This document shows positions 1-64,000 of a stretch of DNA of 64,000 nucleotides, piece by piece (within the stretch, counting starts at the first letter, position 1; each line of letters opens with the position of its first letter). The stretch lies in NCBI GenBank assembly GCA_947561715.1, contig OX387200.1:14262501-14326500 (forward strand), given 5' to 3'. The translations under genes were made by a program, and so were the position numbers. This DNA comes from Ascidia mentula (taxonomy: Eukaryota; Chordata; Ascidiacea; Phlebobranchia; Ascidiidae). A model generated the notes under the pieces. It worked only from the letters and a program-made list of their open reading frames with translations, made no database searches and had not been told where the DNA came from.

Positions 1-67
1 TATTGAGAAAGAAACAAGCCAGGTATAACATTTAGGAAAAACACAATTTAGCTACATCCTTATTTAC

Positions 68-1320
68 TTGCGTATTGCAGCATCATTGTCCTTGATAGGT
101 TCAATTACTCTGGCAACTTCATCTGGAATTTTGAGTTTTGACAGTTTTGTTAATTGAACAAGTGATCGGTTAGTCTGGAAAGAATAAATCAATTTTTTTA
201 TGTATCACAAAGTATAAAACTTGCCAACAATCAACACCTGAATGGGAAAAATTCCAGGTATAATTGGGCATGTAATGCCTATGTTCCTACAGTCATCAAC
301 AAATGTTAAAAAGTCATCTGCATTAAAAAACAGCTGTGTAATAATAAAATCAGCCCCAGCTTCAACTTTCTCCTTCAAATACTGAAGATCCTGCTTGTAT
401 GTAGTGCTGTCTGGATGACCGTTAGGATAACCTAAATAATGCAACAAATGAGGAAAAACAACAAAATGGATGGGATGCAAGAGTGAATTTGGCACTTGCT
501 TAAACAAAAAAAATTAAAACATTTTTTTTCTTGCCTGCAACACATATTGTAAAGTATTTTCCATAATGCTTTCGAATAAACTTCACCAAGTCTACACCAA
601 AATTAAATCCTTCTGCATTGAATTTCCACGTTTCATCATCACAATCTAAGGAAACAATTAAAAAAGTAATTCATTTTATGCTATAATTAAAAGTAGGCTA
701 TGTACAATTGTACAGTAAGCACCAAAAGAAACTGTAATACTATATTACGATAAACACAAATCATGGAAAGGGGCCTTGCATATATTACAAAAAACTAACC
801 TCCTCTGAGGGCCAATATATTTCGAATGCCACTTTTTTTTGTTTTTTCCAGGTGCTTTAGCATTGTTTCTGTTGATTGATTTATGCAAGTCATGTGTAGC
901 ATGGTTTCAAGACCACAGTAATTCAGGACAGTCCCAGCAATTTTCGTTGATGAAGTGATTTTGTCTCCACCTGGGTCCCCCGCAGGGTGCCATGTTATGT
1001 CAATGAAAAGTGGCCCACCCTGGCGCATTCGATCTAAGCTGCAACAACATATTATGGTTTAAACTAAACATCTTGCAATTTCAGGAAAAAGGGCATTTGA
1101 AACTGTGGAAGTTGTGTGAATAGGTAAGTCTAGTTTCAAAAATTTGACTTTGGAAACAAACTTACCGGCCAATCAAGTTGGAAGCACCTTGCTCTGTGCG
1201 TGGTGGAAAGAACTCCAAAGAGTAAAATTTATCACCGGAATTTATTCTTGATTTGATGCATTGAAATAAGTTTGTGGAATCTCCGTCCACCTTCGACCCC
1301 TCATCATTGCCTGGTGCCAT
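68..1320 (-). CDS. MTHFR: Methylenetetrahydrofolate reductase, N-terminal part (runs off left edge)
   Basis: MTHFR reduces 5,10-methylenetetrahydrofolate to 5-methyltetrahydrofolate with FAD and NAD(P)H in cytosolic one-carbon metabolism. Five exons are readable: 1166-1320, 800-1038, 535-645, 238-431 and 68-174. The phases join without a break, giving about 268 residues of the catalytic TIM barrel; the rest, including the regulatory domain, lies beyond the window. Diagnostic stretches are [65 protein letters not shown] and [13 protein letters not shown], all close to vertebrate MTHFR. The start is the ATG at 1320 ([10 protein letters not shown]), a short leader before the conserved core. The intron after the third exon has a GC donor (GCAAGA) where GT is normal. 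The window ends inside the intron after IKDNDAAIR. Confidence 0.95.
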
Positions 1321-2221
1321 TTGCTTCGTATACCGACTCTCCAGTAAGGTTATTTCCCGTAATCGATATTACAACAAAAGTACAAAAATATTCCTAAACA
1401 AATCGAATCCGGATCTATGCCAGGACAAGCAAAACACCTTATATGACATGCAAAAATTGTATTACTGATTGTATAGCTCAAGCATAACTTTTGCAAAACA
1501 ACTAACCGCGAACCACTTCGCCAACGAAAATTTAACTGTGAGGACGACCACTGCGCTTGCAAGCATTATATACCGGCCCAGCCTTTTTCTTTTTTGTGCA
1601 TAGCGCCCTCTTTTGGAAAAAAAATATTCAACGGTCGCCATGGTTTCGAATACCATCGGCGTTGGCGCATAGAATACTGCTTTAGTATTCTTTGATCGGA
1701 GCGATTTCAAATAGATTTTGAATTTCACAGGCGGTTAAAAAAATTATAATTCTATGTTCCTTGCTACTAAACTGCTATTCCGATTACTGCGCTACGCCTA
1801 TGTCGCGTGTAGAAGTGGTTGATTTTACATTGCCCAAAGATAAAGACCTACACCAGGCCTGCCTGCACAACCGAAGACAGAACAAAAGTTTTGAGTTAAT
1901 AACCAGTTTGGAAGGTTTCTTTCTGGAAAAGTAGCTACCTTTCGACTCTAACAATGCTCTTGCTTTCAGTCTTTACGCGCCATGTTTTTCAAGACTTTGA
2001 CAAATACTTGTACAAAGATTTAATCTTTTCGCATGCGTGCACGACCCCTAAGCCCGCGTGCATTGAGAATGATGAAACATCGTTGGCAACTTAAAATCTA
2101 TACAGAAATAAACCCTTGTTCTTATACCGTGTTTATTAGGTGAAAAGTTACACAGTGTAAATATTTCAAAACACTTGATCCGTATATTATGAACTACAGA
2201 GAATGTGGCATGTTTTATCAA
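1321..2221. other. Intergenic region between MTHFR and TSP1 gene A
   Basis: No exon with coding similarity is visible. It should contain the MTHFR promoter and 5' UTR on the minus strand and the 3' UTR of gene A at its left-hand end in minus orientation. Short ORFs here have no recognisable motif. Confidence 0.5.
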
Positions 2222-5033
2222 TTAATTATTCTTCTTTTCTTTTTGATCAAGATCATCCAAACCATTATCTTTTACATCACTGTTGTTTTCTTCATCTGCC
2301 TCTTTGAAGTTTTGCTTGATATCGGTCTGTTTTTGGTCAGCATCCTCAACTTCTGAAAGTCCCTCTACCGTGTCATCGACGGTATCTTCAATTTCTTCAC
2401 CAGCTTCTTCTTTAGATCCAGGAGAAAAAATACTCTTTAGATCGTTTTCAAGGTCTTCAAAGTTGCTCTCTTGTTGGGCATCCATGTCGTTATTGGAATC
2501 TTTTAATTCGTCATAATTTTCATTCTCATCAACTTCTCTGTCCTCTAAATCAACGTCTTCTTCACTTTTAAGATCAATTTCAATTTCAGCATTATCGAGA
2601 AGATTTTTTGGATACTCGATTTCGTTATTTTCCCCATAACCTTCCTTAATCTCCTCAACAACATTTTCCTCTAATTGTTGAGTGTCGTCAATAAAATCCT
2701 CTTCCAAGTTTTCGGAATTATCATCTGCAAACACCTGCGCATTTTCAGTGGCATCATGAAGATCTTTTTCCTCGCTTTCGGAATTTTTGTCTATATCTTC
2801 CTGTATGTGTTTATTGTCGATGTTGAGATCTTCTCCCCCATTCTCGGCATTAACAGTTACATCTATTTTACGTTCTTCATCTTTGTTAATGTTGTTGAAA
2901 TCTTCGAAGACTTCATTTTCTTCTTGTTTGTTGAAATCTTCGAAGACTTCATTTTCATTTTCTTCGATTTGATCGAGAATATCATCACTTGTTTCATCGC
3001 TGTTGGTTTCTTCTTCGTTTGTCTGTTTACTGCAGATCAGTGAACATATGAACGTGGTTGCTTTGCGTGTCGTAAACTACTAGTTCTATATCAAGTTTTA
3101 GAGAAATGTTAAGAGTTGCCTTACTTAACTAAAGTTTAGAAAGCGCATTTTTACAGCTATGTCGGTTTAAAGATGACAATACATAGGTTTCGACAAAACA
3201 TATACCTTTCATATTCTTTCGTCGGGTTGTTATCTGCAGAGATCTCGTCTGTCTGTGGATGATTCACGGAAGGTAATTCATCATCATTTTCTTCAATGAT
3301 GGCGTCATTGGCTGCTTGTAATTTAAACCTGATTCGGAAAAAAATCATTGTGTCATTTTAGATTTTCTGGCCAAGGCAATAATAAGAAACCTCAACCAAA
3401 TCTTACAGTGTATCGCCACGTCGCTTGCAAAGTCTGCAACTTTTGTTTCTTGGTCGTCGGCATCTCTTCCCGCAAGATCCACCAGGGATAAGTCGGGGCA
3501 ATTGAATGCCATGCGTGCTTGAGCGCCTGATGCATGCTCCCCACTTCCACACACAGCGACAGCAGACCTTACTTTGCTGAACAACAAAATATACATACAC
3601 AATATAACATGAATGCTTCCAGATGAACATTTTTAAATATTATATTTTGATTTTATATGGCTAACCGTCAAAAAAATGCAAGTTTTAAAAATCAAAGATA
3701 ATGTAAAACTAACAAGAAAATGTTTTTTTAATTTTGCACCATGAATGACGAATAAGGTCAATACTTATCATTTACCTTGGTGACACGGCATCCTCGACCC
3801 CACCGTATTTTTCGTGAGCGGGTCTTAATTCCCCTTGAACCAACCATTTTGCAAGCACTCCATTTTCCCCAATTTGTTGGGCGACAACCTGCAAAAAGTA
3901 TTTTGTTTGTTCATGTTTGCTTGCAACGTGAAAGCCATCCCGCCGTTTTTCAAGATTGTTAATTTCCGACATTTTGTAAAAAAACGTGACAGCACTGATC
4001 CACATAAATACTTTTAGTATTATAAAATTAAATACACTTCTTAATAATTTGGTAAGTAAGTCATAATTGAAGTAACGTCACTTACACTTTTTGACATTTC
4101 TTGAACACAACTTTGACAAAACCAGAGAATTGCAGTGATATTTAAATTAAATATTTTGAGCTATATGAGCGATACTTTTACTTTGCAGGAGGAATATTTA
4201 TGCACGTGTAAAAAAACGTTTAGAAAAGTTCATGTTACTTGGTGGGCACGTTCTTCCTCGACAATGTCGCACAGGCATTTTGCAACGGCCACAGCAGTTT
4301 GAGCTGACAAGCTGGAAGATCTGTCGACCTCGTCCACAGCGGGCGCTACATCTTAAATACCTCCAGCGGCAAATCTCTTTGTTTTGGCGACACCTTTTTG
4401 TTTGCTTAAAAGTTGATGTTTAAAACGGTAAGCTACTTTAAAATATTGCAATAAATGTGTTACATCATGGTAAAAAAATTTCTGTTTTAACAAGTCGCTC
4501 TGGTCGTTTCTATAAATCTTCAAATCTATTGCGCTATTTTTACCCTCAATGCAGGGCAGCGCCTTCCCCCCCAACGTGGGGCCACGCGGATTCTGCGTTG
4601 ACGCACTTGAATGCCGTAATGGCCACATGTATTGGAGCAAGCATTCCATCCTCCCCAATTGTACACTACACAGTTAACTGCAGAAAAATACGAATAATAT
4701 CTAGCTAAGTTGATATTCAGTGGAGAAAAAATAACAAACCTGGGCAATGTCGCAAGTAGCACCTTTGTCTCGGTACTGTGCAGGTGCCCCCACATCGATT
4801 CGAGCGAATTTTTGTAAAATGATACCAACCCCTACCACATGATCTGTTGCAACCCCCCCTTCTCCACGCACAGTTCTGTCGATGGCATCTTGTTCTACGT
4901 CTTCGCCACCTTTATCACAAAGTCGATAAAAGTTTAAAAAATATTAATGGAATATAGCAAAATATTACGATGATCCGAGTTCAGTAAGGAGCAGAATCAG
5001 GATGACCAACAAGAAAACTTTTGTGCCTCTCAT
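2222..5033 (-). CDS. Family member A: secreted Arg-rich/TSP1/acidic-tail protein, 582 aa
   Basis: Eight exons join in frame: 4969-5033, 4740-4909, 4544-4677, 4239-4404, 3776-3888, 3407-3576, 3206-3328 and 2222-3029. Exon 1 starts at ATG 5033 and encodes a signal peptide (MRGTKVFLLVILILLL). The predicted mature chain begins SSWRRRRTR, then come five TSP1-like modules, one per exon: RQNCAWRRGGCNRSCGRG, YNWGGWNACSNTCG, CRWRYLRCSARCGRG, NWGKWSACKMVGSRG, and a more divergent fifth with CVWKWGACIRR. Exons 7-8 encode about 310 very acidic residues (runs such as DIDLKSEEDVDLED) with a small repeat, NEVFEDFN, and end at TAA 2222. The product is probably exported, with a cationic head and anionic tail. 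TSP1 modules often bind glycosaminoglycans or proteins, but I recognise no named orthologue. This is the longest member and the least like D-F. Confidence 0.8.
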
Positions 5034-6579
5034 TGTTTACGTCTTCTCCCTTTCAGTGAGACACAACTCTGAGTCTTTGTTGCCTATACACGCGTTAATA
5101 AGCCTTACAGGAGTTCCTGGCGGTATACTGTCATTCCGGTGTAAACAACAAACTGTAAGTCATACAGGTTGGACTACCGGAGGTTTGACTATAAGGTGTT
5201 CGCAGTTGACAGGACAAAAAGTTTCTTTATTCAAACATTTATCGTCAGGATGCAGCATTAGGAAACCACGCTTAAACTCCTATAGCTTAGTCTGGCCATT
5301 TAACCAACGAAGAAAGTTAAAACGTGCAAATCAACAGTTGTATTGGTATTATTTTATCGGGATTTTCGCAAAAAAAAAATTGACAACACAGAGTTGTTTG
5401 AAGGAAAGAAAGTTATGTTGACAAAGGCAAAGGTCGTTTGCAACGTTACACAAATAACAACCAGTAATTAAAAAGTTGCCCGTTCCTTCAAGCGTGTGCC
5501 AAGGCGAACCCGGACTCGAATAGGTTTGCCGAATATCAGCACAGATTTCATATTCGTCCGAACCCGAAAAATGTGCAAGATTCGTATGCGAATATTAAGT
5601 GGAGCGTATAATGATGGTTGATATCGGCTATAAAGTTTTATGCTTTTTCCCATGATCGATGACGGCAACACACCGTAGACGTTTTCGCTAGTGGTTAATC
5701 ACCAGGAACGTACAAAACATGACAAAACAAAGTACGTGGCACGGATTTGCGTTACTGAAACACCTAAGCGCATTTAAAACAAAAGAACTTCCGTCCTGTG
5801 TTGTTAACCATTATGTTTGATCAATCCAAAAGCTTTATTACGTCATGTTAAGTCAAAGTATCCTTTTTCCCAAACACGCGGTAGCCACCATTGTTAGCCT
5901 GAGGTATAGTACACTCAGTGTTGGTTTCTGAAAGTTTATCATACTTTGCAGAAATCATCGGTCTGTAATTACTCTGTCGCATGACAGCAAAACAATCGTT
6001 AGTCAAGCAACGTGTTTGCGCGCATAATGGAACCGACCAACTATTGGTGACGTCATACTTGTATATATTCGGGTTCGTTCGAATAATGTTTCCTATTTTT
6101 TCGGGTTCACACGAACCCGAATCTTTGTCCATTTGCCACATTCCTCCTTCCTTCTTGAAGTGTTTGTCACTCGTAATTGCGCAATACGATTTTCTTATTT
6201 TAGCGAGCAGTCAGTTAGTTAGTTAAAGGAAGGTGGGTGGGAAACGCCGCAAACTCGCTTCACTGACAAAGGGGAAGCCTGATATCCTGGTATTGTGGAA
6301 GTCGGGAAACAGTGACGTTTGTCACCAGATGACCCTTCAACCAACAGGTTATAGAAAGAGAGTTACTGCTGCTCTAAGATCATTAACAACGAAAACCAAT
6401 CGACTTAATCCTTTTTTCTGTGGTTGTATTTACTTATTTCTCACAGAAAGCAAATTGGAGGTGTACAAATCCGTTTATTATAGAATAGCAAGCTGTGCAT
6501 GGCGAAAATCGTGGGGCTAAAAATCAAATTTTCTTTAAAAAGCATTTTTTTGCTTTACATTATCATAAATCTTTCCGTG
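5034..6579. other. Spacer between genes A and B with GAACCCGAA-type repeat
   Basis: No coding exon is supported. The short ORFs on both strands lack motifs. The stretch holds the promoter of gene A and the 3' flank of gene B. Sequences resembling CGAACCCGAA in both orientations occur near 5500-5600 and 6065-6120 (annotated separately). Confidence 0.5.
5500..6125. repeat. Scattered inverted GAACCCGAA / TTCGGGTTC motifs, possible degenerate MITE
   Basis: GCGAACCCGGACTCGAAT lies near 5502 and CGTCCGAACCCGAAAAAT near 5555. Opposite-orientation ATATTCGGGTTCGTTCG lies near 6065, followed by the palindromic TTCGGGTTCACACGAACCCG near 6100. The pattern suggests terminal or subterminal repeats of a decayed DNA transposon about 600 bp long. 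I see no target-site duplication, so the ends are uncertain. Confidence 0.3.
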
Positions 6580-8884
6580 TTAAACTTCTTCTGTATTACT
6601 TTCTTTCTCTTCTTCTTGCACATCTTGTTTCACCTCCGAACTCTCATCAACATTGGTGTGGTCTTCATCAAAACTAAACCGTAGCATATAACGTAAAAAC
6701 CTCAGCAAGAACATTCAGATTACATGTTACCAAAGTACACTCGTAACAAACGTAATTTCATAAAAAATGGTAATTTTAAATGCTTTGAAACACAATTATC
6801 AATTATATTTGTGTTAAGTGAGTTGTAAAATTACATCCAAAAACAAGCCAACCTGTGAAAACATGCCAGTCGTTTACTTTACCTCTCTTTATTATCCTCA
6901 TCGACCGCCTGATTGTTTTCATTTAAAACTTTATCAATTCCTTCCTCTTTTTTCGCTTCTCCCTCTTTTGGCGGTTCTTCACCTTCTTTCGTTTCTTCCA
7001 CTTCTTCACCTTCTTTCGTTTCTTCCACTTCTTCACCTTCTTCACCTCCTTCCGCATCTTCCACTTCTTCACCTTCTTTCGTTTCTTCCACTTCTTCACC
7101 TTCTTCACCTCCTTCCGCATCTTCTACTTCTTCACCTTCTTCCGCTTCTTTCGCCCCATCCACCACTTCCGCTTCTTCCGCTTCGTCCGCTTCTCCCGCT
7201 TCTTCCGCTTCTTCCGCTTCTTCCGCCCCATCCACTACCTCCGCTTCTTCCGCTTCTTCCGCCCCATCCACCACTTCCGCTTCTTCCGCTTCGTCCGCTT
7301 CTTCCGCTTCTTCCGCTTCTTTCGCTTCTTGCATATTTAGGGGCTTTTCCGCATTTCGCATTCTACATTGGCACTTAGTTGTTAGACATGCTTTATTATT
7401 TATATCTCAAAAAGAGATTATTGTGGGGGCATTTCCTCTCTGAAAATGACCTACGTTTCCATGAATGATGTGTCTTCATGAGTCTGGAACTCATCATTGT
7501 GTTCATCTTCCATGTTTTGTAAAGCGTCCTGGTTTAAAGAAATCCCCATGTCTTCCAACGTGTTACTTTGTCTTCCAAGGCTGCATAAATATGCAGTTTT
7601 GTAAAAATTACAAGTCCGAAAGCAAGCCTTCTTACCTGTCGCCATAACGACTCCTACATCGCAAAACGCATCTTCTCGGTTTGGGAAGAATACACCTTCC
7701 GCCACACGTGGCACTTCGAATGACGTAAGCACTTTTTAGACCGTACCTTCCACGTCCTCTGCATTTTCTCCACCCCCAGAGGCAATGTCGAGGTTTACAG
7801 CAACTCTTTCTGCACACTCTGGTTTCCTAAGCAACACAACGGGTGTTTATCACGCACAGTAACCGCGAATCATCCAATTCCTACTCTCAGCGAAGGACAT
7901 CGGTTTCCGCCGTGTTTGGGTGTGCTTATTATACTTCGTGTGCGGAATTGTACAGTCTTTCCAAAAATGCAACTACTCCAAAGACCCCATGCGGAAACCC
8001 TGCAGTGAACTAGAAACAGGAATTTTGAAGTATAATTTAACACTTGATGGCATCAAAGAGCACGAAACGCACCTGAACAATGTATTCCAGAGCAACGACC
8101 TTTCGGTATTTTGCACATTCTACAACGGTTTAAACTTATTAGTTTGTAACGCTTCGCACCAATTCCACACTTTGCGCTACATCCCAAGTACTTCCACACA
8201 CACAATTCTTTTTTACCCACGCATTTCCTTGTCTCCTGCAACCAAAATATTTGTTCTCAAAAACTATTGTCACAAAACTACATTAGTTACTCGTGTTGTT
8301 GGGCAAGGAGTTCCGCCATATCTAGGTAAACTCTTTATTTTCCTGGTTCGTGTTTGTTTTCCATTCTTGCCACAAGTATTTGAACACGAACTCCATGGCG
8401 TCCAGTTGTGTACTTGACATGCAACTAATATAATAGAACATGAAATTACTACCTGACCAAAACTGTAAAAAGAAGACTGTTTATTCCGGTTCGATTGCGT
8501 ACCTGGGCATGATTTTAAATTGCATTCGTGGATTGGTTTAACGCATCTACCGCCACACTTGTTCGTTCCGGTTTTAATTTGATGATAACGACCGCGACCA
8601 CACGTAGTACTGCAGGCCCCTCGTTTCCACGTACAGTCTTTTCGCACACAGGGAGGTACGTATCTTCTGCGGCGTCGTCTCCGTCTTCTTCTCCTATAAA
8701 ACATTTTTTCGATTACATAAATTTACAACAATATTATTACATTCGAAAAAACTACAACCAAAACCCGAAAACAGGAGTTAAACACAACACAGGTAAAGTA
8801 AGATAGGACATTTTACCATGAAGATCCTTGATGAACTAGAAATATCACCAGCAAAATAAGCAGCACAAACTGTGTCCTCCTCAT
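6580..8884 (-). CDS. Family member B: secreted Arg10/TSP1/acidic-repeat protein, 523 aa
   Basis: Nine exons close in frame: 8817-8884, 8503-8693, 8291-8424, 8073-8235, 7885-8009, 7636-7826, 7455-7580, 6883-7362 and 6580-6673. The signal peptide is MRRTQFVLLILLVIFLVH, and the mature start is SSW followed by ten Arg. Five TSP1-like modules follow: CTWKRGACSTTCGRGRYHQ, VHNWTPWSSCSNTCGKNG, CVWKYLGCSAKCGIG, SAWGLWSSCIFGKTVQFRTR, and CLWGWRKCRGRGRYG. Then come an acidic linker exon, a 160-residue exon of Glu/Ala repeats (units like EEAEEAEVVDGA and KEGEEVEE), and a last exon ending KESNTEEV. Intron phases match A, D, E and F. For module 4 the acceptor at 8010 is chosen because it alone keeps the frame and a full Trp-Trp-Cys motif. 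The repeat part looks expanded by slippage; the Arg run does not (mixed codons). Function unknown. Confidence 0.8.
6930..7340 (-). repeat. Coding minisatellite in acidic tail of gene B
   Basis: The minus strand reads as imperfect GAAGAAG/GAGGTGG-like units giving EEAEEA, EVVDGA and KEGEEVEE repeats. On the plus strand the same DNA is almost pure pyrimidine, which creates long spurious Leu/Pro and Ser/Ala ORFs. It lies within the eighth exon of gene B and stays in frame throughout. Confidence 0.8.
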
Positions 8885-10266
8885 TGTGTTGTCTGACGAT
8901 TACTGGCTCATCTCACTCATGCTGTCACCTAAAAATGCTTCGCTTATTATCTCTTTTCTGCGGATGCTTGACACAACAAAAAAAAATAAAACACATGGAT
9001 CCACGCAACGGTGCCACAGGATGCAAAAAGGATATAGTTAGTAGATCTGAATGGTGTTTACCTAACAACCAAAGCATCCACTGAGTGAGGTTAAAACAGC
9101 TGCAATAGCGACATAGCAAAACATTTTTGTTGTGAGGGCGTATTTTGTTTTCCACACTATAATATCCATTTGATGAATCTATTCTAAAACAGCAGTGGGC
9201 GGGAAATCAAAAAGGAAATCCAATATAACCGTTTAAGACACAAGCAAAACATTCATAGCCTCAACCAACGTCCCAAACTCCGGCGGCTTTTGTGACAGTT
9301 TGTAAGCGAGATTTCGAAATATCTGTGCCTTCAGTTGGACTGTGTAGGTTGTACGCACGTTCGGCACCTCACACCGCTTCATACGTTTCTCCAGTACATC
9401 GATTTGTCAAAATAAATAACAAAAAATATTATCCCGTTGCAATAAAATAAATTTAAAAGTACTTCTGATGGTCACCTAACCGGTGAATCAACATGCTTAC
9501 ATTCGGAACGGAAACTAACCACCTTTTGGTAAACTAAAATACTCTTGTGGTATGTTTGTATGTTACATAGTTTTTGCATCTTGTTTGGTACATGGTTAAG
9601 TTAAAGTGTGGAAAATTTACAAAAAATGACTGCAACAGACGATTTTAGGAACTACTATTTTTAGAATGTCTCAATTAGATTTTGAATATAGTCTGCAACA
9701 ATTTCCTGTCCTGTGTGCGAAATACACGCTTGTCGGAGAAAGGAGTCTTAGACAAACTTGCGAGCTAGCAAGATAATGGATTAGTGTGTATATTTAGCCA
9801 ACAGCTGGGATTCTTGGTGAGACAAGCTGGTTGGCCAAATTGCAATTCGCCCACGAAAGAAGACTATGGCAGTAACGTAACGATGGCATGATATGAGAAT
9901 TAGGAGGAAGTCAGATCATGCATGGAGTTGCGCAAGACCCACAAAAGCATAAACGCAGTTGGTCTTCAGGATATATTGACAAACACAAACGCCGTCAAAA
10001 ATCTATTTATTTCGAACGTAAATGTGACTGAAAGCTTTTAACACACAATCAAAAGTATAGCTTGGTGCGTTGTCCAAGCATCCACCATCATTGTTTTGTT
10101 TCTGCTGTTGTCATTTCAGGACGTTTGGTCGATGTTGTCTTAAATTCATTCAGTCTGTTAAAGTAGTAGCTATACACGAAAGTGGATCTATTCAAAAGCT
10201 ACAGTTCAGTATGGATTATACATAATGCAATAACATAGATATGTCTCAACTATTTGCCAAACAATC
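8885..10266. other. Upstream region of gene B, duplicated at 11060-11650
   Basis: No exon is seen. Bases 8870-9170 (promoter side of gene B) and about 9890-10010 have clear diverged copies at 11245-11480 and 11510-11650. Shared words include ATTACTGGCTCATC, CTTCTGCGGATG, ACACATGGA and CCCACGCAACGGTG-like strings. This marks an old tandem duplication that included the upstream DNA of a gene B-like unit. Confidence 0.6.
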
Positions 10267-12313
10267 TTACAAACAAAGAAAAACTTCTTCGACAAACCTT
10301 TCATCCAAGTTGTCATCCGCTTCGGCTCCACGGTTAGAATTTGGTGAGCCAGCGTCTCTACAAACAAACAATTATACATTGTTCTGACAAAATGCACAAG
10401 GTTTCAAAGTCACAAAGTTTAACAAAACGGTTGAAAAACTGCATAAATGTATAATAATGTGAGCCCGCATTTCCAGTGTATTTTAATAATTTTTGTCTTA
10501 ATACTTGGAACGTCAATCAAAGGTAAACTAGTCTTACAAACACGTTATTGACAGTTCGTAAATAGATAGTAATAGAATTACAAACCTGCCACTTGAAGAC
10601 AGGGAGCAATGCCTCGCCTTCGGTAAACGGCATTTTCGGCGGTCAGAAATGACCACAGGAGACTTTAGGGCAAACCCGGGCAAAAGCATTTTAATTGGAC
10701 CCCATTTCTGTACACACAAACCTCGTTTGCGATTTTTACACAATCGTACTTCCTAAACAAAAGTAGAGTTTGGAAAAAAACAACTAAGTACTGCTGCATG
10801 AAAAATTCTTGCCTTTAGAGAGGGACATTTTTTACCACCATTCTTCGGTGCGGTTACAATGATACGCGTGCGCCATTGAAAGAACCGATGCAACCTACAG
10901 GTAGTCCAATGGCCCCATCCAGATACTTTGCATTTAACTTTATGCACGCACAAAAAGCATCAGGTTAAAACGATAACATAATGGTCATTTATGTTAACAA
11001 AAACCATAATAATCATTAAGAGCTGCAGACAGATGTGTACACTGTTTCGATCTATTATGTTTCATCGGTGTAGCTGGTGATTGAGCACTGGGCTAGTTTT
11101 AGGCTAGCAGGCACACAGATTGCTAATTTGTGGAAACCTTTGGGTCATTCGTCGATCCGTTGGGTACCCAACAAGGTGCCAAACAAAAATGCGACGAACC
11201 ACCGTGGAGCGCAATATGACCAAACGACTGCTTGGTATCTAATAGTGTTATTCGTGTCTCCTCGTTGTGTTATCTCACCATTACTGGCTCATCTTTCACC
11301 TAAAATAGCTTCGCCTAACGTTTCTTCTGCGGATGTTTGACACATCAAACACATGGACCCACGCAACGGTGACACAGGATGTTTTAGATCTGAATGCCGT
11401 TTACCTAGCGATAGGAGTATCCTCTGGGTAAAGTTGAAACAGCTGCTATAGCTACCTAGCAGCACATTTTTGTTGTGTGTGAAGTTAGACTATGGGAGTA
11501 ATGTAACGATGACATGAGAATTTGGAAGTAGTCATATCGGGCATGCATGGAGTTTCAAAAGACTTGTACCACCCTTCAGATGCAACCCGGAACAATTATC
11601 ATCAAAATCTAGTTTATATTGACATACACAAACGCTGTCAAAATCGCTTTTACAGTATACATTGATAACAGTATTTACATGGGAGTCGAGGCACCACCTG
11701 TGTGAATTTAAGCCAATAAAAAAATATTTTCATTCTACACTAAAATCACAAAAAAAACATAGTTTGCGGATGCACCCACGGAAAAGCAGTGGGCGAGTAA
11801 TAACTGAGCATGTCGACTCTCAGAGTCACAACATAAATATTTAATAAAATAACAAAGTAAATTACTTGATTAGACATCAGTTCCATTTTACAGGGCTTCA
11901 AAATGTTCACCCTATGTTCTTACCAAGTACGGTCGAGGATAACTTTGCTTTATGGACCTAATATTTATTGACAATTATCATTATTTTTGCTGCACATGTC
12001 TCTGCTTTTGTAGCATTTGAAATGGTGAAGGTGCTGTAGTAAGAGTCACACCATAGGCCTCTTTCAGGGCATTAATGCTATAGATGCCATAGAACAATAA
12101 AAACAAATTTCGTGAATTTTTTGTAATGTTTATTACTCCCTTTAACTGCCTGGCGACGTGTTTTGCTTTTGTTGTGCTTGGATTACTGTACCACGTTAAC
12201 TCATGCAACCTCCCTTTACGTAGGTACATTCTAAAAGACATGTCTGTTGCCCTCAACTGAAGTAGTAATATTAACAACAAAACTGTGCCGAAAATCCTCT
12301 TTGCGCACCCCAT
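10267..12313 (-). CDS. Family member C: short two-module TSP1 protein, 158 aa (tentative first exon)
   Basis: Proposed exons are 12220-12313, 10813-10937, 10586-10752 and 10267-10357. The last three are clearly homologous to exons 5, 6 and 7 of the other members: modules KCKVSGWGHWTTCRLHRFF and KRGLCVQKWGPIKMLLPG, then a short acidic end with AEADDNLDER. They are open and in phase, although the first of them has a GC donor (AAG/GCAAGA). The original first exon and the Arg/TSP1 exons 2-4 are missing; a decayed copy of the family start lies near 11255. The only nearby signal peptide is MGCAKRIFGTVLLLILLLQ, starting at 12313, and its donor CTAC/GTAAAG has exactly the phase needed. That junction is my inference; otherwise C is a 5'-truncated pseudogene. 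It lacks the Arg run and the long acidic tail. Confidence 0.45.
10938..12219. other. Proposed intron 1 of gene C, with a dead family promoter and first exon
   Basis: Bases 11245-11480 match 8870-9170, the start of gene B. At the position of the gene B ATG and AGG AGG ACA CAG, the copy reads ACG AGG AGA CAC GAA TAA, so both start codon and frame are lost. No exon 2-4 remnant is visible. The rest shows no features. Confidence 0.5.
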
Positions 12314-12601
12314 TTTCCAAAACATTTTTTCTCGCATGCAACCGTTATTTAACAAGCAAATTAGCCCTCAAAATTATTGTACGAAAGATTCCAACCTCTA
12401 CGAACTCTGTTTAGCTACTTTCAATGATTAGCGATAAAAATTTAAATGGGATCAATTAAAGGACAGTCTACTGTTTATTGTTCTTTGATAAATAGGCGAA
12501 GGCAAACATACACCTGGACAAATTCGCGTGAAACTACAATATTTTTTCGTATTTATCGTTTCTCTTAGTAGGGTATAATCTCCTTTGAGGACAAACGGAT
12601 T

Positions 12602-15289
12602 TCATTCGTATAAAAGCTCTTCATCACTTCCTGCTTGCTCTTCCTCGGTGTTAAGAAATTCGTCATTCACATCGGAGCTTGGCACAAAAAAGTACATAAT
12701 TATTTTCAGCAAGAAAAAAGGAGCAATTATTGATTGGAAAAAGAGCAATTATTGACTTATTTATATGAGTCCACACCATACTTATTTTTATTTTCACATA
12801 TAATTCGCGTTAATATATCTTTAAAAACACAGCATGCAATATAACTATTACTTTGCCTTGTTGCCATCATTTGAGTTCTGTTCGCCTGGACTTATGTCTG
12901 ACAAATCGTCTTCAGCCAAAACTTCAGTGGCGTCATTCTCGTTGTTGGCACTTCATCAACAAAGAGAAAAAAACATGTCACAGCGATTTGATTTTATCGT
13001 CACTTTGTTCGACTGTATAAGCTTTGCACATGTCAACAACTTTGATTGATATTTTGGCCGGGCACATTATAATTCCGGAAAAAATATTTATAACAAAACT
13101 GCAGCGATTTTGAAGAAAATCGTATGAAGTTGAGCCGTAAGGGAAATTTGCAGTTTTCGCCAATTATGTTTTTGTTTCATATCACATGTTATTAAATTCA
13201 TCTTTTTGGTCTTCTCCTGAGTCACTTCGCGATGGGATGTTTAAGTCGTTGTCTTCTAATTTGCCATCAACCAAACTTTTCTCATCAAGATCATGCACTC
13301 TGTTGGTACAAAATAATATTAGAGAAATCAACCGATAAAAAATCTCTCTATATGCAGCTTGCATGATCTTTTCTACATATTAATGTTCGTAAATCTTAAT
13401 TTTTAGAAATTGTTTTAAATTTTAGAGCTGCAAGTCAACCTTCGCCTGCACTTTCTCGGTCGAGGGAAGTGGCAAGAGATTCCTCCACAAGACGCTTTTT
13501 GAGAGACGTAGGCGGACCGGTAACTGATGGAACCAAGTCGCTTACAATGTCCCCACGCCCATCTGCAGTTAATTGGCTTGCATCTTTTGCATCGTTTTGT
13601 CTCCTAAACATGATGGGAGTTGTGTATTTTGTTTCTTATGCCACCGGGTTCACATTAAAGGAAATTTTCTCTATATGAAATGACTTGAGGGAAGATACCT
13701 TATTATACTATGAGTTATTAGATGATATTGTGGGAACTATCTGTTTATAGTCGGGAATTGTGACATAGGTGATATGCAGTGACAGCCGAATCTATAACCT
13801 GCATACCCGCAGCGCTGGGCATCTCTTTCCGCCAAATTTTGGACTCCGCACAACTGTTCGTGTACGCTGCTGTATGCGGTAAATACGCCCACATAAACTC
13901 CATCTGCTCCAGACTGAAACTTTGCAGTTAACTAAAACACAAAACGCAAACAAAAAACTTGCAAATTTACTCGATGTTTTTCATTGCGCTGGATAAATTT
14001 ATGTTTCTTCGTGTATATGTGTACTAGTTCATACAATATGTTGTTAACTCACACCTGGGCATGGTGACATGGTGCATTTTTTGACTGGAGCCTTGCACAG
14101 CCCACAAAGGTTTTTGCTTATCAGTTTGTAAAGTCGTAAACCTTTTCCACATTTTACGCTGCACCCCAACATCTTCCATTTACACGTTTCTGCTCGTCCG
14201 GCGCATATTTTTGCATCCTGCAATGCACTTTAACATAAAAAATCGGCGCACAAATGTAAAAAAGTTTTCAAGGAAACATGAAATACCTGTGTCGTTGGGC
14301 AAGCTGTGCCACCGTGTTGGTTATAAGTTTTAATCTTCCTTGTGCGAATTTGTGTTCCGATGCTTCCGCATGTGTTGGAACATGAGCTCCATGAACCCCA
14401 GTTGTACATTTTGCAGTTCACTTAAAAACAAACAAGATTCATAGCGTAATTTACAATTTATTCAGTGAACCTCTTCAGTTTTAGTGTTTTTTCATCTCCA
14501 CAAAACCATGTGAGATTGTTATAGTTAAACATGTTAAATTTACATTTATGTTAAATGTATTACATTGTGTCATACATTTAAGTTGATATATTTTAGCGTT
14601 ATTTTATTCCAGAAAAAGTAATACTTAGTGTGTATACCTGGACATTTCTTCGGAAAGCAGCCCACACGTGGTTTTGTGCATGATCCGCCACAACTATGTC
14701 CCCTGGTTTTGGTGTATTCATAATACCCACGACCGCATGTCACACTGCAAGCTCCTTTTTTCCACAAACAATTTTGTCTGACGCACCGTCTTCTCCTGCG
14801 TCGCCTGTACGCAGTAAAACTGTTGTTGAAGTAACCCGTACTTAGTATTACCATTCGAACATATAAGCATATGTGAAAAAAATAGTCAAAATAATTTACG
14901 GAGTGCTTCTTACGGCACAAAACTATTTATTCAGAGGTTTGTTGAAAAACGACCGTAACGTCGATAAGAATAAATACTTTTACGTTAGATGGGCATCGAA
15001 TGGGCTGTTGATATATCTAGAAGCATCAGTATAACAAATTGTTTTGGGGTTTAATGTCCACAGAACAACCATACTTATGATTGAAATAATATACGATGCG
15101 GCAATCTTTAAACAGACCCGAAAACTTTATTCTATAACTTACAATATTGTTGAACAATCATTCAATCGATTACTAAAGTGTGTAACAAACTTTAAAAAAG
15201 GAGAAATATTTAACAAACCACGAAGATGAGGAATGAATAAGTGCGACTAGCACAACTGCAACCAAGAGGACTTTAACAATGCATCGCAT
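12602..15289 (-). CDS. Family member D: secreted Arg6/TSP1/acidic-tail protein, 370 aa
   Basis: Nine exons close in frame: 15219-15289, 14638-14804, 14287-14420, 14055-14217, 13807-13931, 13440-13603, 13186-13299, 12852-12950 and 12602-12677. The signal peptide is MRCIVKVLLVAVVLVALIH, followed by SSSSW and six Arg. Five TSP1-like modules follow: CLWKKGACSVTCGRGYYEY; YNWGSWSSCSNTCGSIG; CKWKMLGCSVKCGKG; VWSRWSLCGRIYRIQQRTR; CRWAWGHCKRLGSISYRS. The tail is about 105 acidic residues ending SDEELLYE. Exon 6 is ended at a GTTGAC donor (13440) because the donor used in gene F is destroyed here and reading on meets a stop. Copies E and F share most exons almost base for base, so the duplication is recent or homogenised. 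The secreted, charge-polarised architecture is seen directly; any function is inference. Confidence 0.82.
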
Positions 15290-16760
15290 ATTGTCTGATT
15301 TGGGTCCAGTGCAGCCCTAAATATCCTACAGAAAATATTTTGCCTTCGTTTTATTTCGAAACTAAAAACCATATTACATAAACCGGGGTTATGATGTCTA
15401 TTATAGCAATGTTCCCCAAACACCATCGCGAACTGCTACCGGTCCATAAACCTTTATTTTCGGAAAAAATCGAAAATCTGCGGTTTATCTTCTAAACTTT
15501 GCCGTCCATCAAAATAATGCCTACGTTAAACTGGTCTTTAGTGCAGACAAGGTATGGATCGCTGTACTAAACCGTGAACATACTCGATCTTCACATTAAA
15601 ACCCAACATCAGCAAACACTGGGCATGCATCATTCTCACTTACACATAAACGCACATAATCACAGTGACCCTGTTTTAAAAGCTTCGATTAATGTTTCCT
15701 TTTTTCATACAGATGCTTAAAATACAGAAGTAAACGGATCTTCGTCAAGCATCCACACAAATGTGAGAGGGCGAAAAGAGTTTATTCGTGACATTAACAG
15801 GGTTTACGTAACTGGCAAGATATCCAATGTGTGAGGTTAAAATAATTGAGACTCATTTAGAATATTTTGCAAGTGGGCGCTTATTTTCATTCCTACGCAC
15901 AACAAACTGAGATAAAGTTTTGACAACACAGGAAAGGAGGAATGCAGTGGAAGGAATGAGTGGTTGTTTCCTTTGGCGTCACTGACATCCAAGATGGTTT
16001 GAGTTCCCACTAATCAATGAGAATTCCCACTAACCGAATTGTGATATTACCATTTTCATTTCGGAACTAACGCGTTCATGCGACTGATGACAAATGTCGT
16101 CTTACAGACCCTTGGCCTCATCTGTTCCAACGCGACCGGGTTTCCCAATGCAATAGCGTTTATATCAGACCGGTTGGAAATTGAACGCACGTCGCCGCTG
16201 CATGTTGCGTTAAAAGATAGGCTATACTGTAAAAACGTAAATTAAAAACGCTGCTAAAGTCAAGATAGCTAAGTGTTTGAAAGAAAACTGTGCAACGAGC
16301 TTCTCCAGCGGATCGGCGACGCTACACGCCACACAGCAGTTCAATTAACCGTCAGCATGAATATGTTGAAAATGCGCTCCCAATTCTCCCAGGCAGTCGC
16401 CAAGCACGCAGAACACAACACACGCTTGTATCCTATGAGAAGGAATGACCGGCGCCACATCAAGGCGTAGAAAAAGGAGCGATGTCCATTTAAAACACAA
16501 AGAAACGTAATTATAGATACAGTTTGCAGACATGGCAAATACTAATACGCTTACCAAACTGTTTTGCGTTCGATGTATAATATCGAATATAGGCTGCCCC
16601 TTGTGAGATCACATCCACCAGTTACATTATTCAAATGCCAGTAAAACTTTCCAATTTCACGAGGCACAGTTAACAGTCATAACCATGACTCACGCTTACA
16701 ACTAAAGCCATATTCAAATAGAATCTTTTTAAACACATAACAAAAACTGACAGCAGAAGA
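15044..16760. repeat. Upstream duplication unit R1 (in front of gene D)
   Basis: This matches R2 (16852-19260) and R3 (23880-25200) over long stretches, for example AATATACGATGCGGCAATCTT, CATATTACATAAACCGGGGTTA and the block around 16273-16470. It contains exon 1 of gene D near its left end. Compared with R2 it lacks a 424-bp MITE and about 320 bp present at 18043-18360, which R3 retains. Outside exon 1 no coding exon is supported. Confidence 0.8.
15290..15345 (-). promoter_or_regulatory. Conserved core upstream of genes D and E
   Basis: The words GGGCTGCACTGGACC and (on the minus strand) GATATTTAGGG lie just upstream of the D start codon. They recur upstream of E (24075-24100) and in the orphan copy at 16980-17005. 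Position and conservation suggest a core promoter or 5' UTR element shared by these paralogues. There is no direct evidence of a transcription start. Confidence 0.35.
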
Positions 16761-16851
16761 ACAAGCAAACATAACCACGCGGTCGACACGCGCACGGCTA
16801 CTGCGCGTTAAACTCAGAAAACACGACAGAGAAAAGAACAAAACAACTAAC

Positions 16852-19260
16852 TTGAAATAATATACGATGCGGCAATCTTCACAAAGACCCGAAAAAACTT
16901 TCTATATAACTGAAAATATTGTTGAACAAACATTCAATCGATTACCAGTGTATGACAAAATTTAAAAAAGGGCCAGGCTCATATTGCCTGGTTTGGGTCC
17001 AGTGCAGCCCTAAATATCCTACAGAAAATATTTTGCCTTCGTTTTATTTAAATTCAAAACTAAAAACCATATTACATAAACCGGGGTTATGGTGTCTGTT
17101 GTAGCAATGTTCCCCAAACATCATAGCGAACTGCTACCGTTCCAAAAGCCTTTATTTTCGGAAAAACTAGAAAATCCATGTTTTCTGCAGTTTATCTTCT
17201 AAACTTTGCCGTCCATCAAAGGAATGCCTACTTTAAGCTGGTCTTTAGTGCAGAAAAGGTTTGGATAACCGTGAATATACTCGATCTTCACATTAACACC
17301 CAACATCAGCACACACTGGGCAAGCATCACTAAATACTCTCACGTACACATAAACGCACATAATCACTGTGAACCTGTTACAAAATCTTCGATTAAGGTT
17401 TCGTTTTTTCATGCAGATGCTAAAACAACAGAAGTAAACGGGTCGTCGACAAGGATCCACACAAATGTGGTAAACACTTAAACCACCTCACGGACGGGCG
17501 AAACGGGACTTCCCCGTTTCTTGTGTTGCTACTCAACATTAGTTTTCACGAAGACTTTGCAATATTATAACTCTAATATTTAGTTTGTTTATGCAAAAAC
17601 GTTGTTACACACTAAGAGCATTTTGTTTTTTGGTAGATTTGCCTAGACCAAGAATTTTGATACTTTAGGACGTGTGTAGCATTGCCGAAGCATGTGTTGA
17701 ACGAAACAAACGTTTCGTTGATGAAATATGTTTTGCTTGCTTTTAAAATACCTCTATGCAATGCCTTGACAACTATTTTAGTTCAGAAAGAATGATATTT
17801 CCAACAAACATGTGTGAAAAGCTAGTTTAATATATCACGAAAACCGGGGAAATCCCGTTTCGCCCGTCGGTGAGGTGGTTTAAGTGTCAACCAAAATGTG
17901 ACAGGGTTTAGAGAGATCATTCGTGACATTAACAAGGTTTACGTAACTGGCAAGATATCCAATGTGTGAGGTTAAAATAATTGAGACTCATTTAGGATAT
18001 TTTGCAAGTGGGCGCTTATTTTCATTCCTACGCACAACAAATCACAAAGAACACATTTTGCGGATGTGCGGCGAAACAACAGTGAGTGGTGACAAAAAAA
18101 TAATAAAATAAAAGTTACTTGCTCTTTGGTACCAACTTGCAGAAGCCTTTTTTAAATAATGACAACATATGCAAAAGTTAGCACCATTTTCTAGAGGGTC
18201 GTTACATTTTGTATTGCCAGCAGGGTCTAATATCCGTTGACTATACTGATTAACACACATTTTGTTGAAGACGTCACTGAACTGTATAAACCACAGTTCG
18301 GTCATTTCTGTTTTCCAAATCGTTGATTCTGTCATCTTTATAGCCAAGACTGAAGCTTGGGATAAAGTTTTGACAACACAGGAAAGGAGGAATGCAGTGA
18401 AGGGAATGCGTGGTCGCTTCCTTTGGCGTCACTGACGATTTGAGTTACCACTAATTAATGAGAATTCCCTCTCACCGAATTGTGATATTACCATTTTCAT
18501 TTCGGAACTAACGCGTTCATGCGACTGATGACAAATGTCGTCTTGCAGGCCCTTGGCCTCATCTGTTCCAACGCGACCGGGTTTGCCAATGCAATAGCGT
18601 TTATATCGGACCGGTTTGAAATTGAACGCACGCCGCCGCTGTATGTTGCGTCAAAGGATAGCCTATACTGTTAAAACGGCGTAAATTAAAAACGCTGCTA
18701 AAAGTCAAGATAGCTAGGTGTTTGAAAGAAAACTGTGCAACGAGCTTCTCCAGCGGATCGGCGACGCTACACGCCACACAGCAGTTCAATTAACCGTCAG
18801 CTTGAATATGTTGAAAATGCGCTCCCAATTCTCCCTGGCAGTCGCCAAGCACGCAGAACACAACACACGCTTGTATCCAATGAGAAGGAATGACCGGCGC
18901 AACATCAAGGCGTAGGAAAAGGAGCGGTTTCCATTTAAAACACAAAGAAACGTAATTATAGATACAGTTTGCAGACATGGCAAATAGTAACACGCTTGCC
19001 AAACTGTTTTGCGACCGATCTATACGCAAATATAGGCTGCTCGTTGTGAGATCACATCCACCAGTTACATTAATCAAATGCCAGCAAAACTTTCCAATTG
19101 TCACGAGGCACAGTTAACAATCATGACCATTATCTACGCTTACAAATAAAGCCATATTCAAATAGAATCTTAGTTTAAACACATGACAAAAACTGACAAC
19201 ACAAGAACAAGCAAACATAACCACGCGCATTTGGGAAACACAACAGAGAAAAGAATTAAC
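16852..19260. repeat. Upstream duplication unit R2 (orphan copy without a gene)
   Basis: This is a second copy of the gene D/E upstream DNA. The promoter word GGTCCAGTGCAGCCC is kept at 16995-17010, but the first exon is deleted: the sequence jumps from TTTAAAAAAGG to CATATTGCCTGG near 16972, and no gene follows. It carries the TIR element at 17469-17892. It probably marks a lost family member. Confidence 0.75.
17469..17892. mobile_element. Non-autonomous DNA transposon (MITE), 424 bp, ~48-bp inverted repeats
   Basis: The left end is GGTAAACACTTAAACCACC and the complement of the right end is GGTTGACACTTAAACCACC. The match continues through CTCACSGACGGGCGAAACGGG to CCCCG. Imperfect 7-bp target copies, CAAATGT and AAAATGT, flank it. 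The empty site is preserved in R1 near 15755 (CACACAAATGTGAGAGGG), so insertion came after the R1/R2 duplication. No transposase ORF is present. The superfamily is not certain from termini alone. Confidence 0.85.
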
Positions 19261-19618
19261 TAACTTTGGTTTGGGAATTAACACTGGTGTAACGTCCGTT
19301 GAACGCGCCCCGGTTCTTGGCGCGGAACGCCACACGAGGTGGAATTCCCGCAGTTAAAACGCGTATCCTTATTGGGCCTCAAACTCGCTCACTCAGTTGA
19401 TGTTATTCTTGTTATCGAATGTGCAGTACGCAATCGTACGCAAGATAGAATGAATTCGAAATGTAGGCGATTCAGACGTCGGGAGGAGACGAAAAGACAC
19501 GTAAGACACGTGAACCCTTAGAACACGGTTTCTACACAAAAGGCAATGTGTCAAACACAAAACTTTTGCAGATTAAAAATGACGTTGCACTTTGCTGCAC
19601 AGTTGTCAGACTCTAAAA

Positions 19619-19859
19619 CAGGGGTTCTTAACCTGGGGTCCATGAACTCCCAAGGGGTCCGAGAAGATGCATTATTAGGGTGTCCATGAAACGAAATACA
19701 ATTATTCCGAAAATCCACGTATTTTCCTTTGTCCATCAGGTTTCGCTGTCCACGAATTTTAATTTTTCGACATTTGCAATGTGTTTCTTGCAAAGGGGTC
19801 CATGGCTTTTCAAAGAATGTTTTAGGGGTTCGTGATCCAAAAAAGGTTAAGAAACAGTG
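19619..19859. mobile_element. hAT-type MITE, 241 bp, with 8-bp target-site duplication
   Basis: The left terminus is CAGGGGTTCTTAACCTGGGG and the right terminus is AAGGTTAAGAAACAGTG, the typical hAT terminal words. It is flanked on both sides by the perfect 8-bp duplication CTCTAAAA (19611-19618 and 19860-19867). There is no internal transposase. The perfect duplication points to a fairly young insertion. Confidence 0.9.
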
Positions 19860-19867
19860 CTCTAAAA

Positions 19868-20805
19868 GACAAAACCACGTTGCGCTATCACTTTAAACTT
19901 GGCCTCTTATTATTACGTCACAGACTGTATAAGATTGCACAACACAATAGTGTAGGGAAAAATGGGCATTCATTGAAATCAGCAATTACTGGCAAACAAA
20001 ACGTAACACCTGGATTATAACCTACATACCATACAACAGTTAACATAAATAATACATGCTTGTAAATGACATATTTAGTAGTTTTGTATGTAAGTAATCT
20101 GCTAAAATTTCTTGGTCACTTTTCTTTCTTGCTTCTAAATTACCGAGCAAAACTCCAAAAACAGCTTGTCTAATGGGCTTGTTTGACAGTCGTTAAATAT
20201 GTAAACTTGACTTCGAAATGTAAACCAGCTTTTGCTAAAAAACTATTCAACACCTTTGCGCCGAGATGGCATCTAACAACGCCAGGTTTTCTGTCGTAAA
20301 CTCAATTAAAATGAATGCAATAGATAATCAACCAAATTTCGAAATACCTTGGTTATGCAACTTTTTTGAATGCCACTTTTCCTTTAACCCGTTTTGTGAC
20401 AAGCGAAATTGCTCAAAAAGTTATTGATTAGAGAACGAAACAATTAAACCTGTAGAAACTGCAAAGCAAAAATACCCTTTGTTTTATGTTTGTTTATTTT
20501 TTTAGCCAGTAGGCCTAGGTGTTTCAAAGGGGTGGCGATTTCTGTAGCAAATATTAATAACAGAAATCAAGGGACTTCTGTAACACGATTTCTCCTTTTT
20601 CCTGGTACAAAAGTCAAATGGTAGAAATTGTAGCAAAGTCTACAGTTTACTGTTTATTCGTGCTTTGATAAATAGGCGAAGCCAAATACACATATAGATG
20701 AATTGTTGAACAACTTTCACCTTAAAAATCACCAAAAATATAATATTGCGTCGTATTAATCGTTTTTCTTAGTAGGGTATAATCCCCTTTGAGGAAAGAT
20801 GGATT
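19868..20805. other. Spacer downstream of gene E
   Basis: There is no supported exon. From about 20640 the sequence aligns with the region downstream of gene D (12465-12600), for example TTTGATAAATAGGCGAAG, so the duplication unit of genes D/E ends near 20640. The remainder shows nothing recognisable. Confidence 0.5.
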
Positions 20806-23800
20806 TCATTCGTAAAAAAGCTGTTCATCATTTCCTGCTTGCTCTTCCTCGGTGTTAAGAAATTCCTCAGTCACATCGGAGCTAAGAATAATATTTTTAG
20901 AAATAGGAAAAAAGGGCGATCATGGACTTATTTACATCGATGCCATACTTATTTTATTCTAACATATAGTGTTACAAAGAGTAAAGCATGCAATATAATT
21001 GTTACTTTTCCTTGTTGCCATCATATGAATCCTCTTCGTCTTGACTGATGTCCGACAAATTTTCTTCCGTTAAAATTTCATTGGCGTCTTTCCCTTTGTT
21101 GGCACTTCATAAAAGTAGAAAATAAATAGGTTACAGCGATTTGATTGGAAATGTGGATCAAGGTATTCATCGTCAATTTGTTTGATTGCATAAGCTTTGT
21201 ACATGTCAAATACTGCGATTGATTATTTTGCTGGTACATTAAATTTTTCCGTAACAAAAAGTTTTTTTACAAAACTGCTACGACTTTTAAAGAAAATCGT
21301 ATGAAGTTCAATGCAAAAAAAATTTTGTATTTTGTTCCATATCACTTTACATGTTGTTAAATTCATCTTTTTTGTCTTCTCCTGAGTCACTTCGCGCTGG
21401 GATGTTTAAGTCGTTGTCTTCTAATTTGCCATCAACCAAATTTTTCTCATCCAGATCATGTACTCTGTTGGTACAAAACAATATTAGAGAAATATAAATG
21501 TTTGAGGGTGCACATTATACTATAAAACATCTTTTCCACTTAATAACGTTCTTAACTCTTAATTTTTCGAATTTGTTTTTAGTCTTAGAGCCGCATGTCA
21601 ACTCTCGCCTGCACTTTCTCGGCCGAGGAAGGTGGCAAACGATTCCTCCACAAGACGCTTTTTGAAAGACGTAAGCGGGCTGGTAACTGAAAAATGCAAG
21701 TCGCTTACAAGGCCTCCACGCCCATCTGCAGTTAATTGGCTTGCATCTTTTGCATCGTTTTGTCTCCTAAACATGATGGGATTTATGTATTTTGATACTT
21801 ATGCTGCCGGGTTTACATTAAGGGAACCATTCTCTGTATGGAAGGACTTGGGAGAAGATACCCTTTTTATACTATGAATTATTAGATGATATATTGAAAA
21901 CTATGTGTTTATTGGCGGGAATTGTGACATAGGTGATATGCAGTGACAGCCGAATTTATAACCTGCATACCCGCAGCGATGGGCATCTCTTTCCGCCAAA
22001 TTTTGGACTCCGCACAACTGTTCGCGTACGCTGCTGTATGCGGTAAATACGCCCACATAAATTCCATTTGCTCCACGCTGAAACTTTGCAGTTAACTGAA
22101 ACAAAAAAGGCAAACAAAGAAATGCACTTGCAAATTTACTCGATGTTTTTCATTGCGCTGGATAAATTTATGTTTCTTTGTGTATATGTGTACTAGTTCA
22201 TACTATATGTTGTTAACTCACACCTGGGCAAGGTGACATGGTGCATTTTTTGACTGGAGCCTTGCACAGCCCACATAGGTTTTTGCTGATCAGTTTGTAA
22301 AGTCGTAAACCTTTTCCGCATTTTACGCTGCACCCCAACATCTTCCATTTACACGTTTCTACTCGTCCAGTGCATATTTTTGCCTCCTGCCAAACACCGT
22401 AAGATAAATAATCGGCGCACAAATATAAAAAGTTTTCAAGGAAACTTGAAATACCCGAGTCATTGGGCAAGCTGTGCCGCCGTGTTGGTTATAAGTTTTA
22501 ATCTTCCTTGTGCGAATTTGTGTTCCGATGCTTCCGCATGTGTTGGAACATGAGCTCCATGAACCCCAGTTGTACATTTTGCAGTTCACTTGGAAATAAA
22601 CAAGATTAATAGCGCAAGGTACAATAAATTAAGTAAACCTTTCAGTTTTAGTGTTTAAAGCTCCACAAAACCACATGAGATTGTCACAGTCAAATAGTTA
22701 AAAATTGTGCTACAAGATTTACATTATGTAATACATTTAAGTTAATATATTTTAGCGTTACTTTGATGCAGAAAAGGAAATACGTAACGTATATACCTGC
22801 ACAATACCTGCACATTTCTTCGGAAAGCAGCCCACCCATGGTTTTGCACTTGATGTTTTCCATTGCACCGGATTATTTTATAATATTTATAAGCTTATTT
22901 AGTATATTTCATACAATATGTTGTTAACTCTCACCTGGACATGGTGACATGGTGCATTGTTTCACTGGAGTCTTGCACAGCCCACAATGGTTATCACTTC
23001 TCAATTTGTAAAGTCGTAAACCTTTTCCGCATTTTACGCTGCACCCCAACATCTTCCATTTACACGTTCCTACTCGTCCAGTGCATTTTTTTGCCTCCTG
23101 CAATTCACCTTGAGATAAATAATCGGCGCACAAATATAAAAAGTTTTCAAGAAAACGTGAAATACCCGAGTCATTGGGCAAGCTGTGCCGCCGTGTTGGT
23201 TATGCGTTTTAATCTTCCTTGTGCGAATTTGTAATCCGATGCTTCCGCATGTGTTGGAACATGAGCTCCATGAACCCCAGCTGTACATTTTACAGTTCAC
23301 TTGGAAACAAACAAGATTAATAACGTAATTTACATTTAATTCAGCAAACCTTACGGTTTTAGTGTTTCCATCTCCACAAAACCATGTGAGATTATTACAG
23401 TTAAAACATTGTGCTAAAAGATTCACATTACAATATATTTTAGCGTTTCTTTTTTTGCAGAAAACGAATTACTAAGGCCTATACCTGGACATTTCTTCGG
23501 AAAGCAGCCCACACGTGGTTTTGTGCATGATCCGCCACAACTATGTCCCCTGGTTTTGGTGAATTCATAATACCCACGACCGCATGTCACACTGCAAGCT
23601 CCTTTTTTCCACAAACAATTTTGTCTGACGCACCGCCGTCTTCTTCGCCGCCACCTACGCAGCGAAACTGTTGTTACCGAAAAGTAACCCGTACTGAGTA
23701 TTATCATTCGAACACAAGCATATGTGAAAAAATACTCAAGTTATTTCAGGCACAAAACTATTTATTCTGAGGTTCGTTGAAAAACGACGGTAACGACGAT

Positions 23801-24065
23801 AATAATAAATATTTTTTTGTTAGATGGGCCCCGAATGGGCTGTTGATATGTCTAACATCATCAGTTACAAATTGTTTAGGTTTAATATCCACAACTTACT
23901 TATGATTGCAATGATATACGATGCGGCAATTTAAAAAAGGCACTAAAACTTTAATCTACATGGAATATTGTTTAATTCAATCGATTACCAAAAGGAAGAT
24001 GAGGAATGAAGAAGTGCGACGAGCACAACTGCAACTAAAAGAACTTTAACAACAATGCATCGCAT
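20806..24065 (-). CDS. Family member E: seven-module TSP1 hybrid gene, 472 aa
   Basis: Eleven exons close in frame: 23989-24065, 23485-23654, 23166-23299, 22935-23097, 22455-22588, 22224-22386, 21971-22095, 21603-21766, 21351-21464, 21006-21104 and 20806-20881. The signal peptide MRCIVVKVLLVAVVLVALLH is followed by SSSSFWW and six Arg. Modules 3 and 4 (YSWGSWSSCSNTCG, CKWKMLGCSVKCGKG) are present twice as an exon pair; both pairs begin and end in phase 1, so repetition keeps the frame. A truncated, acceptor-less third copy of exon 2 lies in the intron between the pairs. The acidic tail ends EQAGNDEQLFYE. Exon 8 (module 7) differs from gene D mostly by replacements. The donor GA/GTTGAC at 21603 is inferred. 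Identical gene order and intron phases in D support the model. Confidence 0.8.
22793..22850 (-). pseudogene. Truncated exon 2 fragment in intron of gene E (recombination scar)
   Basis: The complement reads as the 3' end of exon 2 (VGCFPKKC then donor G/GTATTG), but it is cut after the codons for Lys-Pro. The sequence continues, without acceptor or Cys modules, into DNA homologous to the intron before exon 5 of gene D (TTCATTGCGCTGGAT near 13980). This is the breakpoint of an unequal crossing-over between two tandem copies. Confidence 0.8.
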
Positions 24066-25200
24066 ATTGCCTGATTTAGGTCCAGTGCAGCCCTAAAAAC
24101 TTGTAGAAAATATTTTTTATTCAAGTTTGAAACTAAACGTTTTATTTAAATTCGAAACTAAAAACCATATTACATAAACTGGGGTTACGATGTGTATTAT
24201 AGCAAGTGTCCCAAAACACCGTGTGGCGAACTGCTACCGGTCCATGAGTCTTTATTTTCGAAAAATATCCAAACTCGGTCCATCAAAATAAAGCTTACGC
24301 TAAACTGGTCTTCAGTGCAGAAAAGGTTTAAATCCCTGCACTAAACCGTAAAAATACTAGAGCTTCACCTTAAAAACCAACTTCAGCAAACACAGGGCAA
24401 GCATCATTGCATAATCTCACGTCCACTTAAAACGCAGATAATCACAGTGACCCTGCTGTGAATCCTTAATCGAAGTTATTTTGCAAGTGGGCGCTTATTT
24501 TTATTCATGCGACGAATCACAAAGAACACATTTTGGGGATGTGCCGCGAAACAACAGTGGGAGGCAAGTTACTTCGGTACCAACTTGGAAAAGCCTTTTT
24601 CCAAATAATGACAACATATGCAAATTTGTGTTGGCACCATTTTATAGAGGGTCGTTACATTTAGTATTACCACCAGAGTCTAATATCCGTTGACTATATT
24701 GATTAATCTAAATTTTGTTGCAAACGTCACTGCACTGTCTATACCACAGTTCGGCCATTCCTATTTTCCAAATCGTTGATTCTGGCATCTTTATAGCCAA
24801 GACTGAAGCTTGGGATAAAGTTTTGACAACACAGGAAAGGAGGAATGCAGTGGAGGGAATGAGTGGTTGCTTCCTTTGGCGTCACCAACATCCAAGTTGG
24901 TTTGAGTTCCCACTAACAGAATTGTGATATTACCATTCCGACTCGACTGATGATATACGTCAGCTTGCAAACTCTAGACCTCATCTGCTGCAACGCGACC
25001 GGAAATTGGGACAGTCAAATCAAAGGTTGGTTCCATTCATGTAGTGTAGGGAATGCGACAGAGTTTATATCGGTATGACCGATGGAAAACTGAACGCATA
25101 ACATCAGGATAGCATACAGTAAAAAGGGCGTAAATTCAAAACGCTTTTTATAAGTTAAAAATGGTTTGAGAGAAAACTGGATCAGAGCCTTTATGCCACC
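23880..25200. repeat. Upstream duplication unit R3 (in front of gene E)
   Basis: This is the third, most diverged copy of R1/R2. It keeps the ATACGATGCGGCAAT word, the ACATAAACTGGGGTTA block and the 24500-24830 segment that R1 lost. It contains exon 1 of gene E. No other coding exon is supported up to 25675. Confidence 0.7.
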
Positions 25201-25675
25201 CAACAGTTTATCTAAATACTACATGTTCGTTAATGACATATTCATAAGTTGCTTCGCGGCCCCTGTTTCAAAACCCCTGGTCTGAACCTTATTTCGATAT
25301 CAAATGTGTTTCTTCCATACACCTGCCCTGTGCTACAAGCCCAACTAATCTAGAGGGACTCCGAATGTTTGGAATGCATAAATCCACATGGAATTTTGCT
25401 CACACCAAATTTGGAGCGTGTGATTTTTACTGACTCGATTTGCATGGTGGGTTATTAATACCAGTGTCATACTTTCCTCTTACACCCTTTACATTTCAAA
25501 GAGTACAAATTCTAGAAAAGTCATTATAGTCTGCGAAATCCGTTTATTTTGTCTATTTATGATTGGTTGGCGAGAAATGGTAAAACAGCTCTCGCATAAA
25601 ACCACCGTTCTTCGTGAGGTTGATGTTATTTGTCGTTTATCCTAAAAATTTACATTCTTTAATATCAGATGGGTT

Positions 25676-28237
25676 TCATTTGTGTAATTTCTCTTCCTCA
25701 TTTGCTTCCTGCTCTTCCACGTTGTGAAGAAATTCCACACTCAGACTGGCGCTTTAAAAAAAACGAAAACAATTGTTTTTTGAGATAAAATAGCAAAAAG
25801 GGAAAAGAGTACCAATACCACACTTGTTTTTTATTGCACGTATAGGTTTTATGTTCTAGCCTGCGCCAATTAGGCCTGCTTTTTGTATCGAATATAGCCT
25901 GTGAAAAATCTGTGATGAAAAAGGTGTACAAAGTAATTATTACTTTTCACTGTTGTCATCTGTCAATTCATCGTCGTCTGGATAGATTTTTGTTAAATCC
26001 TCTTCAGCTAATGTTTCATTGGCATCTGTCTCATCTTTGGCACTTGATAAAGGCAGAGAAAAACATATTACCAAAAGTTTATTAAAATATTATCAAACTT
26101 ATTTTTTTCACTTTGCTTGACTCCAAGCTTTACACAATAGCATATTACCTAAAACAAGCATAGTTGTGTATGTTTATTTTGTGTGGCACATTTAAGTGAC
26201 AATTCAAACTTCCCAGGTGACTTCTAGTATTAAATATACGGATCTGAGCTCAACCACAGTGATCCACATATTCAATCGTAGATATCATATTTTAAATACA
26301 CCTTTTTATACGTCACAAGTATATTCGCCACGAGGTATTCGCGACGTTGTAATAAACTTTCTCCAGACATCAATGTTGTTCTATAACTTTACTTGTCGCC
26401 AAAATCATCTTGTCTGCCTTCTCTGTAGTCACTGAGCGTCGGTTTATGTAAAATGCTGTGCTTTAAATCGCCATCTTCCAAGCTTTCTTCATCCAAATCG
26501 TGCATTCTATCAATGCCGCCATCAACATCACCATCTTTGTCGAGACTTTTCAGAAGATACAAAAAATAAAAATAATGTACACAAAATGTATACGAGTGTC
26601 GGCTTTTTGTTTGTTGTAGGACAACTTCAGGGAAATTACACAAATCTTTTTGGACGATTAAAATTGCATGTTGTAAGTATACACATCAAAAACCTTTCCT
26701 CCCAAGCCTTGGAGCCACAAGGCAAAGTTCGCCTACACCTTCTTGGGCGAGGAAGGTTGCAATTTCCTCCACACGACGTTTTCCGAACGACGTAGGCTGA
26801 CTGGTAACTGTAGTAATATCCTAAACGCTTACAAGGTTCCCACGCCCATCGGCAGTTAATTGGCTTGCATCTTTTGCAACGTTTTGTCTCCTAAACACGA
26901 CATAGAAGTTACGTATTTTTTTGTTTATGTTGTCAGGAATCATATTCCCATTGAGACATGAAACCCCCTTTTCATATCTGGGGTAGTTTAATTAAATTTA
27001 TGTGATCATCTATTGAAGCGATTCCCAACCTTTTTGTGGTTGGGTACCACTTGGAGGTAAAACAATTTCGACACGTACCACCTAGTTGAGTGTTACAAAG
27101 TACATAGGAAATGAAGAGGTCACTTACAATTTTTTTCAATTCGAACTAGATCAGCAAATTACATAAAGGTGCTCGCGTGCCACCTAGAACTATCTGTTTA
27201 TTGTTGGGAATTGTGACATAGGTGATATGCAGTGACATCCGAATTTATAATCTGCATACCCGCAGAGCTGGGCATCTCTTTCCGCCAAATTTTGGACTTC
27301 GCACAACTGTTCGTGTACGCTGCTGTATGCGGTAAATACGCCCACATAAACTCCATCTGCTCCACGCTGAAACTTTGCAGTTAACTGAAACACATAAAGC
27401 AAATAAAAAACTTACGAATATACTTTATGTTTCCCATTTCGCTGAATTAATTTGTAATGTTTATATTCAATATATTTTGTACTATACGTTGTTAACTCAC
27501 ACCTGAGCATGGTGACATGGTACATTTTTTCACTGGATATTTTTTCACTAAATAGCGTGTAGAACGTGTATTTCAGTATCCTTTTGAGTGTAACGCTTCC
27601 TGCCCCAAAATATATTAACCAGGCCTTTAAGTCGAACCGTTTGTTAAAAACTTTGGAGTTAAATCAAGTAATTCTTTTAAAAATTAACCTTTTTTAAGGT
27701 TGATAGATAACGTTACTTTCGTTTGGAAAAAAAGATACTAATGCCTATACCTGGACATTTCTTCGGAGAGCAGCCTACACGTGGTTTTGTGCATGATCCG
27801 CCACAACTATTTCCCCTGGTTTTGGTGAAATCATAATACCCACGACCGCATGTCACACTGCAAGCTCCTTTTTTCCACAAACAATTTTGTCTGACGCACC
27901 GCCGTCTTCTTCTTCTGCGCCGTCTCCACCTATACGAAATAAAACTGTTGATGAAAAAACTTGTCATAATAAGCCTTCATAATTTTGTCACCCAAAGTAG
28001 GGTGTATTAAAGCTTTTTAATGGTGACAGAACACCAACAAGAAAACGCCTGCGGCAATCAAATAGATGAACGTCTCTAAAAATAAAACAAATGTGCATTG
28101 TTATCAAACAAAAACATGGCACAAAGGCGTATTCCATAAAAAACAAGAAACTGGTATTTTACATACCACGAAGACGAGGGATGCAAAACTGCCACTAACA
28201 CAAGTGCAACCAATAGAATTTGAACACTTCTTCGCAT
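25676..28237 (-). CDS. Family member F: short Arg9/TSP1/acidic-tail protein, 299 aa
   Basis: Seven exons close in frame: 28167-28237, 27751-27929, 27260-27384, 26694-26890, 26393-26545, 25944-26042 and 25676-25751. The signal peptide MRRSVQILLVALVLVAVLH is followed by PSSSWW and nine Arg. Three TSP1-like modules follow (CLWKKGACSVTCGRGYYDF; AWSRWSLCGRIYRIQQRTR; CRWAWEPCKRLGYYYSYQ). The exon pair 3-4 present in D and E is absent; a stub of exon 4 remains near 27500-27540. Joining exon 2 to exon 5 keeps phase 1, so loss of the pair is frame-neutral. Here the module-5 exon keeps its full end, GSKAWEE, and a normal AG/GT donor. The tail is about 110 residues, rich in Asp and Glu, and ends EEEKLHK. 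It lies head to head with the dead plus-strand copy H across about 350 bp. Confidence 0.82.
27018..27187. mobile_element. hAT-like MITE fragment downstream of exon 5 in gene F
   Basis: It begins GCGATTCCCAACCTTTTTG and ends GCGTGCCACCTAG, resembling hAT terminal sequences. The homologous intron in gene E (around 21893) lacks it, so it is an insertion after duplication. No clear target-site duplication is visible, so the ends may be trimmed. Confidence 0.55.
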
Positions 28238-28590
28238 TTCGCCTGGTTTAGATTCAGTGACATCCAACAACGTTTACGAAAAATGGCCTCTTAAAGGTAA
28301 CCAATGGCGCTTTAAATATATACAGGTTGGCACGTGTGTGGGTAATTCTTTTGATACATTTGTTCGCGGTGTATGAAAAAACGAGGTACGTTTCTTTAGT
28401 TATTTTAGTTCATTATGTTCAGATACGTCGCCACGTGGCATACTGAATAGTCAGTAATCGCATGCCTCTTGTGCCCACAGGCTCAAAACGAAGGCCACCC
28501 GGAAGTTTGCAAATATTTTTATTATCTGTTTAACCTGAAGACGCCTTGCGCCAACTCTTTTATCACCTTTGAAGTAGCAAAATGTTGCAA
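28238..28590. promoter_or_regulatory. Bidirectional intergenic region between F (-) and H (+)
   Basis: About 350 bp separate the F start codon from the H start equivalent. Much of it is repeated at 30290-30560 between the dead minus exon and gene G, sharing words such as ATTTGTTCGCGGTGTATG/ATTTGTTTGCCGTGTATG and CACGTGTGTGGG/CATGTGTGGGTT. Conservation in a head-to-head layout suggests a shared promoter. A CACGTG E-box occurs in each copy. Confidence 0.45.
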
Positions 28591-28990
28591 CAACGTAAAA
28601 CTTGTATTACTTATTACCAAACAAGCTTTCTAAATGTCTTGGCACCTCAAGACTGAGGATAGACCTCAATTTCGGGGTTGGTTTCGGCGACTAAGACGAC
28701 GCTGCACAGTTGGGAATTGCCAATGTGGCGGAAGTTATCGTCGACAACCAAGTCGTACTTGGCGCATGATGAATTGTCCAGATAAGCCACAAGTACCATT
28801 TGTCATAAACAGGGTTTTCTCGACGTTTGTTTTACTTGAGTATCCTACCCTGAATTGCAGCAAACTGTTTTGTTTTGCACTGGGGTCATTGGGGGCCTTG
28901 TAAGGACGCGTGCAACAAGTTAGATGCAGAGAAAGAACCTGAAATATCGCCGCCTTGTTTGGGTGAATCCCCTGCACGTATCTCACAACC
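28591..28990 (+). pseudogene. Family pseudogene H, broken sister of gene G
   Basis: Bases near 28670-28795 match exon 2 of gene G but have an internal deletion that removes the central TSP1 part: GTTGGGAATTGCCAATGTGG joins the two halves. The donor that follows is ATAAGC instead of GTAAGT. Bases 28855-28985 match exon 3 of G (GGGGTCATTGGGGGCCTTG) with small frame-breaking changes. The first-exon region (ATG at 28591) no longer encodes a signal peptide. It is not expected to make a family protein. Confidence 0.85.
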
Positions 28991-30179
28991 TAATGAGTGT
29001 GTATAGAACAACAAAGAGCTAATCTTTATCAATCTAATGAGTTCTAAATTTATTTGAAGTACTATAAGAGTTAAAGAAAACCTAATTAACTTGCATGTGG
29101 CCAGGTTAAACAGATTTGGTCATAAAGCGTTCTAAAAAAAGAAATGCAGAACCCACGCAACAGAGCCTCCAAACTGTTTTGGCAACACATTTTGAACCTA
29201 CCGTTATTCTGTGTTGTTGCTTATTCTGTGTTGTTGACGGTTTATTTAATAAAGTGTTGCAGTGTTTGAGCTATTTCACATTTGGCTAAATGAATATTTC
29301 CGTCATGAGCACAAACCATGTTTTAATTCGATATATTTATGGACAAATAACATACACTTGCGGAATAAACTTTTTCTTTTCAAATGATAAAAATGATCAT
29401 ACAATGTGGAAACCTGCGATAGGCATTCAAATGGAAATTTTGACATCAAATGAAAAAACAAATGGAAAAGTCCCAACCAAAGCCTGTACCTGGCATTCAT
29501 TAGCATCACACATTTACAGGTTACACTTGGCATATGGGCGAAACTATTGACATTTTTGATAAGGCGATTTCTCCATAAAGTTAAACAACAAGACAGCACC
29601 ACGTTTTAAAAGAATTACAAAACATTCGTATTTGTTTACATTCGTAAAAGCTTTACTTGCAACAAGTTACATAAAAAAACTTTCGGACAACCCAACTCTG
29701 GGTCGTGAGCCACAGGTTGGTAAACACTGGTGTAGTGTTTTGTATAAAGAGATGCTGTACCTGCGTAATTGTGTAATATTTCCTCTTTGATTCGCGGATA
29801 CAACGATACCACGTGACTGCTTATGTCCGGCCATGTGTTTGCGTTCACCGATGGTAGTTTTTTAATTCATGTTGTTTAGTATTTCAAAGCAATTTTGGTA
29901 ATGCATTTATAACCGTATAAGTAAAGATAGACGGCAAGTCCCCGAGACAGCATATTTCTTGTCGCACCTGACGTAACTCGTGCTATAAAATGTGTTTAAA
30001 AAATTAGTCTGTCATAAGAAGTGCACTAGAATTTATAGCAGTCAATAAAGGAGGGACTGATATGGCTACTGCAAAAAATAATTCCTGCAATACGCCGTGT
30101 CAGTCTCGGGTCTATAATTACAGTAGTTACTGGTGCACTATTTTTAAGCAAAAGAGACCTTAAAAGGCGAAACAGTGTA
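28991..30179. other. Spacer between H and the dead minus exon
   Basis: There is no supported gene; ORFs here lack motifs. It contains a hAT-like terminus near 29690-29729 and, from about 29950, the beginning of the second copy of the F/H unit. Confidence 0.45.
29690..29729 (-). mobile_element. hAT-like terminal fragment
   Basis: The complement reads CAGTGTTTACCAACCTGTGG followed by CTCACGACCCAGAG, a typical hAT (Charlie-like) 5' terminus. No matching second terminus or target duplication was found, so it is probably a fragment. Confidence 0.5.
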
Positions 30180-30260
30180 CAAGATACTGATATTCCATAA
30201 ATCACGAAGAAGTCGGATGAAGAAGTGCAGGACGGGAAACTAGCAGGACGGGAATCAACC
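30180..30260 (-). pseudogene. Dead first exon of a minus-strand family member
   Basis: The complement (CTATTTGGTTGATTCCCGTC...CACTTCTTCATCC) aligns with the signal-peptide exon of gene F (CTATTGGTTGCACTTGTG...GTTTTGCATCC), but the start codon and frame are gone, and no Arg/TSP1 exons follow to the left. It stands in the same head-to-head position to G as F does to H. Confidence 0.65.
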
Positions 30261-30586
30261 AAATAGCTTTTAAAGGAAACAAAATGCTATATTAAATATA
30301 CACAGACTTGTGCAGACAAGAACATGTGTGGGTTACTATTTTATCGCATTTGTTTGCCGTGTATGCAAAAAACAAGGCACGTGTCTATAGCTATTTTAGT
30401 TATACCGTATTCCGGTATGTAGCCTTATGGCGGTTACAGCCGGTATTCGCATGCTCGTTGTGCCCACTTGCTTAGCAGGGAGGCTACGCAGAAGTTTCGG
30501 AATACATTTTTAACGTGGCTAGTCTGAAACTTTCCACACGAACCCTTTGATCATCTTTAATGAATCTGAGTTAGTTTTCAGCAAAT

Positions 30587-31673
30587 ATGAAGTTATTAAT
30601 TGTCTTTCTTTGGGGCCTTGCCCTTTTCAGTTTGTCCAAGGGCTGGTAAGTAACACATTATGACTTTGCGTGTGTCTGATATAATAACACATTTATAAAG
30701 AGAAAAATCTGTTATTTTTGGATAGGTGGTCGCGAAGACGTCGACGAAGACATTGCCCTGTTGTAAATTGTTCATGGAAACCATCGAAATGCAGCAAAAC
30801 ATGCGGTGAGGGTCAAATCATTTATATAAAAACCAGAGGTAACCAATGTGGTGGAAGTTGTCGTCAACCACCAAATCGTATTTGTCGCATAAAGAATTGT
30901 GCAGGTAAGTCACACACCGATTGTCATGAACAGGTTTACGCTTCAGACGCAAATGGCCCCTGTTAACTACGCAAATTTTTAACCCAGTAAACTGTGCTGT
31001 TTTAAACTGGGGTCATTGGGGACCTTGCAAGGACGCGTGCAACAAAGTTGGATTCAAAGAAAGAACAAGAAATATATCGGTCGCAGCCTTGTATGGAGGA
31101 ATCCCCTGCTCGTCTCGCACGGTATAAAATCGTCAACGAAAACTATTAAATTAGTTTCAACGTTCTGTCAGTATCTTTTGGGCTATTTGCAAGATTACCT
31201 ATATTTTGGAAACAACTTCTAAATAACAAATGTTGGTGCACTTTGTCTTAAATGGAACTAGCCTTCTTACAGGAATAATTTTTGCAGGAAACTAAGAAAT
31301 GCATTGATAGAAAGTGCGGGTGTGGAAAGAATGATTGTGTGGTAAAATATGGAAAGTGTAGAAACGGAGTAAAGACCGGTAGAATTGTGAAGCCGCAAAT
31401 GTGTGGAGGAAAATGCCCTTCGACAACGAAAAAATGTAGCAGAAAGAACTATTGGGCCATCTTTAATTGGTTACATAGAAGGTGGGTAAAATATTGTGGT
31501 GCTGATGAAAAGTGACTAAACATACAGTTGAACAATACCGGTGGAAACATACGAAAACAATTTGAGATACCTACTGCTTTAGAATGGAGTATTTTAAAAA
31601 TAGTCCCAGACTTTTAACACAGCAATAATAAGAGAGTAAAAATAACTTCTATACTTTCAGGTTTTCTGGATAA
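30587..31673 (+). CDS. Family member G: plus-strand Arg6/TSP1 protein without acidic tail, ~192 aa
   Basis: Exons are 30587-30645, 30726-30904, 30988-31121, 31288-31481 and 31661-31673, all in frame. The signal peptide MKLLIVFLWGLALFSLSKG is followed by WWSRRRRRR. Modules are CSWKPSKCSKTCGEG, LNWGHWGPCKDACNKVG and a Lys-rich Cys module (CGCGKNDCVVKYGKC, MCGGKCPSTTKKC). Exon 4 ends in phase 2 like exon 6 of the other members, suggesting the order 1-2-3-6. The last exon is tiny (FSG, stop). If it is not used, translation runs on to a stop at 31515 with a 10-residue longer module exon. No acidic tail exon is visible, so G is cationic throughout. It is the most diverged intact member. Confidence 0.7.
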
Positions 31674-33822
31674 AGAGATCGGACTGTTTACCATTTGCAA
31701 GAGTTAAAAACATTTAACAGTCAATCAAAACCGAAACACCATGACGTCATGATCCGCTGTTGACATTTCTATAGTTTATTTAGGCTCATTAAAATATATA
31801 ACGTGGGTCAGTTTTTGTATGTATATTGGGACCTATATAACTCTATTATTGCTAATTAGCAAACCTTAAGGTTTTATCGGTGCCCATGTCATTTTATTTC
31901 CTGGTGTTGATTATTTGAATTGTAGTTTTCGCGCAAGCAAATAAACTTTTTTGTGTATGTGCAACTATCATAAGTTTACAGATAGGAATTATATACGCCG
32001 GTGGTTTCCAACATTCACGAACCTGTGACGCACTTTATTCCCAATAATAATAGGCCTATGTGATGACGACGCACCAAAACATTTTTCAGAGATATTAGGT
32101 CTACATATCAATAATTCAGGTTATTGATACTGGTAAAATTCAAAACTTAGGCTACATTGTTGATATTAAAACAGTAGCCTAAAATGTAGGCAATTCAATG
32201 GGGCGAAACAATAGAAGCATCCCCAGGGTACGAAATAGGCCCTGCATTTACAACGCCAGGATTTTTCTTTAGTGTTCAACAAACGGAAAACAGGTGCTTA
32301 AAGTGCACATGACACGGCCATGGCAACTTTGCGTAAAAGGTACATCTACAACAAACATATTTCCAAAGTTGTTTGGTTCTGCATCAACTAAAAAAGGAAA
32401 AAAGCTACATTAAAAGTTGCAGAGACCAATAATCGTAAACCTTTTTCGCCGTCATACAGCTTTATATTGAAGATATCGAATAGTTTCAAATATAGGAGAA
32501 CCCACAAATTTAAGTAACATCAAAAGTCAGGAAAGCTATGACATCACAAAAAATAAATCTCCAACCAAACGTCGTCTCTGGTTATCGGCAAACCAAAAGG
32601 TAAGGCAGCAACGACATTATTCTGTAAATCAGTAATACGGGGATGGTGTTATTCTTCGCTCATGCAGTGACTCAGTAACATCACTCGACGTCTTTTTGGG
32701 TGGAATGTCATAACTTTAACTTCACTTTTGTAGTGACGTTTATAACATTTCTTTACAAAACATGTTACGAAAAATCAAATTTAATTTAATTGCTTACGTT
32801 TTACCGCGAGTGGAGAAAACAACAAAACGCTTAAACAAATACTAATTAAATAAACCAATAACGGTTTGTCTCTGTCGTGTTTTTGAAACGTTTAATCATG
32901 AAGTTAGCAATCATAAAGTGCTTTGACCACAAAAACGCTTTGTCCCGATAACGATTTTCGATCTGCGAGCCAATGAGGAACTGAGGTTGCAACAGTTTGG
33001 CCGCCCACTTTTCCAAATTTTTGCTAGACCAATAACTGCGAATTTCCGATGTCTGATTGCAGACAAGACAATTGTCTCGAAAAGTCTGACTTGGCATCTA
33101 GTTGTATTCGGAAGCGTGCCACCTAATTTTGAACCCGTAATTGCAAATGAATGCAAAAATTTACCAAGCACTGCCCAGCTACATAAAATTAAAAGTGGTC
33201 AGATTACTTATAAGTGAAATTAGTTTGACTGTAAATTTTGCTGTTATTGTCTCTTTGTCAGAACTACAAGAATCACACCCTTATGAGAGCATCAACAAAT
33301 TGTCATCTGAATGTTTAAACAAAGTATTCCTAATGTTTGTCATTAAGAAATAAAACTTGACACATACGTTACAAACCAATTCAACAATTTAACTCAGATG
33401 TTAGATTGCTGTGTCACAGCTGCTACCCTACTTTGATAGTTGATTTCTTCTCCTTGGAGAGTGACAAATCCAAGAATACAAAACTATGCCTTGTGTTAAA
33501 ATATTGCAAATCATTAGGAACAAATATTTGCAGAAACAACTTTTTATCTGCCCAACACACATAAAAAGTACTTGAACAATTTATTTAATCCAACAAATAA
33601 AACATAAAGCAAAATTGTCCAAAAGCAAAGTGAACTTTGTTTACCATACTGAGCGTGTTATATTTGAAAAGCAGGTTTAGAATTTTAACACTTTGCACTG
33701 GGAATCACTGACATGTGATTGTTGGACATACATAGTAAAACTGTAGTATGCAATAAAACACATCAGTGAGCATTATAAAATAAACATCCCAACAACAGTT
33801 TGACCTAATCCGTTTCATCAGT
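31674..33822. other. Spacer between gene G and RBX1
   Basis: No supported gene. Overlapping ORFs on both strands at 32846-33353 have no recognisable domain. A weak hAT-like terminus (CGGTGGTTTCCAAC) lies near 31999. One TAGGCCTA octamer occurs at 32051. The right end is the 3' flank of RBX1. Confidence 0.45.
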
Positions 33823-34390
<568 letters not shown>

Positions 34391-36830
34391 ATTTTAACTT
34401 ATGTTCTATGTATCGGGAGTTTTACTAGGTTTTTGCTGGAAACATATAAATATCGACACTTGCTTATACAGACAGACCTGTGTTTTGTATTTAAATCAAA
34501 AGAACTTTTTTATGACATAATTTTAATTTATCCATAAACTATTATTCATTTCAAACAAACCAATAATTTTTTAATGCCTAAAAAGCATTCAGGCAAAATG
34601 AACCTTAAGTATTTGAACATAACAATGGAGCATAAACTATAAATATCATTAAAAATTTTTCAATACCAAGAAGACAGTTAAAAAATTACTCATTCACAGC
34701 TCTTATGTGTATCAGGGTTCGAATTAGCGGTAATCGCAAAAGCATTACAACCTAAAATCCAATACTTAAAATTTTGCTTAGTACGAAATTGTCCATTACG
34801 CTTAAAGCTTGCAGTTTTAAACCGGTTGACAGAATATTAGTTTCGTAATACATCCTCATCATTTAATTGACTTCCATAAGTATTTATTACATAATAGAGG
34901 CTTGGCAAAATACCAGAATTAAAAGAAATTAGTCGCTGACATTGCCAAGAAAAGTTAACAACGTTGTTTGCATCAGCGCTTGTTGCAGTAAAGAAGGATG
35001 CAACGCCTTATAATATGAATCATGTTGCGTCGCAATAATACCAAAAACGGGTCTGAACAAGTCTACAAATGGTTCACAATTTGCGAGCTGCTAATTCAAA
35101 CCTTGTATATAAGTTTGGCAACTGAACCTTACTATTTGCCTGCAAAAACAATAACAGTAGCCAATTTCCAATAGAGCCACACAAAACAAAAGCAATCTAT
35201 AAGACACATCAGAAAACTTGGCAAATACAAAGCACTCAGGATGTCCCGAACTCACTTTACTACATAATACAGAAATCACACATGGGACATGGCTGTGGAC
35301 TATGTACGGTCGGTGCAGTGTGTATAGGTACAGGCGTATACAGCACAGTAGGTAAGACTTTCTTTCATAAACAGCATAGTTAGTAGGCCTATTAAATTAA
35401 CTAATAAATATTCATAACAAATAAAAATAACAAATCACGTATTGGAAGTCAAACTGCTTTAAATCAAAATTAAAATAAAGCGCATTTCATTAAGCCGGGC
35501 ACCAAAAACATTATTTGCTGACCAACATCAACACAACTCCGACAAACCTTTGTGTTTTGAGTATACTGCTGTAATAAAGGCACTGGGGCAGAATCAATTT
35601 TTTATCCCTTGAGCGTTCCGCATCATTGAACAACATTTTATTCAGGTGTTTAATATATATTTAACATACTGTTTAACCCTAACTGATACATCATTTAACC
35701 TTGTTCTGAATAGAAATTACAAAAGGTTATAAAATATTTTCTTTATATCGCGTGGCAGGTGTTTGGATTCGCTGTAATTGCACTTAATCAGCACAGTTAC
35801 AATATTGACAGTATGACAGATATTAGGGATGTGAAGATAATTATAGGAGCGAAACGTATTTCGTATTTTTACGTTTGTATGTGATTTATATGCTATAAAG
35901 TTTCTTGGTTTTGTAATATTACATCCTGCTGTAATGTATACCCAAAACAAGTTTGAATGTATCGGTAAACCCTGTGGCGAAACAGTGCTTGTTGATATGG
36001 AACGCTATTAACAAAAAGGATATTTTGGATGTGCACACTGTTTGATGAAAAACGCAAAAAGATTGTAGTTAAACGTTGTTTTCCACTAAAAAAAATCAAT
36101 CCGCTCAGTTTTATTTAGCAAAAATGAAACACATAAAACGTCATTTGAAAACGTTTTCTTGAATAAAAAGAGCCTTCGTTGTTGCCCACAATTTTCTGTT
36201 TGCAGGCGCGCTGACACAAAGCAAAACTACAGCACAAAAGATTTTAACATGTTAAGGGGCCTTGTAGTGAACACGCATATACAGCGTCCACACCTGAACA
36301 TCACTATGCATAGCAATGTTTGTTTAATAAATCAGATAGTCTATTGTTTGTTTTGTTTCCGTGATGGATGTTTACCGTTGGGTTTAAACAGCACCCACTA
36401 GGGGCGCTTTCACTTTTAACAAAAGCCTTTGTCTAAGTCTAATTTTTGTGACTACCAGGTGTCGAAACGTAGAACGTGTATGATTCATTTCGCCGCAGTG
36501 GAAAATAGTTTTGACATAACGTACGAAGAAATGCTTATTTTCAGCATAGTATAACGAAGAAGGTTTCGTAAGCATAAGCGATATTACAGCCGTTGAAAAG
36601 TCACTTTTATTTTACACATAGGCCAACGTAAAGTGCTCTAACAGGCTAGGCGTACTTTGTTGCCGTGTATTTTGCGACAGTTGAAGTTTTGTTCCACGCT
36701 TGTACTTCAGTATATGATTGTTAAACAGTGTTTATGACCTTCCAATAACTACCCTAGTTAGTTTTAGTTAAAGTAGGTGGTCCCGACTCCCAACTAGTAA
36801 TGTTGACATTGTTTTTTAGACATTCCAATA
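34391..36830. other. Intergenic region between RBX1 and the SERTA-like gene
   Basis: No gene is supported. Short ORFs on both strands show no domain. A small open stretch, ATGGGACATGGCTGTGG at 35284, ends at a GT and lacks partner exons. One TAGGCCTA octamer occurs at 35384. A pyrimidine-rich TTTTTTAG lies just before 36831 and could be a 3' splice site (cis or trans) for the next gene. Confidence 0.45.
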
Positions 36831-37727
36831 ATGATAGCCACAATGGCCTTTCAAAGAAAATGGGTGTCTGATTCAAATTTGGATAAACTGTGGCATGAAA
36901 CAATCGAAAAAAAGGAGGCCAACAAGCAAAGAAGATCGCCAGACTTCTGCAAGGAAGCTATTTTAAGTGCCACACTTAAAAGGATCTCCTCTGAAATGAT
37001 TATGCGTAGATTGTCCACACCATCATGTAACGGCGACTCTGACATTGAAACAGAAAAACAAACTATTACCATGCTGTCAAGGGTTACATGTGACAGCAGC
37101 TTTGAGGATGATGAAGGCATTAAAGTTTCATCCAGCATGAATTGTGATGACTTCGGGGATGTAGAATATACTTGTTCTGAAAAAGAAAACGCATTTTCTT
37201 TTGTAGACGATTTTTTACCGAGTTCCTCTGAGTTTACAGACATTTGCGACATTGATGGCGCTGCTATAGACATTAGTGATATTCAAACTTTTACACCAGA
37301 ATCACCAAAGCGTAAAAGAAATGAATTAGAAGAAGAAGATGACAATGTGCTTACAGTGCCAACACATATTGTTAATTCATCAGGTTCACCAGCAAAACGG
37401 CAGCGGTGCAAAGCAGTAACAAACAAAAATAACAAACTTAAAAGCAATCGAAAAAGAAGTCAAAGTCCCTCAGGAAGTCAAAAAGAAAAAACCCGCTGGA
37501 ATATTTCAACAGATGAAAAGAAAGGGGAGGGTTCTGATTCCATTGAAACAGTTGTGATACCTGTTAAATCAGTGGTAAACAGTATATCTGCACTATCCTT
37601 GGAAGTTAGTGATAATTGGAAAGCAAATGCCAATGGCTCATGGTGCATTGCTGAAAAAAACTCTGCGCATAAAGACACACTTGAACTAGATAATTTTTTT
37701 AATAATTTGAAGAAGGTTTCCTCGTAA
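36831..37727 (+). CDS. Putative SERTA-domain-like nuclear protein, 298 aa, intronless
   Basis: This is a single open exon of 299 codons, starting MIATMAFQRKW at 36831 (a second Met follows four codons later). Residues about 15-55 (DKLWHETIEKK then RRSPDFCKEAILSATLKRIS) resemble the SERTA motif of SERTAD1-4/CDCA4, with its pattern of hydrophobics, PDL/PDF and TL+RI. Vertebrate SERTAD coding regions are also intronless. The middle is acidic (IDGAAIDISDIQTFTPES), followed by basic stretches (KRKRNELEEEDD, PAKRQRC, NRKRSQSP) that look like nuclear signals. It ends LDNFFNNLKKVSS. Known SERTAD proteins bind cyclin/CDK or E2F-DP complexes and regulate transcription. The assignment is tentative, made from motif shape without a search. 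Confidence 0.5.
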   Translation: MIATMAFQRKWVSDSNLDKLWHETIEKKEANKQRRSPDFCKEAILSATLKRISSEMIMRRLSTPSCNGDSDIETEKQTITMLSRVTCDSSFEDDEGIKVSSSMNCDDFGDVEYTCSEKENAFSFVDDFLPSSSEFTDICDIDGAAIDISDIQTFTPESPKRKRNELEEEDDNVLTVPTHIVNSSGSPAKRQRCKAVTNKNNKLKSNRKRSQSPSGSQKEKTRWNISTDEKKGEGSDSIETVVIPVKSVVNSISALSLEVSDNWKANANGSWCIAEKNSAHKDTLELDNFFNNLKKVSS

Positions 37728-38973
37728 TATAATATAGTTTGGTAAAACGTCTATTTATGGAGTATGCATACACAAATAATCATGTTTGTAACATTGTTGG
37801 TAGATATTGTGCAATGGTAAAGAAAACGTTTGCTGAGACCACAGTCTAACATGTTTAAATTTTCTGCATTTTTACTGCAATTTCTATTATTGTATGACCA
37901 AATCGCTTTCTCGTGGATAATTTATTTCGTTGTCATATAATGCAGCTTTGGGGTCAAAAATTTGTCAACTGCCAAATAAATCTACATTTAAGTAAATGTT
38001 CTAATATTAAAATAGTATGTGTTTATAAAACTGGTTGGAAGTTTCTCCACTGTGCTTTTCAGCAGTCTTAAAAGTATTTATGTCAGAAATGGTTTGCCCA
38101 AAACCAAGAACTAAGACTATTGTTTGGTGATGTTATATTTATATTTTGATGCACCCAAGGGTGTTATTACTTTCTATTGATACTTTTTTATGCTTTGTGT
38201 CACTTAGTTGTTTAAATTACTTGCTGCAGGATACCATTTGCAAGTGCTCTTAACTGTTACTTGTGCCTATGGTACGACCCCTAACACTTGTGCTGCCTCA
38301 AATTAGTTGTACTGTGTTTCTAACCATTTGACATGTCTTGCCTGCAGGCAAATCTAGGCAATGTTGCTCCTGCCGGTTTGTTGGATTGAGTGATTTTGTA
38401 GCATTATTCAATGCAAATGGCCAGATCTGTTTCAAGTAAATGCTGCCCAACTACATGCTTTGTGATCCTTTAGGTACAAAGTACTTCACATATACTTTGG
38501 TTTGCCATAAGAAACATTTATGAAAAATGTATACCATGGTAGACTTTTTCCTGTGTACAATTTTTCTGCAAATCTTCATGCATGTCTCTTTGGTTTGGAA
38601 CATATAATGTTGCCCTCCTATTCTGAACTCTTCTGACATTACTTGTTTCATTTGTACTCACAACAAGCAGTGTAAGTGGACCATTTTTCAATTAAAAAAA
38701 CAAACGCTGAAACACAAATTATTGCACATTTTTTTGTTGAAATAGCGAAGCAAAAAATAGTTTTAGATTTTAGACCACAACTGTAGTTACACAGAAATCC
38801 CAAATATTTATTTTGCATTGGCAAGTACTTAAATACAACTAGAAAACAAACAGTGTAGTCCCACATGCATATAGTTACTCCAGATTCAATTTTTATTATG
38901 ACAACGATGATACTGTTGCTGATAATGCCTCTATAACACTTTTCCCAATTATAATAAAGCAGCACGAAAAAAT
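37728..38973. other. Convergent 3' flanks of the SERTA-like gene and PIK3R4
   Basis: The two genes converge here. AATAAA-like polyadenylation words occur in both directions, for example CAAATAAATC near 37974 for the plus gene. No exon is seen; the ORFs at 38451-38983 are unsupported. Confidence 0.5.
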
Positions 38974-41900
38974 TTACTTCCATATTTTGACCACACCATC
39001 CCTCGAGGTGGAAACAATAAACTTCTGGTTTACATGAAACAAGGCAAGGTCTGTGATTGTGTCATGGTGGTGAATAGGAACAGCATAATCACTGGAACGA
39101 ATATGTTTCTGTTCTCCAGCAGGCCGACTTGAATTTGGAGCAGTGACATCCTTCTCATCAACTCTTGTTCTGCAAAGTTGCTCCTGAATAACCCTGGTAC
39201 CCTCAACCAATCGGGTTTCATATGCAACATTGTACTGGCTTCGGCTGCTGGAGTGATCTGGTCCACACACCACCCTTGAATTCTGGGCTTGTGCCAGATC
39301 CCACAACCTTATTTTGCAATCGGTTCCTGCTGTATACAATTGACACCGGTCTCCACTCATGGATATCTGCAAACCATTGACCGAGTCATTGGTCTTTTGG
39401 GTCAGTGACAAGGGTGGTGCATTGCTTGCCCACAATGTCAGTTGACGTGTCCCGGTTTCAATGTCCCATACACTCACTTCATTGTTGCCTGTGACAACAG
39501 ACAGTACACAAGATGGCTGACCAGGGTGAGTGTAGATCTTTCTAACACCAGCTAGTGACGGATGAGTAAATTTTGTTATGGGCAGTTGAAATCGCAGGTC
39601 CCAGCAGTTGTGAACACCCCTTACAGTCCCAACACAAAGCCAGTGTTGCTTGGGGTCGATACAGAAAGTAGTTGGAAGCCCATGACTCAAATCTTGCTGC
39701 AACTCCCAAACTGGGTGCTTGGCCCGAACATCCAATGCAATGATGTTTCCATAGCTTGTTAGGAATACAATGACATTTGAATTAATAATTGATTTCATGT
39801 CAGTGATTCTCCCACATGTTTGTTGGTTAACAGGGTATGAAAACTGAACCCCAGAGTCCAAGAGTGGAGCTGCATCGGGTTTCTCACCTGTTGATTTTGA
39901 AATCATGGTTTGTACTGAAAGGGAATGAATATAACCATCATCAGAAGAACAAATGATTTGATCATCATTGCAAAATGTGACACATCGAAGGGCACTGCTA
40001 AACTTCTGACAAGAGGCTTTTGACCTGTTGACAATTGATTTTCCTTCCAACTTTGCAGTGTCCCACAACCGAAGAGACCTGTCTGTAGAAACTGTCACAA
40101 AGTAATCATGTGAAGGACTGACAGCTACCTTGTGGATTGGTCCTCTATGTTCGAACATGTGTGCAACAAGCAATCCTTTAGGCTGCCAATCGGAAACAGG
40201 TATAGCACTGGAGTTTTCAGCCTTTTCTTCTAAATGTCGTTGCATGACATCACTCTTGTAAAGATCCCTTCGGTGGTGAACAAGAGCCCTTAAGTCCAAT
40301 TTGCAGGATGCATACTTAAACTGAACCTCATTTTGTTTTGTGTCCGGAGTAGCAACAGGTGCTTGTGTGGCAGCTGTTTCTAGTTGTGACATAGAAACAG
40401 TCAAGTTGGAAGTGGCATCTTTTTTGCTGGAGGAATTTGTCTGTTGTTGTCCTTGCTGAAACCTTGACGTGTCTTTTCCAAACATAGTCTTCCATTCCTC
40501 ATTCATGTTTTGTGGCTGGTCTATTTTTTTTCGTGTGTTCTTTTTTTGCTGTTGCCTACTACTAGTGATGATGTGTATGCCAGACTCAGAGTCCTTGATC
40601 ATGTCAGCATGTCTTCGAAGGAAGGTGGAACCGAATGCCATAATATCTATTACACTGCCATCAGACCTTTCCTCACTATGCCATTCACCACTTGCGGCAT
40701 TGCTTCCACCCAGCAAGCGCTTTTGCTGCTTGGTTATAAATTTTTCAAGGCATAAGAGCATGTTTTCATCGTGCACAGACATGTCCTTCAAAATAAGCTT
40801 GCGAAAAATAGGTTCAGTTGTTTCATCCATCTGCTCTTCATCTGATGATTTCTCTGTATTTTCCGTATCTCGTTTAACTTTTCGCTTTTGTAAAACACAG
40901 AATAAGGATTTCACATTTGATGTGTGAAAAACATAGTCAAATACTGAGTGCCTTATAGGTGGGTGTACTGCACTCAAAAGGATTTCATGAACACCAGGTT
41001 GAACAACTGGAAATTTGAGGAGAGGTACCAGGCAGGGCACAATGTAGCATTGAACATCAATGTCATCAAGAACTTTAGAACAAGCACACAAAAAAGCAAC
41101 AGTGTTTTGTCTAATCCATTGGCAGGGGTGTACAAGAAATGAGACATTTTCTTTTACCAAATCACAAATAATTTGTTTTGGCATTAGTCCCAGTTCAGTC
41201 AAGTTGATTAGTGTTGTTAAAGCTTGGAACACAACAAATGTCTCACTATCATTAAGACCTTGCTGTAACAGAGGTTTTAAAAAGTGTGAGCTTTGCCACC
41301 CTACGTATGAAGCCACTGACACAAGACTGCTGAAGAAGGCGGCCCTTAGTCGCCAATTTTGTTTGTCATTTAGAAAAGTAATCATGTGGCTCAACAGCAC
41401 ATCATTGGCCTTTTGTCTCCCAAAAAAGTAACACAGACGAGGAACTGAAAACTCCAAAAGAGACTGCCTCACAGTTCCGTCCATGTCACTCAAAAGGACT
41501 TGTACCTGATTTTGAGTTGTGTGGCGCAGTACTTGAAGCTGTGTGTCATAGTTGGGCTGGTCACCACCAACTGCCGAAATGTAAGTGGAGTTTTGTGTTT
41601 GCTGGGGGCTGTCCAGAAACCATAGTGACCTTTCTGCAAAAACAGCAATGTTTTCAGCAAAACTTCGTCTTACAGGCACTGCTGGGTCTTGAGCACACAA
41701 TCCAATTCCAGGCAGAATGTACTCACTAAATATGTTTGATTCCCCACGTGGAACACCAGATACGAAGGTTAGGCAAGTCGCAAGTGCCCGAATGGCTTGT
41801 GCTCTAACTCTGGGAACACTGTCCCTTAACATGTCCATTAAATACGGCACAAACCGTTCCAAGATAACATCAGACTTTAGATGCCTTGAAAATTCAACCA

Positions 41901-43038
41901 AAATGTGCATTGCTTTTAATTTGCAGTTGCAGTATTTTAGTTGTCGCACACATGACAACAGCAGGGATGAAACAATGACAAGCGTTTCAGATGCATTGTG
42001 TTTCACAGTCAAGTTGAGTATGATTTTATCTAAGTCACCAAAGAGTGCAGAAACTATCTGATCAGCTGACAGCAAAGGTGGTTCACAGAATCTACCCAAA
42101 TAGTATTTCAAGTATGAATAAAATAGGTCTGGAAAAGCTTTGCCCTTCCACTGGGTCAGGTACTTTTCAGAAGTATATCTGTCAGAAGGGTCTACTTGAA
42201 TCATGTGTTCAACAAGTGAACGAATGTTTTCATCTTCAATTTTAGCCAGAATAGTTTCTGGCAATTCACCATTCTCACGGTAAGTGAGTAGCTGTGAGAG
42301 ATCAAATAATGATGATCCATCAGTAAAGATTTCTGCCAAAACACAACCAGCAGAAAATATATCCATGGCATGAGTAGCAGCGCTCTCACGTTCTGACATT
42401 TGCAATCCATTGGTAGCAAAAATTTGTGCATTATCTGTAAACCTTTCTGGTGCAATATAACATGTTCTGCGACGTGATGTATCGAAAAAATAATTGAAGT
42501 CAGCAGGATTGTCATCAGGTAAATAAGCTGGCTTGTAAGTGGCAAAATCAGAAAGAAGCAGCCAATTCCAGCTTGTGATCAAGATATTTTCACTCTTAAT
42601 ATCTCCATGCCATATTTTGCACTTTGCCATCTGGTTCAAAGCACAGAGAAGTTGAAAAGCAACCCATTTGCGCTCAATATTACTGTAAAATGGCCTTGTG
42701 CTTAAGCGGTCATATAAATTGTGCTTGATGTATTGTCTTACTAACAGTCCTGCACGGTCAGTAATGTGAGTTTGTTGAAACAAAAGACAATTGGATGCAT
42801 GGCGTAGCCAGCCATTTACATGCTCAACTTCATTCTTGTAATACTCCAGGTTAATAGTTGCATCGGGAACAACAAACACTTTAATCACAAGGTATCCTTC
42901 ATTGCATCTTGCCCTTGCAACTTTCATGAAACGAGTGCTTCCCAAACTTTTATCAAAAGCATATTCTGGTGTATCAGCTAAGTAGCTTTCAACCGTTTGT
43001 ATCTGAGAAGGGGCTGTTGCTGCAAGGGCATTGCCCAT
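38974..43038 (-). CDS. PIK3R4: PIK3R4/VPS15 regulatory subunit of class III PI3-kinase, 1354 aa, intronless
   Basis: VPS15 (p150) is the scaffold of the VPS34-Beclin complexes that make PI3P for endosomal sorting and autophagy. The start is MGNALAATAPSQIQ at 43038, giving an N-myristoylation signal as in VPS15; the ORF extends four codons upstream only through a non-ATG codon. An N-terminal protein-kinase domain shows the Lys strand YLVIKVFV, the catalytic loop WHGDIKSENILI and DFA in place of DFG, as in this family. Helical HEAT-type repeats fill the middle, and a C-terminal WD40 propeller is clear (DYFVTVSTDRSLRLWD, TAGTDCKIRLWD, ends VSTSRDGVVKIWK). The total length is close to human PIK3R4 (1358). 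The reading frame is uninterrupted over 4 kb, whereas every other long gene here is split by introns. Confidence 0.97.
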   Translation of the reverse strand: MGNALAATAPSQIQTVESYLADTPEYAFDKSLGSTRFMKVARARCNEGYLVIKVFVVPDATINLEYYKNEVEHVNGWLRHASNCLLFQQTHITDRAGLLVRQYIKHNLYDRLSTRPFYSNIERKWVAFQLLCALNQMAKCKIWHGDIKSENILITSWNWLLLSDFATYKPAYLPDDNPADFNYFFDTSRRRTCYIAPERFTDNAQIFATNGLQMSERESAATHAMDIFSAGCVLAEIFTDGSSLFDLSQLLTYRENGELPETILAKIEDENIRSLVEHMIQVDPSDRYTSEKYLTQWKGKAFPDLFYSYLKYYLGRFCEPPLLSADQIVSALFGDLDKIILNLTVKHNASETLVIVSSLLLSCVRQLKYCNCKLKAMHILVEFSRHLKSDVILERFVPYLMDMLRDSVPRVRAQAIRALATCLTFVSGVPRGESNIFSEYILPGIGLCAQDPAVPVRRSFAENIAVFAERSLWFLDSPQQTQNSTYISAVGGDQPNYDTQLQVLRHTTQNQVQVLLSDMDGTVRQSLLEFSVPRLCYFFGRQKANDVLLSHMITFLNDKQNWRLRAAFFSSLVSVASYVGWQSSHFLKPLLQQGLNDSETFVVFQALTTLINLTELGLMPKQIICDLVKENVSFLVHPCQWIRQNTVAFLCACSKVLDDIDVQCYIVPCLVPLLKFPVVQPGVHEILLSAVHPPIRHSVFDYVFHTSNVKSLFCVLQKRKVKRDTENTEKSSDEEQMDETTEPIFRKLILKDMSVHDENMLLCLEKFITKQQKRLLGGSNAASGEWHSEERSDGSVIDIMAFGSTFLRRHADMIKDSESGIHIITSSRQQQKKNTRKKIDQPQNMNEEWKTMFGKDTSRFQQGQQQTNSSSKKDATSNLTVSMSQLETAATQAPVATPDTKQNEVQFKYASCKLDLRALVHHRRDLYKSDVMQRHLEEKAENSSAIPVSDWQPKGLLVAHMFEHRGPIHKVAVSPSHDYFVTVSTDRSLRLWDTAKLEGKSIVNRSKASCQKFSSALRCVTFCNDDQIICSSDDGYIHSLSVQTMISKSTGEKPDAAPLLDSGVQFSYPVNQQTCGRITDMKSIINSNVIVFLTSYGNIIALDVRAKHPVWELQQDLSHGLPTTFCIDPKQHWLCVGTVRGVHNCWDLRFQLPITKFTHPSLAGVRKIYTHPGQPSCVLSVVTGNNEVSVWDIETGTRQLTLWASNAPPLSLTQKTNDSVNGLQISMSGDRCQLYTAGTDCKIRLWDLAQAQNSRVVCGPDHSSSRSQYNVAYETRLVEGTRVIQEQLCRTRVDEKDVTAPNSSRPAGEQKHIRSSDYAVPIHHHDTITDLALFHVNQKFIVSTSRDGVVKIWK

Positions 43039-46000
43039 GATTTTTAGCAAGCCACCTTAAAATTGTATATTCTGCACATGGAAAATATACATTAAAGGAA
43101 AAGGAATTCATGTGGATCTTTACCAATCTGTGACTCTTTTACAGCCACGGATTATGAAGATAGTTATTGCAGTTAAAGTACCTATTGTGCCCAAACTATA
43201 AATTACAGTCTCTGAAGCAACATGCAAAGATATTGCGTTTCGGCGATTTTACAATGTACTGAATGTAGATGCACAGTGAGGTTACATTTGGTTCAACAAA
43301 ATGCTCGGCGAAAAACTCAAATGATTACAGTTCTGTTATTTTTGGCTTGTGCGTAACATCTCATGAACAATAACCGCATTATGAACAGTATGGACTTTCA
43401 TGTTTTGATTCGGACTAGCTTCATTGCATTTTTTGCGCACCTCTTGCTGATTCATCTTTTCTTTCTGGATGGCAAGTTACACGAACTCACCGTTTTTGGC
43501 ACTAGAGCACAATTGTCGGAATTTTTCGAAAATGTTTGTTAGTTTTGTGAATATTTTCGCCCAAAAAGAAAAAATGTTATGAGCACCAATTTTATACACC
43601 TTCCTATATTTAGGTTTCGCCTTTATTCAACTTAAGTAACTCTGATATTGCGCGTAGTTGCTCAAAAGTTAAAAGCCTATTCATGGTTCCAACTTCGCGT
43701 CATCAATGGGTCTGACGTCACAATGCTGCAGTTAAAATTAGCCGAAAATACATTGGTTTTGATCAAAGTTATTTATTAAATCGGGTGTATTGCAGCTCTA
43801 AATCCTTTTGTGGGAAAAAATTTTACGTTTAGGCAAAGCAGAAGTTGTCGAAGCATATAAGTAGGCCTATCACGCACCAAAAAAATATATATATTTGCTT
43901 AGGTGAAGAAAAACATCTTGAATTAACTGCAACTATTGCGCGCTGGCAGCATTTTTACTGCGGTGAATAACTTGATCGTATGGAAACTGACTGCAGACGG
44001 ACACTAAAGCTTATGATGTTATTGTTATTGCGTACAACTAAGTTAGGAAAATTTCCTAAATTTTAATATCTTGATCAGAAATTTTTGAAGTGACGTAGAG
44101 AATTAGAAGAACACGTTTATATTTTTTTTTAGTTTTTTGTTATGCTGCGATTTTACCCACTATAACAAGACAGTATAATACGCGCACATCAATATAATGC
44201 GTAATACTACAATCTACGGAAGATGCTATACTACATGTGTGTTAACTACACGGGTCGCAAAGTTTTTTCCAAACTTGATCCACATATAAGTATGTGTAAA
44301 ACAGAAATCTGTGCGAATTTTAATGATTAGGCGTGAACAGGGCCACCGCCTGTTATTTTTGTTTCAAAAATTTGAGTTGAAATACTACACGAAATCGTAG
44401 CGTTAATATTCGCACAGATTTCTATGTTACTTAGGCTTGTATGTGGATCAAGTTTGGAAAAAACTTTGTGACCCGATGCAAAAGTATCTTCTACAATCTA
44501 CAGGTGTTAGATGTACCTTGAAGGTCAAGGAAATTTAACACTGGTGGTAAGTTAAGAACACTAAAAGGAACTTATACTGATTGTGTTTGCTGCGCTATTG
44601 GCGTCTGACTCGAAACGCCTATGTTTTTTTTCGGTGCCATTTAAGCTAGCTCTAATAGTTCTTGTTTATTTAGGCAACGTAGCAGTTTATCATACAACAT
44701 GTAAGGTATGAAATAAATCCGCCTGACACGCTTGAAATGACGTTCTAATAAGATTTATGTGAGGTCAGTTTCTGGCAATTTTTCATGTCATTAAAACACA
44801 TAAGATCGCGAGTAAGGGTTTCGAAAATTCACCAACGACAGGAACGCCAACATGAATCTTATTGAAAGGATACGTTTGAATTAAGGATGTTATAAACGGA
44901 AATTGTTTATATCAATGAAAACGTCAACATTCGTTTTTCGCACAACGTTAAAATTATCCTTAAGGAACATTTCTATGTGATTCTGGTCTGGGGCATTTTG
45001 GTTCTGAACCAATTAACTCATTACTAACACTGGGGATTTAAAACCGGTTTGATTAGTTTTACGGTCATAGCACACACCATTTTGTTTTTGTAACACAGCA
45101 TCGAGTTCTCAAAAACACGATGGCCGACAACAAACAAACTTTTATCAGATTATATCATGAAAAAAACAGCTTTACGCAGGTATTATGTAACAAACGGAAT
45201 GAACATTTTTTTCTAGAAATCCAACTGTCCTTTTGAAAGGACTTTTAGACTATATTAGTGGTATTATGACGACACAGACAGCATTGTTTTTAATTATTGA
45301 CTTGTATCATAACAACTAAGCAACGCCAAACGCGCTAGTTGCCTGTTCACTATGACCCTTCTGGTCGCCCATACTTCACAGGGTTGCCATTCCGAAAAAC
45401 CGTGTCTATTTTTTTGATTTGTGCTTATTTTCTATTTGCGTACTTAATTTGCTCATCTGAACGTTCATATTTTTTTCATCAAGTTTAGATTGGTATACCA
45501 ATAAAACTATAGTTTGTATGACGTAGTTCGATACACGTTTTTGACGCACCTATAGGTCGTTACAATTTAATTAATTTCGGCAATGTTTTTTTAGTCCTGG
45601 CCGATATACCTGCAATACAATATCACAAAAGCTAAATCTACAGCATATGCCAAAGGAAAAACAGAACATCATCTTACCAGCTTTTTGCATTCGTGGTAAA
45701 AACTCTTTGTATCCATAGTCCTAAATTAAAGAACGCATTTGTTATTTACAATTTTACCAAAAAAATGGACGACAGAATGCGAAAACAGTACAAGGCAAAT
45801 CTTTCCAACAACTGGCGAAATTTCTTCATTATTTCCATTATTCAATTTGCAATCTTCTCATGTGCTTTGCACGGAGAAGTAGTTGTCGTAACTACTTTTT
45901 CTAGTATGAGTTTATCTTTAGCAAATAATCAATAAACTGTTTACAAATATATCGCATTTCACATTCATAAGGATTGTAGTTCTCATCGACACGTCTAAAA

Positions 46001-47061
46001 AATTAATTTCGTAGCAGTTGCATGGGCTTTACTTTTGTTGGTTTTGCTGTTTTGCACGTTTGTGTGTCCATATTCAGATTCGGCCGAGTATTGAAATATC
46101 AGTAGCCTACTATTCTGCCGAAAACGAATATTTTATTTCTCACGTTATTCGTTAGCGCCTATGTGGGAGCATGTATTATCAATTCTGGGATGGGGGAAAA
46201 TGGAACAGGCACGATGCGAAAATGACTTGAGGGTTGAACTTTTGGAAAGACACGAGAGTCTCTTGAATTGTCAATGGAAAATAACAACGGCAAGCATATT
46301 AACCTTTAAAGTCAAAAAACCATACTGAGTTTTAAGTTGTTGGTTTGAAGCATCTTCTTACGAAGCAAAAATCTACAAAAAGAGTATTTAGTGACAAATT
46401 GTTTTAAAAGCTTGTTTTTGATCAAAAGCGAGTGTTATAGGGAATCCGATTTGTCATACTTCGAAACTTTTATTATTTTGTTTAAACTTGGTCTTTTGAA
46501 ACCGCTTTCTACTCTTTTACATTTATACCCGGTCTTTTAACTTACGCTACTTATCCTAAGACTCCTTGTCGCGTAATCGCAGCAATTATCTCTTTGTTTC
46601 TGCCTTGACTTTGATCACTTCCTATAAATTTGCCTCATTGCACAAATAAACAGCAGCCATGGTGCAAACTGAGACTTTTTTTGACAAGTTTGATGTTGGG
46701 TTCGCGTTGATGCAATTCCGTCAAAACCTTCCGACAAACCATTCGTGCTCTTTCACGTGTTTTGTCTGTCGCATGCATGGCTGTCTTCTTGTAGCTATAC
46801 CATAAAAGCGCTATTATTGCATCACAATGAGTTTTGGATTGTAATTGAGACGTTTGCAGGCAGCGATGTATTTGTTTCGAAATAAGCCAACTCCAATACT
46901 ATAAATAAGCAACACAAATTTGCAGCACATCACCAAACACACTCGACCGCTTTGGGCATTCAGTTTGCCTTGCGTTTGCAACGACGATATACGATATCAG
47001 TGTGAGTAAATATAACAGTTGCTCCGGGCCTCGATTGAGTCGTACCCGTTTGCGGTTAATT
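43039..47061. other. 4-kb intergenic region upstream of PIK3R4
   Basis: The only clear structure is the inverted-repeat element at 44251-44475. A 56-codon ORF near 45767-45934 (MDDRMRKQYKANLSNNW then a hydrophobic stretch) has no partner exon and is not called. A TATAAATA word occurs near 46900, but no gene follows it. TAGGCCTA occurs at 43862. The 3' flank of the MGAT4-like gene is at the right end. Confidence 0.5.
44251..44475. mobile_element. Fold-back MITE, 225 bp with ~75-bp inverted arms
   Basis: The left arm starts CGGGTCGCAAAGTTTTTTCC and the complement of the right arm starts CGGGTCACAAAGTTTTTTCC. They stay nearly identical through CAAACTTGATCCACATA and AGAAATCTGTGCGAAT, with about 75 bp in each arm and a small central loop. 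Similarity may continue weakly outside (GAAGATGCT / GAAGATACT). No target duplication is cl ear at the core ends. There is no coding capacity; as RNA it would form a long hairpin. Confidence 0.8.
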
Positions 47062-49497
47062 TCAAGACACGATTTTGAAAGAATTGTCCTTTAACAATTG
47101 AGTCTTTCCTTTTAGTGAAGATACCCTGCGAAATCAAATGAAAATTAAGGTTTGAACAACAACATAATAGCTTATAGCGCATAGCTATAGGGTGCCTCAT
47201 ATATCCTTATGTCTGTTGTAAGTGGTTATAATCGGTAAATGCAATACAACCGGGGGGGGGGGGAAGTTGAGACACTGCGTTGTTCACTTTATGTTTACAA
47301 TTTGTGTTTTCAGCATCACCAACGTGGTCGACTTACTTTCCAATGTGTTGAAATAGAGAAGGGGAATATTTGGGTGTTTGACCTTGGGTTCTGATCTGGC
47401 ACTGCTCCTCGTTTTCATCGAAGCTGCAAACCTTCGATCGCACGAAGTCAAGCTGAAAAAGTATATCAAGCGATTGGTCACAAGAAGTTGTTGCACAAGC
47501 GTCACACAGGGGGTTCAGGTGTCTTGTGAATCACGCTCACAAATATACCAATATATTGTAATTAGGATTTGCTCACTTGCAACCAATCGAGTGGTTTACG
47601 ATTCCAAAACATATGTATGAACGTGGAGTATGCTGGGAGCGAGCGCTTCTGGAAAAGCTTTCCAATGGCGCCAAGACTGCAAAAAGACACATAGAACCAA
47701 TCGTCCTCCTTAAGTTTGGTTATATGCTGCAAGAAACAAAATGTTTCACACATGGGTTCTACATTAATTGGTGATACATTTCCTTACATTCATGATCTTT
47801 TCCATATAACCATCGGTTGCAATGACATCATCTTCCATCATAAGATAGTATTTTGGGGCAAGGTTGTATATGTACATCATGAGAAAAATTTGGTCCAAGT
47901 TCTGCTTGGATCTCCACTTAACGCGGTCAAAACTGTCGCCGAAAGTTAAAGGAAGCACTTTTGCCCAGTCAGGATAGTAATCAATGGGAGGGCTTATTAC
48001 CTGTGTGTAAAACCTTTTCATATACATCTATTCAAGAAGGTGAGAATGTAGTTTAAATAATGTTAATTAAGTTAAATATTACTTGGCTCTTAATTCACGC
48101 CATTCTTCGTTTTCCAACGACGCCAAAACATACAGTGATGGTAAATAATTGATTATAAAAAATAATTTAAAAAAAAATGAAGATCAAAAAATTAAAACCA
48201 AAATATGTACCATGTTACCGAGAAAGAAAAGTATTTTTATTTAGAAATACTAAACACATATACATTAAGTATTGTGTTGCTGTTATAATATATTATTTTA
48301 CTAAAATTATTAGAATATTGGACTAATAACTATGTTTGTAAATCGTCACCTTTTAAGGGACTTTTGTTCCTCATAATTTTACTTATATAGTCCTATATGG
48401 ATGAAGACATGACTCCGCACGACTGGCTCTTTTATTTCCGTCAACTTAACAATGTCATTTACAACCACGTCTATGTCTTTGGGATGAGATTCGAAAAATT
48501 CAGCGAGTAAGAATAGTAACGAGGTATGAATAAAACGACGCACCCACCTCTAAATTGCCACTTTCAATTTGCGTGGGAAATTCTTTTGTTATTATATCTG
48601 CCTGCTCACGAACAAAGCCTGTATCGATTTCTCCAATGAAGACAACAATTCGCACGTCATCGCGCCCGGGGATTAGACCTTGCATCAAAGACCGGATTGT
48701 GCCGAGCAGGTAATTTTTCCCTTCGCGCTAATAACCGATAGAAAGAAAACAGAAAATAATCGATATATTTTCCTTTGAGGCGAAAGGAGAACTTTTAGTT
48801 TCAATTTTGCATTCCTTCAACTAATAAACTCCTCATGCCAAAATCCGCCACCTTCACTGTAGGAATCCCGATAACAACCTGTGATCTGTCAGATTCAATG
48901 CTCCCTCGCCTGAATCCTGGACTCGGGGAGCGAAGATCACCGTCAAGGGCGAACTTTGGAAACATGGGGTGTTCGAATGTTTGAAGATTGTCGTTTGGCA
49001 AGTTTGTCAACTTCGCTGATGTGTAGACGGCTTCATAAGTTTTAGGGGGCTGTAGACATAAAAGCGTAAAAGTAAGGCAAGAAAACATATGATATCATAA
49101 GAACAAATCCGTGTTTAGCAAACACAGGTTTCATTTAAGTCATGGTGTCACGACATCGTTCTCGCGATATATTTGCATTAGGCGTTTATGGTACTTAGCT
49201 TGACTGTTTATACAATTCATAAACTGTGCCAAACTGCCTTTCATTAGAACGTACGATAGAAGCTGGTTTATTCAGACAAGTTTGAAACCCTTCTACAATT
49301 CAAACTTGGTCATTTTTGTAATCTCGCGTAAAACTTGCCTTATCTTCCTCGCCTTTCTGTATGTCCTTTTCCGTGACTGAAGAACTCACGGTTTGGGTAG
49401 TCGGTGTTATTAGGCCTATGTAGTAAACGGCAAGAAAGCAATATGCTACTAAAATAAAGGTCAATATGCCATGGTGCTTTGATGGTATCCGAATCAT
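47062..49497 (-). CDS. MGAT4-like beta-1,4-N-acetylglucosaminyltransferase, 380 aa
   Basis: MGAT4 enzymes add the beta-1,4 GlcNAc branch to the alpha-1,3-mannose arm of N-glycans in the Golgi. Seven exons close in frame: 49306-49497, 48822-49049, 48548-48727, 47788-48000, 47577-47726, 47337-47452 and 47062-47125. The N-terminus is a type II anchor (ILTFILVAYCFLAVYYIGLI) after a short cytosolic MIRIPSKHHG, followed by a stalk. The catalytic domain shows VVIGIPTVKV, RIVVFIGEIDTGFV, VISPPIDYYPDW, RSKQNLDQIFLMMY, the metal-binding YYLMMEDDVIA, and FCSLGAIGKLF with NRKPLDWL. The C-terminus (SPSLFQHIGKVSSLKGKTQL) stops soon after, so the C-terminal domain of vertebrate MGAT4A/B is absent. Which of MGAT4A-D it matches cannot be settled. 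A TATA-like TTATAAG lies at about 49580 upstream. Confidence 0.88.
47252..47263. repeat. Poly-G run (12 G) in MGAT4-like intron
   Basis: Twelve consecutive G on the plus strand (poly-C in the transcript) lie inside the intron between the last two exons of the MGAT4-like gene. This is a likely length-variable site and a sequencing weak spot. Confidence 0.8.
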
Positions 49498-51901
49498 CTT
49501 GTTCTGACTAAGGTGGAAAATGCGCTTGACGAACCTTGCACATAACCTAAAATGCCTCTGGGCTTGCCAGTCACCAGCTTATAAGTTTCACTCTCCGCAC
49601 GCCCCGGGGCAATCAGCTGGCGAAGTATATTTTTTTGCTAAAGAAAATTAAACAATTTTACCATCAGCATTTTAAAATTTCCTTGTATTTCTTTTTTGCA
49701 TTTCGCTACTTCTTTCATTTTACTGCGAATAGGAAGCAACAGCAAAAAAGACCTAAAATCTGCGCTACATACAAAATAAATTTATTGCATTTACACAATA
49801 CATGTTTATCGAGGTATGTTATACTGTGTTTGCAAATTACATTTAATTAAGCGCGCACCTAAGTAACGGTAAAGACGCTAAGTACACGAAGATTACAGCG
49901 TATTAAGCATATGGCATTGTTCTCTAATAATGAAACCTCTGTCGTATGAAAACTTTTCTTTGATAATCCAACTATTATGAAGTATATTACCCTCTCAAAC
50001 ACAAGCTGTCGAGATTCTAATCCAGCAAAAATTTATCTTATATTAGTACAGTTTCAAGCAGTTTTCTGTCTGCAGCTATAGGACGCTAGGATGAGGAAAC
50101 TTGATAGTGTAGATGCGTTGCCCCGTGATAATCGCCAACGTTGTTATCAAATTCCAAAGTATAAAATTATCTATATATTTGCTACAAGGCCAAACAACTG
50201 TTACAACAGTGGCGAAACCATACCAACCGACGTTTCCTGCAGAAGAGTTGAATTTGTGAGAAAAGATGAGTCGTTAATCTTGTTTGCGTCATAATTATGC
50301 CCTGTGTCGTGATTGCCAATCGTGATGTAACATTTTTTCTTGGTTGGAAAGTTTTGCCCGCGCAGATCCTTCAATTGAAATCTTGTTGGTTGAAATATTT
50401 TATATGTGCTTCTGTTTCACTGTCATGTTAGTGCACAATGACCACTGTTTTAGTTCGGCGCTATACGAGTGTAATTAGGCCATACCAGTTTGTCCGGGGA
50501 ACAGGTGACATAGATTGCTCAATGGTCCGTGAAATTTATTGAAGGTCCAAGAGTAGCAAGTATCCGCACTACCAGAAGAGCATCAGCAGCGAGAATTTAA
50601 ATCACAAATTAGCCTTACTCTTTTTTTTCTAAATGGCTTTTACTCGCAATGAATAAAAATTACCGAAAACTTTTAGATTGTAAACGTCGTGCTAGTTATG
50701 ACAATTTTGTTCCCTGTTATGTTTTCTGGACCGTTTAGGCTAAGGTAGTTAACGGTACAATTGATGAATTCAACAGTACTTGTAAATTGGATGCGGGGAG
50801 AAGGGGTTCCGTTTGTTGTGGGTCCACAAAGACTCCCAAAGAGACTAATCAAAATTGGTACTATAACTTGGCAAAATTTTTCTGGCATTAAATGTATTAT
50901 AACTTAACAGAGCTTATTCCCTTAAAAATTTTCAAAAGATAATGAGTATAAATTACCAAGTAATCGCCAAGAAAAATTATGGTCGTGATTTGCATCACGC
51001 GAGCTCGCAGTCTCACCTCCTACGTTACCAATTACAAAATTTATAAATGGGAATTACATTTTTTTGCAGCGTCGAATCAGTCGTAGCCTGAAACGTTGCT
51101 CCAAACACTATGAAAAAGAACTAAAGATGTTTATCAAAGCGAAACGTGTTTTCAAAATAGGTGTTGCTGGAATAATGTTAATTTCGTTGATGTTAAGAAA
51201 ATATGCGCCAAAAATCTACAACCTAAATCTTTAGGCTTTGACCGACTTCCACAAGCTTTGCTTTTTCGACGTGCGAATCGAACGAATCTGCACAAAGTGG
51301 GTATGCGCCAAACCTTCAAACCACCCGTAATTCTTGATCGGGCGCGTGAAAACAACACCACGAATAACCTTTTGTTTGCGTTTAATGTCCACCAATACTC
51401 AAAATCACATTCATCCACATAAGGTGTTGACGGAAACTAGTCTATGCACATATTGCACAGTCATGGTTTAAAAACATAGACACGGTGGACAGGAGCCCCC
51501 CAAATGGTTGTGGGTGCTAAAGCAATCTAAAAAAGCCGACAAGACTGTTTTTTTACAACATAAAAATAATTTTGGTATGAAAATCTGCCTTATGCACGTG
51601 GCATGTGGAATCGCCAAGCGGAAAAATCAGGTTCGGGGAAGTGCTGATGGTCTAACCAAGTTGGACACAACGAAAATTAAATCTATGTTGATGCAAGAAG
51701 TGATGGACAGGAAAGAGATTCCAAATGCCCAAGCAACAACACAATATTATCAACTACTGTTAATACCATAAGCTAACGTTGAAAGCATAACAAGCCCGAC
51801 TGTACATAAAATGTAACTCAACAGACCAAAGGAAGAAACTGGGACATTTGCTAAAGACCTTCAATATCAATTGAACAACCCTAGTCGTGCAATAAGGAAA
51901 T
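49498..51901. other. Intergenic region between STX5 and the MGAT4-like gene
   Basis: It contains the MGAT4-like promoter side (49500-49620, with a TATA-like word) and the 3' flank of STX5 at the right. A small possible secreted ORF is listed separately at 50673-50888. Other ORFs show no motif. Confidence 0.45.
50673..50888 (-). CDS. Possible small secreted protein, 71 aa
   Basis: This is a single open frame from a true ATG. The N-terminus MPEKFCQVIVPILISLFGSL looks like a signal peptide with a plausible cleavage after CG. The rest is short and Thr/Asn/Ser-rich with NGT, NCT and NIT glycosylation sequons, ending TSTTFTI. No homologue is recognised and no partner exons were found. It could be a chance ORF. 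Confidence 0.3.
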   Translation of the reverse strand: MPEKFCQVIVPILISLFGSLCGPTTNGTPSPRIQFTSTVEFINCTVNYLSLNGPENITGNKIVITSTTFTI

Positions 51902-54309
51902 TTAAGCAAAGAACACAACAAATACAATAAAAAATACAATAAGAACAAGAAAAACTTTTATCATCAACCATCTGTTGGAAGTGATGCCTTGAAAGTACTT
52001 CAGTATTTCTGTGTGAGCTGCTTCAATGTTCAATTCACTTTCCTCCATGTTTGAATCAATTCTGGTAAAGACACACACCTTAGTTGTTAACTCACTGTTA
52101 TGTAATGATTATTAATGGCATGTATAATAAAGCATATTCCTTGAGGTGTATAAAAGCACAAAAGTATTTCTGGATGGAATTGCAAATACAGGTAATTGTG
52201 CAGAATACAGGTTTGTTGCAGATAAAGTTGTTCAAGTTAAACAGGTTTGTGGTTTGTGTGTCTTTGCAAAAATGAAAAATTCACCAGTGACAATTTATGA
52301 ACAACAATATACATAGCCACAAACCAGCTACACTAAAGCTTTGATTGATTTTAAAAAGATTATTCTTGACCATCTTTATTTACAAGGCATTTATTGCAAT
52401 AAAAGAATAATTCTCCCTAAAGTTGCACACACAAAGCACTTGCTTTCGAACAGGATAAGCTTAGAAAATTCATGGGCAATGTCAATTCCTTATTCAAATA
52501 AACTAGTTTCCTTTTTTGAGATTCAATTGTTCGATTATGTCCTGAAAATATTACCTTAACACCTGTTCCTCTTGTTCTTTCACCATTGTGGCGAGTTGCT
52601 GGAAGATGCTACCCAATTCCACTATGGTTGATTCAATAGTTTCCATTGTGTTAGCCCGCTCTGATATGTATGCATCTTGCTGCTCCACCAATTGTAATGT
52701 TTGACCAGCTGAATGGGAACTACTTGGTGCTCCCCCATCCATCGAAATAGCAACTGAACCAGACCGTCCTGATCTTTGTTCATCCATCAAAAGTACAGAA
52801 CCATCTGGAAATAATGTTTCATTATGAAAAAAAGTCACAAGAGCGGTCATTAAAGTTGTGCAGCTGTTACATACTTGTACACTTTTACAAACAATTCTGA
52901 CATTATCCTGTTTTGTTAAAAATTTTTGTACAACTTACTGTTTCCTTGTGTGGCTGAAGGGGGCATCGATGAGGAAAGAGTGCTGGTGCTAAACTGATCT
53001 TTTCGCATTTTTTGTTGTTTCATGTTTTCACGTCTTACTTCAAGAACTGACTTGAAGTTTTCAGACATATGTGCAAGCTTTGACTAAATTTAACAATTCA
53101 ATTGGAAACTGTTAATATACCAGGGAATGTATATTTTTACAAAAAGTTTTGCCACAAACTTGAGACACAAGTAGTGTCATCCAATAGTACTTTAACAGTA
53201 AATTTATTCAAAATGTACATAGATGAATTTTATTTTATTTTTTTAATTGTATTTTGTGCAAAATGTTACAGTTTAATGTGGTCTACACTGTAGTTTGAAT
53301 TTCAGTTCCATATATATGACATACCCGAAGAGTTCGCACAATAGAGGTTGTATGTCGCTGAGCATCTTTTCTTGAAACAGGCAAGGATATGGTTTTGCTT
53401 TCTTCAAGCTGCTGGATCTTTCTCTTGAGAGATGTAATGTCTTTTTTTATGATATAGGTCAGTTCCTGTATTTCAACTGGCCGATCATCAAACAAGCTTC
53501 TTTTTTTGCACACTAAAAATTTGTTTGATAAGATGCTTACTCGATCTTTCTGAGCGATAAAATGTTTGTTATACTTACATAGAGTTAACTTCTCCAACTT
53601 TTCATAGGTTCTCGCTAAATCCTGTCCAATGTGCCTATAGGAGATGCAAACATTTAGGTCACAATTACCACCGTAAACATGAACAAATTAATACAGACAA
53701 ACTCATACTTAGCAAATTTTGCAAATTCGCTGTGTTTTCTCAGTTGGCTTTGTGGTGACTGGTGTGCAGTTGTACCATTTGCCTGATAAAGAAATTAAAC
53801 TTTTAAATGTTGTTGTTTTCGTCAGTGTAAAAATGCCTTTAGTGTATTTAAAAACATTTAAATAATTTCTCCCCAGACCAGAGACACAAAGATAAACTAT
53901 GTTACAACCTAAATGTTCTTTTAAAAATAATTATTATTTTGTTTTGCTTCAAAGTTTTGGTTGTTATGAAACATAAAAAAATCAACAAAAAGATACAATA
54001 TGGATATGTTTAACAGCACAGTTTATCAAACCTGTCTTGACTTCATTGACTTAAGAACCGACTGAAATTCAGTTGTTCGATCTCTGCTAGCAATACTCAT
54101 GGTGATGATCAACTCTTCTCCACAATCACTGCTTGGATCGTCAGAGTCAGTGTCTTTTGTTGAAGTTGAAGTAAAAGTCTTGGTAAAGCTCCAAGTGCCT
54201 GATACCAATAAACATTTTTATTCACTAATTTCCTTACTTAGCATTTATTCCCAAAAATAGACTAACCCGTTTGTGGACTATTGGTGGAAAAGCGATGTCG
54301 CGCAGCCAT
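51902..54309 (-). CDS. STX5: Syntaxin-5, Golgi Qa-SNARE, 360 aa
   Basis: STX5 drives ER-Golgi and intra-Golgi membrane fusion. Eight exons close in frame: 54267-54309, 54032-54198, 53709-53782, 53579-53634, 53325-53512, 52939-53083, 52555-52804 and 51902-52061. The ATG at 54309 gives the long-form-like start MAARHRFSTNSPQTG. A second start, MSIASRDRTTEFQSVLKSM, corresponds to the conserved short-isoform start of vertebrate STX5, so two isoforms are possible. The Habc region is present (LARTYEKLEKL, KKRSLFDDRPVEIQELTYI). The SNARE motif has its central Gln (VELGSIFQQLATMVKEQEE), followed by LNIEAAHTEILKYFQGITSN and the C-terminal anchor WLMIKVFLVLIVFFIVFVV. The length suits the family. Confidence 0.96.
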
Positions 54310-56123
54310 TGAAATACATTTGCTCTGTTTTAATACAGTCTAAAAACAAGTCAATAACGGAAGTGTACATACAACCATTTATTTAATATTGTAACAATTT
54401 TTTTTACGTCCAACAACTATATTTTTTACGGCCATTATTTAATTTTTACGGTTTTCTGATTTTGTATGTTCTACTAAACACCAACAAAGATAATACTTCT
54501 GAAAGTTCATATCAAAAGTGACGACTCATATCTACGACACTGGCATTTTATGTCAACAGGCGTTAGAAAGGAAAATTCGGGTAACGTTGTTTTTTCGATT
54601 CCCCTTCAATCATCATCAGCTGTATGAAACAAATCATGCGTAACGGAACACGTCACGATGAAAACATAACCACTCATTTCATCACATTTAAATTGTAAAG
54701 GAGTACTCTTTTTGTGCATTAAACCCAAAACTTACGACCTGAAAGCCAAACAAAGTCTTCACCTTACATAAAAACCGTAATAAAATTAGAACATTGCTAC
54801 CAGTTGCTTACAAATTAAGTAGTTTACCTCAATCGTTCTTGACCTTGTAGGAGTGCGGTTTCTGTTCCTGAGGAGCGTGTATGCTGAATTGTTACGTTGG
54901 TTAAATAAATACTTCAATATACCTATACTAGAAAGGGGTGCGAGAAATAGTTGATGCTTTCAATGGGGTGCACAACGAAAAAGGTTAGTATAATCAAGTC
55001 CTATTCGGCAAGCGAAAAAAGAGTTTTATTTGAACCATCGCCCTCGGATGGAAAAACCGACTAGGTTTGTTAATCCGCAAAGTATGTTACCAAAAATTTA
55101 GCCACATCCGCTTGTGACGGTATTCCCGACAATGACGTTAACGTTATTCCAACTGTATCGTCAAAATATAACGTTATTAAATAAAGACGACATGAGCAGC
55201 GTATATTTGCACAAGGCAAACCTGCTGCTACACCACACAATTGCTCTCGACGGAAAAGCGCCAATTAAGGGCCCAAATAAAATTCTTTGGCTATCAGAAG
55301 GTTGCCAGCCAGGGCCTATAAACAGCATTGATTCTTCCTTCTTCCAAAAAATCGAGTAAAGAATCGAAATACATTACCTCTTGCCCTGTTTTGTCAGTTT
55401 AAATGCAAATCTCAACGAAAGTTTTTTTAACTCGGTGTAACGAACGTTTTTCTTGCGTTGGACTTCTCGAGCCGAATAACAGAGTAAGATAAACTGATTA
55501 TTACAGACTGGTCTCAACTCAACCATGGACTTCGTATGGATTATTTTAAAAATTAATTATATCTGGCGTAGTCTCAGAGACAGACAAATATTTGTTGCGC
55601 AGGTTCTGCCAACCAAAACCGAAATAAAATTATTCTAATGTGAGATGGGCCACAGCAATGATTTTTGGGCGACAGACTACTTTACAAGTTATCTGAGATC
55701 GACCAACAATATTTTCCGGGAGTCTGTCTAGGGCTGCAAGACGTGGTGAAGTTAATCATCAATAATGTTGCTGGGATTAATTTATCGTTTTAGATTTTGT
55801 TATAGGTTCAAAACTAGAAGTCGAAATTTATTTGTAGTGAAAATTCATGTGCGACCAGGCCATTGCCAATGCAAAACTGACAAAAGCGAATTTATTGCTC
55901 ATGCATAACGCTAATGCTCATGCCCTGGGCTCGCCTGCATATAGCAATTCTATGAAGGTCAGTGTGTTGAACTCAACCCGAGAGAAGGTTCAGTTATTTT
56001 CAGTGTTTGAAATGTTAGTATTGTAGCTGCAATGAACCGACATTAAAATTACTTGATATGTTCTCTTGTAGCCGGAGTGTAACGTTGTTTTTTTGGTTCG
56101 GTTTCGTGTAATTTAAAAGTGTA
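54310..56123. other. Intergenic region between STX5 and the small membrane protein gene
   Basis: No exon is supported. Both neighbours start here (STX5 to the left, the small membrane protein to the right), so it holds two divergent promoters about 1.8 kb apart. The ORFs at 55070-55359 show no motif. Confidence 0.5.
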
Positions 56124-56673
56124 ATGGGGAAGTACACGAGATATTCGTACGGCTTTCCAACTATTTGGAGTCAATGGATGTATCCACCAAAAAACGTTTC
56201 GACCCTTCAATATTTAACCGCAGCAGCTAAAGGTATATTTAAGGCTCATGAAGGAACATTAAAAGGAAATTGGATCATGTTACCAGTGACATGCATTTGT
56301 CTTTTTGGCATGTACAAGATTTCAAAGAATGGAGGTAGGTTGATCATTATAGTTGCCAAAAAAGTTTAGAAAATAATGTTTAAACCAAACTCTTTTTATT
56401 AGTTTGTAAAATTTGGCTATTAATCCAAAGATTTTATTATTTTGCAGCTAATTCAGAGTTTTCAGTCAGCTTGAGATCAGAAAAAGGAAATTGGTTGTAT
56501 GGTGAGTGCTAGTCATTGCACAAATATTTAATGACCAATCGGCTAATATTGAATCAAAAATAGTTTTACTTGTTACAGTAGACACTGACTGATTGTTACT
56601 TTTAGGACCCCCGAGCCAAAAAGCATTGGCAGAACACAAAGAACATCATATTTTGCATGCACCAAATCAATAA
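56124..56673 (+). CDS. Small single-pass membrane protein, 110 aa, unrecognised
   Basis: Three exons close in frame: 56124-56334, 56448-56501 and 56606-56673, with clean GT/AG borders in phases 1 and 1. The start is MGKYTRYSYGFPTIWSQWMY. There is one hydrophobic segment around residues 48-66 (NWIMLPVTCICLFGMYKI), then a short polar tail ending EHHILHAPNQ. Size, aromatic-rich N-terminus and one helix recall accessory subunits of mitochondrial respiratory complexes, but I cannot match it to a named subunit. Residues 1-47 would face one side and about 44 residues the other. The convergent neighbour KLHDC2-like gene ends only 118 bp away on the other strand. Confidence 0.7.
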
Positions 56674-56791
56674 TTTTGTAGTTTTATTTGCAGCTGTGTT
56701 GATTTTCGGACGTTCATAATAAACAAATGGAAAGTAGTAAAATTGCGCACAGTGGGTAAGTAACTGCTCTGACAAAATGATGCAAATAGGA

Positions 56792-58690
56792 TCATCCACC
56801 ATTTCCAGCCATTACAGATAATGTGTAGTAGAGTGACGTAGGCAGCATTTCTCTTTTTCCAACCCAAGCCTTGCGGTGCAAAGACAGGTTTTCAAGGCAG
56901 ATTCTACAGAATTCAGTTGCATAAAAGGATTTTAAAAGCAATAAAATTTTAATACCTTAAAAGTGGCTTCGGTTGCAGGCTACAAATAGTCAATTTGTCA
57001 CTGTGCTTCTGCAACAAAAGAATATGTAACAAAAACTGTCTATCTGAAGAACTAAAACCTATTCTCAAACAAACTTACTGGGTCTTCTGCAAATATGTTT
57101 TTTTCGCAACCTCCAAAGATTACAACTTCTCCCGGGTATGCGCCTTTACATGCTGTATGCCATAACCTTGGTTCTTCTGATTTCCGATGCACTTCAGTCC
57201 ACTTATTGGAATCCACCATGTAAAGCCATCCATCTGCTGAATATCATGAAATTTTTTTCATGTGATACATTTCATTTTGTAAAAATGAGGACTTACATAG
57301 GACATTCTGGGCGGTGTCAAAGCCCCCATATACAAACAATGTATCATGACTAACATGTGTCATGGAATGCCAAGATCTTCCCTCTGGGCAAATAGTGGGA
57401 TTTCTGCAAACGACTTCAGTTAATGTTCGTAACAAAAAAATTAAAAATAAACTTGCTCCTACATAATTGTACTCCAAGTGAAGGTTTCTAAACACAGACT
57501 GTACAGGTCATTTAATCTATCCTTCTGAAAGCAAAATCAAATTTAATACATTTTAGTATTCCATAAAATTTCCGTGTTCTTACTCCATGACGACCTCCAA
57601 AAATAAAGGCTTTGTTCCTGACTACAGCACTTGCATGAGCAGCCCTGGACGATGGTTTTAGACCCTTAACAGCAAAATAAGCCTAACTTGTAGTTTACTC
57701 TGTTATTTAGATAGGGTAGAACAAAATATGCAGTGTCTGCATTTTGGTCAATTTTTAGTGGTGCGTAAGAATTAATTCACTCACTAAATTGGGCAAAGTC
57801 ACCCAGGAAGTCTTGTCCAAATCTAAAGCAAATAGGTGGTTGTTCCACCCCCTAACGTGGTATTCCTAGATACATAAAATATATGTTAACAGGTTTAGTA
57901 TGAATTCGAACAAATATTTCCTACTGATGTGTGGTCCCTTGTAAATTCACCGTTTTTAATTTCATCCTCATGTGGAGCTGGACCATAGCCACCAAAATAG
58001 ATAATTCTGAAAGAGTTTTTACATTTTTCAATACACATATTTTTACCCAGGATCAGAGCAAAACCTACTGGTTATTTTTGGTACAGCATGTCAGTTTGTT
58101 TCTAGGGCTCGGTGGAATTCCCTTTACAGAAATGTGTTTCCATATTAGGTGTTTTAGGTCCAGATAGTACACCTTGAATAACAACATTAAGCTGCAGGAT
58201 AAGTGAAGCATAAACAAGCAACGTTACCTTGTTGCTATCTCCTTCCTGGGTTAGCCCACCAAATATAACAAGGATATAATTGAAGCATGTGCAAGAACTT
58301 GCCAGTAGTTGTGGTGGCACGAACCCTTTGATTTTCTGTCTTATCCTGTGATGTGCATACACCAAAAAATTAGTTTCCTGTTGTTAAAGAATTTTTGAAA
58401 ACAACTAACCATTTACGCTGGTCTAGGTTGTAAGACCAGAGAACATCTGGTTCATGCCGGTACTCCGCCATGCCATTATCATTCTCCTGAATAAAAATAC
58501 ATTTGTAGTTGCAACAATGTTGTAGGCTTATATTCTTTTAATGAAAGGCTTATATTCTTACACTATAATATCCACCCCAGACATACATAACATTGTTCCA
58601 CACAGCTGCAATATGGCCACTGCGCTTTTTAGGCTTGCTGTCATCCATGTGTCTGACAGGGTCAAAATGTCTCCACAGTCGACGCAACAT
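56792..58690 (-). CDS. KLHDC2/KLHDC1-type kelch protein (CUL2 substrate receptor), 387 aa, ends in Gly-Gly
   Basis: KLHDC2 is a CUL2-RING receptor that captures proteins ending in Gly-Gly. Twelve exons close in frame: 58562-58690, 58410-58486, 58228-58345, 58069-58172, 57925-58006, 57785-57865, 57584-57664, 57463-57524, 57297-57403, 57079-57236, 56956-57008 and 56792-56903. Six kelch blades are seen, e.g. RSGHIAAVWNNVMYVWGGY, ILVIFGG, IIYFGGYGPAPHEDE, SSRAAHASAVV with IFGGR, GRSWHSMTHVSHDTLFVYGG, and PRLWHTACKG with EVVIFGG. Residues matching, from memory, human Arg236, Arg241 and Ser269 of the degron pocket are kept (FGGRHG, KDRLND, GRSWHS). The tail, KPLLRICLENLSLHRKAW then LPTSLYYTLSVMAGNGG, aligns with the human C-terminal helix region. 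Human KLHDC2 has 406 residues. KLHDC1 versus KLHDC2 is unresolved. Confidence 0.9.
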
Positions 58691-58979
58691 TAAAAAGCAG
58701 ATTACAAACTTTTTTAAATCATAACACAATTCTCAGTTTTCTAAACAAATGGACAAATACATTTCTAAATGGCCTTTTATGAACACAAGCCTCATTAAAT
58801 ACCAACTGCAACACTGAAGCTTACAAATATCTATTTTGCAAATAACAGTTAACACAATGCAATCACAAACCGTAAATGCATGTTCAAATATGATATATCC
58901 ATATAGCAGCTTAATATTAACAGAGTGCAATTTGACAAACATTTACTAAACAAAACATTGTGTTAGGCTGCACATTCAT

Positions 58980-60933
58980 TTAATTAAACAAAGGAAATGA
59001 TGTAGGCCTAATAAAAGACACAATACAATCCAAAAACTCAGAAGGTTTTTCAGTATGCACCCAATGTCCACCTCCTGGTATATGAGAAATAGTTGCTCTT
59101 GGAAACAGTTTCTTTATAATAGGATAATCATCATATCTGTTGTCAAACAAAACTGATAATTATAATGCATGCATTCTAGACACTACCTTAATTTAGAGAT
59201 GCAGACAGTTGAGCACACTTTCTTAATTGTTCCTGAAAATAAAACGTGAATCATGTAAAAAGTAATTAATAACCTACCTTATATATGGTGATGAGCCACC
59301 ACCCACAAATAAAGTGTCACCAGTGTATGATAAGCCAGTTTTATCAAGTTTTTCGAGTTTGGATTGTACAAGGTGATTGCAAATTGCATCAACATTTGCT
59401 CTCCATCCAAATGTGCCAGGTGACAATTCAGCAACATTGGTTAAAATGAAACTTCGAACAGACAGGTCCTAAAAAAACAAAATTTGTCTGGCTACAATAG
59501 CAAACTTGGCCCCACAGATTAAATCTGGCCTGTGTGGCATTTTAATCAGACCTGCCAGATGTTAGTATAAATTAGGAGAAAACACTGTATAAACTGCAGT
59601 TAAGCATAAAATTTGTTTTTCATTTTGATTACAACTTTTTTAATGTCATTGGTTGTAAATAAATTAGTTGATGAAACTGTTAAGTGAACACTTTTTGTCC
59701 ACTTAACCAAAGTTTGCTGTTGACAACTTCCGGCCTTTGAGTCTCAAAGTTTGCTGTATGTAGTAAGATGGTAACTAGTATACAAGCCAGCTTACCTTGA
59801 CTGAATCAGACAGTTGTTGGCTGACAATGCCTCTTGCTGCTGACAGAGATTTATTGTCCGGCCATGTTACTTTTTGCATTGCTCTCACATAGTTTAGAAC
59901 GGATTCTGTTTGTTAATTATACCAAATATCTTTAAAAAAATCAATGTATAAACTAAAAAAAACAATTACCTCTGTCTTGTGAGGTTCTCAAACTAAATGA
60001 ACTTTGAGGTGTAGAATCAACAACAACCAGTTTATCTACATACTCTGCCTGGAGCCAAAAGAGATATGATGTTATAAAATTGTATATATATAAACAATAA
60101 GGTAAGGTAGCCTAACAATTTGTCAATGTATTTGCCAAACAATAAAGCATGTTGATAATACAGCAAAGGCTAATAAAAAGGCAACCTTTGTCCCAAGGGA
60201 CCTCATGGTGAAAGTGTTTGCTAGCAAAACTGCTATCTATTGAGCCATTCATACAGCACTGTTTTAACATGAACAAGCATGCGTGTGTAATAAGTAATTT
60301 AATGAAATTCATTTAAGCAAGTGGGTTTACAAATGTGATACTAACATGGTGAAGTGCAGTGTGAATGGCAACTCTTCCTCCCATGCTGTGGCCAACCAAA
60401 ACACACTTTGTAATTCCAAGCCTTTGCATCAGTTCAATAATATCTATGCTCATATCCTGTAATGACATCTTATCACTGTGTGAGCTTTTGCCATGGTTCC
60501 TTGCATCAAATGTCACCACCTATAAGCATATGCCCAAATGAATCATACTTTACAGCAACTGATTTAGAATTATTTATTCATCGCAATTTTGTGAAGTTTG
60601 GAAGTGTTTTCAAAAGGCTGAAAACAAAACTTGCCATTCAAGATTTTCGCATAAAATTCCTGAAATGTGTGCGTAGTTTGTAGCCATACCGATCTTCCAG
60701 TAGATTTTAATAGATGCTTGGCCAATGAATTAAAGTTGTTTTTGTTTCCCAAAACACCATGAGCTAAAACAAGTGGTGGTTCTTTTGAAGAAGATTGAAG
60801 AATATTGCATGAGATTTTTGCAGAGGAAAATCTAAAAAATAATTGGCATTGCAACATGTAAGTATTAAATTCAACACACTTACCTTTTACACATACGGAG
60901 ATGAACTTGTGGAGATGAAACTAAGAATTTCAT
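58980..60933 (-). CDS. ABHD11: ABHD11 alpha/beta hydrolase, 300 aa
   Basis: ABHD11 is a mitochondrial serine hydrolase linked to protection of 2-oxoglutarate dehydrogenase lipoylation. Seven exons close in frame: 60884-60933, 60690-60831, 60346-60519, 59970-60048, 59796-59905, 59278-59468 and 58980-59136. The N-terminus (MKFLVSSPQVHLRMCKRFSS) is short, basic and Ser-rich, compatible with a mitochondrial presequence. Family motifs are PPLVLAHGVLGNKNNF (oxyanion HG), VVTFDARNHGKSSHS, the nucleophile elbow CVLVGHSMGGRVAIH, VVVDSTPQSS, and the catalytic His in IPGGGHWVHTEKP. Length is near human ABHD11 (315). The KLHDC2-like gene follows 289 bp downstream on the same strand. Confidence 0.95.
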
Positions 60934-62355
60934 TTTGTATGATGATGCATATTCTAATTCAACAAATCTGGCTTTTCAAACCATAGTTCGATCAGACCAA
61001 TACAACAAAATGGTCTTACAAACTAATCTGCTGCAAGAATTGCAAACCTAGTCCCTTTATACTGTAATCTTATTTTAAGTAAAGTATTATTATTCATATT
61101 TATTAATGGTCTCAGAAAATGTATTAAAATAGTTAAAGAAAACCTCTGTAAGACAAAGAATAAGGCGATTATCAATGCGCACAACACTGACTTGGATGAC
61201 GCAAACCATCGACCCATCATGCGTCGCTTAATGATTGGTATGTTGTTGCTCAAAATTATGTCTGGTCACTGTGTAGTCGCCAAGATATTTTTAAAGGTCA
61301 GCTCATCTGCATTTCGAGTTGATCTTCTTAATTAAAAAAGGTTCCCCATTCCTCGGCATTGATGAATGGTAAACTCCCTATTACAAGCCGAATCTTAAAT
61401 CGTGTATAGGTCTGTGCTTTATTTAAACAACAACAAAAGATTTGTCCTTTGCTGCGAGCACACGTTTTACATTTGGTCCAATTAAATATTTCTGTTGATG
61501 TTGGGCAATAAAATATCGCACTGATGCTGATTATCTGCTACTCTTTTAATGGTAAATTTTGGATATGTGACAGGAATACAGATCCGTTGCTGCCACCGAA
61601 CAGAACACGCAGATTCTTGTCACCGTAAGGACATTTTCCCTAACAAAGCTCAATTTAGACGAATGTGTTTTTCTAATTTTCGCAACTAAACACTGTGAAA
61701 TACTGCGTGTAGCGTTTGTATGTTTTAGTGCAAGGGTTTCCATACCAAAGCAGCAGTGATCTTTTATGGAAACACAATAACATTTCAAGGGCGCTGCGGG
61801 AAAATTTAGACCTTGCGAAACCTCGATGCACAATTTAACAATTCAGTAAAAAAATTAAGCGTAGTTTTTTTCCCAAGCTGAAAAAAACAGAGGTGTGCTA
61901 TGTTGCCAACAGGCTGTCCCCGCCCATTGATCCTGCAACACAATAGGGCACGTACGGTTACGTTACAAGAACTAGAACTACCCAAATAAACAAACACATC
62001 AAGGACAACACGATAATTTTTGTTCTGTTCATTGCACAAATTGCGCGAAGGCCATCGGTTTCAAGTAAATATGTATAAAACGTTCGGTCTGCTTGAGCGA
62101 CTGACTTACTGCATGATATTAATGTACCGAAATTTGCCCGCTGTGGAAATTCAGCACTACACAATGATTTTCAAGATGTGTTGAAATGTAACGGGTAACT
62201 TGACTTGGAAATAGCACCAAGAGGTGATGGCTTTGATCGCGCAATTGAACTTGTAATTTAAACGAGCACAGCGTCTGCAAATATGTCACTGGAAACTAAG
62301 TGAAGTGTCACAACTGGTTCTCATCAGGAGATTTGCCTACAGGGAACTTCCGAGG
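60934..62355. other. Intergenic region between ABHD11 and the alpha-glucosidase gene
   Basis: ORFs at 61023-61253 (hydrophobic, MMGRWFASSKSVLCALII) and 61546-62164 have no recognisable domain or partner exons and are not called as genes. The region holds the ABHD11 promoter and the 3' flank of the glucosidase. Confidence 0.45.
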
Positions 62356-64000
62356 TCAAACGAGGGTAATGCTCCAATCCTTCTGCATTTTTACTCCGGG
62401 TTTTCGAATCGTCAGAACATTTGTTTGAGCGTCATACGAAAAGTCCAGCTCTTTAACTTGGCCATCTAGTAATAAAACAGTGCAATGAAAGTAAAGTGCT
62501 TTATTGAGGGGACCACAATCATTATTTGCCGTAAACATTCTACTTGCTCACAGTGTTGCAAAAATAGATATGAGAGCTAATTTGTAGCTTAAATGCCAAC
62601 CGCATACATTCTATAATATTTTTTACAATATCCACGGTTTTCACTTACCAACAGACAACTTGATGGCGGAAGGTTTAGTTACGCCCATAATCACAACCTT
62701 TTCCAACCACGAGTCTGTATCCCACGACGCATCGTTATTGGCAGATCTACACACGTACATACAGATGTTAATCATTGTGCATTACTCGGAGTGTGGCACA
62801 TTCTTAAATTCATAGTAAACACACAGAAGAGCCTATATTGCCCATACTTCGAAATTAATACACTGTCCTCAAACACAAGTTGTTTGTAGTTGTATTGGTT
62901 GTTCTTATAGTTGAACGTATGCCCGTCGTCCATGTAAAGATCGCCAACAGCCGTTCCCTGAACACAGTGAAATTTGTAAACTTCTCGGCCACAACAAATC
63001 ACTCATACGACTCGAGTACCTGTGGGGTTAGAGCGACAAATAAGGTGTAAGGGTCATGAGTCATGAGGGAGGAACAACGTCTCACTCTCATTTTGCGTGC
63101 CACAATCGTTCCACCACGCTGCAGAACTGCAATCTACAGATAGAATTGTTACAAATTGCCTGAGCAGGATTTACAACTTTGATTATACGTAAGGGCTATT
63201 TGCCATAAATTTAAACAACGATTACATTTCAAAGTAAAAATATTAAACAAGTAAGAGTGTTTTAATACTTATCATTTGCGCCAAATACCAACCTTGTCGA
63301 GAGGAGTAGAAATTGAAACCGTAGCAGGACTTGAATAATATTGATAATTTTTTACATCAAACCATCCTGTTTTTCCTGAAGCCAAAAAATATTTGTCATT
63401 AAAATTTTTATTTTCGCAAGTGACCACTACCTCATAGAATAAAAGATCGTATAATTAACGCGAGGTGTTAAATGATTTGTTGTACCATAAAAACAAAAAC
63501 CAATGGAAAAATTTGGAAAAGCTAAAAACCTGCTTTTCAAGAGAAAGCGAGGTGTATTAAAAACTTCAACTTTGGCGGTGTTTTTATTTCCAAGATTTGC
63601 CCCTATATGTTTTAATAAAAAATCAAACAAAAAACGCAGTGTTGTACAGCATTGGGGTGAATGAAATGCTGTATAAACTGATTTAAACCGAACCATGCAG
63701 ACCCCTGTACCGGGTAGCATATTAGTGTTAATTAAGATACCTGGAAGGTACACGGTTGAAAACTGGGTATTTGGTTGCGAGACGGGCTGGACGAGAAGGG
63801 CGGTGCCAACCATATAAGATTCGTCTTTGTCGAATGTTGACGAATCCGAGGGAAATTCGTACCACAGCGGTCGCATGGGTGGTTCCCCTGTGGTGTGTGC
63901 TTCGTAGAACAGGGTATACCTACAAAAAGACGCACCGTTGTGGAAAACTGTTAAACTACGCCTTTATTGTATAGCAGGACACTGGGCGAGGTGGTGGTTT
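62356..64000 (-). CDS. Neutral alpha-glucosidase (GANAB/GANC type, GH31), C-terminal part
   Basis: GANAB is the catalytic subunit of ER glucosidase II, which trims glucose from N-glycans; GANC is its paralogue. Six exons of the C-terminus are visible: 63741-63919, 63293-63375, 63020-63133, 62848-62957, 62649-62746 and 62356-62465, all in frame, about 230 residues. The rest lies beyond the right edge. Matches include [94 protein letters not shown] and the end [20 protein letters not shown]. These are the last part of the GH31 barrel and the distal beta domains. The active-site Asp residues lie upstream of the window. GANAB versus GANC cannot be decided here. Confidence 0.93.

Follow-up and report, generated by a model that had tools for sequence, protein, structure and literature searches.

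Comparison of the locus with described proteins

F-spondin and SCO-spondin carry extra reelin, spondin or other named domains. The tunicate astacin-like metalloproteases (Tast) bear TSP1 repeats, according to PMC8849226, and defensin-like precursors such as aurelin unite a cationic Cys-rich part and an anionic part in one chain, as outlined in the excerpted text of PMC2866484. Both features recur in the window, the whole 64-kb stretch of DNA analyzed here, which is inferred to lie on chromosome 4 of Ascidia mentula and which contains seven gene models, A to G. For the sequences entered, which in A, B, D and F had most or all of the acidic tail removed, in D also lacked the signal peptide and in G were a 188-residue form, a Pfam scan of the seven models revealed TSP1-type families only, up to E = 1. 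At this threshold, the extra domains of F-spondin and SCO-spondin were absent from A-G, and, in contrast to Tast, no astacin domain was found in the models scanned. TSP1_spondin (PF19028) was above the cut-off in A, B, D, E and G, and below the cut-off of 41 in F (35.5 bits) and C (37.2 bits).

The type-b modules of the window match TSP1_spondin and TSP_1 (PF00090), keeping the W..W and R.R motifs and most of the Cys pattern (alignment A3, 9 rows). However, the window proteins differ from the Pfam TSP1 repeats in being far more basic, in their intron-split b modules, and in having an Arg head and an acidic tail. Compared with the aurelin-type precursors, they carry a much longer acidic part, at the C-terminus, and their body is built from successive TSP1-like modules. 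The preliminary description had regarded the family as apparently undescribed, and we found no known family of the same architecture in Pfam, PDB sequences or open-licence papers; among the papers listed by searches for such a family or for related proteins in ascidians, none describes one in its title or abstract start. TSP1 itself is already known, and the unmatched addition is the architecture of a basic body followed by a long acidic tail.

Gene organization of the cluster

The seven models were rebuilt independently, A-F on the minus strand and G on the plus strand. In all seven the coding length is a multiple of three and the frame stays open up to a terminal stop; every one of the 46 introns ended with AG and 45 began with GT, the only non-GT donor being a GC donor in gene C. 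The earlier proposal of seven in-frame models with related intron phases was therefore confirmed, and its common phase series, 2-1-0-1-0-2-2-2, was exact in B and D. Variants of this series were present in A (2-1-0-1-0-2-2, without the last phase), E (one extra 0-1 pair) and F (one 0-1 pair fewer), while C showed 1-0-2-2 and G showed 2-1-0.

Gene A (2222..5033, minus strand) has 8 exons encoding 582 aa, with TSP1_spondin and TSP_1 both above the Pfam cut-off, and gene B (6580..8884, minus strand) has 9 exons encoding 523 aa. Gene C (10088..12313, minus strand; 5 exons, 170 aa) has no head exon, a short tail and the one GC donor, and is possibly decaying. Gene D (12602..15289, minus strand) comprises 9 exons and 370 aa. 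In gene E (20806..24065, minus strand; 11 exons, 472 aa, 7 modules) one exon pair has been duplicated internally, and gene F (25676..28237, minus strand; 7 exons, 299 aa, 3 modules) has lost one exon pair, of which a remnant was seen by eye in an intron. Gene G (30587..31515, plus strand) is most simply a gene of 4 exons and 199 aa without an acidic tail; the extra splice that had extended it to 31673 is superfluous.

Judging from signal peptides assigned by eye, the A-G proteins are probably secreted, and no membrane stretch was apparent by eye after the signal peptide. Queries with the a2 and a3 exons gave strong matches only inside the window and 4 weak matches on chromosome 7 (E 0.008 to 0.08), and Rfam had no matches within the 64-kb window. 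At the level of sequence, A-G are supported as a tunicate tandem family that is TSP1-based, charge-polarised and predicted to be secreted. The Cys exons, with a dN/dS of 0.26-0.38 between D, E and F, and the tail acidity described below uphold this view, which was already taken in the preliminary description.

The Cys-rich body

In the long-tailed genes, the body is made up of TSP1-like modules and is about 150-340 residues long. By its profile, the first Cys module is related to TSP1: this head module, which has one invariant Trp and no R.R motif, aligned to TSP1 with an hhalign probability of 94.5%, and its PDB profile search gave 18 hits up to E = 1 (2 below E = 0.01), all of which we take to be TSP1-bearing proteins. 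In alignment A3, the second Cys of the first pair is missing from several type-b modules. The type-b modules are interleaved with short TSP1-like modules of 6-8 Cys that fall below the Pfam cut-off. The TSP1 modules had been described as single-exon units, which holds only in part; a phase-0 intron splits each canonical TSP1 domain and places its last two Cys residues, invariant in alignment A3, on the next exon.

What sets these modules apart is their charge. The 30 window modules averaged +20.9 net charge per 100 residues (lowest 9.3), compared with +2.9 (highest 11.9) for 51 control TSP1 modules at 14 loci in this genome. The net charge of the Cys core ranged from +21 to +64. Of the polycation and polyanion originally placed at opposite ends of the chain, the acidic tail stands, but the polycation is the whole Cys-rich body, extending beyond the Arg head.

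The Trp-Arg head and its relatives on chromosome 7

Trp directly precedes the Arg run, or stands as W-S in G, in all six genes with a head, and C has none, as first reported. On the minus strand, the head exon of A (4740..4909) begins with a split codon for Ser, after which come Trp, RRRR-T-R and the first 8-Cys module. The head exons of B (8503..8693; Trp, 10 Arg), D (14638..14804; intron-split Trp codon, 6 Arg), E (23485..23654; Trp-Trp, 6 Arg) and F (27751..27929; Trp-Trp, 9 Arg), on the same strand, each continue into an 8-Cys module, and that of G (30726..30904, plus strand) encodes W-W-S-RRRRRR. An R-x-x-R motif is present just after the signal peptide in all six.

Runs of at least five Arg occurred five times in the six frames of the 64-kb window, and these were the heads of B, D, E, F and G. 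Thirty first-order Markov shuffles gave an average of 0.07 such runs, which rules out a chance origin. Among the 13 distinct Arg runs, each of the six Arg codons is used and Lys is absent; 88 of the 89 codons listed encode Arg, or 86 of 87 within exons, as two Arg codons (the first of loci L018 and L025) straddle the splice acceptor. The mixed codon use led us to reject a simple-repeat origin. Together with the absence of Lys from the runs and the 141 Lys to 161 Arg in the window cores, it points to a choice of Arg at the protein level in the heads rather than to a simple DNA repeat.

The Arg head is not peculiar to the cluster, since it is shared with a large TSP1-EGF family on chromosome 7, where 27 of the 62 related exons read carry 5-8 Arg. 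The window and chromosome-7 genes have in common the signal exon, a Trp codon split by a phase-2 intron, the Arg run and the 8-Cys first module, and tandem expansion occurred at both sites. A small soluble gene set is thus connected with a large TSP1-EGF gene cluster, in a chordate that is related to the vertebrates. Among the 57 chromosome-7 relatives whose acceptor could be placed, 30 had a run of three Arg or fewer, and the head is therefore dispensable in related genes. A 50-column tree could not settle whether the Arg head is ancestral. TSP1 places at 17.0, 19.87 and 21.77 Mb of C67 and at 11.91 Mb of C73 were rejected as the source of the head, having no run of at least four Arg in the open frames listed from six stretches, which are perhaps not first exons.

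In the chromosome-7 family, the head is followed by near-neutral TSP1 modules and EGF_CA repeats, in contrast to the basic modules of the window. EGF_CA repeats were found at loci L065-L068 (Pfam-confirmed in L066 and L067), and Pfam found none in models A-G. Of the four chromosome-7 gene ends read, none had an acidic tail of the window kind. A hydrophobic membrane-spanning stretch was found in two (L067 and L068) and was not found in the remaining two, which are shorter genes that follow the L016 and L021 heads; we rejected it as a general chromosome-7 feature. What is peculiar to the window cluster is the charge, with a polycationic body and conserved tail acidity.

The acidic tails

Five genes (A, B, D, E and F) have a long acidic tail, encoded on the minus strand by acidic exons 7 and 8 of A (2222..3328; 3206-3328 and 2222-3029) and by three acidic exons each in B (6580..7580; 7455-7580, 6883-7362 and 6580-6673), D (12602..13299; 13186-13299, 12852-12950 and 12602-12677), E (20806..21464; 21351-21464, 21006-21104 and 20806-20881) and F (25676..26545; 26393-26545, 25944-26042 and 25676-25751). 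After the last Cys, the tail has 316 residues with a net charge of -85 in A, 239 with -84 in B, 98 with -23 in both D and E, and 116 with -29 in F. C and G lack a long tail, with 48 residues (net -2) and 5 residues (net -1), respectively, in agreement with the original account. The whole-chain net charge was -22 in A and B, +30 in D, +47 in E and +13 in F.

Alignment of the D and F tails over 95 residues showed 54 differences, yet over this stretch the charge was -26 in D and -25 in F. Neutral mutation of the D tail to the same divergence gave a charge of -8.4 ± 4.5, with about 1 run in 1000 arriving at -25; at half the divergence, -25 was reached in 22 of 1000 runs from D and 12 of 1000 from E, the starting point being D or E and not their common ancestor. 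Tail acidity has been kept although tail sequence has not, and it looks to be under selection. The acidic exons alone gave a dN/dS of 0.56-0.60, without a formal test. The tails offer a natural case in which evolution seems to keep charge more than sequence. The middle acidic exon of B (6883-7362) is a 9-base minisatellite; no tandem repeat was listed for the A acidic exon, and repeat expansion alone was rejected as the origin of the tails.

Proposed function and alternative explanations

We tentatively propose, with a probability of about 0.45, that the window proteins are secreted disulfide-rich TSP1 polycations that bind sulfated glycans, with the tail acting as an electrostatic shield. The basic body, comprising the Arg head and the unusually basic TSP1-like modules, would bind sulfated glycans or other polyanionic surfaces, as predicted from the computed charge. 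A candidate ligand is the highly sulfated dermatan sulfate of phlebobranch sea squirts, in which about 53% of the units are disulfated according to PMC3127831. The covalently attached tail would serve as a counter-charge within the molecule, limiting or tuning this binding, and it may also prevent self-aggregation in the secretory route. The preliminary description had inferred a role in defence or recognition, which the proteins may have, possibly with the tail masking the Arg head; in that form the masking is not supported, and it is better put that the tail opposes the whole basic body, unevenly, with net charges from -22 (A, B) to +47 (E). Because the charges are unbalanced and C and G have no long tail, shielding cannot be needed in every member of the family.

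In pro-albumin, a basic propeptide is removed by a furin-like protease, and the Arg run could likewise be a short basic propeptide cleaved after the signal peptide, leaving a mature protein without an Arg head. R-x-x-R does occur in runs of at least four Arg, mostly just before the first Cys, and a run length of 4 to 10 suggests loose constraint. However, the positions that are free in a furin site are also Arg, with no Lys in the 13 distinct runs, some chromosome-7 heads have no such site (for example, LFWSD and GKMPE), and the basic core and tail would be left unexplained; we consider this explanation unlikely. Quite unlikely, too, is an antimicrobial or membrane-active precursor in which an acidic pro-piece silences the cationic Cys-rich protein until it is cut at basic residues between core and tail. 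A cationic Cys-rich body and an anionic segment do share one chain, in AMP precursors an anionic propiece is usually present and later removed (as stated in the excerpt of PMC2866484), and dibasic or polybasic residues lie near the core-tail boundary in A, D, E and F. Basic pairs are nevertheless found throughout the core, which makes a boundary pair weak evidence; moreover, the body is far larger than the AMPs treated in that excerpt, and two of the genes, G and C, have no long tail.

The features shared with chromosome 7, from the signal exon layout and split Trp codon to the Arg head, first module and tandem expansion, would also suit soluble members of one recognition system, which would act as decoys or ligands in competition for common targets. 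Shared ancestry is no proof of shared ligands, the bodies of the two families differ strongly in charge, and with a membrane stretch in only half of the gene ends read a receptor role on chromosome 7 is not established, which leaves this a slim chance. In a broader form, which is very improbable, a tunicate recognition system that is large and still expanding would have the cluster as its self-shielded secreted arm, supplying decoys, ligands or opsonins for the targets of about sixty TSP1-EGF genes whose head is related and often Trp-Arg. TSP1 proteins are frequent in the extracellular matrix, and the charge polarity along the chain would fit a matrix or tunic structural protein in which chains are joined into a network through their ends of opposite charge. 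With two of the seven genes lacking a long tail, we give such a role little credence.

Splice sites bordering the acidic exons

Judged by eye, the core-to-tail donors of D and E (GTTGAC) and of F (GTTTTT) are weak, and that of A and B (GTAAGA) is good. A stop codon overlaps the donor that follows the first acidic exon of D, E and F; a form left unspliced at this donor would terminate there and still have an acidic tail.

Gene models of the tandem family

The seven tandem models, A-F on the minus strand and G on the plus strand (window 2222..31673), were rebuilt from splice sites and frame, and all seven remained in frame to their end without an internal stop. Their introns ended in AG in 46 of 46 cases and began with GT in 45 of 46; model C, which lacks the head exon, used a GC donor once. 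The phase series 2-1-0-1-0-2-2-2, previously described as common to the family, was exact in B and D; in the other models it recurred with gains or losses of exon pairs or end exons. The core-to-tail donors of D, E and F were weak, and the donor downstream of their first acidic exon overlapped a stop codon, so that an unspliced transcript would terminate at that point. The last two acidic exons measured 99 and 76 bases in each of these three genes, and the introns between the acidic exons varied in length. When D, E and F were compared by Nei-Gojobori counts, without a formal test, dN/dS of the Cys exons was 0.26-0.38 and dN of the head exon ranked among the lowest. The simplest model of G was a 199-residue protein ending at 31515.

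Degenerate exons were also present. A copy of G-like exons at 28634-29003 (+), with a broken Arg run and a W..W module, looks like a pseudogene. By eye, we observed a head-module exon remnant within an E intron (~22806-22853, -) and an a2-type exon remnant (a2 being one of the short TSP1-like modules) within an F intron (~27503-27560, -), which may be traces of exon-pair gain and loss.

Structure of the TSP1 modules

Pfam matches above the cut-off (TSP1_spondin and TSP_1) were found in A, B, D, E and G, and TSP1_spondin matched F and C only below the cut-off. The best matches fell on the type-b exons, which represent the canonical TSP1 domains. In an alignment of nine b modules, the last two Cys residues were invariant and encoded on the next exon; thus each canonical TSP1 domain is cut by a phase-0 intron, and the single-exon modules of the preliminary description do not apply to these domains. 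None of the short modules between the b modules, the head module included, scored above the Pfam cut-off. The head module aligned to the TSP1 profile with an hhalign probability of 94.5% (E 7.6e-8). A PDB profile search returned 18 matches up to E = 1 (best E 4e-4; two of the 18 below 0.01), all of which we take to be TSP1-bearing proteins, e.g., F-spondin, CCN3, Semaphorin-5A and circumsporozoite protein.

Arginine runs

A six-frame reading of the 64 kb window contained five runs of at least five Arg; each formed the head of one gene (B, D, E, F or G) and stood upstream of a C-x-W Cys module. The mean was 0.07 such runs in 30 Markov shuffles, and the window runs are not due to chance. Across 13 distinct runs (six from the window and seven from chromosome-7 loci), all six Arg codons were used, and 88 of 89 codons encoded Arg, one Thr and none Lys; when the first codons of L018 and L025, which straddle the splice acceptor, were dropped, the count was 86 of 87. 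The window cores contained Lys and Arg in about equal numbers (141 and 161; Fisher p 5.6e-11 versus the runs, a value inflated by gene kinship). The mixed codons, the absence of Lys from the runs and the near parity in the cores argue for selection on Arg itself over a drifting DNA repeat.

Charge of the core and tail

The 30 window modules carried a mean net charge of +20.9 per 100 residues (lowest 9.3), whereas the mean was +2.9 (highest 11.9) in 51 control TSP1 modules that a pattern search picked out at 14 loci of this genome, among them a small number of near-copies and of head modules from chromosome 7 (Mann-Whitney p 1.7e-13, the modules not being independent). The polycation, originally placed at the Arg head, therefore extends beyond that head to the entire body. 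The net charges of the Cys core in A to G were +58, +52, +21, +47, +64, +33 and +28, respectively; those of the tail were -85, -84, -2, -23, -23, -29 and -1; and from the head onward, the proteins carried -22, -22, +21, +30, +47, +13 and +33.

The D and F tails differed at 54 of 95 aligned residues, with 13 extra residues in front in F, and had charges of -26 and -25, respectively, over the aligned residues. Neutral mutation of the D tail to the same divergence gave -8.4 +/- 4.5 and reached -25 in about 1 of 1000 runs, and at half the divergence in 22 of 1000; the simulation starts from D, and the true ancestor may differ. Tail acidity thus seems to have been kept while the tail sequence was free to change. 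The middle acidic exon of B contained, at 6941-7330, a 9-base minisatellite of 43 copies with a 72% match, encoding E/A-rich repeats.

A related TSP1-EGF family on chromosome 7

The genome searched comprised 195.8 Mb in 79 contigs. Glycosyl hydrolase 6, which is expected in tunicates alongside their cellulose synthase, gave two weak matches above the Pfam cut-off, one at E 9e-6 and one, interrupted by a stop, at 1e-4. From the Ascidia mentula assembly report (PMC11109543), we infer that C67, which contains the window at 14262501-14326500, is chromosome 4 and that C71 is chromosome 7.

The D head exon as query matched 37 places, comprising the window's own and a chromosome-7 set, and a composite of these matches retrieved 105 places with E up to 0.1. 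The best 62 chromosome-7 places were read (61 at 8.76-9.72 Mb and one at 13.84 Mb); the pattern missed the module in one, and no acceptor consistent with the frame was found in four. Uninterrupted runs of 5-8 Arg stood in 27 of the remaining 57, and the other 30 had 0-3. A signal-like exon was picked for 45 places, or about 41 after removal of four apparent false picks. The junction Trp codon was split TG|G in 33 places, as in window genes B, D, E, F and G; for some places without this split, the automatic acceptor choice was probably wrong.

Downstream reading covered four gene ends. Besides TSP1 modules and EGF repeats, both L067 (head LFWID, Arg absent) and L068 (8-Arg head) had a hydrophobic membrane-spanning stretch. 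The other two genes, which follow the 6-Arg heads of L016 and L021, were shorter; they contained TSP1 modules and EGF repeats (L065, L066), and no hydrophobic stretch was found up to the next gene. Pfam confirmed TSP1 (12 repeats in one L068 open frame) and EGF_CA (L066 and L067), and the hydrophobic stretch had no Pfam entry. The head is thus part of a wider TSP1-EGF family, probably membrane-bound in part. The two sets have the head in common, whereas the long acidic tail of the window genes was not seen in the four chromosome-7 gene ends.

The region at ~8.76-9.75 Mb of C71 (G000; loci L015-L032 and L045-L091) is a large expanded gene cluster, with about sixty copies of the 8-Cys head exon in ~1 Mb. 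A signal-like exon accompanies most of these copies, 27 carry 5-8 Arg, and the region also contains many TSP1 arrays and EGF repeats.

Proposed function

The window proteins are best read, from their predicted sequences, as polyanion binders with a built-in counter-charge: the disulfide-rich polycationic body would bind polyanions, and the selected polyanionic tail would counter its charge. Since the charges fail to cancel across A-G, simple neutralization is not the rule, and partial shielding or steering by the tail is more likely. The dermatan sulfate of phlebobranch sea squirts has ~53% disulfated units (PMC3127831), and this glycan is a plausible partner. Two alternatives are live, namely that the window proteins are antimicrobial precursors and that the Arg run is a furin propeptide.

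A comparable family was not described in the titles and abstract beginnings of the open-licence papers searched. Each component belongs to a known kind, and what is new within that literature is their combination and the layout of charge.

Other features of the window

A direct duplication without a recognized gene lies between D and E (15747-16555 and 17882-19000; 91-96% identical in three ungapped blocks). A stretch of ~0.4 kb located between the duplicated blocks (~17476-17887) had inverted repeats at its flanks by eye and resembles a small mobile element; it was absent from the repeat search (150-base minimum). Exons at 1-1320 (-) resemble those of methylenetetrahydrofolate reductase. An open frame of 1358 codons at 38974-43050 (-), in which a kinase domain is combined with VPS15-like helical and WD40 domains, is predicted to be a VPS15-like gene with one exon holding most of the coding sequence.
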